Positions 1 to 64,000 of a stretch of 64,000 nt of DNA are shown in pieces. The position numbers and the translations under genes are program-made. Origin of the DNA: Taxawa tesnikishii (nom. ined.) (Eukaryota; Ascomycota; Dothideomycetes; Dothideales). The stretch spans positions 1,364,001 through 1,428,000 of the forward strand of contig JAPDRO010000001.1 in NCBI GenBank assembly GCA_030247885.1, in the 5' to 3' direction. The notes under the pieces are model-generated. The model had not been told where the DNA came from and did no database searches. It saw only the letters and a program-made list of their open reading frames with translations. Position 1 is the stretch's first letter; every line of letters starts with the position of its first letter.

Positions 1-660
1 AAAGATCACCTTTTCCTCATTCTCGGTTCCTTCATTAACCCGCTCTATCACCTTCACCAAAGCTTCAAGCTGCCAGACACCCCCTGAATGCGCATCAACG
101 CCCACATCAAACGAGTAACTGCGACCTGCAGATCGGAACGAACGTAGAATGGTAATGAACTCGTCACTGAAGACCAAAGACTCAAACTTCTGCCTGTCTG
201 TGATGCCCTGCAAGAGAAATCTGAACCCCTTGATTCTGCTCCAGGTCTCTGCGCCCGCCGTCTGCTCTGCGAGTTGCAGCCAGTCCTCGAATACTTTGGC
301 ACCCTGATCCATAGGCGCCCAGGCTACGATACCCAGCAGAGTCCTTGAATCGCGCTGCCCGTACTGTCCCTCGACAATGCTCCGCAGAAATCTGATCTCT
401 TCAACCGGCTGTCGAGCCCAGACACCCAATGGCTGGTCTCGTGACGTCTCGAGATGTCGGTCTGTCTCAACATATACGACGCCTTTTACCTCAGGAGCAG
501 TGGCGTCGAAACCGTCCTGATGTGCTGCACGGTAGTAGTCTGAGAGTATGTGCTGCTTTGCCAGAAGGTCGCCTTCGCTCATCCAGCCGTGACCCTCTGG
601 ATTGGAAGCTGATTCGGGCCAGAGATGGATGTGGCTGTCGATGATGGGTAGGCGCGCCAT
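1..660 (-). CDS. Amidohydrolase-family metal-dependent hydrolase (3' end outside window)
   Basis: Reading leftward from the ATG at 660 there is an open frame of 220 codons that runs off the window edge without a stop. The N-terminus reads MARLPIIDSHIHLWPES. The D-S-H-I-H motif is the metal-binding HxH at the end of strand 1 in amidohydrolase-2 TIM-barrel enzymes, the family that includes 2-pyrone-4,6-dicarboxylate hydrolase and sugar lactonases. Further on, GIVAWAPMDQG and IKGFRFLLQG fit the next two barrel strands of that family. The gene is divergent from a DapA-type aldolase 535 bases away; sugar-acid lactonase plus aldolase would make sense as a pair, but that is inference. The substrate cannot be told from the sequence. 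Confidence 0.8.
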   Translation of the reverse strand, partial: MARLPIIDSHIHLWPESASNPEGHGWMSEGDLLAKQHILSDYYRAAHQDGFDATAPEVKGVVYVETDRHLETSRDQPLGVWARQPVEEIRFLRSIVEGQYGQRDSRTLLGIVAWAPMDQGAKVFEDWLQLAEQTAGAETWSRIKGFRFLLQGITDRQKFESLVFSDEFITILRSFRSAGRSYSFDVGVDAHSGGVWQLEALVKVIERVNEGTENEEKVIF

Positions 661-1195
661 ACCGACGATAGCTCCTTTGTTCGTTGCAATGAATCAACTG
701 GCTCTTTCTCCCAGCACTCTGCCGGACCTTTTCTCTATGCTAGATCTCCTTCTACGAGGTTATTTCCCGAGATGCGCTCAACGTGTTCAATATCGGAGAT
801 AGATGCAGCGCCTTGGGTTGGCTCTCGGCACGAATGCCGTCAACTTCGGTCCCTCTTCTCCCGGAAGAGCTTCTTCGACAGCGCAACTGTTTCACCGTGG
901 GGTTCTTGCTCCGTTACCGGCCTCTGCGTGGGCGTAAGAGCATGTCGGCAACAGATGTCCCCCCAAAGTGTGACATGCCCCGGTGACGGCAATGTTGTCG
1001 ACTAATGCTATACGCGCGGGGTCTACGTGGGGCTGTATATCTACACACAAACGCCAGCGCAAAGACCGAGCAACCGACAGACACTGAAAACACGGTAGGA
1101 GGGGTACATTCTCATCGCCTTCCTTATCCATCTTCCGTCTTTGTCTTGATTGAACACATTCCCATACACATCCGTACAGTTTCAAATTCGACCCA
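661..1195. promoter_or_regulatory. Divergent intergenic region, amidohydrolase / aldolase
   Basis: 535 bases separate the start codons of two head-to-head genes. It must hold both promoters, with pyrimidine-rich stretches near the aldolase ATG (about 1120-1195). I see no clear TATA box and no repeat. Confidence 0.5.
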
Positions 1196-2285
1196 ATGGC
1201 ACCTCAATCTTCACCACCACCGCAGGGCATCTACGTCCCCGTGCCTACCTTCTTTGCCTCGTCCTCCGCTTCGAACTACGACCCTGTTACACCACCTCTC
1301 GACCTTGAAACACAGACAAAACACTCCCTGTTCCTGCTCAAGGGCGGAATCAAGGGCCTCGTTATCCTCGGTTCAACAGGCGAAGCTATCCATCTGACGA
1401 ACAAGGAGCGGGCTCAACTCATCAAGAGTCAACGTGAAGAGCTCGACAAAGCGGGTTACAAGGACCGGCCGATCATCGCGGGTACGGCCACACAGAACAT
1501 CGAAGAGACGCTGCAGCAGCTCGTAGAAGCCAAGGAGGCCGGCGCTGAATATGGCATGGTTCTCTCGCCGGGATACTTCGCGAGCGCGGCGAGCCAGCAG
1601 GGCATCACAAAGTGGTTCCAGGCCGTTGCAGACAAGAGCCCGATCCCTGTCATGATGTGCGTACTGCTGCAGACAATCCCCAGACCCTTTGAACCGATGA
1701 GCTGCAAGCGGAGGATATAAACTAACACGTGTACGCTTTCGCAGTTACCACTTCCCGGGCGTGACGAACAACCTCAACATTACCCCCGCCACATTCGAGG
1801 TGCTGGCGCAACACCCAAACATTGTGGGCTGCAAGCTCTCCCACGGCAACATCCCCGACCACACGCTTATCGCTTCGAGTCCCAAGATTGACCCCTCGCA
1901 CTTCGCCGTCTTCTCCGGACTGGGCCAGAACCTGCTTCCCGTGCTCACCATCGGCGGACAAGGCGCCATCGACGGCTTGGCCGGTGTCTTCCCCAAGACC
2001 GTAGTGAGGCTGTTCAACCTTTTCCAGGACGCGTCTGCGAAGGGCACCACCAAGCAGGAGCTGAGCGAGATGCGTAACCTGCAGTTCAGGATCTGTGAGG
2101 GTGAGAACTTGGTCGCGAAGTGGGGCACAGTGGGCATCAAGGAGGCGATTGCTAGGACGTGGGGGATTGGTGACAAGGAGAGCGCGAGATTGCCGTTGGC
2201 GGGTGGCCTGCAGGGTGGTGACAAGGAGTGGGAGAGCTGGAAGGGTATTTATGATGGACTGAAGGAACTGGAGGAGTCCTTCTAG
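1196..2285 (+). CDS. DapA / N-acetylneuraminate lyase family aldolase
   Basis: Two exons, 1196..1656 and 1745..2285, give 333 residues, a normal length for this TIM-barrel class I aldolase family. The 88-base intron splits an Ile codon, and splicing recreates PVMIYHFPG, which carries the family tyrosine. Other landmarks are GIKGLVILGSTGEA (substrate carboxylate-binding G-S-T-G-E), IIAGTATQN and NIVGCKLSHGN with the Schiff-base lysine. GLGQNLLPVLTIGGQGAI fits the C-terminal barrel end. Fungal members include 2-keto-3-deoxy-L-galactonate aldolase of the galacturonate pathway and 4-hydroxy-2-oxoglutarate aldolase-like enzymes; the sequence alone does not choose between them. The frame is unbroken. 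Confidence 0.9.
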
Positions 2286-3199
2286 TGGTGTGAAGTTAAT
2301 GGAGTTGGCGCGTTAGTAGGAACAATGGCACGAAGAGCCAAGTGGTCTCACAGCACCTGCTGCAGAGGCATGTAGCAACCAACCCATGTGGTACGTTTAT
2401 GACTCAGACAGCTCTACAGAGCGGATACAAAGGATGATCAGGTTATGGAGATGGCACGGTGTTGCTCAAGTTTCTGACATGCTATATACGCTTGTTTTCT
2501 GGACCGGCTGCCGTCCTGGAATCGTCTCAAAGTCAGCACAAACATTGAGTCTTGATGAATCTGCGGTGTTGAACGTAGTCAGGCAGGATCCATTTCAGTC
2601 GGTGAGAAGATTGTCAAGCTGGCTTTTAACCAGGACCCTCTGCCTAACGCGCTATACACGTACAAGACTTGTATGCTGCTAGATCAGAGGGCATGTCTTA
2701 TGGCCCCAGCCGCTGTCATCTTTGGATTGGATGATGAACAGGAGAAAAAGTTGAGCATACCGGCTGTTCAATACACAGACGTAATCAGAGACGATATAGA
2801 GCCCGCTGCACTGTACTAGCCGATTAATGTCTGCAATCTTTGTGGTACATATATATAGAAAGGAAGAGAGATGATGCTGCCACGCCTACGCTTGCGTGCT
2901 GTCCAGCGTTGGTAGAGTAGAGTGAAGCCATGCCAAGACTTTGGCACCTTGACGCGGGAATCGCGTTCATGGAAGCTTCATTGTCAAACAATTGTTGATT
3001 CTACTGCAGCTTCACTTCGCGACTGAACATCGAACAACTACAAAAAGAACAGCTGAGGGTCTATTAACCATCTCATCTGGCCTCACAGTTTACACGCTCA
3101 CACATGTGCTGATACACGCCTGCTGGAATACTCTACAGATCCATCCACCTCAATAGTTATTTGTGATTCCTCTGGGCCTGCAGCTGGGCTTAGAACAAA
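2286..3199. other. Intergenic, no gene seen
   Basis: About 0.9 kb between the aldolase stop and the Nup85 start, both on the plus strand. The longest open stretch (2386-2682) has no recognisable motif and odd composition. It should hold the aldolase 3' UTR and the Nup85 promoter. Confidence 0.5.
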
Positions 3200-6100
3200 A
3201 TGTTCAGGGTACCTTCTTCAAGCCCTCCATCTACGCCGGACTCGCGGCGCGCAAGCAGGAACGACGATCCATCGACTACGCCAGCAGGACCTCCTCCAAC
3301 TGGCTACACTGCGCAGTCGTTTACACCGCAGGGACCTCCGCCAGCTTCTGTGTTCGGTAGCTCGTTCGCAGGCGCGACAAATACATTCCCTCATGTTAGG
3401 TCAGCTTTCGCGCCCACCGGCCAGCTGAATAGCCCCTCGCTGAAGGCGCCTCTTCACACCAATCCGCTCTCTGGCTTCCAATCCGTCAATGGCAGGCCCG
3501 CGCAAAGAGGGTTCACGATGCCTGACAGCAGCCCGCCAAGGTCTTACATCGAGGATGAGGAAGGAGACTATTCAGAAGATGCAGAGGGAGAAGAGATGGA
3601 GCAAGACAACAGTGAGATGGACACGGACCGAAGCGCGAGGTCTTACACCCAATCTGCCATGTCGTCACCCAGGCGCAATGGCTTTCGCAGTCCCAGAGGA
3701 CTAGGAGCGCTGGACTCCCCGCGGCTTGAAGAGGTCGAGGTTGGGAGAGGTCATGGACAAGTCATACTATTCTCCTGGGAACTCGAAGCCAACACAGCCA
3801 AGGGATTCTGCTGTTCCGGGCATCGCAAAGGCTCTGGCCGCTACTATGTCGAAGCCGACGCTCGTTGAGCCGGATGAGCTTGTGCTGCAGTCGGAGCAGC
3901 TGTTGGCCAACCTAGATGAGTCGCTGAAAACTAGGGGTGGTGGGGATGTGGACGATCTCGTGTCGAGGACGGCAGCACAACTTGGAAGCCTGTGGGAAAA
4001 GTCCGTGGAGAAGGAATCAAAACAAGGGGACATTGGTCCGAAGAACCGGAAGTCTGGCATCACAAACGCAAACTATCTCGCATCTCTGCTTCTTCAATTG
4101 CACCACCCACATGCCGGACAGCAAAACCCCAGCAAGAGTGTTTTGCAACCTGGTCATTCAACACGGTTCACTAACTTGGTCCTCCGGTCCAACGAAGGTA
4201 CCCCGGTTCCAAAGGCTTTGCTGGACTGGCTGAACACATATCACAATCCTTATCCGGATGATCTGGACGAAGTACTCCAGTGCAAGCCTAACCCCACCTC
4301 GAGCGAAAGATTTTGGGATGTTATTTACGCCACCATTCTGCGAGGAAATTTCACTGCCACACTTCAGCTACTGGAAACCGCCCGGTTCGACGAAGCCGAC
4401 ACTGCGCTGGAGGATGGCTATGAGGAACCGGGTTACCACGGGCAGCAGCTCAGATCGGTCGAGCATGTTGTTGATCAGCTGATTGACCTCCTGAAGACAT
4501 GCCCGGCTGTCCGAGATGGCGACTGGGATGTTCGAGACACCGAATGGACACTTTTTCGGAATCGGGTACGAGGCAACCTCGAGGACCTCGAGGCATACGC
4601 CGAGGGAGATAGCGCGGATCGCAGCAACGCGAATGACAGCATGGCGTTCCAATCCTCAAGGTTTGGACGAAGCAAAAACGACTTTTCGGTAAGTGCAATG
4701 AGCAGGCGAGCCGAGAGTAAAGTACCCTGGACTATCTACGAAAACCTGCGGTGTGTGTATGGACAACTTCAAGGCTCGAAGCCGGAGGTCACACTATGCG
4801 CTCAGGACTGGCTCGAGGCCACCATCTTTCTGACTGCGTGGTGGGACGGAGAAGAGGAGGGAGCTTTGAGCGGCAGTCTAGCAGCAAGTCGGCGCTCTTT
4901 ACGGCAGTCACAGCACACGCGCCAAGTCGACGTCTCACCGCTTGCGGCGTACCAGAAACAGCTATTGGCGGCATTCGCATCCATAACGGACAAGCCGGAG
5001 GATACGGCTTTCGGCCTCAATACTGTGGACACCATTCAGGTTGGTTTGGCTTGCGTTTTGGAGGGTAACGTAGAAGGTGCCGTCGACATTGTACGCGGCT
5101 GGTCCGTCCCTGTCGCAGCGGCTTTGGTCGAAATAGCGAGTGCTGGGGGATGGTTGCCGGAAGCAAGGCCGAGAAGCAGGGGTCTTATGGAGGGGCTGGA
5201 TGAGGATGATCTCATGGTGCTCAGCTCTGGACAGGAACGACAGCACGGTGATGCTAAGAGGGACGATGTCCTGATCAGCTATGCCAATCTACTCGCAGAC
5301 AGAGATGCATTCAGCAGTCAAGACGGGAAGCTTGTCCGAGAAGGCTGGGAGTTGGCGTGCAGGGTGCTCAGTCGCTTAAATAGTGCAGAAACTGCTCAAC
5401 GCAAGATTGGACAGCTGCTGGCGGAGGTTCCACTAGACGACACGGACCGCGTAGACAAGGTTTTGGCAGTCTGTGCGGACCTTGGCCTATCTGAACAAGT
5501 TCAGGGCATATCGGAGGTAGGGGTATCTGGCTCAGAGATCGGGAAGCATTCGGCTGACGTACAAACAGCGCTACGCAGATATTCTGGCGGACTCTACACA
5601 ATCCTACGGCAGCGCGATTGTCTACTATGCGCGAGCTCATTCGGTGCAGAAGATCAAGTCTACCCTCGATCTTCTCATATCAATGTGCCTCGTCCAATCC
5701 GCCGCCTACCCGCCCTCTTCATCTCTGGATAAGCAGCTCGACTCGTTAATCAACGACCAACGACACGCACTGAGCCAGCTCGCAAAGACAGATCTGCAAG
5801 CTGCTCAGCTCATCTCTACATACTTTAGCGGTTACGCCACCCTCCGGAAATTCTACCAGCTCAGAGACGAGGATGTGCAAGCGGAACCTTCGTTCTCTCA
5901 CAAGCGAGAGGCTGCAAAGCGCTGTTAGCTGTCATCGAAAGTGCGGCTGACAGCATTCGTGGTGGCTTGTATGATCCCGGAGTCGATGCCGTGGTGCAGG
6001 TGGATGCTTTACTGGCGCTGCTCGGCGAGGCTCTGCCGTTGATGAACCGTAAGTTTTCCCTTTTTCCAATTACAACTAGTACCACACAAAGCTTACCAAC

Positions 6101-6533
6101 ACCAGGATCAAAACCCCTACTTGAACCAGCTCAGCTCATCGTCCTCATTCGCGCGACCGAGGACCTGCAGACCGTCAGCGCTCGCGTCTACTCGCAGACC
6201 GAGTCCCTCTTCGCAGCCGCCATGTCACACTACCACGGCGGCACGGACGTGTCGGCGCCCCGCGATCTGGCCAAATCGCTCCACAAATCCATTTCCAACC
6301 TCAGTGGTAGCAGCTACGGCATGGTGGACAGCCATGGCAGCATCCAGAGCAGCTACGCCGATGTCACGAGAAGCAGACGGGCAGGCGGCCAGGATGGGAT
6401 CAAGAGGACGTGGGACTGGAGGGCTGGTATTGCGACGGTGGCGGGAAGGAATGCGAAGGGTGAGGATGTGTTGAGGGTGCTGAGGGCGCAAGTGGCGAAG
6501 GAGATGGCGAGGGCGTGGACAGAGGGGTTTTAA
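3200..6533 (+). CDS. nup85: Nucleoporin Nup85 (nuclear pore Y-complex)
   Basis: Nup85 is an alpha-helical scaffold subunit of the Y-shaped Nup84/Nup107 subcomplex. The start MFRVPSSSPPSTPDS and the low-complexity stretch up to about residue 170 (TPAGPPP, PPPASVFGSSF, acidic EDEEGDYSEDAEGEE) match the disordered N-terminus of fungal Nup85. The helical part continues through RFWDVIYATILRGNF, GWELACRVLSRL, RYADILADSTQSYGSAIVYY and LDLLISMCLVQSAAYPPSSS. The end KRTWDWRAGI..GEDVLRVLRAQ is the conserved C-terminus. Introns: 5517..5568 (52 bases, CTGAC branch) and 6049..6105 (57 bases, GTAAGT). Two places need care. Near 3705-3800 the frame changes, by a weak-donor intron (3734 or 3740 to 3797) or a sequence error. 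At about 5916-5918 one base seems missing from an A run before ALLAVIESAADSI. Confidence 0.88.
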
Positions 6534-8077
6534 ACGACGATACAGTGTCATGCAGGTCAACGCATCGATGCTTGGGTTTGTCGGCGGACATAGTGGAGAT
6601 GGGATACCCGAGGAAAGCGACCGTCACGCTGCGTTTTGTATCGAAACTACTCAAGTTCTAAAGAGGCATTCCTGCTCTCGCGCAACAGCGAATGAGCGCT
6701 CGAGTAGCTTTTTGTTCGTGGTAGGCCTTCTCTTTTGCACGTCCGTCATTGCAATGTTGGACTGCAGTACACTGACTGAGTATGCCGGTACCTGCCAGTC
6801 CAGAAAACCCATTTCATTGAGCCCGCTCGCAGCCCCATTCCCCATGATTTCGCCTGAAAGCATGTGTCTATACGTGAAAGCTGGCATTGCAAATTCCGAG
6901 GTGTTACGGGAATCCCCACCAACCGTCGTTCCCGATCCCACCCTCTCCCGTAGCATTGAGCAGTACGTCCGGCTGGAGCGCTACCTGAACGCAGTGGATA
7001 AAGGGCGCAACTTGTCTAGGGCTGAAGTTCACTCCACCCATGCCATACCAGCCGTCTAGGACCAGCGCAGAGGGTGCGATTGGATTTCCCAGCCTCCGAG
7101 ATGGTATCACCTGGACGATTTAGCGCGGCAACCGAACGTTCACAGCGGAAAGCTATGTTGGTCATGAACAGAAAACCCACCATTACGCTTGTCGGCCTTT
7201 TCTTTATCGTGAACCGCGCGGTTGGCGGAGGAGCTCTCCATATATGCATGCGCGTCATCGCCTGAACGCTATATTGTACGAAGTCAATGGAGAACTGCTG
7301 CGGGTTCCTGAGGGAGACTTGCCGCCATTATCTTCGAACAGCAGACTGGACGGCAGAGGAGCGGTGTCCCATATGTGTCCCATCCCTAGTCTGCGCGTGG
7401 GAGCCCAACGCGCGGTCAAATGGGTCGAGGTCGCGTTGATGTACGACACTGCTTGGAACTGCCCCCGACTGGAGGTCGTCCGACTAAAGAAATGCAGAAC
7501 ACCACAGCTTCATCGAAGCTAAACAAGGACGTGTATAATGTGTATAGGTTTGCGACAAAGCACTGTGGTTCTTGTACAACGCTGATCTGATGAACGTGAA
7601 GAGACGGAAGAGAGCGAGGGAAAGTTGGAGATTGGGGTTCAGTGCGGAAGGCGATGAGGTAGTAACGGAACGGTATAGAGACGCACAACAATGGATAAGG
7701 AGATGCCCTACCTTATGTATACACCGTACTGTGCTACGATACAGCAAGCGGGGAAGAGCCCCGGCCAACGCATTCCTGATAGTCCGAAGCGCGATGCATT
7801 GGACAGCAAGGAAGCAGAGTGCTACAGCAATGGAGAACGAAGGAGTTGAAGCTGCATCGGAGTCGTTTCCACGTCTTGGCATTGACGATCCCGACATGGA
7901 ACTGCACTTCAGCACCATCGTCGTAGCTATCATAAGGCCGGAACAATGGACGACATACACGTGTGTTCAACATGGCTTTTGTCCTTCTGTTCGTTGATCG
8001 TTCTGCATATTTGTTCTTTAACCTCGTAAAAACGCCATCGAATGCTTCATCCCTCGCAAGTGGGTACCGTCTCTTAC
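6534..8077. other. Intergenic, convergent 3' ends of nup85 and lhs1
   Basis: About 1.5 kb between two converging genes. Several open stretches of 60-170 codons occur on both strands, but none has a recognisable domain or a credible exon structure. I see no tRNA, tandem repeat or transposon end. Confidence 0.5.
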
Positions 8078-11058
8078 TCACAATTCATCTCTCGGGTCCT
8101 TCTTTCCTTTCGCCTTACCGATCATCTCTAGAATCTCCTCTTCCGTCGGCATCTCATCATCCCCATTCACAGTGATGAAGTTAGACTTGGCCTCATCCGC
8201 GCTCGCAGTGGGTGCTGTGGTCGTCTCCCCACTACTGCTGCTAGTGCTCGACTTCGCCTTCTTGCTCTTTGTCGCCTTGGGCTTTCTGCTACTGCTGCGT
8301 TTTGGCGTCTGCATCTTCTTCTGCAGCAGTTCCATCATCACTTTGTTCAACTCCTGGGCCTTGTCCTCAATCTCCTTAACGCTGATGGCCGGATCATCGT
8401 TCTCCTTCAAGGCCTTCTGCTCCTTCGTCTTCGCTTCCAGCCACGACGCAATCGACTCGTAAACAGAGGACACGGAAGTCAGGTCTTCATTCGTGTATGG
8501 TGTGAAGGAGGGGAGTGCGGATGGTTTGGCAGTCGTGGAAGCGGTGGTTGGTTCAGGGTCTTCGAGTTCAGCAAAATCGTCAGCGGAGGCGGTACTGGTG
8601 GTCTCGGAAGATGCGGCGGCGCTGGACGAGGATGCTGCCTCAGCGGCAGACGACGCCTGGGCAACTTGTTTAGCGATCATTTCGATCAAGCTCTTCGTGC
8701 TATCGAGCGAGCTCTGCAGGAGCTTCAGCTTCTCAGGCCTAGCCGCCGCCTCTTCTCTGCGCTTCTGGACGGGGTCGACCAGCGCCTTTAGGTCCGCTAA
8801 CTTGCCCCTGAGCGTTTCGGTGGTAGCGGTCGCGCCCTCGCCGTACAGCCACTCGCTCGTCGAACTAAGGAGAGAAGAAAGCTGTTCGCGCACAGCTTCC
8901 GTGGAGGCGGACTCGAAGCTGACGTCAGTCAGAAGGTCCCGAACGCGGTAAGTGTAACCCTCAAGCACGTTCAGAGCCTCTTCACGTGCAACGCGCGCTT
9001 TGTCAGAGCGGTCGAAGGCTGCGAGGCGATCCTTCATACGTTGCATCTCCGCAGGCGCGGGCTGTGGGAGGCCTTGTGACACGACGGAGAACTTGATGTT
9101 GATACTCTCAGTCCGCTTCTTGGGCTTCAGGTCTGGCTTGGCGGCATCGGTGGCCTTGGAATCACCACTGGAGAGGGAACCTGATGTAGCATCGGCCACA
9201 GTCTCTGACATCGCCGACGATTGTTCCCCTTCTTTCAGGGGCTCTTGTTCACCCTTCTTCGAACCAAAGCCGAAGAGGCCCTTGACAGAGTCTCCAATGC
9301 CGCCGGATTTAGCGGTGCCTTCGACTTCGCAGCTGGCAGTTCCAGACAGGACCTCCGGCATGCCATCGACAGGGCTGAGTCTGATGGAGAACTTTGTCGA
9401 GATCTCGTCTTTGCTGCAGCCAAACTTGTCCGACAACGAAGCCACCGAAGCGGTCAAATTTTCTGTTTGAGCCTTGACGACAGGCCGGTCAGTAGCGTCA
9501 ACCTGCTGGTAAAGAGTGAAGGCAAAGTCATCCAGGTTTTTGAACGTGACTTGCTTCGCAGCTCCGATATGCGAGGTTGGAGCAAACAGCTTTTGCTGCC
9601 TCTCTTTGCCGTCCGAGTACGTCACACCGGCGGCATAGACAGCGGCATCAGAATCTCGGATCTCCTTCACCCGGAATATGGGGCTCTGGCTCGCGGCTTT
9701 AAACGCCGCTCCGTGGGCTGCAGACTCATCGGCGTTGACGTTCGTTCGTACCTCTGTGCTTTTGCCAGCAAGAGCCTCCAGCTTCTTCTGAACGAACGGT
9801 GTGCGTATTGCTCCTCCATGAACGATGATGGAGTCAAGGTCAGCAACTGACAATTTCGCAGCTTCCAGAGCCTGCTTGACCGGTCCCTCGACTCTCTCTG
9901 CGTAGGAAGCAGCCATCTCCTCGAATTCAGCTCTCGAGAGCTTGGTGGCGAAATCGATGTCCTTGTATAGACCCTCAAAACTGGACCTAACCTCATTGTT
10001 GGCGCTCAGGACCTGTCTTGCCCTTTCCGCCTCCCTCCATAGCTTCGCGGCTGTTCTTCCATGTCCCTTGACTTCCTCAGCGGTGATACCCGCGCTGACC
10101 GCTTGTGGCTTCTTCACAAAAGCATTGACAATGTGGTCCATGATCAGCCCGTTCAATGCGTCTCCCCCATCGTTCTGTCCCATCCCGCACCCAGAACCGC
10201 CACTTCCTGAACGGTCTTGTTGAACCTTCCCACGTCCTTCACTTCCCTTCCTTGCATCCTCAAAACGGTAGCCGTAGTCGATCCAGAACCCATATCGAAC
10301 ACCATATGAATTTCTGGCTTCTCGCCCTTTGTGACAGTAGGAAACGTCCTCTTGACCGCATAATCGATACCGACTGCCAGCCCATCGCTGACCAGGCTCA
10401 TGACGTTTATACCAGCCAGCTCGGCAGCGCGCTCGACAGCCCTTCTCTCGTCCGCAGTGTAGAATGCTGGAATGGTAATGACGGCATCCGTGATCCTACT
10501 TCCCTTGCCCGCCATGGCCTCTGCGTTCAACCTGATGTTCTTCAGCTCCATAGACAGTAGCTCTTCCACGCTCCACGGCATTTCGGTAGAGCTGAACGCC
10601 GGTGACTGTATCACAACTGTGCCCATCTCTTCAACTGCTCTGATCGGGACGGCTGGATGCGCCTCACGGTATCGGTTGACAATGGTGGCACCAGCTTCGC
10701 TAGGAACCAGCCCTAGAAGAGACTTGAGGCCTGTATAGACATCACCGGGAAAGCGGCCGGCGAGTGCAAGAGCATCACCGCCGTAGAGTCTCTCAGGGAA
10801 TTGGCCAGCCTCGAGTTTTCCGGCCGGTTTGAAGCCAACCACGCTGGCTTCCTTGCGTTTCGAGTCCTTTGTTAATACGATATCCAGAGGAGTGCCAGGC
10901 TTGACAATGACAGCTTTGATATAGGAGTTTCCGAGATCGATGCCGAGAACTGCGGATGCAGCACAAGCGGTCGTTGTGAAGACGAGTAGAAGGAGAGTGC
11001 ATGTTGCAAAGATGGAGGGTGTTTGGGCACGCCGGCGACCCGGCCTTGCCGAATTCAT
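8078..11058 (-). CDS. lhs1: ER lumenal Hsp70-like chaperone Lhs1 / GRP170 (HYOU1 family)
   Basis: Large Hsp110/GRP170-type chaperone, about 990 residues, known in the family as nucleotide-exchange partner of BiP in the ER. I start at the ATG at 11058 because it gives a clean signal peptide (hydrophobic TCTLLLLVFTTTACAASA); an in-frame ATG at 11115 would bury it. The actin-like ATPase motifs are present: VLGIDLGNSYIKAV (phosphate 1), VFDMGSGSTTATVL (phosphate 2) and VHGGAIRTPFVQKKL (adenosine). A long acidic/Ser-rich C-terminal part follows and the protein ends in RDEL, a K/HDEL-type ER-retention signal. The frame breaks once, at the C5 run 10164..10168: one more base gives GWDRTMGGDALNGLI, exactly the Hsp70 pattern. 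No introns. Confidence 0.93.
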
Positions 11059-11713
11059 CCTGAGGGCCTGTTGGTTGGGTACAAGGAGATGGTGTGGAAG
11101 AGCGTTCAAGCTCAAGCACAGTGGAAAAGCTACGGTTGGTGGTGGAGGTTCGATGTCGGATGATTTTGTACTTTAGGTTGTTAGTAGAGACATTGGCGGC
11201 AGGTTGACAAGGGTCCTGATATAGGATCTAGCAGAATATATGTGGCTTCTTTAGAATATGTGAGATTGGTCCTTTGTGAATAATTGCCAGTTGTTCTGTT
11301 CACTGCCGCCGTCGCCGCGTTCCCCGGCTGTCCAAGCTTCGCCTGAAACGTCCATATTCACACCCGCAACAACACATTCGACTTGTCTTCTCCACTGCAT
11401 GTGCATCGAACGGCAGTTGGCGCATTACACCTGTTCTGGACTCATTTGCACAGAAGCAGTGTAAGAGTCTGTCCGACATGTTACCGACTGGTATTCCCAT
11501 ATCTTGCTGTTGCCAGTCCGTCGTTCTGTTACACCGAGGAGCCTTCCTTGCGTCGAGTGCGCCTACCAACATGGCGTTCTGATCCGATCATCCATGTTTT
11601 GCGCATGTTGTGCGATTCTTTTTCAATCGCCCCTTCGTACTACCACCAAGTTCCGATCCGTATCACCTTGCTCTGGCTTGCGCAAATAAATCTCTATCTG
11701 GCAACGCTCCGTC
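11059..11713. promoter_or_regulatory. Divergent intergenic region, lhs1 / HET gene
   Basis: About 650 bases between head-to-head start codons. It should contain the lhs1 promoter, which in fungi usually answers to ER stress; I could not find an unambiguous UPRE. No other structure seen. Confidence 0.45.
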
Positions 11714-14291
11714 ATGTCGGGAGCTCCTTTAAGGAAAACCCTCTCCCTGGACGATGCTCTGTCTAATGATGGCGGTATCTGCTCGACATGCGGAACGCTG
11801 TTACGGTCATCCTTCGTCGCGCCTGGAGAATTGGATGCTTGGACTGATTTCTCTATTGATGTCCCAACCTCCGCCATCTGGCTTCAAGCGAAGCGGGGAT
11901 GTCAGTATTGTCGACTTCTATACAGGATTGTATGTCTGGGCGTAACGCCTCGTGATGCTGCCACAGGGTCTGAACAGCGGTTCTGGTCTCGGATGAACCA
12001 GAATGTTGAGCCTCTCGAACGATCCAGAACAGAGCAGGATATGGGCATGCTCGTCTATCGCAACCGGCAAAAGTTTGCAGAACGCAAGCTAGCCGAAGAC
12101 ACGGATGGGTCATCGTCCAAGGCTCACAACTCTGTCCCTTCGACGGTGGTTTCCTCCCCTTCCCTGACGAACCGTCATCACCGCAAAAGCCCGCGCCCCA
12201 GTATTGCACAGTTGTCTCCGGAGCCGGATCTTGACGATTTTGTTGTCGTCGGAGCCACAGGATCAAGGGCCTCCAAAAACAAATCGAAGAAGCCAGAGTG
12301 GAGGAAACCGGAATGGAGGAAGCCAGGAACGCAAGCGAATGCCACCATACAAGCATGGCCGTTCAACAGACCCAGGAACGCGCGAACAGATTCCGACGAA
12401 TCGACTGCCTCTGTAGCCGCTGCCCGCATCGACGATCAAGAAGGGCAACATGAAGACGATGATCCGGAAACAGTGACACTAAGTTTCAGGAAGAAATGTT
12501 TCGATAACATCAGCTTTTCGCCTCAAAACCAAGAGCGGATTTTTGTCAATGTTCGAGCATCTCCTGGTAAGCTTGCATGTCGGATCCTGCTCGCCCGCTG
12601 CGGCAGTAATTTCTCGATCTGACTCGACAAAGGGAAAAATCCATACGTTTCATAAACGCGAAGCCACACAAGCATATCCAGCCTAATTCGGGAGCGAACA
12701 TGCGTTTGACATCGCCAGAGACTGGATATCAAAGTGTACCAACGAGCATCAAATGTGCAATTCCCTTGAATTGGGGCTCCTGCCTACAAGAGTAATAGAA
12801 GTTATGTCTGCCGAGAGTGATCGTGTTTTCCTCACGGAAACGACCAATGGACAGCGCGGCAAGTATGTGGCTCTTTCGTACTGTTGGGGCCAGATCCAGG
12901 CTTCCAAGGTCTTTCGACTAACCCCGAACAACTACTATGCCTGCAAGTATAATGGAATCATCATCTCCGAGCTGCCGGAAACCATTCAAGATGCCATCGC
13001 GATTGCTCGTGGTCTTGCAGTGCCCTACTTGTGGGTCGACAGTCTCTGCATCATTCAGGAGGATGCAGAGGACTGGCCGCGTGAATCTAGCACCATGGGA
13101 GACACGTATTCGAACGCTTTCCTCACGATCGGTGCCGACTGTGCGGAGAGTGCGACCTCGAAAATCATCAGGAACCGACAGTGGAGCAATCTGCGCTATT
13201 GTCAACAATTCCGTCTTGGGCCCGACTGTGTCCACGTGCAGCTCAAGCGGTCACCTGGCTCAGATCCCGACCACATACCAGCCGCTCGAGCGCATTTTAG
13301 CAAGGACGCTGCGCCCATACACCACCGGGCCTGGACTTTCCAGGAATATCTGCTCTCTCCTCGTATGCTTCATTACGGACCAAACGAGATGACGTGGGAG
13401 TGCAATGAGGCGTGGTCATGCGAGTGTGGGCGAGTCGACGAGAACCTTGCTTCCAGTTCAGAGTATGTGCACATGTCGCCCATGTTGCACGCCGTTCGAA
13501 CGGGTCGCTGGAACGAAAATTGTGACCTAAACTCATCCTACGATCTGTGGGACCAGTGCTTGGAGAACTACACATCGCGAGCATTAACGCGCGAGACCGA
13601 CAAACTACCAGCGTTATCCGGCTTTGTCAAGCGCGTTCAGGATCTTACGAGGCATATCCATGGAGAGCACGATGAATACCTCGCTGGCCTCTGGCGCGGA
13701 AATCTACCAGACGGCCTGCTTTGGGAAGCCACAACTCCGGCAAGCAACCGATCCAAAGCTACCATGAGCGGCAGGAGGCCTAGGTCCTACTTGGCTCCTT
13801 CCTGGAGTTGGGCATCACTGAACTCACCTATCAGGAAATCCCGTACCCCTGATTTCAAGAGCAAAGTCGATATTCGCTTCGTCTCAACAAGACCTACTAC
13901 AATGGATCCCACTGGGCAAGTGTCCGCCGGAACGCTGGTGCTTCAAGGCCCGTTAGTGCGTCAAATGACCCTCGAGCAACCTGTCATGCAAAGCGACCGC
14001 TGGCGCCTTCGGCGGGTAGGCTGTCCGGTCGTTGAGTTCCGGCCGGATGACCCGAGTTCGCTAGTCCATGGCCGCAATACCTACGCCTTTCTTCTTATTG
14101 GGCACAACGAGCAGTTGGGTCTGAGCTACGCTCTCATCCTGGAGCAGTCCAGGAGAGATGCTTATGTGTTCCAACGCGTGGGGCTATGCACACAGAACCA
14201 ATCGCTCAGTACGCAGATGCAGCGAATTCGATCTGAGGCCCTGCAGCAGCTTCTTGCGGCCTCGGAAAAGGAGGTGGTCACTATTGAGTAG
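11714..14291 (+). CDS. HET-domain protein (heterokaryon incompatibility family)
   Basis: Two exons, 11714..12566 and 12721..14291, joined by a 154-base intron (donor GTAAGC; the acceptor before ACTGG joins ASP to DWISKC). The product has about 807 residues. The N-terminus has the paired CxxC motifs often seen before HET domains (CSTCGTLL, GCQYCRLLY). The HET domain (PF06985) begins at KYVALSYCWG and runs through LPETIQDAIAIARGL, YLWVDSLCIIQED and RESSTMGDTYSNAFLTIGA, all diagnostic. Later, HHRAWTFQEYLLSPRMLHY is the second conserved block. Between the CxxC region and HET lies a long Ser/Lys-rich linker with a small duplicated PEWRK unit. Such proteins act in non-self recognition; which allele or partner is involved is unknown. 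Frame intact. Confidence 0.9.
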
Positions 14292-14575
14292 GCAAGCAAG
14301 CTATTGCCATTGAGTGATGGCGCTCTTTCTATTCTTGGGATCAGTGCAAGTCGATCCACGTGTCGGGCCGTAACGAAAATCACAAGGTCTTGTGTCGTTC
14401 TCTCAATACCATATTGGCTCCGAAAGGCCAATAAGGAACCATAATCGTAATTATTCCACAAGGCTTGCTACAAAAGAGGGGCGCGCCGAGTAAAGATTCA
14501 TAAATTGTACGCGTTGTGGTTACACAAGCCTCGCTAAAGCCTGTTATGGTGTTTCCTGTCAACCAGACAGCATTA

Positions 14576-15597
14576 TCAATACTCATACGGGCTATTCGGC
14601 TGTGCCTCGTAAACGTATAACGTCGAGTTGTGCTGATCTGGTAACCAGTATACCCTCAACTTCCCGTCTATAATTGCGGCATCGAAGGGGTTCTGTGTGA
14701 CCGGCACGCCCAGTGCACTCGTCATTGTGATCGGAACCTCGTCAAGTGCAATCATCGACTCAACGTCTACAACTGCTATACCTCCCAAATTGCATCCTCC
14801 CACGGTTGCCACGCCGGAACAAAGCATCACACTGCGTCCACCATATGCTGCCGCATGGCCCAAAACTTGCAATCCTGGTAATCAATGAAATAGCTTGGAT
14901 TCCGCACCGTGCTCTCTCTCCTCAGCACCTGGTTGTTCCGGCCCAATTGCCACATCGTCGCGTTTCGTGCACCCCAATTCAGAGCCGCAATTTGGCCTTT
15001 CTGCACATCGTGCACAATGCCACCAAGGTGGTCATCGTAATGCAGAATCGTCTGCGCAGTCAAGGAAGTGGGATCAACTCGGACCACGCGCGCGGTAGTA
15101 TTGGGTCTATACTGCGCCAACGTGGCCCAGATCCAGCGGCCGTCGTAGTCGAGCCCGCCATTGTGGTACTCCACGTCTCCCGGCTTGGTCAGTGTGGAGT
15201 CAGCGATGCGGGCTCCGTTCCCATCAAAGACTATGAGATGCGCGAAACCTGCACCTGCGGTCCGATCCGTCCCGTTGATGATACTCGAGTTGGGATATTT
15301 GATGGTGGGCGAGGTGTATTCGCCTGCGGATACGATGTACCGGTCATCAGACAGGCGGACCATACCCTCAGGCTCCCAGGTTTCGCCTTGGAAAGGAACG
15401 GCGGAGACGAGACGCCAGACGGTTGTCCGTCCGAGGGTTTGGAAGGCAGCAATGATGGCGGAACCATCAGACTGTGCATGGGATGGTGGCAAGGGCGAGG
15501 GCGCGAACGGTGTATTGGGTTGCGTGACTGTAATGTTCAGGCCTTGGGAAAAGGCAGCCAGACTGGCGAGAGCGGCAAGGGTGGATTTGAAGTACAT
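14576..15597 (-). CDS. Secreted beta-propeller-like protein of unknown function (DUF6454-like)
   Basis: Single exon of about 340 residues. The ATG at 15597 gives a good signal peptide (MYFKSTLAALASLAAFSQG); the in-frame ATG at 15627 does not. The body has evenly spaced short strands with Gly/Asp turns: WEPEGMVRLSDDRYIVSAGE, GGLDYDGRWIWATLAQYRP, ARVVRVDPTSL, CNLGGIAVVDVESM and DGKLRVYWLPDQHNSTLYVY. This resembles bacterial and fungal proteins of a propeller-like family of unknown function; the family name is from memory and tentative. Several N-x-S/T sites fit secretion. The frame breaks once at an A4 run, 14862..14865; one added base restores YQDCKFLGHAAAYGGRSVM. Catalytic role unknown. Confidence 0.75.
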
Positions 15598-16214
15598 CTC
15601 GAAACACGCCAACGTGAGACCAAGCAACGAGCTGGAGAATTGGATTTTGGCTTACGGGAAGTTGGGCTATATCCATCCACGTTACCATGCTTACGAAGAT
15701 TTGGTACTGTTCCTGTGTTTGTACTTTTGGCAAGGGCACGAGGTCGGCTCCTGGAATTCGATTGGCTGTCTGTGTTGTACAGGGCAGCGATGACTCGTTT
15801 CGAAGCACCAAACAGGCAGGTGAACAGTGCTTCTACCGCCTCTGAGTTGCGAGAAATGGAAGAGATAAACCGTGCGCAGTTTGTATGTAGTAGTTGGTAT
15901 ATCTTGGGTGACGTCACAAGCGGACAAGTAACCCGATTCGACAAGACATCTACTTCCGCAGACCATTGCGCAATCGGGTATTTACTATCTATGCTTTGAG
16001 GAAGTGAAGAGAGCATCATAGATGGATCAAAGGGTAACATGTCACGTGGATGTGACAATTCGAAGATCTCATCAGTTCTCATCTGTCGTTCCCCTGTCGT
16101 TTACCTGGCATAATTCTATACACATCGCGACAGTAGTACTATAGGCATTCTGTTCGGTTGGCTTAATCCAATGGTGGAACTCTGTTACTGTTTCACTCTG
16201 CTTAACGTAAGGAG
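15598..16214. promoter_or_regulatory. Divergent intergenic region upstream of the Zn2Cys6 gene
   Basis: About 0.6 kb between the secreted-protein start and the likely start of the Zn2Cys6 regulator. No repeat or strong motif beyond a TGACGTCA palindrome (CRE-type bZIP site) at 15910-15917. Confidence 0.5.
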
Positions 16215-17963
16215 ATGCCCCGTGCCACAAACAAAGCAAGTAAGGATATCCAGCTCTAGTTGCAATCGGCTTGCTGACAGGAGGCTACAGCATGGTACGA
16301 GGAGACGTTTACCCACGGTGTCTACGCATTTCTGATACATGAGTTGCTATAGCAACACGTGTCGTATCCGGAAACTCAAGTGTGCGTCTCCCACAAGGGC
16401 GGCAGGCATGATCGAGGGCTGAGACAAAGCACCACCAGGCGACGAGACTTTTCCCACCTGTCGCCGCTGTACAAAAGCCGGCAGGTATTGCGATCGCTCC
16501 GAGAAAGACGTTTCTCGGTCTTACGCAGGCGCAACAGAGCGACACCGAGGTGTGTTTTCCATTGTCACCTGTTGGTGGCCTTACGAGCGTCTCATTTGTT
16601 ACGCTAGGGTTTCCTGATCCAAAGACCCTCAGAGAGCGCTCCAATCTGCAGACATTGCTCGCTTGTTCCATCATTTCATCGTCGTCCTCGCGCCTTGGTA
16701 CGACCTCAGTGATGCCCTCACAGCTTTTGGGACTGAAGTGCCCCAAAAGGCACTCGGCAACCCGTTGTTGTTCGCCGCAATCCTGGCGCTGGCTGCAATC
16801 CATCTGAGTCAGACTTCTGTTCCAAAGATACGGGAAGTGGCAGAGTTCTATCATGAGCATTGTATCAAGGCACTGATCGTGCTTGATCCGCAGGAGGTGC
16901 GGGCTGCCGATGGAGTTCCGCTTGCTGCGACGTGTTTATTGAGGTCGTATGAACTCCTTGCCGGTAAGTGATATCTGGTCCCACAAGTGACGATCCTGTG
17001 AGGTCAGAAATGCTGTCTAATAACAATGGAATTACACTTTTATCAATCACAGCTCTCAATTGGCCGGAGGAGCAGCTCACGCTAATCCGATCTTGCTAGA
17101 GGATAGAGACCCTAATCGCCACCTTTTGGGCGCGTACTCCCTTGCTGCTGCCGCTCCACCAATCAACAACGCTTCTCAACTGCTTCGAGCTGGATTCTGG
17201 AATTATCTGAGGGAAGACATCACGTTCAGCCTGATGGAACAATGCCAGCTAAAGATGTCTCTCGAGCACATCGCACAAGAAACCCTATCCACAGATCAAG
17301 ACCAGCTGAATGCTATCTCTTTGCTTCTGGGCCGCATCATTAACGCTGTATACACGGACCATCAACGGGAACAGAGGTGGGGCTCACTATCACACGCCGT
17401 AGGGATGTGGTATGATGCTCTACCTACTCGGTTCCAGCCATTCTCCAGGGCCGAGGGTTGCGGTATCCTGCCTTCCATCTGGATGTTCCAGGACTGTCAC
17501 GGTTCGCTCACCCAATCATCCTTATTTTGTTCTGGGCTTATACATGCAGCTTCCGCGATGCACTATTACCACGTTGCAATGAGCCTGCTATCGCTACATG
17601 CATCCTATCCTAATCGTTCACACGGAACCACCAGTCCACCCCTAGATACACAGGTGGGTTCCACAAGGACGGTCGCAGATTCTTTGGATCATCGGGCTCT
17701 CGAAATCTGCAGCATCGCGTTTACCAACGGCAGTAGCCCGGTCATAGTGAATGCGTTCGGCCCCATAGCGTTCTGTGAGAGGCTTCGACGTTCCTTCTCC
17801 AGTCCGACGGGACCACTGACGTTGTACAGGCTGCAGATTCCTGCGATCACCGGTCTGCCGTGATGAGTTGATTCGTCGACTACAATCCTGCCGGAAAGAT
17901 ACGGGCTGGCCAGTTCAGCGGATGATCGAAAGACTACAGCTACATTGGACGCCATCCGAATAG
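16215..17963 (+). CDS. Zn2Cys6 transcription factor with fungal-specific middle domain
   Basis: A multi-exon gene reconstructed from splice sites. The zinc cluster is split by two small introns (16295..16352 and 16382..16438): TACNTCRIRKLK joins CDETFPTCRRCTKAGRYC, giving C-x2-C-x6-C-x6-C-x2-C-x6-C. Intron 16550..16624 joins TERH to RDPQRALQSADIARLF. The regulatory domain follows (LAPWYDLSDALTAFGTEVP, NPLLFAAILALAAIHLS). An intron from 16964 to about 17075 leads to DPNRHLLGAYSLA, and the last one, 17775..17829, recreates AFCCRFLRSP and an end at GWPVQRMIERLQLHWTPSE. The first exon is unresolved: an ATG at 16215 (MPRATNKA, then GTAAGG) is attractive but its phase does not match the next exon. 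Neighbouring genes are plausible targets. Confidence 0.82.
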
Positions 17964-18075
17964 GCCATTGTAGCCAGGATCGGTAACGGAATGACAGATG
18001 AGAGAAACTCTGTATAAGACTGATACATGCATCCAGGTGACGCTGGCTTCTCCGCTCTCCACTCTCAATGGAAAT

Positions 18076-18085
18076 CCGAGCTCGG
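18076..18085. promoter_or_regulatory. CCGAGCTCGG palindrome (CCG-N4-CGG), copy 1
   Basis: Perfect inverted CGG half-sites with a 4-base spacer, in the short gap between a Zn2Cys6 gene and a dioxygenase gene. Zn2Cys6 proteins bind paired CGG triplets as dimers, so this is a candidate operator. The flanks extend the palindrome to TCCGAGCTCGGA. Confidence 0.5.
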
Positions 18086-18142
18086 AAAACGCACGTTGAT
18101 TGCGGGGCGTAGACTAGACCTTGCCTGGTTTGGCTTCATATT

Positions 18143-18152
18143 CCGAGCTCGG
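18143..18152. promoter_or_regulatory. CCGAGCTCGG palindrome (CCG-N4-CGG), copy 2
   Basis: Second identical 10-base palindrome, 67 bases after the first and about 120 bases before the dioxygenase ATG. Confidence 0.5.
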
Positions 18153-18197
18153 GAATCATGCATACACCACTGACAACTCTCCGAAAGATATAAGAAT

Positions 18198-18248
18198 GCT
18201 TCTAATTCCAGAAGTACGCTCTGTTCTGTGACTTCTAACTTCAGAAGT
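18198..18248. repeat. Two 18-base direct repeats, each nearly palindromic
   Basis: Copy 1 at 18198..18215 (GCTTCTAATTCCAGAAGT) and copy 2 at 18231..18248 (ACTTCTAACTTCAGAAGT) differ at three positions. Each has CTTCT/AGAAG arms, and their starts are 33 bases apart, close to three helical turns. They lie 25-75 bases before the dioxygenase ATG, so they could be operator sites or part of the 5' leader. Confidence 0.6.
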
Positions 18249-18272
18249 GTAGAGTTTTTTGTACATACAACA

Positions 18273-19331
18273 ATGGCCTTTCCTTTGCTTCGCCGCCAAG
18301 CAACCCGCCCACTTGTGTTATGCAACCCACGCATACGGCACCTTTCAACTCAGCCCATCACCATTCGACCCACAGCCACTGAACTTCGCAACGGGGCTCT
18401 GTCTGCTCGAAATCTAGAGGTTGCCGTCCGACAAGTACATACGGATGGGCTCGTGGTCATCGCCAATGCAGTCCCTCACTCTGACCTTGATCACTTGAAC
18501 ACCAAAATGGTGTCTGATGCCCGGACCCTGCAGGCAAAAGGAAAGGACGGACCCTTCAATTACAATATCGGGAACCTGCAACAAGACGCGCCGCCTGTAT
18601 TGTCTTACTTCCACCCCTCCATCTTCATGAACCCATTCGCTACGCAAATTACCACACATGTGCTTGGCCCGAAGCCGAAATGGACCTTCTGTTCGGGAAA
18701 CACTGCCGTGCCTACCGCGGAAGGCATGGAGCCGCAACGTCAGCCCGTCCACTCGGATGCCGACTTTTCGCATCCTACACATCCGTTCGCGCTGGTCGTC
18801 AACGTACCCCTCGTGACCATGACACCCGAGAACGGGTCAACCGAGATCTGGCTTGGCACGCACACGAACGCCGGTCTGCACCAACAGGAGGGTGCACACG
18901 GCGAGCGGGCGAGCGGACGCATTAAGACGGACTTGCTTGAACAACGGAAGACAGTGAGAGGGCCATGTCAACCTGTCGTCGAGAAAGGGAGTGTTGTCAT
19001 CAGAGACCTGAGGCTTTGGCATGCAGGAATGCCGAACTTGTCCCAAGACCAGGTTAGGGTTATGTTGGCCATGAGTAAGTTTGACTCGAACGCTCCCGTG
19101 ATTTAATCTCATGCTTTCATTGTTCTGGTTTGCTGATACCGAGGTTGTAGTTCATTTCGCGCCGTGGTATCGAAACCAGATGCGGTTGGAGTTCGCAAGG
19201 GAGATTCAGCCCGTGCTAGAGGGGGAAGGGGCTTGGATATCCCAGCTGATTTTGTAGACCAAGAGCAAGCGTATGCTCGCTATCTGAATCGTGGCTTTGG
19301 CAATTCGTACGACTTTAGTCAGATGCCATGA
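18273..19331 (+). CDS. Phytanoyl-CoA dioxygenase (PhyH)-like Fe(II)/2-oxoglutarate enzyme
   Basis: Exons 18273..19074 and 19151..19331, intron 76 bases (GTAAGT..TGTAG). The non-heme iron triad is visible: His and Asp in QPVHSDADF and the distal His in LRLWHAGMPN, followed by an Arg-containing DQVRVMLAM. This fits PhyH-family dioxygenases, which hydroxylate acyl or secondary-metabolite substrates. The first 30 residues (MAFPLLRRQATRPLVL..RIRHLS) are basic and Ser-rich, possibly a mitochondrial presequence. At the G5 run 19221..19225 the frame is lost; one more G gives GGRGLDIPADFVDQ and the end YLNRGFGNSYDFSQMP. The gene sits between a Zn2Cys6 regulator and a P450, so a role in a small pathway is plausible. 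Substrate unknown. Confidence 0.85.
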
Positions 19332-19939
19332 TCCAGGTTCAATCGGTATCGTGGGAGGGTTGTGTCTTTTTGTGCGGTAACTCCTCGCCCACCCTAGACT
19401 CGGTGTGCTCTGTCCAGCTCATGCTGTTCGATGTCGGGACGATGGCCAATCCGAGTCTCTTGAAACCTCCGGTACTTTTTTCCCCTAGACTGTCACAGTC
19501 GAAGGGCCAGAAGACGCGCAGCGGGCAGTGTTGTGAACGCATCGGCCCGATATTCCACCGACATGGTTCGCGTCCTCAATCCTTTGCACATACTCGGAAC
19601 TTGCAACAATCCCCTCCCGTCAGAGATGCGGACGCAGAAAAAGGGGACATTTCCGTTTCTAGGTCTAGATCTTCGGATCCCTTGAATGTATCGCTACAAC
19701 AAGAATACTCGTTTCATGTCATCAGCTGAGGATTTAAGGCCACCAATAGTGTCTAACTTTTCGCCGCGCTCTCTCTCTCTCTGACTGGACGCCTCCTACT
19801 GTTTTGGCCCCAGATTATAGGACACAAAGAACGCCGTAGGATCACCGCCAAGACGTCGCTTGGACCGCGACGGCTCGCGTTATATAAGCGTTACTTTCTT
19901 CATGTCATAACACAGCATAGACACCGACAAGTGCAAACC
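19332..19939. promoter_or_regulatory. P450 upstream region with TATA box
   Basis: About 600 bases after the dioxygenase stop. A TATATAAG box at 19881..19888 lies about 50 bases before the P450 ATG; a CT dinucleotide run sits near 19771-19783. Confidence 0.5.
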
Positions 19940-21811
19940 ATGTTTGAACCGCTCAGTACTGCAAAGACGGTGTGGCAGGCGTACGGCGTTGCCGGGCTTG
20001 TCGGCATATCCGTCGCTCTCGTTCTGACCGTCGTTGCGCAAGGCGTCAAGCGTCGGCGCTTCTATCACAATCTCGTATGTATTCTCCGGATCGAAAGTTT
20101 GCGCGTTCTAACGGCCATGGGACAGCCTGGTCCACCACACGACTGGATATGGGGACATCTGAAGATTATGGGAGATTTGACCAAGCTTGTCCCTGCCGAT
20201 GCTCACCCGCAACATATGTTCACTCTGCTACAGCGGCGCTACAACCTGCCAGGTCTGTTCTACCTTGACTTGTGGCCTTTTGCACGATCCATGGTGATCG
20301 TAACGGATGCGCCTGTCGCATACCAAATCACGCAGAAACGCGTATTACCCCATCACGAGTGGGAAGACGAATATGTTCATGCTGTCACTGGTGGTGGAGG
20401 CTTTTTACAGTAGAGTCGAAAGAATGGAAGCTGCACCGGTCGTTGATGAGCCCTGCGTATGCGCCCCGAAACCTGTTGGGCGTGTACCCGAAGGTCGTGG
20501 AGCAGGTGAGGAACTTCCGGGGTGTGCTCGAGCGGTTGGCGACGACAGAGTCGGTTTTTCGGATGGAGGAGATGGCGGCACGCTTCTCGTTTGACGCTGT
20601 GGGTTTGTTCTTGTTGGACAGAGAGTTCAACGTGCAGACGGACGACAAGGGTCCGGGAAGACAGGCGTACGATGCGCTTAGGGACGCGATGAGAATCCAA
20701 ACCCCAGTTAACCTGACCCTCTACGAGAGGGTCGCTCAACGCTGGCTAGTCCAGAGCCGAAGAGCGGTACTTCATCGCTTGGTAGCTCCGGTGGTCCAGC
20801 ATCGCATCGCTTCAACCGGCGACATCAAGGAGAAACGGCAGAGTCATTTTGAGACAGTCCTGGACACGGAGCTGCGCATGGCGGAGAAGAAGGAAACCTG
20901 AACGAAGTCTCACGTGGAATACTAGCCGAGTGCGTATTCGATCGAGGAGATTTGAGCGACGGCTGACCTTCGTAGCATCAAAACCTTGTTCATTGGCGGA
21001 ATCGACACTTCGGCTAGCGCTTTGGCAGTAAGATTTCCACATCGACCGTACCCTCGAGAGCCTCACTGACACAGACAGTGGGTCTACTTCTTCCTGAGCG
21101 TATACCCAGACGTTCTGCGACGGATGCGCGAGGAACATGACGCTAAGATTCCGGGGCCGAGGGAGGGCGCCCTGGAGCAGTTGGCGCAAAATCCATCACT
21201 CTTGAACGAACTCGAATATACGGCCGCCGTAATCAAGGAGACACTGCGCTTGAGGCCCGGTGGCAGTGTGGTAAGAATGGTCGAAAAAGGGTGGGTCGTT
21301 GAGCGCTTGCGGCACTTCCTCAACACGAACCGCTCCTAACACTGCGGCAGAATGATGATCGAAGACCAAGGAAATGAGTATGCTGCATGGGATCACCCTG
21401 TAAGCATTCTGTTCTCTCTTCTCTTGTCAGATGTTGTACTGATCCGTCTTTTCACAGATCATGATCAATGCACACGGAATACAACGTAGACCAGAGTACT
21501 TCCATGACCCAGACGCCTTCGATCCCGACCGATGGTTGACTGCTTCTCCGGATCCTGCGAATGCATGGCGACCCTTTGAGCGTGGCGCACATTCCTGCCT
21601 CGGTCAGGAGTTTGCCACCATGAACAGCAAGACCGCGCTGGTGGCCACGGTACGAATGTTCGATTTCGAAACTAAGTATAGCGCGGATGCATTGTCCTGG
21701 CCTGATCCGGCCGTAGGTGGGAAAGAAGTTGACGGTAAAGCGTACCAGGAGCTTACGTTCAGCGCGAAACCGAAGGGCGGACTGCCGATGGTGGTTTCTC
21801 TGAGGAGGTAA
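19940..21811 (+). CDS. Cytochrome P450 monooxygenase, membrane-anchored
   Basis: Six short introns: 20075..20123, 20930..20975, 21028..21078, 21291..21350 and 21400..21457 are clear, with CTAAC/CTGAC branch points; I could not exclude another. An N-terminal membrane anchor (VAGLVGISVALVLTVVA) is followed by basic RRR and the proline hinge LPGPPHDW. The I-helix oxygen-binding motif is FIGGIDTSASAL, the K-helix ExxR is IKETLRLRP, and the heme loop is FERGAHSCLGQ with the axial cysteine. The frame breaks at a T5 run (20402..20406), where one T gives GGGGFFTVESKEWKLHRS, and at an A3 run (20894..20896), where one A gives KENLNEVSRGILAD. The CYP family is not determined. It likely works with the neighbouring dioxygenase; that is inference. 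Confidence 0.9.
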
Positions 21812-22168
21812 TATCACCTCCAACTAGTTACCGCCTTGATGCATAGCACGGCAGGCGGGGGCAGTCTTTGCGTGGAAGATCCGTCTGTTGAACCAAGCAG
21901 CATGAGGGTGCCATTGCATTAAGTGACATGCCAGTGTGGAAGATTTCCTCTCTCTACGCGCATGTTGGAAGCATCGAATTCCTCCGGTCCGGGGACAGTA
22001 GAGTAGACAATGCATCGATATCGGGTGATACGAGAAACGTAAAACAAAGCAATCCCTGATCGCAAGCGCCATGCTATGATAAAATACAAAACCGGAGCAA
22101 TTCATACCCCAGGAGCTCGTTTTGAAGACAGCTAACCGAGCAAAAAGGACCTCCCATGATTTTTACGT
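21812..22168. other. Intergenic, convergent P450 and aquaporin 3' ends
   Basis: About 350 bases between converging stops. Only UTR-type sequence; nothing recognised. Confidence 0.5.
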
Positions 22169-23643
22169 CTACACGCCACTGCTGTCGGTCCTGGCAAACC
22201 GGTATCGAGGCTGGTCATTAACCATACCACCGAGCGGCATGTCACCGCCAGCCGCGAGCGGCGCGTAGAGCTCATCGTTGGTGGCCATAGCCGGACTCTC
22301 CAGCCTTGCAGACGTCAGGCTCTCTCTCCCTCCCGCCTGGCCCAAATGCGCAAACCTGCCAAGCTGGCTCGCGGTGGTGACGGCAGTCGGACGCTGCACG
22401 TATGTGTTGTCCGAGCTGTCAGATCCACGGCTCATGGGCTGCACATTCCCGCTCGCGGTCCTGAACTGGCTGCCGTACATGCCACGCGCATCGACCTCTT
22501 GACTTCTGCGACCTTGGCCGTTGGCCAGTACGGAACCATCTGGACCTCCGTTGTCGCCACCCGCAGTCTTCTCGGCGAGCTCCTGCGCGACCTTGGAGGC
22601 GTCGACCTCGTTAATGCCGGCCGCCATCAGGTGCTGCTTCTTCTTCTCAACCTTGGCCGCGTGGTCCATGTCCTGACCTGGGTTCGCGGTCTCGTATTCC
22701 AAGATCTTGATGAACTTGTAGAAGCCAGCGGCAACAATGGAACCGAGAATGGGACCGAGCCAGTAGATCCAGTGGTAGCCAGCGAACTCACGGTCAACGA
22801 CGGCAGGGCCGAAGGAGCGGGCGGGGTTGAGAGAGCCGCCAGTGAAATAGACACCTGTGGGTCCGCCGTGATCAGTACGGCAGCAGACGAAATGGGTTAG
22901 GAATCTTCTTACCGGTCAATTCCGCAATGAAAAGGGAAAGACCGATTCCCACTGGAGCGATGAAGGTACCCTTGTGCTTCTCGGCAGCCAACATGAAGAT
23001 GGTAAAGACAAGCTGGGCGGTGAGGAACATCTCAATGAAGAGACCTTGCGCAATGGAGGTGCCGCCGCCCAAGGTAGTGCGGACGTTGAGACCGCCAGGG
23101 AACATGCAGGATACCAAAGCAGCTGAGGTCATACCACCTAGTATTTGGGTAATGAAGAGCAGGGCTCCACGGACCCAGGGAAGTGCACCGATCAGACACA
23201 TACCGAAGGTGACCTGTTTAACACATGAGCATGTTGCTTCGACAAGCACATGTCAAGGATACGTACGGCAGGGTTGAAGAGACCACCACTAATTCTGAAG
23301 AACACCCATGCGTTGACGGCCAACGAGAAACCGAAGCAGAGAGCGATGTACTGTAACTGCTGCGGATTGCTACCCGTCTGGGCCACTGTGAGACCGGCCG
23401 ATGACGGAATGGAATTGGCGACCTGCGTTCCCGATAAGGCAAAGAAGAGAAAAGCACTGTGCCGACGAATTCTCCGCACATGGCGATGAAGTGATTTCTG
23501 ATGTGGTCGGGAACGCGGTGGATGAGCGGCAAACGCATGTCCTGATCGGTAAGGACAGCATTAGGATCTGCGGCCTTGGTGAAGGGGAGAGCGAAGGCCC
23601 TCCCGCCGACTGGTGCCTTGAGTCCCATCAGCAATTGCTCCAT
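22169..23643 (-). CDS. Aquaporin (MIP family), water-channel type
   Basis: Three exons: 23643..23267, 23213..22913 and 22854..22169, with introns of 53 and 58 bases. Six membrane segments are visible, beginning [14 protein letters not shown]. Both pore motifs are present: [12 protein letters not shown] (spliced across intron 1) and [16 protein letters not shown] serine follows the second NPAR where aquaglyceroporins carry Asp, which suggests an orthodox water channel. A long hydrophilic C-terminal tail of about 190 residues follows ([16 protein letters not shown] onward, rich in Ser/Gly), presumably cytosolic and regulatory. The frame breaks at an A4 run, 23450..23453; one more base gives [15 protein letters not shown]. 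Confidence 0.9.
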
Positions 23644-23680
23644 GATTGGCAGTTGTCATTGTGACAGAGGCTTGACGAAG

Positions 23681-23705
23681 CAGGTGCAGGTGCAGGTGCA
23701 GGTCA
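23681..23705. repeat. GCAGGT hexanucleotide repeat, about four units
   Basis: Short tandem repeat just upstream of the aquaporin start, in its presumed 5' leader or promoter. Its reverse complement repeats ACCTGC. No function implied. Confidence 0.7.
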
Positions 23706-25648
23706 CATGGCAAAGCGCACGTGAGCTTACATTGATGTTCATATTGGAGACACAACACCCTCCGCAGAGCGTAGAGGGTAGAGTAGATGAAGAAGAGACA
23801 GGGGACACAGGAGAGGCAGGAAAGAGGGGAGAGACAGCGGGATTGACAACAGAGGGTCGATGCGGGCTGCCTACCTAGTAAACGAAAGTAGTAGCGGTTT
23901 CTTATGAACCCAACAAGAAGTGCCCCCGGACCAGGGGTCTTCCAGCGTCATCGATGAGAACAGTGAGTCTCTCTCACCGTCATTGCCGCCGAACCACGTT
24001 GCCGGACCGGGAACCGGGGACCTGGCCACGGCATCCCCAAAGACAATCCCAGTAAATGCACTTCTCCCCACAAAGTATGCAGGATATCTGACGCCACATT
24101 GTGGCGACAAGGTTTAAAAGTAGCAACGCTTGTATGCAGATCTCGTTCTGGAAAAGATGACCTGCCAGGATTGTGCGATGCCACTAGCCACTTGGGGAAA
24201 GGCAAGATCCTTAGGGCCTGCCTTACGTCGACGTAAGCTTCTGGTCCGCGTAGATGGCGCATCTTAAGAACGCGCCGCTCGCGGACCGGATCTTCAACCA
24301 CACGGCGCATTGACGAGCTTTTCATCATCCCATGTCGAAGACGTTTTGCATGTGCTTCTGTCCAATAGTGCGTTGGGGTTACCTATTCCATATCCCAACT
24401 CAACGGCCATGTTCTAATTTCCTTCTGCACGGTGCGGGGAGAGAGTGACCGTATGCACGTGTAGTGCTTCAACGGTCGCGTCTTGCCAGGCGTCCCCTAA
24501 TCGACAGACTCTGTGCTTCGTGTTGGAATTCTGCATCTACCGTTTCCCAAAGTGTCTTCTCCCATGTTCTTTCTCTTCGAGCGCTGATATTCCCGCAACA
24601 AAGTTTGTCGCGCGCATCCCGAGAATGTGCTCGGGGGTTCCGTGGGAGGCCAGTATAGAGGTTCAGAGCGGTGGGGGTGGCTTCAGTTCGCGCTCCATCG
24701 TTCGCTGTCACACGTTCATATTTGTCTTGACTCAAGAACCTACTGACAATTACACAACGCACGTTCTCGGACTTGCCAATGGCTCGGTACATGACAACTC
24801 GGAGATCTTGCTCAAGGTAGCTTTGACTGCAGCCTCAGCCGATGATTCAAACGATAACTACCTCCTGGATTCATGTACCACTGGCCTCAACTCCGCCCGA
24901 TCCAGCGCCGCTCAATGGAACAGTGGACATTACTATGGGCCGGAACGAGAGTCATCTGGATGGAAACTTAAGGGACAATTTCAAGAGAGCCGACGACCGC
25001 GCAGCTATACTCAATGCAACCCTCGACGCTGATGCCATCATCATCGCATCCGCAACGTGCAGTCATCAGCCCATGAGCTTTCAAGAAGCGGCAATTAACA
25101 AGATTGGCGGTCCCCTGGCTCGATGTGTCCTTCACCGCTCGCCAACTGGAAGGTAAAAAAGCCGGCGATCCGACATACTGAGACGTTGCCATGAACGAGC
25201 AATTTCTCAAGCCCCGTCAGATAGACTTCATTGTAGTGTGAGGCTTCAGACAGGAGCTTTAGAACTGCGCTAGACGAAGGAGGATTGAAGTCAGTGATAG
25301 ATTGGTTGTCTGATAACGGGCTGTCTTGGCTTGCGATTGCAGCGAGCGTCTGCGGCAGTTGGCGAGAAGGGACCGGCAGCAGTAGTGATTTGTGTCGATC
25401 ATACGTTGGATCCTGTGTCCGTAGGCTCAGTCTGAGCCGATAGACCCTTTCGAATACCCGAAGCCTGCGGTAGTTCGACTGTCAATATGCTGTCTGACAG
25501 TTGGGATGGCTCTGAGGGATTGCTGGAGACTGAGCTTGCAAATTCAAACCCGATTCCAATAGAGCATCTGAAGAAGTCGTGCTGTCGGTGTGCGCCGAGA
25601 CTTGAAACGCTTCTGATTCTATTCGAAGAACTGTGACGTGGCTGTGGT
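23706..25648. other. Gene-poor stretch, no confident gene
   Basis: Open stretches on the plus strand at 24445..25032 and 24842..25156 have no recognisable domain and no clear splice partners. The first hundred or so bases hold the aquaporin promoter (purine-rich GAGGAGAGG-type tracts near 23780-23840). I see no transposon remnant. Confidence 0.4.
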
Positions 25649-26226
25649 CTACCATGTGCTGGTTGTCTGTAATGTTTGAGGGAAACCTGTTGGAGTGGGC
25701 TGTACAGTAGACGGTGGATGCCTGCTGACAAGGCCGGAGCCCTGAGAAATCTTTGCAGAACTTGGAATGGTGATTGTAGGGAGATCCATTGTAGTCGGCT
25801 GAAGTACCCCTAGAGAATCCAAGATGAAATTGCCAAAGAGGTAAGATCCGTCCGGGGCTTGTACTAGACCAACTCCGGCAGCGCAGGACTTCCAGCTGAG
25901 GTTTAGGTTTGGGAGTTCAGTTGGAAGCATCAGCATTGGTTTGGAGTTGTCCCAAGTGGCACCATTTGCCGAGTCTCCCACAGCGCAGGAACAGGGCTTT
26001 GATTCTGATCGCGCGTTCAGGTCAGTGTGATTCAGCAAACCGGTAACCTGAGAACTAAGGACGTTGTTGCCTACGTCCAATCCTTGATCAGTCACGCATG
26101 CCGTTGACATTGACCTCAGATCTTCCAGTATCAAGACGTTATGCAATCCACTGGGAAGAACACTGTTTCCGTAGTCGAGACCAGAGGTCCAGCCACAAAG
26201 GGTCTCGAAACTGGAGTACACTGTAG
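25649..26226 (-). CDS. Hypothetical protein, possibly the main exon of a secreted protein
   Basis: I do not recognise a family. The minus strand is open from 26281 to 25649. Its protein-like part begins at VYSSFETLCGWTSGLDYG after a good acceptor (CCCTACAG) ending at 26227. It has scattered cysteines (ACVTD, CSCAVG, KSCAAGV) and a Thr/Pro/Ser-rich end, a look common in extracellular fungal proteins. An upstream open stretch (26529..26310, MSQTSLLALFIGKAVSTE, signal-peptide-like) ends at a good donor (GTAAGC), but its phase does not match, so the model is incomplete or the sequence has an error here. Could be a non-coding chance frame. Confidence 0.3.
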
Positions 26227-26331
26227 GGGATGTTAGAATCTTGTCTTCGAATTGGACGGTGCTGGGTCCGGTAAGTAGCATAGCGGATCCGTTCGGGCAG
26301 AGCTTACCAACCGCAGTGATGACAGATCAAC

Positions 26332-26397
26332 AGAACAGGCAGACTGGTGTACCACAAGGCAAAATTCGGCCATGCGGTACACCAGTCCGCCTGTTCT
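26332..26397. repeat. Near-perfect inverted repeat (24-base arms, 18-base loop)
   Basis: Arm 1 is 26332..26355 and arm 2 is 26374..26397. The arms pair at 22 of 24 positions on the plus strand, with two A-C mismatches. In a minus-strand transcript the same two positions become G-U pairs, so that RNA would form an uninterrupted 24-bp stem. It overlaps the possible signal-peptide exon of the hypothetical gene. Confidence 0.85.
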
Positions 26398-27122
26398 ATT
26401 GGTACAGCAATCCGCCCCCAATGGGGCATGGAGATGCTTGAGCTCAGTTGACACAGCCTTCCCTATGAAGAGTGCAAGCAGCGATGTCTGACTCATACTC
26501 AGTCTGAGGAGGCTGCAGGCATCTCGCATGGTATGGTTCCTCTTGAGTCGTGGAGTCTGTTCTTACGTGGACACTGCTCACTCGGAACCTGGCAGCAGAC
26601 CGTCGTGCAACCTCGCCGATAACAGGCGCAAGCAGATCTGTTTCTTTGCAATGTCCGTCCGGTGAGACTGCAGTTGCTTGTGTGCACGCAAGTCACGAGT
26701 TAAGTTTCAAGTCTTGGAGCGATATCCATGTCCATCATATTGGTGGCACTGTGCGCACGGATGAAGGCGTGCAAACGATACATTCGTGTACGCTCAAACA
26801 AAATCGTGCAGGTATGGAGTTCTCGTTGGTTCTCGGCAAGGCGGCTGCCCTTGATCAAACTCGTTGCCCACTAAGGCAAGCAACAGAAACATAAGAGCCA
26901 CCCACTCGAACGCGCCACGCGGACGCAATGACTCCAGGATGCACAGCGGAGTAAGGGGCGAGGCGGGTTTGCGACGTGCTCAGACGAGATGTGTTGTTGT
27001 GTTTTACAGTAATGAGCATCAAAATTGATACGCTCCGAGTAGAGTAGAGATGAGACTACGCGAGCGCAACGCGAGCGCATGTGAATATCCGGTGCCAAGC
27101 CTACAGTTGACCACAGTTCCCC
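26398..27122. other. Region upstream of pus7
   Basis: About 0.7 kb before the pus7 start. Open stretches on both strands show no domain. Presumed promoter of pus7 and upstream sequence of the minus-strand hypothetical gene. Confidence 0.4.
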
Positions 27123-29626
27123 ATGATGCAGGAAAGATTTCCGAAAGAGAAACCTTCTTGCGAACCGCAAGAGTCCGACTGCACATCTACTGCCTCTGCT
27201 GTACAACTGCACAGTCACCACAGGATCAAACCCGCTATGTCAACACACGACACTTCGGACGAGCAGCCGCGCAAGAAGCCGCGTCTTACTGGGCCTGGAG
27301 ACACCCCCAGTAGCGCAAGCCTACTGGTGGACTCGATAGCTTCGGTCGCAAGTAATGGTCAACCAAACCCGAAGAGCGACGCTGTGCCGACTGTCGACGC
27401 TGAAGTCGTCTCGCAATCGGAGCAAGAGCAGAGAGCGGGTATCACGGCATACGTAGCGAACACTTCCGGCTTCACTGGAATAGTCAAGAAGAGATACACT
27501 GACTTCTTGGTCAATGAAATATTGCCTTCAGGCCAGGTAGTACACCTCGAAGAAGATGCACTGAAGGAAGAGAAGCCAAAGACTGAGGCCGCGCCTGCAG
27601 GCACCGTAGAGCAGGCGAGCGATGCCAAAGCCCCTACACAACCCAACGCGAACGGAGCTGCTCAGTCCGACGGCAGCAATGGACAAGGCCAGGCAGGACA
27701 AACTGCGCAAACGATCGAGCAGCGCAAAGAGGAGGCCATGGCGACTGTAAGACACCTGTTTCGGGAAGACAGGTCCACGCAGGCTAACAATCGCAGATCC
27801 CCGAAGCAGACACGGTTACCCTAGAAGCCATCTTCGGCACCGAAACCACCAAGTCCATGGTTTCACTGTACGGCAGGATCCTTGCTCGTCCAGATCGCAA
27901 GACCCGAGATTATGGCTCAGTTTCCTCGCCCGTCATCTCCGACAAACAGGCCCGCACCAATGCTCATATCGCCGTCCGCCGCATCTTCAACGGCCGCATT
28001 GAGACGCAGACTGCCGATGATGAGACCATTACGATCAAAGCCGCACCCTCGACTGCAAAGCCACGACAGGGACGTCCACAGGGCCACGCCCCAATGCCTA
28101 AAGGAAAGGTGGGTTGGGACGAGCTGGGCGGACAACATCTACACTTTACGCTGTACAAGGAGAACAAGGATACGATGGAGGTGCTGTACTTCCTTGCCAG
28201 CCAGCTGAAACTTGCGGTCAAGAACTTCCAGTTTGCCGGCACCAAGGACAGAAGGGGAGTTACGGTACAACGGGTCAGCGCATACAGGGTCCCTGCGGAC
28301 CGGTTGAAACACATGAACGGGAGATTGCGCGGAGCAGTGCTGGGCGGCTTCAAGTACGAGCAGAACGGGTTAGAGCTCGGAGAACTTTACGGTAACGAGT
28401 TCGTCATCACACTCCGAGACTGTCAGTTTCCTGGCGACGAGAGCAGAAGCGCGCCTGAGAGACTGGAAAGCGCAAAGTCAGTTGTCGCGGAAGCCATCAG
28501 GAACTTCCAGGCTAGAGGCTTCATCAACTACTATGGTCTGCAACGCTTCGGTTCTTTCAGCGTCAGTACGGATGACGTTGGCAAGAAGATGCTCAAAGGC
28601 GACTTGGAGGGTGCGGTCAAAGACATTCTGACTTACTCTCCTGTTGCGCTCGCAGAGGTGCAGAACCCGGATCCCTCAGGCAATACCAAGATCTCTGCAG
28701 ACGACAAAGCCCGAGCCGAAGCTTTGCACGCATGGCAGCAGTCGGGTAAGATGAGTGCTGCCGTAGACAAACTACCAAGGAAGTTCCAGGCCGAAAACGC
28801 AATCATCAGGCATCTTGGCTGGACAGACCGCAAGAGCGGAGTGCAGAGGCAGAAGAACGACTGGCAGGGTGCATTGATGGGTATTGCGAGGAACTTGCGG
28901 CTCATGTACGTGCACGCTTATCAGAGCCTCGTCTGGAACGTGGTCGCGGGCAAGCGATTGGAGCTCTACGGAGACAAAGTCGTGGAGGGCGATCTTGTGA
29001 TCGTCAGCGAGCACGAAGACAAAGACGCCAGCAACGGAGAAGAAGAAATTGACGACGAGGGCGAAGTCATCGTTCGCCCTGCGAAAGAGGACGCCGCAAC
29101 TGCTGTGGAAGATAAATTTGAGCGCGCGAGACCGCTTAGTAAGGCTGAGGCTGAGAGCGGGAGGTACAGCATCTTTGACATTGTACTGCCACTGCCGGGA
29201 TTTGACGTCTTGTACCCTGCTAATGCTGTGGGCGCTTTCTACAAGGAGTTCATGGCCAGCGAGCGGGGTGGTGGGCTGGACCCGTACCAGATGCGCCGGT
29301 CGTGGAAGGATATCAGCCTTAGTGGTAGCTACAGGAAGATGATGGCACGGCCGGCCAATGTCGCGTACGAAGTCCACTCGTATGTCAAGGACGATGAACA
29401 GATGGTCGAGACGGATCTGGAAAAGTTGCAGAAGCAGCAGAAGGGAGAGCAAGCTGGAAGCAAGGAAGCGGATGCTGACGCAGGTGCAGAGGGCGTGCAG
29501 GAGGAGAAGGTAGCGGTCGTGATCAAGATGCAGCTCGGAAGCAGCCAGTATGCTACGATGGCGCTGAGAGAACTCACGAAGGGTGGTGCGGTTACCTACA
29601 AGCCCGACTTCCAAGGTGGGAGGTAA
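27123..29626 (+). CDS. pus7: tRNA/snRNA/mRNA pseudouridine synthase Pus7 (TruD family)
   Basis: Exons 27123..27746 and 27797..29626; the 50-base intron has GTAAGA, branch GGCTAACAA and acceptor TCGCAG. About 817 residues. The catalytic motif is clear: NFQFAGTKDRRGVTVQRVSA, whose aspartate attacks uridine C1' in the TruD family. Other family blocks are GFTGIVKKRYTDFLVNEI (N-terminal), YYGLQRFGS, MYVHAYQSLVWNVV and VLPLPGFDVLYPAN. Pus7 modifies position 13 of several tRNAs, position 35 of U2 snRNA and certain mRNAs in the nucleus. A basic PRKKPRL near residue 52 could be a nuclear signal. An ATG at 27237 (MSTHDTSDEQ) is an alternative start. Frame intact. Confidence 0.95.
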
Positions 29627-29917
29627 AAGGCGTTCCACACAGGAACAATGTATCACAACAGTAGCTGCTCAACGCTTCATGTCGTGTCACGCATCACCAC
29701 AGGGTCACTTCCTCTTCGCTACATGTGTCATGTCGCCGTGTCTTGGCATTGTTCGCGTGCACGCACGATGCGTGCCCCGCGAGAACTCAGCTTCGACCCT
29801 GACCGCTGACCCCGGACTGATGTCACTGCCGCAAAACGAGCTCTTCCTCAGAAATCTTGTGCTGAACCCCTCGAAACACTGAAGTCTCTTTCCGATTGAC
29901 ACAATCCACACACTCAA

Positions 29918-30708
29918 ATGACCAGCAACAGCTCCAGCTCAGGAAATATCCACTCCATCCAGTCCAACGCCACCATGTCTTCTGCAATTCCCACCAGTAC
30001 CTCCGTCGTCGAGTCCGCTGTCATCAAAGGTGCGATACCCCGCTGTGCCCCTCCAATGCTACCACTCAGCGAAAAGACTGTGCTGTTGTTGTTCGCTCTC
30101 TGCAGGAAACTCCACAATTGCCATGACAGGCCTCTGATTGTTTCACAGCTCCACTCTCCCATGTCTGGCACTTCATCAAGCTCCAGGACTTCTCCAAGTT
30201 CTGGTCCGCCCTTTCCGACTCCGGCTACGTCAAGGGTACCAGCGATGAGACGGACATCGTGCAGTGGAAGTTCAAGGATGGTGCCCAGGTCGAGGTTAAG
30301 CAGGAGGAGCACTCGGTACGCCGGATTCACATCCATTAATCGAGTTGTGTCGAGACACCGACACATGGTGGCTCGTCGAAACCAAGGGCAGGAGCTGACA
30401 CCGCAACAGACCATCAACCACTACATCACATACTCTATCATCACTGCTCAGCCCGAACTGTCCTTCACTAGTGTCGTCAGCACCATCCGCTGCTACTCCG
30501 TCACAAGTGGTGAGCTCGAGGGCAGCACCTTTGTCGAGTGGACCGGAAACTGGTCTTCCGACGCCGGCGCTGGTGAGCTATCCTTTACCCGCCCTCGGTT
30601 TATCTTTGGGTACAATCGCTGACAGGAGTTTCAGATGTCATTCAGGACGGCAAGTACAAGCGCCGCGAGGCCCTAGCCGACCTTGCCAAGGCTGCAGCGA
30701 AATTTTGA
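29918..30708 (+). CDS. Bet v 1 / START-like (SRPBCC) small protein
   Basis: Four exons: 29918..30029, 30149..30315, 30410..30572 and 30635..30708. Introns are 119, 94 and 62 bases, the last two with GCTGACA branch sites. The spliced protein has about 151 residues from the second ATG (29975, MSSAIPTSTSVVE) or 170 from 29918. SVVESAVIKAPLSHVWHFIK is the classic beta1-alpha1 opening of the polyketide-cyclase/Bet v 1 fold. QWKFKDGAQVEVKQEEHS, then TINHYITYSII and GSTFVEWTGNW, give the curved sheet, and the C-terminal helix is KYKRREALADLAKAAAKF. These proteins have a hydrophobic cavity for small lipophilic ligands; the ligand here is unknown. Confidence 0.85.
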
Positions 30709-33700
30709 GGACGTCGGGAGAACATGAGGTGAGGAAGCGCTGGATGCAACGCCAGCGTGAGACGTGATCATGACTACACGAGCATGTTGAGGTGGGAGAC
30801 GAAGTTCTCCGAGGTTGAAAATGATGCTTGGGAGCAGTGGCATAGATACCGCCAAAGTAATGGAACGATAAGATCCATGGAATAATCCTCTGGTACTGAA
30901 GTGAAGTATTCATGCAGATTCTCTCTCGAGTGTCTGTATTGTGAGAAGCAAGGTACTGCACGGTTAACATGAGCGGGAAGAGGCCGACCTGGCCGCTATC
31001 AGTCGTATGTTTCCTTATACCTCCAACGCAGCACAACAACACACGCCTACTCTTATCGCGAATAAGGAACGCCTTCTTGACCCCAAGCCGTCCGTCCTGT
31101 CTCACAATTCCGAAGTATGCAAAATGGATAATGGAGAGCATGAGGCACACAACAAGCATGGTACTTGCCGTTACTGCTGGACCTTCAAAGCCTTCGTGCT
31201 CTTTGCTCTTCCTTAGTGTAACAGATGGGCTTCTCCTGATATGTCGAGCTGCTCTGTAGTGGACGGATGTGCATCTGTTCCAGCGCTGAACAATGGACTT
31301 GTCCCAACACGTCTCTGTCGTCTAATCGCCGGCAAGACATGGATATCTCTCATTTTTGTTGCTCATGCGCCTTTTTTGTTGTTGAGTTGCGGCAAGGTCT
31401 TCAAGGTCGTACTCCCTCAGAGAACCCTCCGCGGGTACTTGCCTGCTTAGTGTTTGCCAGATCATGACGCGTGGGGAATCTGACAAGCTCTGCCCCGTCC
31501 GACGTCCCAGTTGGTATAACAACACTCGTGGTGCTATTGTTGTCCAAATCACAGACAGCGGATTCTCTTAGTCAACGTCTCATACATCGCCTTGGGGGCC
31601 GTATGGAGCGCAGGTCGCTTGATAGTTTTTCGATCCAATCAATGAGCATGCGATGGGCGAGATGAGTTGATGAAGTTGTCAGCTATTTCAACTTCTGTCA
31701 AACCGGCTTTCCTGCCACGCGAGTTTGCAAAGAGCGTAATGGATGCCGTCAACGAAGGATCGAAGACCGAGGCAATTCAGAGAGCGTTTGCGAGCGTGGT
31801 TTGCAGCTGCGAAGGAAAGGGCGTATCATGGCTACACAAACATGAGCGTTGTGTGGGCGTAGGATTGCTACCTATCATGTATGGAGTCAGTTTCACGCCT
31901 GCCGCGATAGAGCGCAGGAAAGCCGCTGGTGACTAGCCGGTAGACGACTCGCTTCCACAACATCCCCTCCATCCAGACGTCCCTGGCAAGACCGTACTCT
32001 TCTTCTTCGAGGGCCTCAGCGACTCAGAATATGCAGGTGACACGGCAGATTGGTGAAGTGCCGTGACGCCACGATTCCTACGATGTGCAGGCCCTGCATG
32101 GCTTCTCTGCTTCCGTGCGGCTGGGAGTGTACCTTGAATCGCAGTGGTTGGCATGGCTGGTGGTTGCTTAATATCTGTAGGAGGATCGTGGTCGAAGCAA
32201 GGAAGCCAATCATTTCACGAACGTAAAGGTATCCCGATGATCCGCTGCCTCTCCGCTGCCTCGGCATGCTGACTGGAAAGCATCGCTTATACAAATCCGA
32301 CAGCCGCAACGCTTGTGTCGTCGCCAATATTATCAGGTCACCAGCACATAATGGCTTCTATCCTACTTGCGTCGCTGGGTTTTACGGCCAGCTGTGAGAT
32401 GTCTACAGAAGTGAGATCGGATCAGCGCTCGCATGAATCTGAATACGCCAAGCGGTTCAGAGTTGCTGACCGCTAGATGATGGCACGCCAGGGATTGACA
32501 ATGTCATTGGAAGGGAAACGACAGGAACGGACCGGCCTCGCAAAGATGGAGCACCCAACCCATTCTGTCGGAAGTCAATCTCTTGTTCGGTTGCAACGAT
32601 TCGACTAGCAGATCTGGCACTCGGGGCTGTCTCCGCATCCCGAAGCCAGCCTCTCTTGTAACTACTCAAATTAACGGCAATACAAAGCCTCATCATCTCC
32701 ATTGCATGTGTAACAAAAGAGAATGATCGTGGTTTGGTGGCAGTCATGCGGGTTGACCCTGCCTTGCACTAGGGTACATCACGGGAGAAACGGCAATGCA
32801 GAAACGACCCCGGCTGCAGGCCTCAATAAAAGAAGAGATTGCTCCAAGTGTCCAGAAGAGAAGAATCAGCCGGACTGAAGCATATCGAAGCATGAATCAG
32901 GTCCATATAGTAGAGTGCCAGCCAACCTGCTTCTGCCCAAGCGGTCCCTCTGCCCATCCGCAAGCCTCTAGCGACACATGGCCTCGTGCGCCAGCATCTC
33001 CCTCCCGTCTTCCCCGCCCTGGGCAGCAATGGCTGCCGCAGGCTACGACGGCCTGAAGCCAGACCTGCGGGTCGTCAAAATGCGCCGTCGCAACCCAGCC
33101 AGGCATGCCCAGAGTCCCGGCTCTGTGGTTCCTCGTTATGTGTTGATCCTGACAAACAGTATGCAACTCTATAACAATCTGTCCTAAGGCGCAGCACACT
33201 CCCACATATCGACAACACCGTATCGACACGAGATGCATCTCGTTGATGCATGCACCCAATCGATGTGTTCAGCGGTACGGCACCCAAGTACACATGCTGC
33301 CATGACCATTGATGCCCCTGGGTATCGCGAGTGATATCATGCGCATGATCGCCCCACCATCTTCTTTGGCCTAATCTCGTCACTCGGGCAATATGGGGCC
33401 AGTGAGCGGTTTCGTGTCGCGTGGCAGCACCCGGACAGGTTTCGGTCAGCCGTCAGCGCCACACGATCTGTGGACGTTGGTTCGCATCGGGAAAAACATG
33501 CGCTTGAGCGACTAGGTTTCGCAGAGAGTGTGTGCGTGGTTGTACGGTGGCTGGGCAGGCCGGTGGGGAGCGCAGGTAACTGCAGGCCGAGGCAAAAGCC
33601 GGTGCAACTGCGCAGCCCTTCGTTCTGTGCCCTGCGAGAAGAGTACAACGGCGCGGCACGAAGCGTCCTTCGCCTCGCATACAGAACCTGTCCTGCGACG

Positions 33701-34380
33701 GTAATGTGCGCGACGCTGCGCGGTGCCAGCACTAAAGTCAAGTCAAGCCGCACGCTACTCATGCATACTCAGGGGCAAGGTCTAAGTTCTCTCTCGGGAG
33801 TTGCTGCTGCTGATGGTGCCTACATATCATCGGAGTGCAAACGGCGCACAAGTTCCCGGCGCGCAATGGCGTGGAGCTGACACGCATATGCATGCGGAAA
33901 CCAAGTACACATGGCTACCGTGACGAGCTTTGCCGTTGGCCACTGGCGAAGGACTGGACCCGCGGCTTCGGCGGTGCCTCTCGATTGTGCGACTCGGAGG
34001 GCCATGCCACGCATTTATACGTCCTGTGCGGATACCTGTAGCGAATGTAAACACCCAACTACCGTACTCGCAGAGGTTGTGTGTACGTGCGTGATGAGGG
34101 GCCGCTGAATAGTAGGCGCGCCGTCAGTGCTTCCTTCTTGGATACGGTGGGCGCAACAAGGGAACGGAAAGCATGGCGACACGGAACGGACGAATTCGGC
34201 CGGAGGGTAGGCTAGGCAGTCTCCGCGGGCCAGCTGTTTTGCTTCCCTCCAGCAGTACTGTCGGTGCATGGAGTGCCTGCAAGCACTGCTTGACGATGCT
34301 GGCGTTCCACTTTGGTGACACCCTGCTCATGAGAGCTCTAATCATGTATACATACCGCTGGTACTGTCGGTGTTGGCGTT
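30709..34380. other. Long region without a convincing gene (distal laeA upstream)
   Basis: About 3.7 kb. Many short open stretches, for example 31667..31936 on plus and 32457..32747 on minus, but none with a domain or a convincing intron pattern. Together with the next 1.3 kb it makes a 5 kb upstream region for the LaeA-like gene, unusually long in this compact window. It could hide a long non-coding RNA or a fast-evolving gene. Confidence 0.4.
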
Positions 34381-34396
34381 GGGGTGGGTGGGTGGG
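34381..34396 (+). promoter_or_regulatory. Perfect G-quadruplex motif
   Basis: GGGGTGGGTGGGTGGG: four G3+ tracts with single-base T loops, the most stable parallel quadruplex type. It lies 1.3 kb before the LaeA-like start, on the coding strand. Whether it folds in vivo is unknown. Confidence 0.7.
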
Positions 34397-35696
34397 TGCA
34401 ATAATCATGGCGGTACCGCACCCTAGCCGTACGGGCTATACTTCCAGTGGGGCGTCCCGGGGATGCGGCACCCACTCACATGCGCGTGCAGAATCCATGA
34501 CGAGGTGTCGGTGGGTCGTGGCACTGCGCCGCACTCCAACCTGGCTGCGACTACGTTCCTCCCGGTTGTTCGGAGGCAAGACTACTGCAGCTGGCAGCAC
34601 TCTCGGGTCCAGCAGAGCTAGCGTGTCTGCGCGGTGTGGGGTCAGGTTCTGGCTCCGTTTCGCAAACGCAGTCTTGCGATGCCCGCTGGCTGGCTGGCGG
34701 CGTCCGCTCGTCGACTTCCTTATCAACCTCGTCTGGCCTGCGCTTGCGCTTGCCTTGCCCTGCCCCGTCCAAACAGCCAGCAAGCAAGCAGCCTGACTCT
34801 CTCGTCCCGCCCTGCTGCTCCCCAGTCAAGCCCAAGCGTTGCTGCTGCGTTGCTGCTGCGTTGCTGCCGTTCGCTCTTTCCCTAGTTCGCTGCTCCCGTC
34901 TTGTCCCTACCTGTTACCACTCTGCGCCCTGCCCGCCCTGTCCTGAGAGCGCCCTGAATCCGTTGCACTCGCCTCATCAGCGCTCGTGCTGCCGCTGCTT
35001 GTACTACGCATGCCTCTGCCACGGTCCGCTAGCATTGCGTTAGTGTGATTCCCGCACCTGGTTAACCGCCCGACCCTTGAGGCAGCCTCCCGAGCTTTTG
35101 GCTTGGGTGCGTGTTCTGTTCGCCGTGTCCTCGGGTCCTTGGTTCTTACAAAAGTCCCCGCCCGAGTACTCGCCTGCGCTTCCACCAGCTGACTTACGCA
35201 CTTCCACCAACCTTGGACGTTTGTTGCCGCTGCTGCTGCGCTGCTCCATCCACTCGCTTGAGCGTCCGTTCATCAAACACACGTTGCAACGCTCTACATA
35301 TTAAAAACACTCGCAGACGGTAACCCGCTGTTTCATGTTCGCGCGACCGCTGTAACCTGCCGCGCTCCCAGTCACCCCTACCATCATTGACAGTAACGTG
35401 CTGGTCGGAGTGCCTGGCGCCTGATGTCCAGAGTCGCAGTTGCATCTTTAGTGGCCTCTTCTCCGCCTACAAGCACATCTGTAAAGTACGTTCTCGCACG
35501 AAAACCCAAACACAATTCGTCCGTCCCTCCTGTAATCCTGCTGGCACCTATCAGCAGACGCCATCCCTTTCAAACTTTCTCGGCTCTGAGAGTAGCTTTT
35601 TTGGCGATGGTCTTTCGAACCCTTGGTCACTGCTGTTCGTACCCGCTGTTTCTGACCGCTCCCTCAAACAGGCTCCGCGCTCAATCACCCGCCCCA
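34397..35696. promoter_or_regulatory. Proximal laeA upstream region / long 5' leader
   Basis: 1.3 kb with C/T-rich stretches and a short GTTGCTGCTGC repeat at about 34840-34872, as in long fungal 5' leaders. It contains several upstream ATGs. The reading frame of the methyltransferase is open back to an ATG at 35424, so an N-terminal extension is possible. Confidence 0.45.
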
Positions 35697-37036
35697 ATGC
35701 AGGCGGAGTGGTATGAAGAGAATGGGCGATCGTACCATACCTGGCGGCGAGGTGCATATCTGTACCCGCATGACGAGGTATGTCCATTTGCCAACATCCT
35801 CAGCATTTGCCACCTCCTGACCTGACCGTACTGTACAGACAGAAAAGGATCGTATGGATGTCTACCACAACCTCTTTTACACTGTAGCTCGCATTGATCT
35901 ACATTCGTGTCGCCTCGTTCCTGAAGTGCCCGATCGGCCTAGGATTCTGGATGTCGGCACGGGCACTGGTTTCTGGGCCATTGACATGGCGGAGTAAGTA
36001 ACATTGTAACTTTATTCTCGTCTCTTTGCATGTGCTGGACCGCTGACACTTATTCATCAGACGATACCCCAAAGCAGAAGTGGGTCTCCATCACGTTGCA
36101 TCACATGGAACAGAACACTAAAACTTTCTGGCGAAGGTCCTCGGCATGGATTTGGCGAACATTCAACCTCAATCGTAAGGAAACGAGACTGCCACGTGGC
36201 AAGAATTAAGCTTAGAGCGTGTGTTTTAGGATTCCGCCCAACGTTCGTTTCTCAATACCTACCGATTTCGAGAGTCTTTGGACGTTTGGTGAAGACTCTT
36301 GGGACTTGATCCACCTTCAGATGCTCTGCGGCAGTGTCACCAGCTGGCCCAACCTTTATCAGAAGGTGTTTCAGTATGTTCTGCATGAGCAGTTGTGGTG
36401 GTGGAACCTTACTGAAGGCGACTTTCTAGACACCTTCGACCCGGCTATGGTTACATAGAACAACTGGAGGTCGATCTTGAGCCGCGCTGCGACGACGGCA
36501 CGCTGGATCCACGGGCGCCGCTCGCGGTTTGGTATCAGCACCTTGCCGAAGCCACGGCTCGAGCACACAAACCAATCGCATATCAGCACAACACCCGACA
36601 ACTTTTGGAACAGGCCGGATTCATCGACATCAAGGAGCAAGTCATCCGAGCACCGTACAATCGCTGGCCTAAGGATCCAATGCAGAAAGATATCGGCGCC
36701 TGGTACCGTCTCGGGCTCGCGGAAAGTTCCGGACTGGAAGCACTCAGCCTTGCTCCATTCTCAAGGGTTTTCAACTGGCCAGTTCCTGAGATCCGCCGGT
36801 TCGCTCAGGAGGTCAGGCATCAGATTGGCCAGTCTTCATGCCATGCGTACAACAACATGTAAGGAACCAGTCATCCTTTACCACCAACCCGTCTCGGCTA
36901 TCCGCCGTTCGATCGCCGGATTGTTCGCAGGCCACAGCAGACTGTGTACTTGCGCTTGCTGGCCATAGTTAAGACTGACAGTGCTGACCGTTCTTTTTGC
37001 AGACACGTATGGACTGCCCGAAAACCGCTTCGATAG
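35697..37036 (+). CDS. laeA: LaeA-like SAM-dependent methyltransferase (secondary-metabolism regulator family)
   Basis: Seven exons: 35697..35777, 35839..35993, 36061..36079, 36137..36174, 36230..36373, 36430..36858 and 37003..37036. Splicing gives a continuous protein: WYEENGRSYHTWRRGAY opens it, RILDVGTGTGFWAIDMAE is the SAM-binding motif I, and LGMDLANIQPQSIPPNVRF, DFESLWTFGEDSWDLIHLQM, GSVTSWPNLYQKVFQHLRPG and EALSLAPFSRVF follow, ending NIHVWTARKP. DFESLW..GEDSWDLIH and EALSLAPFSRVF are blocks I recall from Aspergillus LaeA, so I call it LaeA-like rather than a generic UMTA methyltransferase. LaeA works in the nucleus with VeA and VelB to control secondary-metabolite clusters and development. 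Orthology is inferred. Frame intact; the 19-base exon 3 is notable. Confidence 0.85.
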
Positions 37037-37804
37037 GATCGACGCGACAGCGCCTGTCCGAGCCCAGATTCTTTTCAAGGCGCATCGTTTCCTCGTCCGC
37101 GAATTTAGCATTTGCTGGAACAACCAGGGGGCCGGCCTGCTTTCACGAACACAAAACACGAATAATCTCTTCTCGCATGTTGGACGTTTCTATTTTAAAT
37201 ACCCTTTCGCACATATATCCATACGGCCGGACTTGCATTCTACTGAGCGTTTCTTAAGACCGTATGACAGAGTTGCTGCCGCAGCGTTTCTGGCGAGGGT
37301 GTTCTGCTGCGTGCGGCTAGGCGTTTGCTTGGGCTGTTCGTTCTTGTCATGGTTGGCTCATATAAAAGTGGTCTCGATACTCTGGCGTTGTAGTGGTTAG
37401 AAAGAGGATTTTTCCTCGTCGGTATGGGTCGCATGCACATGGGTAGGATATGGGAAGCAGGGCCGGCTATGTTGTGTTGAGCAGCAGCCGTTTTCCACTG
37501 GGGATGCTTGTGGAAGCGCAAGTGCTATGACGTTCAGATATACCCTATGCAGCGTTGCTGTTGTGCCTTATTACCTACATATTTGTGGCATGCTGGGGGC
37601 TTGTACTGTTAGGAACAGCATTTAGAGATGGCTTGTTCAGCATGAGCTTGCCAATCTTGAGAACACGGAAAAGAATTCTGGCGGATGACTGCTTCGTGTA
37701 AACTCGGGTTCATCTCTTTGCTGACGTTCGGCGTTGGCCTCAAAATCCCCGAGTGTGTCGAACGTTTTGCTTGGTACCATGACAAGCAAATCTTCGCTCA
37801 AGCA
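37037..37804. other. Intergenic, laeA 3' UTR and WD40 promoter
   Basis: About 770 bases. A stretch at 37380-37450 resembles a tRNA A box but lacks a B box and cloverleaf. Nothing else recognised. Confidence 0.5.
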
Positions 37805-39165
37805 ATGGCCCCGACATCTGCGCGGCAACTCGCATTGTCAAACCTCTCATTGCCAACCGACACTTACATCTTCTCGCTCGCTTCGAGTCGCAGCCAGTGC
37901 ACCGTGATTTCTTCAGACGACTCGCTCCGTTACTTTGATCCAAGCACTCTCAAGGTGCTACAGTCCGTGGCGAGAGCCCACGACGGCGTGACTTGCCTTT
38001 GCTCCAACTCCTCCGATGGCAGTAACGTCGGTGACTTCGTGACAGCCGGTAGAGATGGCTTGGTTCGGTCTTGGGATAGTAGAGGCAAAAGAGCGAACTG
38101 GGAGCTTCGAGATCGTGAGTACCAAAACATTTCCTACCGCTAAAACATCTGGACGGCCGGCCGTTTGCGAATCACGGACAAGGCTGATAGTTGATTTGTC
38201 GGACAGCCAAGGGAACGGGGTTCACAGCGCTAGCCTGTCGAGGAACTACAGTCGCAGCTGGAACCGAAAGCACGAAGGAAGGTCTCGGAGACGTGAGCGT
38301 GCTTCTTTGGTATACAGTGCTGCCATATCCACAAAATGCCAACAGACTCACACCTTTGTAGGGATACACGCAAGCCTTCAGCGCCATTCCGGCAATACAC
38401 CGAAAGCCACAACGACACAATAACGCAATTATCGTTCCATCCCAGCAAATCAAACATTCTACTGTCGGCCGCAACGGACGGCCTGGTGTCACTGTTCGAC
38501 ACAACCATCGCTGACGAAGACGACGCGCTCACCCAAGTTCTGAACCATTACTCAGCCGTGCACTGCGCCGGTTTCGTCGATGAAGAAGAAGTCTATGCCG
38601 TCAGCTCCGACGAACAGTTGTCTGTCTATACGCTGAGCAAACCCGATGATGCCGAGGATGCAGTACTACCTGTGACTACTTTCGGTGACGTGCGTGAGCA
38701 ATTGCAGTGCAGCTATGTCGTCGACGTCCTGCCGACCGCGGGTTCGCCTCCGGCCTGGATTGCTGCAGGGGACACAAGGTATACCCTTTCTCATCCACGA
38801 GATGCAGTTTTCTCACTCACCTTTTGCAGCACCAACCGTCTTTCGCTAACGCCTCTGCTTCCTAAGTGGAGTTTCGGTGACGAAACCATGCTGCTTCCGG
38901 GCGGTCACGGAGGGAGGTCGTCCGAGACGTCTTGGTGGACAGCCAGGTAAGGAACGCGAATCACACACGGGACAGATATGCGAGCTTACAGGTACAGCAT
39001 CGTCGCATCTTCACATGTGGTGAAGACGGCCATATCCGCCTCTGGGCGCCGGAAGAGCAGACGCATCAGCCCATGACTGAAGCAATGGAGGTTGATAGCC
39101 CAGACAAGACTAAGAAGAAGAAGAAGCGAAAGGGCAAGAAGGAAGAGAGGTTCAAGCCCTATTGA
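37805..39165 (+). CDS. WD40-repeat protein, WDR89-like
   Basis: Exons 37805..38114, 38207..38309, 38362..38778, 38830..38946 and 38992..39165; introns 92, 52, 51 and 45 bases. WD repeats end in RSWDSRG, VSVLLWDTRK, LVSLFDT and HIRLWAPEE, with typical GH/SH-D spacing (ESHNDTITQLSFHPSKSNIL, SAATDGLVSLFD). Overall order and the EDDALTQVLNH block match the WDR89 family, whose function is poorly known. The C-terminus is very lysine-rich (KTKKKKKRKGKKEERFKPY), as in nucleolar proteins. At the G3 run 38912..38914 the frame is lost; one more G gives PGGHGGEVVRDVLVDSQ. Confidence 0.85.
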
Positions 39166-39484
39166 GCTCTCGCACCCATGTACACACTGAAACAGTTTTG
39201 CCCAGGGGTCGGAACCGAACAGGAACATTCAACCTGATGCACACACAATCAGGCGAGACTATCGGATCAGACAGCACGTCTCTGATCATTTCGCACTCAA
39301 ATCACCCGGATAGAATGGGATGACCCCTTCAGTGTTGTGTCTGACTGAGGGTCATTCTGGGCAGACATCGCTCAAGCGGTCCCGGAGGAGTGGACAACGT
39401 CGACAAGTAGCTCTGATGTGTAAACATCAGGTTGCCATACTTCCTTCTCAGCTCTTCTGCTTCGTGTACCCATATTTCCCGCCA
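39166..39484. other. Intergenic, convergent 3' ends
   Basis: About 320 bases between converging stops of the WD40 gene and the hydantoinase gene. Nothing recognised. Confidence 0.5.
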
Positions 39485-42400
39485 TCATCTAAGAGCGTAT
39501 TCCAAAACAACGCTCTTAGGCTCTACATATGTACCCAACGATTTGTACTCCACATCGTACCCGAACGCCTTGGGTCCACCGATCGTCAGTCCCTGCTTTG
39601 TTTCCACCCACCTGGGCGAGCACGTGAGTCCCAAAACCACGACCTGGTACCCGTACTTGAACTCTGGCACGCCAATCGCCTTCCCAGAGCCCCGGTCCAG
39701 CACAGCAATCAAATCGGGCACCGAGGCGATGATGTTCGACGTGCCGTCTGGAGCCGTGTGCTCGGCAAGGATGCTTTCATTCTTAAACGGGATCTTCAAG
39801 GTACCTCCAGTGGCGACGGCCGGCATGCGACAGGAGGACGTTGTGGTCTTTTCCTCTTCCTCTTCCTCGCCTTCGTCCAGCCCGGCGATGTGAATGGAGC
39901 CGTAAGAGTGGCCTTTGAACAAGCGGCGCTCGACCGCGACGATCTTTCCGCGGAACAGGACCTTTGCGCTCTCAGGGCCTCCGGCTTCATCGATGATGGC
40001 TTCCGCAACACGCGAGAGCGTGTTAGTCGATGTGGCTCTGGCTATACAGCGTCCAATGCGCCAGGCCAGTGAACAAGTGTTCAGGACCCCGAATCGGCGT
40101 ACTTTATCCGTGGTCGTTGGCTTCGCGGCCATGCCGACTCGGGAGCCCATCTCGGAGCACGAGGCTCGGAGTGCTCGGTCGACAATCTCATCATTTGGTG
40201 CCCGAACCATCAGGATCGACTTGCCGTCCCCAGAGTCAATGGCACAGGGGACCAACTCACCCGGAGCATGGACTGCCAGGGTTGTTTGCCAGTAAGTGGG
40301 ATATGCGCGGCCCATCCAATCTCCCTGAGAAGGATCAGCTCATAAAAGGTTTGACGTAATGAGATGGGGTTTGTTTCGGGGACGTACGTCGATTACTGGC
40401 CGGTCGAAGAACCTGGAGGATCCGACCAAGAAAGGTTCAAGTCCGTTTGCACCGCCGATTTCCAGGCCCATCACTGCGTCGAATGAATCGTGTTGAAGGT
40501 ACTCCATTAGCGTCTGTCGTGATGTCTGTCTTAGCGCGCCTCTGGAGTGCTGACGTGATTGGCGCGACACTTACCTCAAAAGCGTGCACGGTTTCGATAG
40601 ACTGCAATCTCTCCACCGAAGTTGCCGGAGAACCCATATGACCGCTATTTATGGTTAGCAAGAACATACAGGATAGTCGGTCATTGAGTACCTCACCCCC
40701 AGTACACGTTGCTGTTGTCTGCCAGAGCTGAGTGATCAATGATCCGCATACTGTGGCCTGCTCTCAGCATATCTCTCAGTTGTATGCGCGATGCGGCCGG
40801 GCTACCACCTCCAGCACAACCTAGAACGTAACAACCATCTGCGAGATAGTCGATGTCTGTCTCTGTGATATGCCACTCTGGATGTCCCGTCTGTTCGTTG
40901 ATGGTGACGGTAGGCGTGTACTTCTCAGGATCTGCAGGTGGCTCATCCATCACTTTCACCGCAAAGTCTTTCTCCGCTTCGAGCTGCTCATCACTGGCGT
41001 CGCCGGCACTCTCATCCTCCAGCTGACCTGGCTGCATATTGACGTCAAGCTCTCCTACTGCTTTGACTATTGTACGCAGCTGATTAGCTACGTACTGCAG
41101 CGGCATTGTTTCTACCTCTGCAATAGTTATGCTCGCCTCCAAAGCCCCAGCCTCGACTGCTCGCTTTCTGGCCAGCTCTTTGGCGTACTCGGTGGCCTGT
41201 GTCACAGTTTGCGTCGCGACGTTCTGGATGATGTCTACCGTGCCGCCGACCTTGGAGATTGCAGCACCCACTGCATTTGCCACATCGTGATATGGCGGGC
41301 GTAACAGCTGGGATGCTCCCCTCAGACTCTCTGGAGCAAGCACCGAGCCGCCGCCGACAAGCAAGACTGGCAAAGGATCCGGAGATGTTTTGATGAGGTC
41401 AACTGCGCCTTCCAAAAGTGACTTGATCCGTGCTTGCGCAGCTTCGACCATGGTTGGATCGAGAACGTCAACCAAAGATGCGTCTCCAATGCGGGCCTTG
41501 CGTGCCGCTACGGCAATGTCAGTCGACGTGGTAGTTTCCCCTCCAAAAACAAGTGCTTCGGAAGTGAGGTAATGGCCGACAGAGTCCGGTCCTACAGTGA
41601 CCTTGTCACCTTGCTGGCGTACAATGGACCCGCCACCAAGACCAATGGAGTGCAGGTGAGGCATGGAATAGTTTACTCTGACTCCAGCCACAGTAACATA
41701 AGCGGACGCTTGTCTGGGAAGGCCTGAAGGGAGTAACATTCCTACATCGCTCGTTGTACCCCCACGTCGACCACAATTGCGGATGATTTCTCCAGTTCAT
41801 GGCCTGCAAGGAAAGCAGCACCACGCATTGAATTAGTAGCCCCGGAGGAAAATGTGCGAATGGGGATCTTTGCAGCGGACGCCGAATCGAGTAACGTTCC
41901 ATCGTTTTGCGTCAAGAAAAGCGGACAAGTCAATTCCAGGCTTCTCATGGCCGACCTGAAGCTCCTCACCGTCCGCTTTGCATATTTCAATATGGCTGCG
42001 TTGAGAATAGCAGCGTTTTCCCGCTCAAGGAAGCCGATGTTGGCCACCTCGTGCGAGCACACGACGTCCGCTCCGGGAATCTCCCGCAATACAATATCCC
42101 TGACTTTGTCCTCTTGCCGGAAAACCTCGTCGATGGGACTGTAAACACCTCCCACCACTATGGCTGTCAAACCCAGCTTCTTGATCTCGCCACACCGCTC
42201 TACGACCTGTTCTTCTCGCACCGGCGCTTCTTCAGAGCCATCGATATGCAGGCCTCCGTCTAGATAACCTACGTATCCTTTGATGATGCTTGTCAAACCG
42301 GGAGGGAACTCGGAAAAGGGAGGCACTTCTCGTAGGAAGCTTTTCGATAGGCGGAGAATGGCAACTCTACGAAGACGGCGGGCATCCTGCTCGACAACAG

Positions 42401-42991
42401 CGTTGATGAAGTGCGTTGTCCCGATGGTTACGCTCGCGATTTGATCTGAAGGTACGGCTGACTTGGTGAGCACAGTGCGAACCGCTTGCTCAATGCTCGC
42501 TGTGACATCTGGGGTCGTCGGAGTCTTGTGGTGCGCCAATACGCCGCGTGAGGATGAATGTTGGAGGGCCGGATCCAAGGCCACAGCATCGGTGTTAGTC
42601 CCTGCGAACGATCAGCCTGCTGCGACGTGTAGAGGTGCGAACACGATGGATGCAATTGGCGAAGCGCTTCTGAAGCCTTTATGTGTCAACCTTCCAGGCC
42701 GACCGAATGGTACCGCAAGTCACGATCCATCACCATTGGAACCTGGATGAGGGAAAATATGAAACTTCCACCCATATGCTTGCTTTCGACCTTAGAGGGC
42801 TAGTACGAAGGAGAACAAGGTCATTGCGTTCTCAACCCAATGGTTTGACTTGCTTCCACTCGTTCTTGTCGATCCAGTTGAATGCCCCGCTGAGAAAAGC
42901 GCTGGAGCACGACACGTCTTCGACGAGTTGAAAAGGGACAAACAGCATTCTTACCTCCAACGTCAACACCAATCCTCACTCGCTTGGCCAT
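39485..42991 (-). CDS. Fungal hydantoinase/oxoprolinase-family enzyme with C-terminal DUF917
   Basis: Five exons: 42991..42955, 42601..40697, 40644..40575, 40501..40388 and 40324..39485. Intron 1 is long (353 bases) and splits the first nucleotide-binding motif, restored as IGVDVGGTNTDAVALDPA. Further blocks are IGTTHFINAVVEQD, YVGYLDGGLHIDG, EVANIGFLERENAAILNAAI, VVDVGGTTSDVG and HSIGLGGGSIVR, typical of ATP-dependent hydantoinase/oxoprolinase HyuA-type proteins. The last 430 residues (ITETDIDYLADGCYVLGCAG onward, NVYWGGHMGSPATSVERL, VMGLEIGGANGLEPFLVG) are DUF917, fused as usual in fungi. Reaction expected: ring opening of a hydantoin or oxoproline-like substrate. At the C5 run 41759..41763 one base is missing within DVGGTTSD. 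Divergent from an NCS1 permease. Confidence 0.9.
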
Positions 42992-43616
42992 TGTACCTTG
43001 ACGTGCGGTGAGATGAAGAGAGTGCTCGAAGGATGGGGACAGATTGTGCCTATGAGAGTATGAAAGTGCCCTGAAGTGCCTACCTGTTGCGGCGTTGGCA
43101 GACGGCCGCCGCCCACCGCATGTGGATTCTCCTTTCCCTGAAAAGTTAGCTCAGAGGACCGCTATCTTGCAACGGGAATAACAGGATGCGGAAGATGGGT
43201 CAGGTCAGGCATGGTGCAACAGTAGTCTCTACATTGATGTAGCAGTCGATAAGTGTCGATACCGACTTGCAACACGTCTAACCCAAAAGGCGTGTCGATC
43301 CGGGACTTCATCGGCAACTTTGGCCGGCGGCCAGCTTCTCCTTGTCTTCGGCCAACAACAACCACCTCACTGGATGTCTGCACATGCTTGCAGCGGCCGT
43401 CCATATCAACAAGAATGGGGAACCTTGTGACTCTGTATCATGCGTTATCAGCACGCCTATCATTCCATATCGGGCATCCCTTGCAGTTGCTGCACGGCAA
43501 TCATCTAGGCATTGGCGGAGTAGGTTGACTTCCTTTATCTCTCTGCTATACCCTTTCCCACCGAGATCCTTCGACATCAAGGAGAGCCCTGCGTTTGCCG
43601 CTTCTAGTTCACTAAG
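42992..43616. promoter_or_regulatory. Bidirectional promoter with GATA-factor motifs
   Basis: 625 bases between head-to-head hydantoinase and NCS1 permease genes. Four HGATAR motifs, the recognition site of AreA/NIT2-type nitrogen regulators, have their GATA cores at 43163..43166 (minus), 43248..43251 (plus), 43446..43449 (minus) and 43536..43539 (minus). This fits nitrogen-repressed expression of both genes. Confidence 0.55.
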
Positions 43617-45399
43617 ATGGAGTTCTCGTCGCTCGTGGAAGTTCTCAAAGTTCCGTCTTCAGCCACGACAACGTCCAACATTTGGATCAACGATGACATA
43701 CGGCCTCTGCCACCTCGTCGGCGCACCTGGACGAGGTGGGCATACATATCTTTCTGGGCTATCAACCAGATCTGTATCTCCAACTGGCAGCAAGGAGCCT
43801 CTCTCGTCTCCGCTGGACTTTCTGTGTGGCAGGCATTTATCGCCATCGCAGTTGGAAAGGCTATCATTTCCGCTGTCGCCATAGCCAATGGCTATGTCGG
43901 AGCCGAGTGGCACATCGGGTACCCGGTCTTCAGCCGCGCGATCTGGGGCATCTACGGTCAGTATGTGGCCTTAGTGCAACGAATCGTGCTTTCGCTGGTG
44001 TGGTTTGCAGTACAATCTTGGACAGGAGGATTATGCGTACAGAACATCCTCGCGGCGATATTTCCAACTTTCCAGCGGATGAGGAACCGTTTTCCACCGT
44101 CTGCCAATATGGACACGAAGCAGTTCATCGGCTGGGTTGTTTTCAATGCCTTGATGGCCCCAATCTTGTATTTCCGTCCGGAGAAGATGAAGTATTTGGT
44201 TCTCTGGATGAACATTATCTCCGCCATCACCCTGGTGTGCATCATGATTTGGTCACTCGCGGTACGTGTTACCAAGGGATTGTACAATCCCCTAGCTGAT
44301 CGTCTCTAGACGGCACAAGGTGGCGGGCCTCTATTGGCTGCCCCTGCCACTGCTCCCTCCGGGTCCCAACTCGGATGGGCTATCGTACACGGCATAACCA
44401 CAGTCATCGGTGGAATAGCTGTTGGTCTGACTAACCAAATGGACTACAGCCGATTTGCGCGCCGTCCAGGTGATCAGGTAAGCCCTTACTAATTGCTGCG
44501 AGTGCAAAACCAAGCTGATCGTCCTCGAGGTTGTCGGACAGTGGGTCTCTATCATGGGCTTTGGCACCGTCATGCCACTGTTTGGCTGCCTAACATCTTC
44601 CGCCACTCAAGGCATCTATGGTGAAGCGATCTGGAACCCGCCCAACATCGTGCAGAAGTGGCTGGACACGGACTATAACGCCAAATCTCGTGCTGCTGCT
44701 TTCTTCGCCGGCGTCGGGCTGGTAGTTTGCCAACTGGCCATCAACTCGATCGATAATGCGTTCTCGGCCGGGATGGACTTGAGTGGGCTTCTCCCCAACT
44801 TCATTAACATCCGTCGCGGCGCATACCTTGGCCTGATTCTCAGCATCGCCATGTGTCCCTGGCAGCTGCTCTCGTCAGCCGCTACGTTCATTAGCGTGCT
44901 TTCTGCTTACAGCGTGTTCCTAGGGCCTATGGTCGGGATGCAAGTTTGCGATTACTGGGTTCTTCGCCGGAGAAGGATCAAGCTCTCCGATCTTTACCAT
45001 CCGCGGCCAGATGGCATATATCACTTTACTCATGGTCTGAACTGGAGGGCCTTTGTAGCATGGGTTTTGGGTTGGGCAAGCCAAATCCCCGGTTTTGCTC
45101 ACGCGGTCACCCCCAATGTTGTGGTGCCTATTGGGTGCACGTATTTGTACTACCTTGCATATCCGCTGGGCTTTGCTATCAGTTTCTTAGTATATTGGTT
45201 GCTAAACATTGCTTATGCTCCGCAAGGGCTGGGAGATATGGATGATTACGACTACTATGGAACCTTTTCTCCTGAAGAGGCGGCTAGGTTAGGAGTTGCA
45301 CTGCAGGAGATAGAAGGGTGGGCCGAGGCCGCGCCAGGCGTTGTTGATGAACGAGACGAGAAGAAGCTAGGGGAGGAAACGAGCATCAAGGTAGTTTAG
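43617..45399 (+). CDS. NCS1-family nucleobase/allantoin/hydantoin permease
   Basis: Exons 43617..44261, 44310..44477 and 44530..45399; introns 48 and 52 bases. About 560 residues with roughly twelve membrane segments. The N-terminal block NWQQGASLVSAGLSVWQAF and the following IAIAVGKAIISAVAIANGYVG are TM1-2 of the NCS1 (Fur/Dal4) family. GAEWHIGYPVFSRAIWGIYG, LTNQMDYSRFARRPGDQ and SIDNAFSAGMDLSGLLPNFI are the other signature blocks. Such permeases import uracil, allantoin, hydantoins or related compounds with a cation. Since it is divergent from a hydantoinase and shares a GATA-bearing promoter, hydantoin-type uptake is the best guess. The acidic cytosolic C-terminus has lysines suited to nitrogen-triggered endocytosis. 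Frame intact. Confidence 0.93.
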
Positions 45400-45609
45400 C
45401 TGCAATGGACAGTGTTGTGTGCGCAGTCTCGTACAATGTAGAGCCGTACTTCTGAGCGTATCCACGCCGATCAAATCTGCGACGAACCGTTTCTCCGGAC
45501 GATTTTGCTGGCCAGGCACTCAAGTCAATAGCCACTTCACTTCTCCACCGCACTGCCAAGAAGCAGCCGTTCTTTCAGCCTCTTAGTCCATACTCGCTCC
45601 ATACCACCA
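45400..45609. other. Short intergenic stretch
   Basis: Permease 3' UTR and remnant promoter of the esterase pseudogene. Nothing recognised. Confidence 0.4.
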
Positions 45610-46360
45610 ATGCATATCAGCGCTCTCTTGCTGCCTTTGGCAGCCTGTGCGGCTTCGGCGGCCACGATCCAGAAGCAGGCCACCAAGACAACCCATGCCT
45701 CGACCTCTGCCATGCGCTCCGTTACTCTCGACTACTACACTGTTGACCGCCACTGCTGGTAACTCCTCGCTCGGCTACTACAAACATCAAAATATTCGGT
45801 ATGCCGCTGTACCGACCGGGGACCTTCGGTGGGCCAAGCCTCAGTGACCACCGGTCAATAGAGTAACCAACAACGATTCTTTGGCCAATGCCGATGTCGA
45901 TTGCTCGTCTGAGGAAGACTGTCTCTACATGGACATCTGGGCTCCAGCCAACAGCAAGGGCAAGAAGCTCCCAGTCATGGTCTGGACGTACGGCGGAGGT
46001 GATGAAATGGAGATCAGATGCTGTTACTATTAGAACCTACGTTTTACTCAAGCTAATCACCTATCAGGTTTCACTGGGGGCTCCAGGTCACAAAACACTC
46101 CCGAGCGCCTATTCAATCTCACCACCGACTTCATCTTTGTCGCCTAAAACTACCGTCTTGGTCTCACAGGTTTGGCCAACGGTCCCACGCTTAACCACGA
46201 GGGAGGAACCTCTAATCTGGCGCTCTGGGATGTTCAATATGCCTTCCAGTGGACCAAGAAACATATTAGCGCTTTCGGTGGTGATCCGAATGAGATGACC
46301 GCCGTTGGATTTTCTGCTGGTGGAAGTCATCTGTACTGGAACAAGGCGCCTTGGTACTAG
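45610..46360 (+). pseudogene. Carboxylesterase type B / lipase remnant
   Basis: A clear secreted carboxylesterase start (MHISALLLPLAACAASAATI) and family blocks follow in order: LGYYKHQNIRYAAVPTGDLR, EEDCLYMDIWAPANSKGKK, LPVMVWTYGGG, TGLANGPTLNHEGGTSNLAL and FGGDPNEMTAVGFSAGGS (nucleophile elbow G-x-S-x-G). It is broken: a frame change near 45740; TGA where KPQW should continue (45843-45845, one base from TGG); TAA in place of Tyr in VAYNYRLG (46146-46148); and loss of everything after the nucleophile elbow, including the catalytic Glu/Asp and His. One intron-like gap (about 46000-46068) survives. The nonsense changes are not of the homopolymer type seen elsewhere, so this is real decay. Confidence 0.85.
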
Positions 46361-47455
46361 ACCGGTGGAATTGAGTGGAGTGGGGTAAGAGTAATGTTTT
46401 CGACAGCATTCTAGACTTGGGCGACTGCGTGTTTCTCGGATGGGATCGTCTCTTGTAGGAAAACGCCGAGCAATGACGATAGCTTTCATTGCATGATGCA
46501 TGTCGCTCGCAATAGTTCCGGAGGATGTGCATGCCCATATCGAGGGCGAGCTGTGAGAGAGTGATCGACATACGCTAGAGCGCTTGGCAGGGCATGGATT
46601 GTGCATGAAAGCTTCCGAACTTTCAACGGCCGCCATCTCTTGGTCCGTCTCATGCCGAGTCATCTCTCTCCTCAGTACCTTCCTGTCTCCTCAGTACCTT
46701 CCTGTCTCCGCAGCGTGTCTGTATTACCCCGTCTTCTCCATCCTGTCGTCTCTTGCCTTGCCCTGCCTTGCCTTGCCATCGTTCGATCGATCGTTTGAAC
46801 AGCATGTGACACGGCAAAATCGCCTTCCGCGCAGCCCGAAGCACGGCCTCGGCTAGGCCTCCTTTTGTATCGCAGAGAAGTTCCATGCTTCTCCCATCTT
46901 TCCCCATGCGACTAGGCTACAGCCACTTACAGACGCCCCGTTTCACCATGCAAGGATCCGCCATACCGCGCATCCCCTGTTCCTGGCGGGTGGGACGCAT
47001 ACCTTGTCCGCCAACTTCAACTCCTCTCCGAGTCCAGCCGCATCGGGCCACTTCATTGAAGTCAGGTGCTATCGCGGCACTAGCGCGACTCTCTCATCTT
47101 CGCGTAAAGTGGTTTCGGACGACGCGTCCAATCATCTTATAACGCTACTCCGTCCCGGTCTGCATGGTGCTGCACTGCTCCTGAACCTACGTCGCCCCCA
47201 GTTGCCTCGTGTCTGGCCTGAGCTGGGCCGCGGAATCGCTCAGTGAGGTATATAGCTCCGCTGCAAGCTGCTCCTCCGGTAGGTTCTCTCTCGTATCTGC
47301 AGCTTTCTGCCTCAGTGACGACCAGACCACAAAAGACAGATCGACTACAATACAATCTACGTTTCCCTCTTCATTCTGCCTCTGTTGTCCGCCCGCCGTG
47401 CATATATATTCGTTTCCTGTCATTTCAGGGTTAGCCGCTTTAACAGCTCCTCGCC
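46361..47455. other. Intergenic, upstream of the BTB gene
   Basis: About 1.1 kb. A 19-base unit (CTCCTCAGTACCTTCCTGT) occurs twice in tandem at about 46670-46707, and C/T-rich TTGCC repeats follow. A CATATATATTC stretch at 47400-47411 could be the TATA region of the BTB gene. Confidence 0.5.
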
Positions 47456-48545
47456 ATGTTCAGCTCCAGCAGACGGCACAATAGGGACAGCTTCTCCCAG
47501 AGCCGAGTCTCCAAGTCTATGAGTAAGAAGCAACAGCGATCCTTTCGTGAACCCAATGCTGTCCGCGGGATGGAAAAATCGTCGCACGCCAATGTGCAAA
47601 CCAGTCCGCCCATCTCTCCGTAAGCCAGCAAGCCCCGTACATATGTGCTCTACCTTGGACTGCCACTCACGTGCTCGCAGTAACCTTACGTCGGCCATTA
47701 TAACGCTCAGCGTCGGGCCCTCGCAACGCCTTTTCGCAGCGCACGAAGACGTGCTCTGCCACTCGCCGTACTTCGCACATCTCTGCCGGCAGCAGTACTT
47801 CGAGACATCAACCAAGCGGATCGACCTGCCAGACGAGGAGCCCGAGGTCTTCTCGTCCGTGCTCGAGTACATGTACAAAGGCGACTACTACCCAAAGCTT
47901 GAGTACGACAAGAAGCGAGGAACGTGGCAGCTGGAGGATGCAGCAGGGCGAGGAAACACCAACGCTGAGAGCACGGTCTACCACAACCGCGTCGGTGGTG
48001 TAGTGCTCAAGGATACCGCCATCTACGTAAGTGCCGCTCCGTCCGCTCTATCCCTCCCATTCACCGCTGTCGCAGCTCCACTCGCAAGCGTGGTCCGATA
48101 CCTTGGCTCTGCACGTATGTCGCGGTTGCTAACACCATCACCTGTCCCAGTGCACAGCCGAGAAGTACAGTCTCCCTGAACTAAAGCGGCTTTCGCTCAA
48201 GAAGCAAGGCCTGCAGTCCGGAGCCCAATGCAGCACGATCCTGTCCTCGGCACGGTACGCGTATGCCTACACTCCAGACACGGACTCGCGGCTGCGCGCA
48301 CACTACCTTGCGCTGCTGATCCGCAGCCGGAACACGTTTAAGCGGAGCGGGACTATGCAGATGGAGATGGAAACGGGGGAAAGTTGTTTTTCGATCTGTT
48401 TGTCGCGCTCTGCAATCACATGGTACGCTGCCTTCATGCTTGTGTGCTCACGACTTCGTCATCTCCCCACCTGTGTCCAGTGACATGCTGACGTGAATCT
48501 TGTTGCCTCCAGGATGATATCACCGGAGTCAAGTCGCCACGCTAG
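47456..48545 (+). CDS. BTB/POZ-domain protein
   Basis: Four exons: 47456..47619, 47681..48026, 48151..48422 and 48513..48545. A basic, Ser-rich N-terminus (MFSSSRRHNRDSFSQSR) leads to the BTB fold: ITLSVGPSQRLFAAHEDVLC then HSPYFAHLCRQQYFETSTKR, IDLPDEEPEVFSSVLEYMYK and GDYYPKLEYDKKR. The loop AGRGNTNAESTVYHN and the helical end follow the usual fungal pattern. Such proteins often act as substrate adaptors of Cul3 ligases or as scaffolds; the partner is unknown. At the G5 run 48375..48379 one G is missing; restoring it gives ETGGKLFFDLFVALCNHM and the short last exon DDITGVKSPR. Confidence 0.87.
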
Positions 48546-49335
48546 GCCGCCAGGACACCACACGTCTTGCCGCCTGGAGGCGGCTTGATTGAAGCGCTAC
48601 TCCACTATCTCGTAAAACCGTTCTTTCCTCTCTCTCGTATTTCTATTGTACCTTCTTTCTCGCTGCGTGTCGAACCTCGGAGTTACTCGTCTCAGTCTCA
48701 TTTCTAGCGGATACCGTTCTTGTATATCTATTACCTCATCAAGGTGGTTTGGGGATTTGTACTTTTATTGACGGAGAATGTTTTCTACTGCTTTTCATGT
48801 CACGACCTCGGGGAATTTGCTTCTTTCTCTCATTGGACGGATTGATGCCTTTTCTTGGAACGAAAATCGTATGTTTGCGTTGAGATGGCGTATCTTGGAG
48901 CGGATGGATACTAAATTGCATACGACGGAGGACAGTGGTCATGCGTTCCATATCTTCTCTCTCTTTGAATCAATATCATACTGCAGACGTCTGCCTGTCA
49001 GTCCCTGATCTGAAGTCTCTCGCTACTGTCCGACTCCGGGTCACATGCTGCATGCTGCAGCCTTCGCATTCTCCCCGAACGGTTATATGCCGTGACCCGA
49101 TAGTGTGGCTCCCATATCTCCGTCGTGCAAACCGACAGATCACGACAGCGCCTTCCTTGCATTGACCCCGTTTGTAAAGCATGCAGGCAGCCAGTGTGAG
49201 TCACACCCACATGCATGTTACAGTTGCTTGTTGCATGCCGTAGCGGCGTGTGGCTGCTGCCTAGCGTGAGCTTGTTCTTAGAAGCGATCTCATACCACCA
49301 TTCGTCGTCCCGGATATAACGAGGTAGCAAGGGGA
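48546..49335. other. Intergenic, convergent 3' ends
   Basis: About 0.8 kb between converging BTB and csn12 stops. T-rich 3' UTR-like sequence at 48600-48760; nothing else recognised. Confidence 0.5.
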
Positions 49336-51144
49336 TTAATGCAATACCAACTCGGGTCGGTTGGACAGTTGGCCGAGTTGAACTGTGCCCTGTACAGGCT
49401 TGTCAGACACCTGTTCCAGGAAAGCACCCCCTTCTTGTTGAGAACGACCATGGAGTGGGTCCGGGAGATGTAGCCTTTGAGCAGGTTCTGTTCGGAACGT
49501 GTTGTCAGCATTCGATCGTTCCGCACTCGCGATAACGCGGTTAATGACGAGGCAGAAACAGGTCCGACTAGCGCAGGCGAACAGATATGTTAACCCCACA
49601 ACCCAAACCCACAATCATACGTGCAGGCATGCAACTTTTGCGACCGTGTCCACGCCTTCCCTTGCAGTCACGTATTCAGTCCGCACACGTACCTTGTATA
49701 TAAGATTCGCGATCAGACATTCGACCTCGTCGCCTTCAATCTCCTTCTCGCCACCAATCCTTAGCGCAGCGGCAAACTCGGCGACGGGAACCCTGCTCCT
49801 GCGAACCGGTTCCGCATTTTCTTGGCCCTCTTTGGCTGTCTCGTAACCACCCGCTATGTAGACTTTACGGAATAGGTTTCGTAAGCACACATCCCTCCCC
49901 GCTCTAGAGTAAGGTAGATGCGCCGCTTCACAAACTCGTCCTCGCCCGCCTGAAGCGCGGCGTCAAAGCCTGCCAGATCACCCCTCCTGACGCAGGTGGA
50001 CAGGGAGCCGAAAAGGCGCTGCAGACGAGGGTGAGGCGCGAGTAGGCGTTCCGAAGGGAGAACGTGTGAAGTCAGGAGACGGGTTGGGATTAGGTAAGTG
50101 AGGATGAGTTGAATGTTGTGGGACGAGGAAGAGTGGCACGCAGCGTAGGCGGCCGCGAGGTGGGACTCTGCTTGGGTGTAGTTCTCTTCGAGGAAAGAGA
50201 GAACGCCGCAGTAGTAGTTGAAGGTCACCTGATGAGACTTTGGAAAGGCGGATAGAGGGGGTCTGTTGCGCTGGCGGACAGGGAGCGCAGGATGTTTTTG
50301 GAGAGGGCAATAGAGTTGAGCTGGAAGCGTGACATGATTGTTAGCTCGGGGAAGAGTGCACGGCAAGACAGGGTTTTTGGCTGGAAGAGGAAAGGTGGGT
50401 ACCTTGAAGTAGGTCTTGAAAAGAAGGTTTGCGATGTAGTAAAGACCCCATTTGCGACTCTCGGCTATGGGAGCTCTAGCCTCGGTGTCAGCAATAGATC
50501 TGGGCACCAAGAAGATGAGTATGGATTGCAGAGCGTGCTACGGACCTATCCGTGATACACAAGCTGAAAATTCTGTTGATCTGCCTTGCTGCATCTTCGA
50601 GTTTCTCCCTGCTGCCTTCGCCATCCACAACGTCGTCTTCAAAGCCAGAATTGAACGAGACGTTTCCCTTCCTCCTCGCCAGGCTTTCGTCGGCCTTGAT
50701 GGCGAAGACGCGCAGGTACTTGCCGGCAACATACAGACACGGTATTGTCCAAGCGTCGAATATCTGGGCCTGGTATCCCTTGTGAAGCGCGTTCACCATG
50801 TCTTTCCAAGCATCGTACACCTTTGCCCAATCCGCACTCTCAGCACTAGTCCTGCCTTGGTTCTTGCCGAGATTGACGGCCTCTTCTGCTGCGATGATCT
50901 CGCCGACGGCCTTCCAATATGCAACCAGAACGTCTACCCAAGCATTGCTCTCTTGCTTCGTGAAATGGAGGTCGGAGATGGCGTACGAGAAGTCGGACTT
51001 GGCGCCATAGGCGTTCACGCTTCGGTGGAACGAGTACAGACGCCCGCTGTCGTGCTTGGGTGCGATGGGAGAGAAGACGTCGGCGAGCGCGTAGCCGTTC
51101 TCGGCTTGGAATGCCCGGATGAAGCTGTTGGTGACGCCGTCCAT
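49336..51144 (-). CDS. csn12: PCI-domain protein Csn12 (COP9-associated / TREX-2-like)
   Basis: Exons 51144..50546, 50475..50403, 50320..49693 and 49487..49336; introns 70, 82 and 205 bases. The N-terminal half begins [17 protein letters not shown] and includes [20 protein letters not shown]. The central helical repeats read [39 protein letters not shown] and [12 protein letters not shown]. The PCI winged-helix end is [37 protein letters not shown] and MVVLNKKG. Csn12/Thp3-type proteins link transcription with mRNA processing. One base appears missing at three runs: 50257..50261 (restores [15 protein letters not shown]), 49897..49900 (restores [13 protein letters not shown]) and, less surely, 49427..49431 near the C-terminus, which decides whether the stop is at 49336 or 49290. 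Confidence 0.85.
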
Positions 51145-51592
51145 GGCAGATGAGACGTGCTTGGGTTTTGTTGGGCGGTTGGTATCAGCGCATTGCTGTG
51201 GGCTACGTATAGAGTGTATCAAGAAGAGTGGATGTTTTGATGTTTTTCACATGTGATGCTCTGTCAGGCTTCTTCCTCCTGCTGCTCAAAGCCAAGCACA
51301 AGCACTACCGAAAGCAGAAGTGGCATGGACGTGGCACGTCGGCGAAACAAGGCAAGAACCACCGACGCCCACCGATTCCCACTCCCATTTTCCTGCAAGC
51401 CATGCCAAGCCACGCTAATAGCGGCAACTACCGACCGCATCCGCACAAGAGAATCGTTTGCGAGAATCGTCGGTGGACTTCGACATTTTGCGACCGCTTC
51501 CATCCTGCACGTCTACTAACAACAGCAGCAACAATCAGTCACAGTAAGTTCCACACGTATTACTCTGCTTCGCCAGGCTTACACTGTTGCAG
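51145..51592. promoter_or_regulatory. Divergent intergenic region, csn12 / rpl20
   Basis: About 450 bases holding the ribosomal-protein promoter and 5' leader. No unmistakable motif. Confidence 0.5.
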
Positions 51593-52539
51593 ATGGGTAA
51601 GCACGTCTTCCACTCCTCCCTTTCTGCACCAATTCGACGTCGCTGGAGTTGCGTGCGCAAACTTGCGCTCTGAGGATTCGGTTCAGCAAAGCACCGCCGG
51701 TCGGGATAATGCAACGTGTTGTATATCGGGGAAGGGAATCGCATTGGCAAAGATAGCACGAGAATCATCGAAAGTCCTTGTCTCTCGACCAACCCGGCAG
51801 AGGATTTCGACGCCGGACACTCGGACTGGACAACACCTCATCCAACTGCAACCGAAAGAGCAATGTAACATAACGGACAGGGGCTGATTCGGAATCTGCA
51901 GGTCGCCTTCAGGAGTACCAGGTTATTGGCCGTCACCTTCCCAGTGATGCCAACCCAACCCCAAAGCTGTACCGCATGCGCATCTTTGCTGTGAACGAGG
52001 TTGTGGCCAAGTCGCGCTTCTGGTACTTCTTGACCCAGCTCCGTAAGGTCAAGAAGGCCAACGGTGAGATCGTCAGCCTGAACGAGGTGTGTCTCCGTTT
52101 ATGGTTAAGCCTGTTCACAGGCCTCTGACTGGAGAAATTATAGATCCACGAGAAGCGCCCTCTCAAGGTCAAGAACTTCGGTATCTGGCTCCGCTACGAC
52201 TCTCGCTCCGGTACCCACAACATGTACAAGGAGTTCCGTGAGATGAGCCGGACCGAGGCTGTTGAGGCCCTCTACCAGGACATGGCTGCTCGTCACCGCT
52301 CCCGTTTCAGGTCCATCCACGTACGTGCCATCCTCTCACCTCAGCAGGAGAGTTGAACATACTGATCATCTCGTTTGCAGATCCTCAAGGTTGTCGAGAT
52401 CGAGAAGGCCGACACCATCCGCCGCCCCTACATCAAGCAGCTCCTCCAGAAGAACCTCAAGTTCCCTCTTCCCCACCGTGTCCCCAAGTCGGCCAACAAG
52501 AAGATCTTCTCCGCCAACAGGCCGTCGACTTTCTTCTAA
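51593..52539 (+). CDS. rpl20: 60S ribosomal protein eL20 (L18a/L20)
   Basis: Exons 51593..51596, 51902..52086, 52144..52320 and 52381..52539. The first exon holds only ATG-G, a layout common in fungal ribosomal-protein genes, followed by a 305-base intron. The protein (about 174 residues) starts [20 protein letters not shown] and contains [40 protein letters not shown] and [20 protein letters not shown], and ends in [20 protein letters not shown]. All are hallmarks of eukaryotic eL20, a structural protein of the large subunit. The frame is intact throughout. Confidence 0.97.
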
Positions 52540-52757
52540 GCGCTGTTTCTTGCTTGCTTGCACTGGGTGGATTCAGGCAACCATGAGGCTGCACGTAGGA
52601 TTGGTATTACAGTCCACGGTAGCAATTGGCTGCCAGCGGTAACCAAAAAGAAATCAAGTCTGTTTACGAAAGCCCGTTCAACGTTCAAATGAAAAACTTG
52701 GCATGGCGTCGAGGGGATATGTAACTTCGAGAATCTGCGAAGACACTTTTTGCACAA

Positions 52758-54029
52758 CTACAACTTCGCTTTTTCGCCAGTCTTCGCCGCTTCCACTCTG
52801 CTTCCCACATCCACGCTCTCCCACCATGGCCATGCTGCAGGTGCATCCTTGTCTCCTGTTCCCGTGAACCGCACCGGCCTCTTTTCCATGAATGCCTTGA
52901 TTCCTTCCGCTTTGTCTGCACTGCTGAACATTTCGTAGATCAGTCTCGAATCCAGCAAATGCGTCGCTTCAGCACTATCTGGCCCTCTCCACATGAGGTC
53001 GCGCATTATGAATGTGCTGACAGTACTGGTGTTTTTGACAACTTCATCTGCAATCTCGAGCGCACGCGGTAGAACCTGCTCCGGCTTCGGCAATGTCTCG
53101 CTGAAGAGGTTGCTCAGGAGCGCGTGGGAAGCCGGATAAACGGCGCCTGTAGTGCAGAGATGTAGGGCGCGAGAGTGGCTAAGAATGTCAGATTCATGTA
53201 TACCAGTCTCCAGTGCTGCGCGTCACGATCATCTCATCTCATCTTCGATCGCATTCATGCCGCAGCAGGCCGGGTTTGATTTTTCAATTTCCTTCTCGAC
53301 CCATGCCTTCCGTCTCGTTTTACTTGAATGGCCACCACCCCACAGATCTGACAAGGACAAAAGAAAAAACCGAACTTACCCAATCAACCTAGGCAAGAAA
53401 AAACTACTCGACGCCTCCATGATCAACCCCTGCGTGCAAACACAAACCCGATCTTTGCCCCTCCCACGCGATTCTGATGCTCATCGGCAGTGTCATGGTA
53501 ATCCCTATACCCACCGCTGCGCCCTGAATCGCCGCTATCGTAGGCTTGCGGCAGCGGTGGATCGCCAGCGCCACCTGGGAAACCGTCAGTCAGTCAGTCA
53601 GTCAGTCAGTCAGCGGTCTTTGTCAGATCCAGGCGCAAGCTGGTGGGGCCGATATCTAACGCTGTGTTCGGAGATCGAAAGCCCACCTACCCGTCCGCCG
53701 CCGTCGCGGTGCTCTTCCGGCTTCTCCAATCCGCCGGCGAGCGTATTGTTCGAAAGGTCGGCGCCCGCGCAGAAGAAGCGTCCGTGGCCGGTCACGACGA
53801 TGCATTTTACGCGATCGTCTGCGTCGAAGAGGCCGAAGGCGGACTCTAGCTCCGTCATCATGGTGTTGGTGAAAGCATTATGATTGTCGGGACGATAGAG
53901 CGTTACTAGGACGACGGGGGTAGGTGTGGGTGATGTGTCGGGAACATGGGAGAGGCGGATCTGGGTGTAGGGGAGCTCTGTGTAAGATGAGGGAAGAGTG
54001 GGCATTCTTGGATCTATGGGAAGTGGCAA
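52758..54029 (-). CDS. Enoyl-CoA hydratase/isomerase, probably peroxisomal
   Basis: Three exons: 54029..53691, 53574..53380 and 53178..52758. The crotonase fold is evident: [20 protein letters not shown], then [11 protein letters not shown] (oxyanion hole), then [19 protein letters not shown], then [20 protein letters not shown]. Length about 317 residues. The C-terminus ends in AKL, a peroxisomal targeting tripeptide (PTS1), and no mitochondrial presequence is obvious, so fatty-acid or branched-chain breakdown in peroxisomes is likely. Two C4 runs, 53427..53430 and 53458..53461, each lack one base; restoring both gives [19 protein letters not shown]. Intron 1 contains a CTGA tetranucleotide repeat. 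A start at 54005 (second Met) is possible. Confidence 0.88.
53585..53613. repeat. CAGT/ACTG tetranucleotide microsatellite in an intron
   Basis: About seven units. On the coding (minus) strand it reads GACTGACTGAC.., repeating the fungal branch-point consensus CTGAC every 4 bases directly before the acceptor TTTCCCAG at 53575. Confidence 0.9.
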
Positions 54030-55720
54030 CGAGGGACGAAGCTATTGTCTTCAACCTGAAGCGAGAGCCAAAGCAAGAGTTCGGAAATGGGGTCTTACGA
54101 TAGGGTGGTGTTGTTTAGTATAGTATTACAATGTTTGCCAGCCAGCACGCCCGCATCAAGACATCGCGTTGGAGTTGCGGTGCGGAGAAACACAGGAGAA
54201 AGCCGAGGTGTAGAAGGGTCTTCGAAGGCTTGCAGTTACCACTCTGTCGGACGGCAACAACTCATACAGCGATCGCTAGGAACAAACCACTTGTCTGGTC
54301 AGACTTCGATTTCTGGGCCTTGCTGGGTAGATAGTGCGATGGCCGCGAGGTACAGAACCACGAGCTGTAACATGACCTGCTCAAGTTGCAAGAAGAAGCA
54401 TGTTGGACGTGAAAAAGCAAACCCATCGTCTCAGACTTGCGTCAAACGCGCCCCCTTCAGTGTGTGGTACACAAATGACCAGCGAAGCACGAAATCTTGA
54501 GGCCGGATGGAACTCCATCCACCGTGGACCACAACGTCCAGCGGAACCATACCGTACAGTCTCGCCGCTTTTGGGTATCCTGTACGGGTCACGTGCGAGC
54601 GATACAACTACCTTAGAGCTGTCCTCATATGGGCGAGTGCTGTTCCGACCTTCGATTGAGTCCGCTTCCTGTAAGTTCTACATTTCTCCTGTATCTCGAG
54701 TAACACCAGCGTCCTCACTATTTTCTTCTCCCCTTCCGCATAATCTCATTACTCCATCTCGTGGCAAAGACGGCTACCTCTGGTGGTTACCGAGGCGGCC
54801 GCGGTCAAAAGCGCACTGAAACTCAGAAGCAGTTACGATGCAGTCGTTGCTGGAAGCCCGTTTGCTGGCCTAAGAGCTGATCGCGATCCGGTGCGAGGCT
54901 CTGGCCCACGGGTGCTTCTCATCAACGGCCGTGGCTGTTGAGGAACGAATTCTCCACGCCGGACTCCGTCTCCAAGTTCGTGCTGCAGTACTTAAGAGTC
55001 ATATGAAAACACCCATCAATCAAGCCCGATGCACCATCCGTAGCATAGGAGAAGCACAGAAAAGACGGTCGAGGAGACGAACGCTGCAGATGTTGCGCGA
55101 CAGGACAGACTCGGGCCACATAAGCTGCATCACGGTGGGACTACATGCTTCAGGCGCCTGAAGGTACAAAATAGAGAGTGGGATTGGGTAAGAATTGGAT
55201 AATATTGGAAGCGAAAGCGGATATATGACCTTCCGGCTTCCAAAGGTGTATGCGACAGTGATATGAGCAAGAAGAACTACGTGAAGGTATCAGGGAGAGT
55301 GAAAACTATGGAAGACAGGCTGTGCCAATGGTTCTATTAAACGGCATTTGAAAGCAAGAACTGAATTGTATTCCTCCTCAAATCCTTGGAGATGTCTCAC
55401 TGGCTTCCTCTTGTACTTGACACCCGGCTCGTAATGTCATGGTGCGAGACTCGCATCTTTGAGGCTGCAACCTATGCGTCCTCGTATCCTCCGGCGAGCT
55501 GCATTCGAACCGCATTCGAACGAGTAATACTGGCTTGCATCGTTGTAGAAAGCAGGCAAGCATGGTCGTAGTGAGAGCATATGGCGAAGCATCGACCTTG
55601 CGTCCACCGCGTTCCCTTGAGTACCCCGCGGTACCCTCGTCCTTCCATGCGTTGCACCTGCAGTATGCGACTACTCCGTCATTCCTTTTGCGCAAATCGA
55701 AAACCTCGAGGTCTAATCCT
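54030..55720. other. Intergenic, no gene recognised
   Basis: About 1.7 kb between the start of the enoyl-CoA hydratase gene and the stop of fmc1. Short open stretches on both strands, for example 54087..54500 and 54400..54819, lack domains and good splice sites. It should hold the enoyl-CoA hydratase promoter and the fmc1 3' UTR. Confidence 0.45.
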
Positions 55721-56065
55721 TCACTCCTTGTGTCCCGGCTGCAACTCAGGTGGAAGATCCATACCCACTCTCCTCGCTGTCAACCGCACCCGTTCCTCTT
55801 CATTCATGTTCATGCCGGGGTTGTACCGCTCGAGCAAAGTGGCGTACATGCGCTGCGCTTTGACGTATTGAACGTACTGCTCTGCCTCTTCCAACTGTTG
55901 GGGTATAGGCTTGTCGCTGTTGGCATTGTGGGTGGAGAAAGACGTCCGGATCTGCTTTTGCAGTGGCGATGGGTTGGAGAGGATTGTTTGTGAGGACTGG
56001 CGTGAAGGAAGCTCGCGCAGGATGCGGCGGTAAAGGGAGCGGATTTGGGGCGTGTGCGAGGCCAT
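55721..56065 (-). CDS. fmc1: Fmc1-type LYR protein (ATP synthase assembly factor)
   Basis: Single exon of 114 residues. It opens MASHTPQIRSLYRRILRELP, with the L-Y-R motif of the mitochondrial LYR family near the N-terminus. The end AEQYVQYVKAQRMYATLLER then YNPGMNMNEEERVRLTARRV is the strongly conserved tail of fungal Fmc1, which supports assembly of the F1 part of ATP synthase with Atp12. I chose the ATG at 56065 because it starts right at the conserved domain; the upstream open frame is low complexity. The gene is divergent from the EngB-like gene 242 bases away, also a mitochondrial-type protein. Confidence 0.88.
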   Translation of the reverse strand: MASHTPQIRSLYRRILRELPSRQSSQTILSNPSPLQKQIRTSFSTHNANSDKPIPQQLEEAEQYVQYVKAQRMYATLLERYNPGMNMNEEERVRLTARRVGMDLPPELQPGHKE

Positions 56066-56306
56066 GGAGGTTGGTGTGTGTGTGTTTGTTCGATGATCGA
56101 TGTCTCTTGAGGATGATATGATAGAGCGCGACGAAAGAGTGAAGTGGAAGGGAGCGTATGGAACAATGAAGGGCTTGCATAAATTGCGGCGAGTTGTGCA
56201 ACGCCTCGGGGTGCTCGGGCCAATCTCTACAAGATGTAATGTACAAAGCGCTTCTATTTTTTGACAATCATCATCTGCACATTTGACGATCTGGTGGACC
56301 ATCTCA

Positions 56307-57371
56307 ATGGACGTATTCAGATCCGCACAATGCGCAAAACAAGTCCTACATCCTCAAAGACTCCGTCTACGCAACATTACGACCGCCGCATCACCCGCTC
56401 AATCACCAGCTCCGCTCAACCCAAATACCTCCTCCACCTTACTTACCCTGCAGCCGCAAACACTCCACTATTACACCGAAAGCATCCCACCAACAACCCC
56501 TCAACTCGCCTACAGCAACACCTTCTTCGCCTCTTCACCGCCTCGGCACCTGTGGACCGCCGCCCACTTCCGCTCGTTCCCACCTTCCCCCGTCCCGAAG
56601 TAGCCTTCCTCGGCCGCTCAAATGTCGGCAAGAGCTCCCTCCTCAATGCCCTTTTCAACCGTCCGAAGGTCAAGGCGGCGCACGTGAGTAGCAAACCCGG
56701 ACGTACGCGAACAATGAACGCCTTCGGAGTGGGCGGCGAACAGGTCGATATAGGTGCGAGAACAGAAAAGTGGAAAAGTCTGGGCCGAGGAGGTGTTGTA
56801 GTCGTCGATATGCCCGGGTACGGGAAAGGAAGTCGAGAGGAGTGGGGCAAGGAGATTTTGAAATATGTCGAGGGGAGAAAACAGTATGCATGCAAGATTC
56901 TTGTGGAAAGGGGAGGCGGCGACGCTAACAACATGCGCAAGATTACGAAGGACGTTCTTGCTCGTCGATGCTGAACACGGTCTTAAGTCAACCGACATCT
57001 CCCTCCTTGAGCACTTCCGTGACCGCGGTATCGCACATCAGATCATCCTGTCCAAGGTCGATAAGTTGCTTTATCCGCACGCAAAGGCGCCGTCCCCGCA
57101 GGGCTTATCGAACCGGTTGCTTAAGTTGCGCGACGTTTGCGAGAACATAAGAAAGCAGGTGCAGCCGGACGACTATAGAGGCCCAAAAGCACTAGGAGAT
57201 ATACTTTGCTGTAGTTCCGAGAGAGAGGGTCAGAATCTGGGCGCCGGAAGGGGAAAGCTGGGCATCGATGCTGTTAGATGGGCGGTTTTGAGCGCGACCG
57301 CTCTGGACTGTGACGAAGCGGGCCGACCAAGAGGAATTGGAGACTACACGGTCCTTGAAGAAGAGCAGTAA
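56307..57371 (+). CDS. EngB/YihA-family GTPase, mitochondrial
   Basis: Exons 56307..56883 and 56942..57371; the 58-base intron (GTATGC..CGCAAG, branch GCTAACAA) restores [17 protein letters not shown]. The N-terminus ([24 protein letters not shown]) looks like a mitochondrial presequence, followed by [20 protein letters not shown]. GTPase motifs: G1 [16 protein letters not shown], switch area [13 protein letters not shown]3 [11 protein letters not shown]4 ILSKVDKL, G5 region LSATAL. EngB proteins help assemble the large ribosomal subunit, here presumably in mitochondria. The frame breaks at the C5 run 56587..56591; one more C joins [19 protein letters not shown]. Confidence 0.9.
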
Positions 57372-57486
57372 CGCAATGGTAGGAAGACATGCAAGGGTAA
57401 GAGTTATTTGTTGATTGGAAATGCTTCTTATCGAGGTAATCGAATCAGGTGAAAGAGAAGACACGACTAGCATAGTCACTCCATTT

Positions 57487-59190
57487 CTACGCGGCAAGAA
57501 CTTTATCCACCATCTCCGCGCTCAGGCCCAGATAATTTGCTGGATCACACAGCTGCCGCATCTCATCCTCACGCAAGCCAGCTTTCTTGATCTCCTCATT
57601 TTCCAAAAGCAGGTCCACCAGGGCTTTCTTCTCCAGCTGCGCCTTCCGGCACAGATCATAGACAAGGTCATGCGCTTTCTGTCGTCCCAATGTCTTTCCT
57701 AGACCCATCATGACCGCCTCGGAGACGACTGCCCCACGGGTCATGGCGAGGTTGCGGACCATGGCCTCCGCATCTACTTCTACACCAGACATGAGGTACT
57801 GTGTGTGCTCGAGCACGGAGCAGGTTAAGGCGCAAATCTGAGGTAAGAGGATCCACTCAATCTCCCAGCTGCCGCCTCGTAAGTTATTGAGACAGCGCTG
57901 GTAATGGTTGTCCTACTCACGGTCCTGTGCTTCTTTCGTGATCAGCTACCATAGCCTCGGTGAGACCATTGCTCATAGCGCGTACACTGCTCGCCATGGA
58001 GCAGATGTACGCACATCCGATGGGGTTGCGTTTTTGTGGCATCCTGGATTCTAGCAATCAGCACTCTCCTGGAATATCTCTGGAAGTGAACTTACGTGCT
58101 ACTGCTGCCGCGATGAGCCACATATGGTTCGCTTGCCTCTCCAACTTCAGTCTGCATCATGAGCTTGAGATCCGTTGCAAATTTGGCACACGTGGCCGTG
58201 AGCAGCGCAAGAAAGGAGCCAACCTCCGCAATACAGTCGCGCTCCGTATGCCAGGCTATGACAGGAACACCAAGACCTAGCTCGTTCGCGAGGAGTTCTT
58301 GGCATCTGAGACCAAGGCTTGTGCTGCTGCTGTTCGGCGGGCTGGAATAGGAAGATGCTGACGAAATAGTTGCGAGAGTGCCAGCCGCGCCGCTGAACTC
58401 CAGGACCAGAAGGCGCGGACGGAGTTCTTGCAGCCGCTGCTTGTGTCGCTGGAAGGTCGCAAGTAGTCGTGCCATCTTGAAGCCGTAGGACATCGGCACT
58501 GCTTGCTGCAGGTTGCTTCGAGCGGCCATTGGCGTGAGCTTGTGCTCTTCACATAGCTTACGTAGATCATCCATAATGCGATCGAGGCCGTTCTCCGCCA
58601 CGACTAGAGTATCTCGCAACTGGAGTACCGTTGCCGTGTCCGTAAGATCCTATGGCAAGTTGAGCTTGCAATCGCTCGAACAATGAGCTACAACTATGCA
58701 CCTGAGTCGTCGCGCCCCAATGAGCCCATTCTCCAAGACCATCTTCGACTTCATTGACCTGCTTAACTAGCTGCTTGACCACCGGAAGAACAGGATATCC
58801 AATGAGTTCTGTTTGCTTTCGCAGCTCATCGAAGTCGATCTTCCCAAGTTGGCAGTGCTTGACGATCTCATCCGCAGCGTTCTGCGGTATTATACCAAGC
58901 CGTGCCTGAACTCTCGCAAGCGCGGCCTCGAATTCGAGGTAATATGACGTTCGGCGCTCGTCTGACCAGATACGAGCACTGTCATCGGTTGAGAAAATGT
59001 TTCTGAATACGCGAGAGTCAATGACGGTCGTTAATGGTCGTGTGAGGCCGGGCGCTTCGAATGGCGTGCCGTGAGAGCGTCCATTAGAGATCGGAGCGAA
59101 ACGATCGAACGGAAGGCACAATCTCCGTCTTGGAACACATCTACCAGAGGGCCTTACAATATGTCTTAACACACTCGCTGTGCGCATCAT
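57487..59190 (-). CDS. Fumarase/aspartase-superfamily lyase, PcaB/adenylosuccinate-lyase-like
   Basis: Four exons: 59190..58702, 58649..58096, 58043..57921 and 57875..57487. The core begins VFRNIFSTDDSARIWSDERR and contains GEWAHWGATTQDLTDTATVL, then WHTERDCIAEVGSFLALLTA and the superfamily signature SSTMPQKRNPIGCAY. The subgroup looks closest to 3-carboxy-cis,cis-muconate cycloisomerase-like proteins, which in fungi act on aromatic breakdown products; adenylosuccinate lyase is less likely because of the GEWAHWGATTQD block. The first 60 residues (MMRTASVLRHIVRPSGRCVP) are basic and may form a mitochondrial presequence. Introns are 52, 52 and 45 bases. Frame intact. True substrate unknown. Confidence 0.85.
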
Positions 59191-59690
59191 GGTATGTATG
59201 GGTTTGAAGAGCGCTACTGGCCTCGACACGGGATGAGGGGCAATACTCGGGATCGTCACGGAATCATGTGCATAAAGCAGAATCGTGCCAGGTAATCAAG
59301 TAGACATCTGCAACAACATTCTGCCCTTGCCTGCGTACGACACTCGGAAAGTGTAGCTGTAACAGATTAAGCGGCGATGACAAAAAATCCGTCTCTCGAC
59401 AGAAACGAACTCAAAACAAGTGATCAATTCTTAGACATTCTGTGTCATCCTCCACCGTAGGCTTCTTCTCACTTCTCCAACGTCAACCAACTTCCCGAAC
59501 CCCCGGATGCAGACTAGAGCCATCTTGGGGGCCGGCGTGCTCACTGAAACCGACTCGATGTGCCGACGTAATAAAGGGCAGCTGCGACCGGCCTGCTGAT
59601 TTGAAAAGTACATTTCCAACGGATAGCTTGGTAGCTTGTCCCGGGATTGAATTGTGCATGTGTTCTGTGAACCATGGCTCGTCCGCAGAA
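59191..59690. other. Intergenic between two minus-strand genes
   Basis: 500 bases holding the lyase promoter and the 3' UTR of the SMG7-like gene. Nothing recognised. Confidence 0.5.
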
Positions 59691-62600
59691 TCAACCGCCC
59701 TGTCCGTTTGGCGGAGTATAGCTGGACGAGCTCATGCGCGGCAGAGTGCTCCAAGGCCCCCGCCAGCACCAAACAGTAAGGGACTGTGCATGCCGGACTG
59801 ATGCCCTGGAATGCCCCCGTAGGTATGTGCGTTGCCCGTGTGGCTATACGAAGCTCTTGTTCCGAGAGTCCCGTTTTCGCCTAGCAAAGGCTGGGGTGTC
59901 GGGACAATGGAGGACAAAGCCTCTGGCTGCAAGGAGCCGCTTCGGATGGAAGTTGCAGAGTTGACACGAGAATGGCCGCTGGAGCGACGTACTGCTGCGT
60001 TGGGGGACATGCGTGCCGAGTGCGGATGTGGAAGTGAGGGACTCGACTGTGGCGGAAGTCCATCAAACCATGGGTCAGTGGAAGAGGGCGGCAGAGGAGT
60101 AGAAGAACGCGGAGCAGACACTCCCCAGATACTGGCAGAAGAACGACGCGCAACTGTCTGTAGAGGCATCGGGCGGCCTTTTCTGTCCGCACCGTTGCCG
60201 ATGCGTCCGGAACCGTTGAGCGAGTCCGTACTGCGTGAGAGCTCATCGTCATAGTTGTATACAGCTGCATCCGCAAACGAGCTCGTGGGCGGTGTTCTAG
60301 GAAGATTGTCATCTCCGTCATCCGCACCGACTAGGTCATCCACCATCTGATTCAAGCGCTCGTCCATGCTGCGCGCATTGGGCAAACTCGGTGGGTTGTT
60401 CTGTTGGGCTTGAGACACAGCCGTTGCTCCATTAGGCTTCTCGTGAACTGTGGCAGGCGCGTTGGCGGTAGACTCGTTCTGGGTGCTCGAAACGGGCACG
60501 AAAACATGTTTAGAGGTCGTCGTTTCATCTCCATAGGCGAACCCTGAACCAGTAAAGGTGATTGGTGCGTTCTGATTCTTGTTAGATCTCGGCCAAAACT
60601 TCTCAAGACTGGCCTACCTTATCCACTGCGAGGAGTAGCCCGTCGATCAAAAGCCCACGGATTCGAGTGAGCATCTCGATGTTCGGCAAACAGCGCGACA
60701 CATCTTTGTCGCTAAATGCTGGTCTTGTGGAATCGGAGTCTGGGAGAATCCAAGTTTTCTGTGTGTGCTTTGAGATCAAAGGTTTGAATCCTGCAGAGTC
60801 GACATCTTCCTCTAGTTGATACTGAACCTCTGGAAGATTCCTGACAGGAAAGATCGACGCGATCACCGAAAGCGTTGCTGCATAGCTGCTCCACAGTTTT
60901 CTGATACTTGCCTGCAAAGCATCGTCACCGATACCAGCGGTCAGGAGATGAGTGTTGGTTAACAACCACGAGCTGTGTAGTCGCAATCCAGGAAGCAAAT
61001 GCCGAGCCAATGGCGTGACCTCGTTCGCCAGCTGCTCAGACTCTGATGTTGCAGAACCATCCCCATGAGCCAACAAATCCTCTTGGTAGACATCCAGTAG
61101 CAAGGCATAGGTTTTGACGTTCAATCTGAAGCACGAAAAGAAGGATTGCATGTAACGCGAAGCTTCTGGATTTCCTGCAGCGTCGTCAGCATGAAATACA
61201 GCATTTGCGCCTGACTCGATTCTTACGTTCAAACTGTGCGGCGGCCGCATACTGAGCGGCAAAGTTGACGAAGAAGAGTTTGGAAAGAGTACTTTCGTGC
61301 CCACGTCCTTTGAGCTCGGCGGCCAGATGATTCAAGACTTCTTGTTCCATCTCTTCGTATCCAGCAAATGACTGCCCTTTGTAGCACATACTGTGAAAAC
61401 GAACGAACCAAGCAACCAGAACTTTGCGTGAGCCATCCCTATCTCCGGGAGCACTGTGAAACATGAGTTTGCCCTTGTCCCACGCCTTGTCTACTTTCTT
61501 CATTGCAACGCCAAGATTGGAGCCTGCGTTTGGATGAGGTTCATCGACCACTATTGCACGATACAAGTTGTATATTGTACGAAGATGGTCTCCTTCTTCA
61601 GCTGCGATCACGGACTGCTGGTGGTAGGACATGCCTGACGAGGGGCGAAGAGAGCCCGCAAGTCCATAATACCCGATTGCAGGGCCCCAATCTGGTTCCC
61701 TGTCCAGGCGTTCAGTCGCACGGTAGCGAGATAGGTCGCCCAGATAAATCAGTGTCTGATGAACTGACAATAGAAGTTGCTCTCGCAACGTAGCTGTCAG
61801 TCCAACCTCAGGCGCACGAGCTGCTTTGAGTGTCAAATTCTGCGGTTGTCTGTCAAGTCCGATGTAGATTGTCTTACCATCGGCTTTCACTAGCTGTGCG
61901 ATGCGCTCCAGCTCCGGGAGACCACCGAAGCGAGCATTCAGCCTCTGGATATACTCACGGTAGAAGCGTTGACTGTTCTTCAGAAACTCGAGGTACAGCT
62001 TCACGAACTTGCGGGTCTCTACTGCCTTCGCTGGCGTTCCCTTGCGCAACTATAGGTTTCATGAGCGCACATCCGCGCCTGCAGTGTTCCGGCACCCACC
62101 TGGCTAAGTTGCTTTCGGAAGGAGGTATTAACACGACTGTGTGCCATCCACAAGTGCGCTTCTACATCTTGTGCGCGAGCGTAGAGGAAGTCGGCAAACG
62201 CGACCTTCTCACAGGCTACACGGTATCTTGAAACCAGTGAGCATGCTTGGTGTATGTTCTGCATTCCCGATGCATAGCTTACTCGTCCAACAGCTGAGCG
62301 GTTTGTTCCAGAGGCGCGCCCGGATCGGTAATCTTCGCATTGAGCCGTGTTTCAACGGCTTGCGCATTTCTAACCGCAGTCAGTCGCAGAGCGCGAACCT
62401 GAAAAGCGCATCGGTACGCACTGCTCGGCCTCCTTCGGGCTGATTTCCATAATTGTTTGTACTCTGTCTCTTGCTCTGCATAGAGCTTCTGTCTCCCCGG
62501 ATGTGACCCCACGGTCAACCTCACGGTCAGACGTATGTATAGTATCCGGGGATCGTGGAGGTTCGCACGCGGTCCATGAAGGGCGGCAGTCGAGGAGGGA

Positions 62601-62736
62601 CTGTGGTCGCAACAACAAGTCTACACTTGCTGTGTGCTGTGATCTTAAAGGCGCGCCGTTGCTGCGCGGTGTCGGGTTCTAAAAGCGTGATTTGTTCTTG
62701 GGCGGGCAAGCCAGAAGATGTGAAGTCAACGCTCAT
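59691..62736 (-). CDS. SMG7/EST1-like protein (nonsense-mediated decay or telomerase factor)
   Basis: Supported exons from the 5' side: up to 62283, 62226..62100, 62049..61227, 61174..60618 and 60571..59691; introns of 46-56 bases. The N-terminal 14-3-3-like part reads QKLYAEQETEYKQLWKSA, FRKQLSQLRKGTPAKAVETR and KLYLEFLKNSQRFYREYIQR. The EST1 DNA/RNA-binding domain (PF10373) is marked by YYGLAGSLRPSSGMSYHQQS, then VIAAEEGDHLRTIYNLYRAI and VVDEPHPNAGSNL. The C-terminal third is Ser/Pro-rich and likely disordered. Yeast relatives are Est1 and Ebs1. At the C5 run 59757..59761 one base is missing; restoring it gives AGGGPWSTLPRM and an end at 59691. The start is uncertain: MSVDFTSSGLPAQEQ at 62736 needs a join around 62520. 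Confidence 0.83.
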
Positions 62737-63101
62737 CGCGGCTTCTCCGCTCCCGGTTCCCGTGCTTTTTGGTTTGTAGGTCTCTCACCTACATGTAACA
62801 AACATCATTACATGCATGCCAACCACAAGAGGCGGTGAACAGAGTACTGGGCATAAACAGGAGATGCACCCAGGTTCTAGAAAGACCTCTCCACGATCAC
62901 ACCAGAAGTTTCTACAAATGGCGAGTACACGTGCCGGATACTAGGCTAACAGCTCTTCCCCAATTCTGTCCCATTGCCGTTCGCCGCGAGGTGGTCGTTC
63001 AGCTTCAGAGCTCACGCATATCACCGAGGGTTGGTTGAAGAAACCTGGAAGCGCAGGTTGAGGTCACAGCTCAGAGTAAATATCCCTTTCCAACCGCAGT
63101 C
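62737..63101. promoter_or_regulatory. Divergent intergenic region, SMG7-like / zinc-finger gene
   Basis: 365 bases between head-to-head genes. No clear motif. Confidence 0.45.
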
Positions 63102-63875
63102 ATGGTCAAGCGCTCATGGCAAGACTCTGCTTCATCTGTCGACGAAGACTACGCCGTCAACATATCATCGAACACTCCCGAAGACGATATTCTCGCACCC
63201 AGGGAACCTAGAGAAAGGTCCAACCAAGCTGAAAAATACGCTCATCTGGACACATTGACGACCCCAGCAAAGGAAATCATGCGATGCGATTTGCCACCCC
63301 ATAAACCACTTTCCTTCCAGTCATTCGATGACTATGAAATCCATTACCGCCAGACGCATACCAATCGATGCCATGAGTGCGGTAGGAACTTGCCTACAGA
63401 ACACTTCTTATCTCTTCACATCGCGGAAAACCACGATCCCATCACTGCTGCAAAGCGAGAAAAGGGAATGAAAACCTATAGCTGCTTTGTTGAAGGTTGT
63501 GACAAGGTGTGCATTGATTCTCGAAAGCGCCGTATGCATCTTGTCGACAAGCACATGTTTCCGAGCAATTACGATTTCTTCGTCGTGAACGATGGGATGG
63601 ATAACCGGAACTCGATGCTAAGGTTAGAGCCAGGCTATCGGCGGCGTAGCTCAGCCGCTTCTCGGGCTGCTCTAGTCCGCAGGCGGAGCAGCAACCAGGA
63701 ACGCCTCGAGGCGACAAAGGCTGTGGCTGGTTTGGAGGAAGTCCGCGGCGACCCTAGCAAAGACTCTGATCCAGTAATGGATGACGTTACGGCAGCCATG
63801 TCTTCACTCAAATTTGTACCGAACAGTGTGCGGTTTGGTCGCAGGAACAGGCGAGGAGGTCTAGCTGCAAGCTGA
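63102..63875 (+). CDS. C2H2 zinc-finger protein, ZNF511-like
   Basis: Single exon of 257 residues. Two zinc fingers are visible: CHECGRNLPTEHFLSLHIAE, whose next residues supply the second histidine (NHD), and YSCFVEGCDKVCIDSRKRRM followed by HLVDKH. A preceding FQSFDDYEIHYRQTHTNRC could complete a degenerate first finger. The spacing, the KRRMHLVDKHMFPSNYDFFV block and the basic C-terminus (RFGRRNRRGG) match the ZNF511 family, conserved from fungi to animals with unclear function. The start MVKRSWQDSASS is preceded by a pyrimidine-rich leader. Frame intact. Confidence 0.88.
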   Translation: MVKRSWQDSASSVDEDYAVNISSNTPEDDILAPREPRERSNQAEKYAHLDTLTTPAKEIMRCDLPPHKPLSFQSFDDYEIHYRQTHTNRCHECGRNLPTEHFLSLHIAENHDPITAAKREKGMKTYSCFVEGCDKVCIDSRKRRMHLVDKHMFPSNYDFFVVNDGMDNRNSMLRLEPGYRRRSSAASRAALVRRRSSNQERLEATKAVAGLEEVRGDPSKDSDPVMDDVTAAMSSLKFVPNSVRFGRRNRRGGLAAS

Positions 63876-64000
63876 CACCATTAAGGTAGTCAATAGCAAC
63901 ATTCGCATATCAGATGAAGCAGTCATCAGAATACCTTTTGTCGGAGATATCTTAAATGGAGAGCGCGTATATGTAGATACATGCCTAGACACAGGCCGAC
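63876..64000. other. 3' flank of the zinc-finger gene
   Basis: Last 125 bases of the window, probable 3' UTR. Nothing recognised. Confidence 0.4.

What the first reader, a model, noticed from the sequence alone, without database searches (positions are those of the whole stretch)
3200..59761. Systematic one-base losses at homopolymer runs in conserved genes
In eleven conserved genes the frame fails at a run of 3-5 identical bases, and adding one base of that run restores the family sequence: Nup85 (A3, 5916), Lhs1 (C5, 10164), the secreted propeller-like gene (A4, 14862), PhyH (G5, 19221), P450 (T5, 20402; A3, 20894), aquaporin (A4, 23450), WD40 (G3, 38912), hydantoinase (C5, 41759), BTB (G5, 48375), Csn12 (C5, 49427; C4, 49897; G5, 50257), enoyl-CoA hydratase (C4, 53427 and 53458), EngB (C5, 56587), SMG7-like (C5, 59757). 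All resolved cases are deletions, which is the signature of uncorrected pyrosequencing or long-read data. Automatic annotation of this contig will split these genes or invent tiny introns.
Basis: partly seen in the sequence, partly recalled or inferred. Interest (0 to 1): 0.75.

Follow-up and report, generated by a model that had tools for sequence, protein, structure and literature searches.

The report
Sequencing errors break fungal genes
Several ordinary fungal genes in this stretch look broken because single letters were dropped from runs of repeated letters, almost certainly a sequencing mistake of a well-known kind and not biology.

Summary
Observation partly confirmed; artefact reading supported. 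All 8 belong to the one-base-short frame class; no one-base-long call and no in-frame stop appeared. At the hydantoinase site 80 of 81 homolog ORF alignments (80 bacterial loci) are exactly one base short, the other in the same class. Four control stretches show only introns. Runs of 4 or more lie within 8 nt of 7 of 8 sites, against 13% background. The window has no run of 7 or more (4 to 7.6 simulated) and one C/G run of 6 or more (7 to 17 simulated). This fits nanopore-like long-read consensus lacking short-read correction, not decay, introns or programmed frameshifting. Of the other 9 sites, DUF6454 and the first P450 site have fair support; WD40, EngB N-terminus and PhyH weak; second P450, BTB, first Csn12 and SMG7 are unconfirmed. 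No reads or second assembly were available. Known phenomenon; low interest.

The parts
5916..5918 (+). Nup85 gene (aligned 4686-6035): frame falls one base short at this run
   Evidence: aligned to Nup85 of PDB 4ycz, 178 of 426 aligned residues identical; one intron 5517-5568 and one -1 call at 5917; codon model places a deletion at 5923 in 3 of 3 settings
10164..10168 (-). Lhs1/Hsp70-like gene (aligned 9482-10500): one base short at this run
   Evidence: aligned to yeast Sse1 (PDB 3c7n), -1 call at 10170; codon model 10185 in 3 of 3 settings
23450..23453 (-). aquaporin gene (aligned 22694-23508): one base short at this run
   Evidence: aligned to yeast-type aquaporin PDB 2w1p, 118 of 228 identical, -1 call at 23457 plus two introns
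41759..41763 (-). hydantoinase/oxoprolinase gene (aligned 41047-42602): one base short at this run
   Evidence: 80 of 81 ORF alignments from 80 bacterial loci give spacing excess exactly -1, the other -4 (same class); 8 of 8 loci tried in the spliced aligner give -1 at 41765
49897..49900 (-). Csn12/PCID2-like gene: one base short at this run
   Evidence: aligned to human PCID2 (PDB 8r7j), -1 call at 49898; codon model 49867 in 3 of 3 settings
50257..50261 (-). Csn12/PCID2-like gene, second break, one-base-short class
   Evidence: aligner printed +2 at 50269, the same frame change as -1; codon model deletion at 50230 in 3 of 3 settings
53427..53430 (-). enoyl-CoA hydratase gene (aligned 53379-53915): one base short at this run
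   Evidence: -1 call at 53425 with PDB 6ijk and at 53425 or 53431 with 4 of 4 bacterial loci
53458..53461 (-). enoyl-CoA hydratase gene, second break, one base short
   Evidence: -1 call at 53466 with 6ijk and at 53460 or 53466 with 4 of 4 bacterial loci
14827..15627 (-). DUF6454 secreted-protein-like gene; frame change near 14862 (fair support; pieces searched apart, not read through)
   Evidence: Pfam PF20055 positions 12-202 in one frame and 210-288 in the next, 20 nt excess; codon usage
20402..20406 (+). P450 gene; frame change near this run (fair support; pieces searched apart, not read through)
   Evidence: codon model deletion at 20405 in 3 of 3 settings; Pfam p450 in downstream pieces
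27941..29581 (+). control: Pus7/TruD gene, no frame change
   Evidence: 195 of 504 residues identical to PDB 7mzv
57496..59001 (-). control: trans-aconitate decarboxylase-like gene, three introns, no frame change
   Evidence: 239 of 430 residues identical to PDB 9h3i
43680..45195 (+). control: cytosine/purine permease, two introns, no frame change
   Evidence: 5 of 5 bacterial loci tried
56594..57068 (+). control: EngB GTPase domain; its frame change is an intron, 56884-56941

Best explanation
The window is a long contig of a filamentous ascomycete whose consensus was made from error-prone long reads, most likely Oxford Nanopore, without effective short-read correction. When a run of identical bases passes the pore its length is under-called; the consensus keeps the shorter length, so the reading frame of an intact gene falls one base short there. 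Shown: frame-class bias, homopolymer association, conserved sequence on both sides, absence of long runs. Inferred: the platform and the missing correction step.
For: 8 of 8 confirmed breaks are in the one-base-short class, none one long, with an aligner of symmetric sensitivity; two-sided sign test on 8 of 8 is 0.008 (arithmetic). 80 of 81 hydantoinase ORF alignments show exactly -1. Run of 4 or more within 8 nt of 7 of 8 sites, P 4.5e-6. No stop codon was aligned to a homolog residue in the 10 genes. Longest run in 64 kb is 6; 0 runs of 7 or more against 4.0 to 7.6 simulated, with 1 of 75 simulated windows having none; one C/G run of 6 or more against 7.2 to 16.8, with 0 of 75 simulated windows at 1 or fewer. 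C/G runs stop more sharply than A/T runs (continuation past 5: 0.03 against 0.18), as described for nanopore (PMC8486125, passages). Nanopore-only fungal assemblies are reported to lose reading frames this way (PMC7500977 and PMC9453082, passages).
Against: No reads, second assembly or fungal control genome was available. The reported nanopore fungal case had more insertions than deletions after polishing (PMC7500977, passages). A GC-matched bacterial yardstick (72 kb of 140 loci) has only 2.66 C/G runs of exactly 6 per 64 kb, so the C/G deficit is weaker against it than against the Markov null. One shift of the opposite sign is proposed by the codon model at 3744 in the Nup85 N-terminus and is unresolved. 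With a stricter frameshift prior the codon model turned most breaks into introns (2 deletions, 1 insertion at convergence). One confirmed site has only an A3 run.
Confidence: 0.95

Rival explanations
1. Real gene decay: the genes are pseudogenes carrying true single-base deletions.
For: The frames are broken in the sequence as given.
Against: No aligned in-frame stop and no shift of the other sign in the 10 aligned genes; decay would add nonsense changes and larger losses. Broken genes include core functions (nucleoporin, ER chaperone) while neighbours are intact. Decay does not explain the lack of runs of 7 or more.
Confidence: 0.02
2. A living mutator lineage (for example one lacking mismatch repair) with deletion-biased slippage that has shortened runs and broken genes.
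For: Would give both homopolymer contraction and frame breaks; not excluded by sequence alone.
Against: Would need a haploid fungus to live with several core genes broken, or masked in a polyploid; no other mutation class is seen. The viability argument is recalled knowledge.
Confidence: 0.02
3. The frame changes are small introns that the reader misread.
For: Many frame changes in these genes are indeed GT-AG introns: 12 in the alignments, 48 to 116 nt. The codon model alone accepts spurious introns at some of these sites.
Against: At the confirmed sites the aligner could choose an intron of 42 to 160 nt, cheaper than a shift when splice signals are good, and did not. At the hydantoinase site the spacing leaves no room: excess -1 nt.
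Confidence: 0.01
4. 454 or Ion Torrent error instead of nanopore.
For: Both err in homopolymers; Ion Torrent under-reports run length (PMC4719071, passages).
Against: 454 errs in both directions (same passages); a contig of at least 64 kb, and run lengths ending at 5 to 6 with C/G worse, fit nanopore better. Not decisive.
Confidence: 0.15

Closest known systems
Homopolymer-length errors in nanopore-only fungal assemblies (Drechmeria coniospora, PMC7500977; passages seen)
   Same: Indels in homopolymers break reading frames of conserved genes; in that paper fewer than one-sixth of 305 conserved genes were full length before polishing.
   Different: There polishing gave more insertions than deletions; here the 8 confirmed breaks are all in the deletion class.
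Gene-fragmenting deletion errors in long-read assemblies (Kastor paper, PMC12007338; passages seen)
   Same: Most indels are false deletions, most often after four to five identical bases.
   Different: Bacterial assembly; there A/T runs dominate, whereas here 6 of 8 confirmed sites are at C/G runs.
Nanopore read error profile (PMC8486125; passages seen)
   Same: Runs above 5 under-called, C and G worse than A and T.
   Different: Describes reads, not a finished consensus.

Membership tests
Nanopore-type homopolymer consensus error | Frame breaks sit at homopolymer runs | tested here: met
   7 of 8 sites within 8 nt of a run of 4 or more, background 13.0%, P 4.5e-6
Nanopore-type homopolymer consensus error | Deletions dominate | tested here: met
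   8 of 8 in the one-base-short class (one printed as +2, the same frame change)
Nanopore-type homopolymer consensus error | Runs above about 5 under-called, C/G worse | tested here: met
   No run of 7 or more, one C/G run of 6 or more, against Markov nulls; weaker against a 72-kb GC-matched bacterial sample
Nanopore-type homopolymer consensus error | Accurate reads show longer runs | not testable with these tools
   No reads, no whole genome held
Pseudogene decay | Nonsense changes and mixed indels beside the frameshifts | tested here: not met
   No aligned in-frame stop and no opposite-sign shift in 10 genes
Spliceosomal intron | Extra DNA of intron length at the frame change | tested here: not met
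   Hydantoinase spacing excess -1 in 80 of 81 alignments; no intron chosen at the 8 sites
Programmed ribosomal frameshifting | A shift site shared by homologs | tested here: not met
   Bacterial hydantoinase homologs cross the site in one open frame; breaks lie at unrelated sites in unrelated genes. Fungal homologs were not available for most genes.
454 pyrosequencing error | Over- and under-calls both frequent | tested here: inconclusive
   Only under-calls confirmed, n = 8

The most novel reading that the evidence does not exclude
The short runs are real: a living fungal lineage with deletion-biased slippage has eroded homopolymers across its genome and tolerates frame breaks in core genes, through extra gene copies or frequent slippage in expression.
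Probability: 0.02. Interest if true: 0.7.

Novelty: already known. Interest (0 to 1): 0.1.

Why it matters
It matters for annotation. Gene callers will split these genes or invent small introns, and a comparative study could score conserved genes as lost. The missing long runs give a quick check that needs no reference. If the shorter runs were confirmed by accurate reads it would instead be a striking case of a mutator genome, but nothing here favours that.

Tried and rejected
A codon-usage hidden Markov model was the first test. With its first priors it explained most breaks by spurious introns (2 deletions, 1 insertion at convergence). With looser priors it gave 8, 8 and 9 deletions against 1, 3 and 3 insertions. 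Several of those calls failed later checks: the deletion at 58973 lies inside the trans-aconitate-decarboxylase-like gene, and one at 42499 inside the hydantoinase gene, where alignments see no such shift; the insertion near 50525 lies in an aligned intron (50476-50545); the insertion near 62020-62032 is replaced by introns in the first setting. The deletion at 60113 and the insertion at 3744 remain unresolved. I therefore relied on protein homology.

A first homolog script found no ORFs because its motif filter was wrong; one search replaced it. A scan of viral contigs for a Pus7 relative found nothing. DUF6454 was sought in 19 bacterial genomes and not found, and it rang in none of the 14 control genomes either, so this says nothing about its absence. 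Rfam at gathering scores and ARAGORN found nothing in the window. The species was not identified. No fungal genome was available as a run-length control; bacterial loci are a poor substitute.
Full report
What the window is. It is about 54% GC and carries fungal-type genes with short GT-AG introns: Nup85, an Hsp70-like ER chaperone, HET, Pus7/TruD, EST1/SMG7, permease, aquaporin and others. No whole genome is held for it, so reads, neighbours and a second assembly were out of reach. The species was not identified.

Is the observation right? The finding lists 17 sites in 13 named genes. I wrote a spliced protein-to-DNA aligner that may choose introns of 42 to 160 nt or frame shifts of either sign at equal cost, and ran it on 10 genes. 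In some searches it found one-base-short changes in Nup85 (5917), Lhs1 (10170), aquaporin (23457), hydantoinase (41765), Csn12 (49898, and 50269 printed as +2, which is the same frame change) and enoyl-CoA hydratase (53425 and 53466). It found no one-base-long change and no stop aligned to a homolog residue. Four stretches served as controls: Pus7, the trans-aconitate-decarboxylase-like gene, the permease and the EngB GTPase domain show introns or nothing. Twelve introns of 48 to 116 nt were recovered in the 10 genes.

Strength of single sites. For hydantoinase, 80 bacterial loci were fetched (the best 80 of 519 confirmed relatives). In plain tblastn, 80 of 81 ORF alignments from these loci have a DNA-minus-protein spacing of exactly -1 between the two frames, and the remaining one is -4, the same class. 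Eight of the 80 loci were also put through the spliced aligner and all 8 agreed. For enoyl-CoA hydratase, 6ijk and 4 of 4 bacterial loci tried gave both breaks. Nup85, Lhs1, aquaporin and Csn12 rest on one PDB homolog each.

Bias of the method. In two genes without breaks, 115 of 120 planted deletions and 118 of 120 planted insertions were called with the right class. So 8 of 8 in one class is not a method bias (two-sided sign test 0.008).

Homopolymers. Seven of the 8 sites have a run of 4 or more within 8 nt, against 13.0% of random positions in 10,822 aligned coding bases (P 4.5e-6); three have a run of 5, against 1.9% (P 3.7e-4). Within 12 nt it is 7 of 8 against 17.5% (P 3.4e-5). The Nup85 site has only A3, which is uninformative.

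DUF6454: Pfam matches in two frames with 20 nt excess, which is one short of a multiple of three and too small for an intron, with codon usage agreeing. First P450 site: codon model. WD40, EngB N-terminus and PhyH: codon usage prefers the one-base-short class, weakly. Second P450 site and SMG7: weakly prefers the other sign. BTB: no shift. First Csn12 site: one of three settings, outside the alignment. All three positive controls gave the expected class. From memory of fungal family sequences several of the unconfirmed ones look right by eye, but that was not tested.

Run lengths. The longest run in 64 kb is 6: nine A/T and one C/G run of 6, none of 7. Markov models of order 1, 2 and 3 fitted to the window itself give on average 7.6, 4.0 and 4.1 runs of 7 or more (0, 1 and 0 of 25 simulations had none) and 16.8, 8.0 and 7.2 C/G runs of 6 or more (0 of 25 with one or none in each). 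In 140 bacterial loci (728 kb) runs of 7 or more occur at about 3.7 per 64 kb, and in the GC-matched 72 kb at about 6.2. C/G runs of exactly 6 occur at 14.9 and 2.7 per 64 kb, so the C/G deficit is clear against the whole set and the Markov nulls but weak against the small GC-matched set. No fungal yardstick was available.

Interpretation. One cause explains all of it: under-called runs in a long-read consensus. Published descriptions match: nanopore handles runs up to 5 well and under-calls longer ones, C and G worse (PMC8486125, passages); nanopore-only fungal assemblies lose frames at homopolymers until short reads are used (PMC7500977 and PMC9453082, passages); false deletions after 4 to 5 identical bases dominate in a bacterial long-read assembly (PMC12007338, passages). 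Against a simple match, PMC7500977 saw more insertions than deletions after polishing, and PMC12007338 saw more A/T than C/G errors. 454 errs in both directions, and early PacBio is described as little biased by run length (PMC4719071, passages). The platform remains an inference.

Rivals. Decay predicts stops and mixed indels, not seen in the aligned genes. Introns are excluded at the hydantoinase site by spacing and were not chosen at the others. Programmed shifting would not hit unrelated runs in unrelated genes. A mutator lineage cannot be excluded without reads but would have to live with core genes broken.

Verdict. The list is longer than what can be proven here. The phenomenon is well known, so interest is low apart from its use as a warning to annotators.

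Noticed in passing
57496-59001 (-): Intact homolog of trans-aconitate decarboxylase 1 (PDB 9h3i; 239 of 430 aligned residues identical), three 52-nt introns.
   Followed up: partly
40693-42584 (-): Hydantoinase/oxoprolinase A domain and an S-Me-THD N-terminal domain lie in one open frame (40693-41739), suggesting a fused protein.
   Followed up: no
3744: The codon model wants a one-base-long change in the Nup85 N-terminal region in all four fits; the only hint of the opposite sign, unresolved.
   Followed up: partly
53585-53613: A 4-base repeat (7.2 copies) lies inside the aligned intron 53575-53690 of the enoyl-CoA hydratase gene.
   Followed up: no
   Followed up: no
12753-14291 (+): HET-domain (heterokaryon incompatibility) protein in one long open frame.
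   Followed up: no
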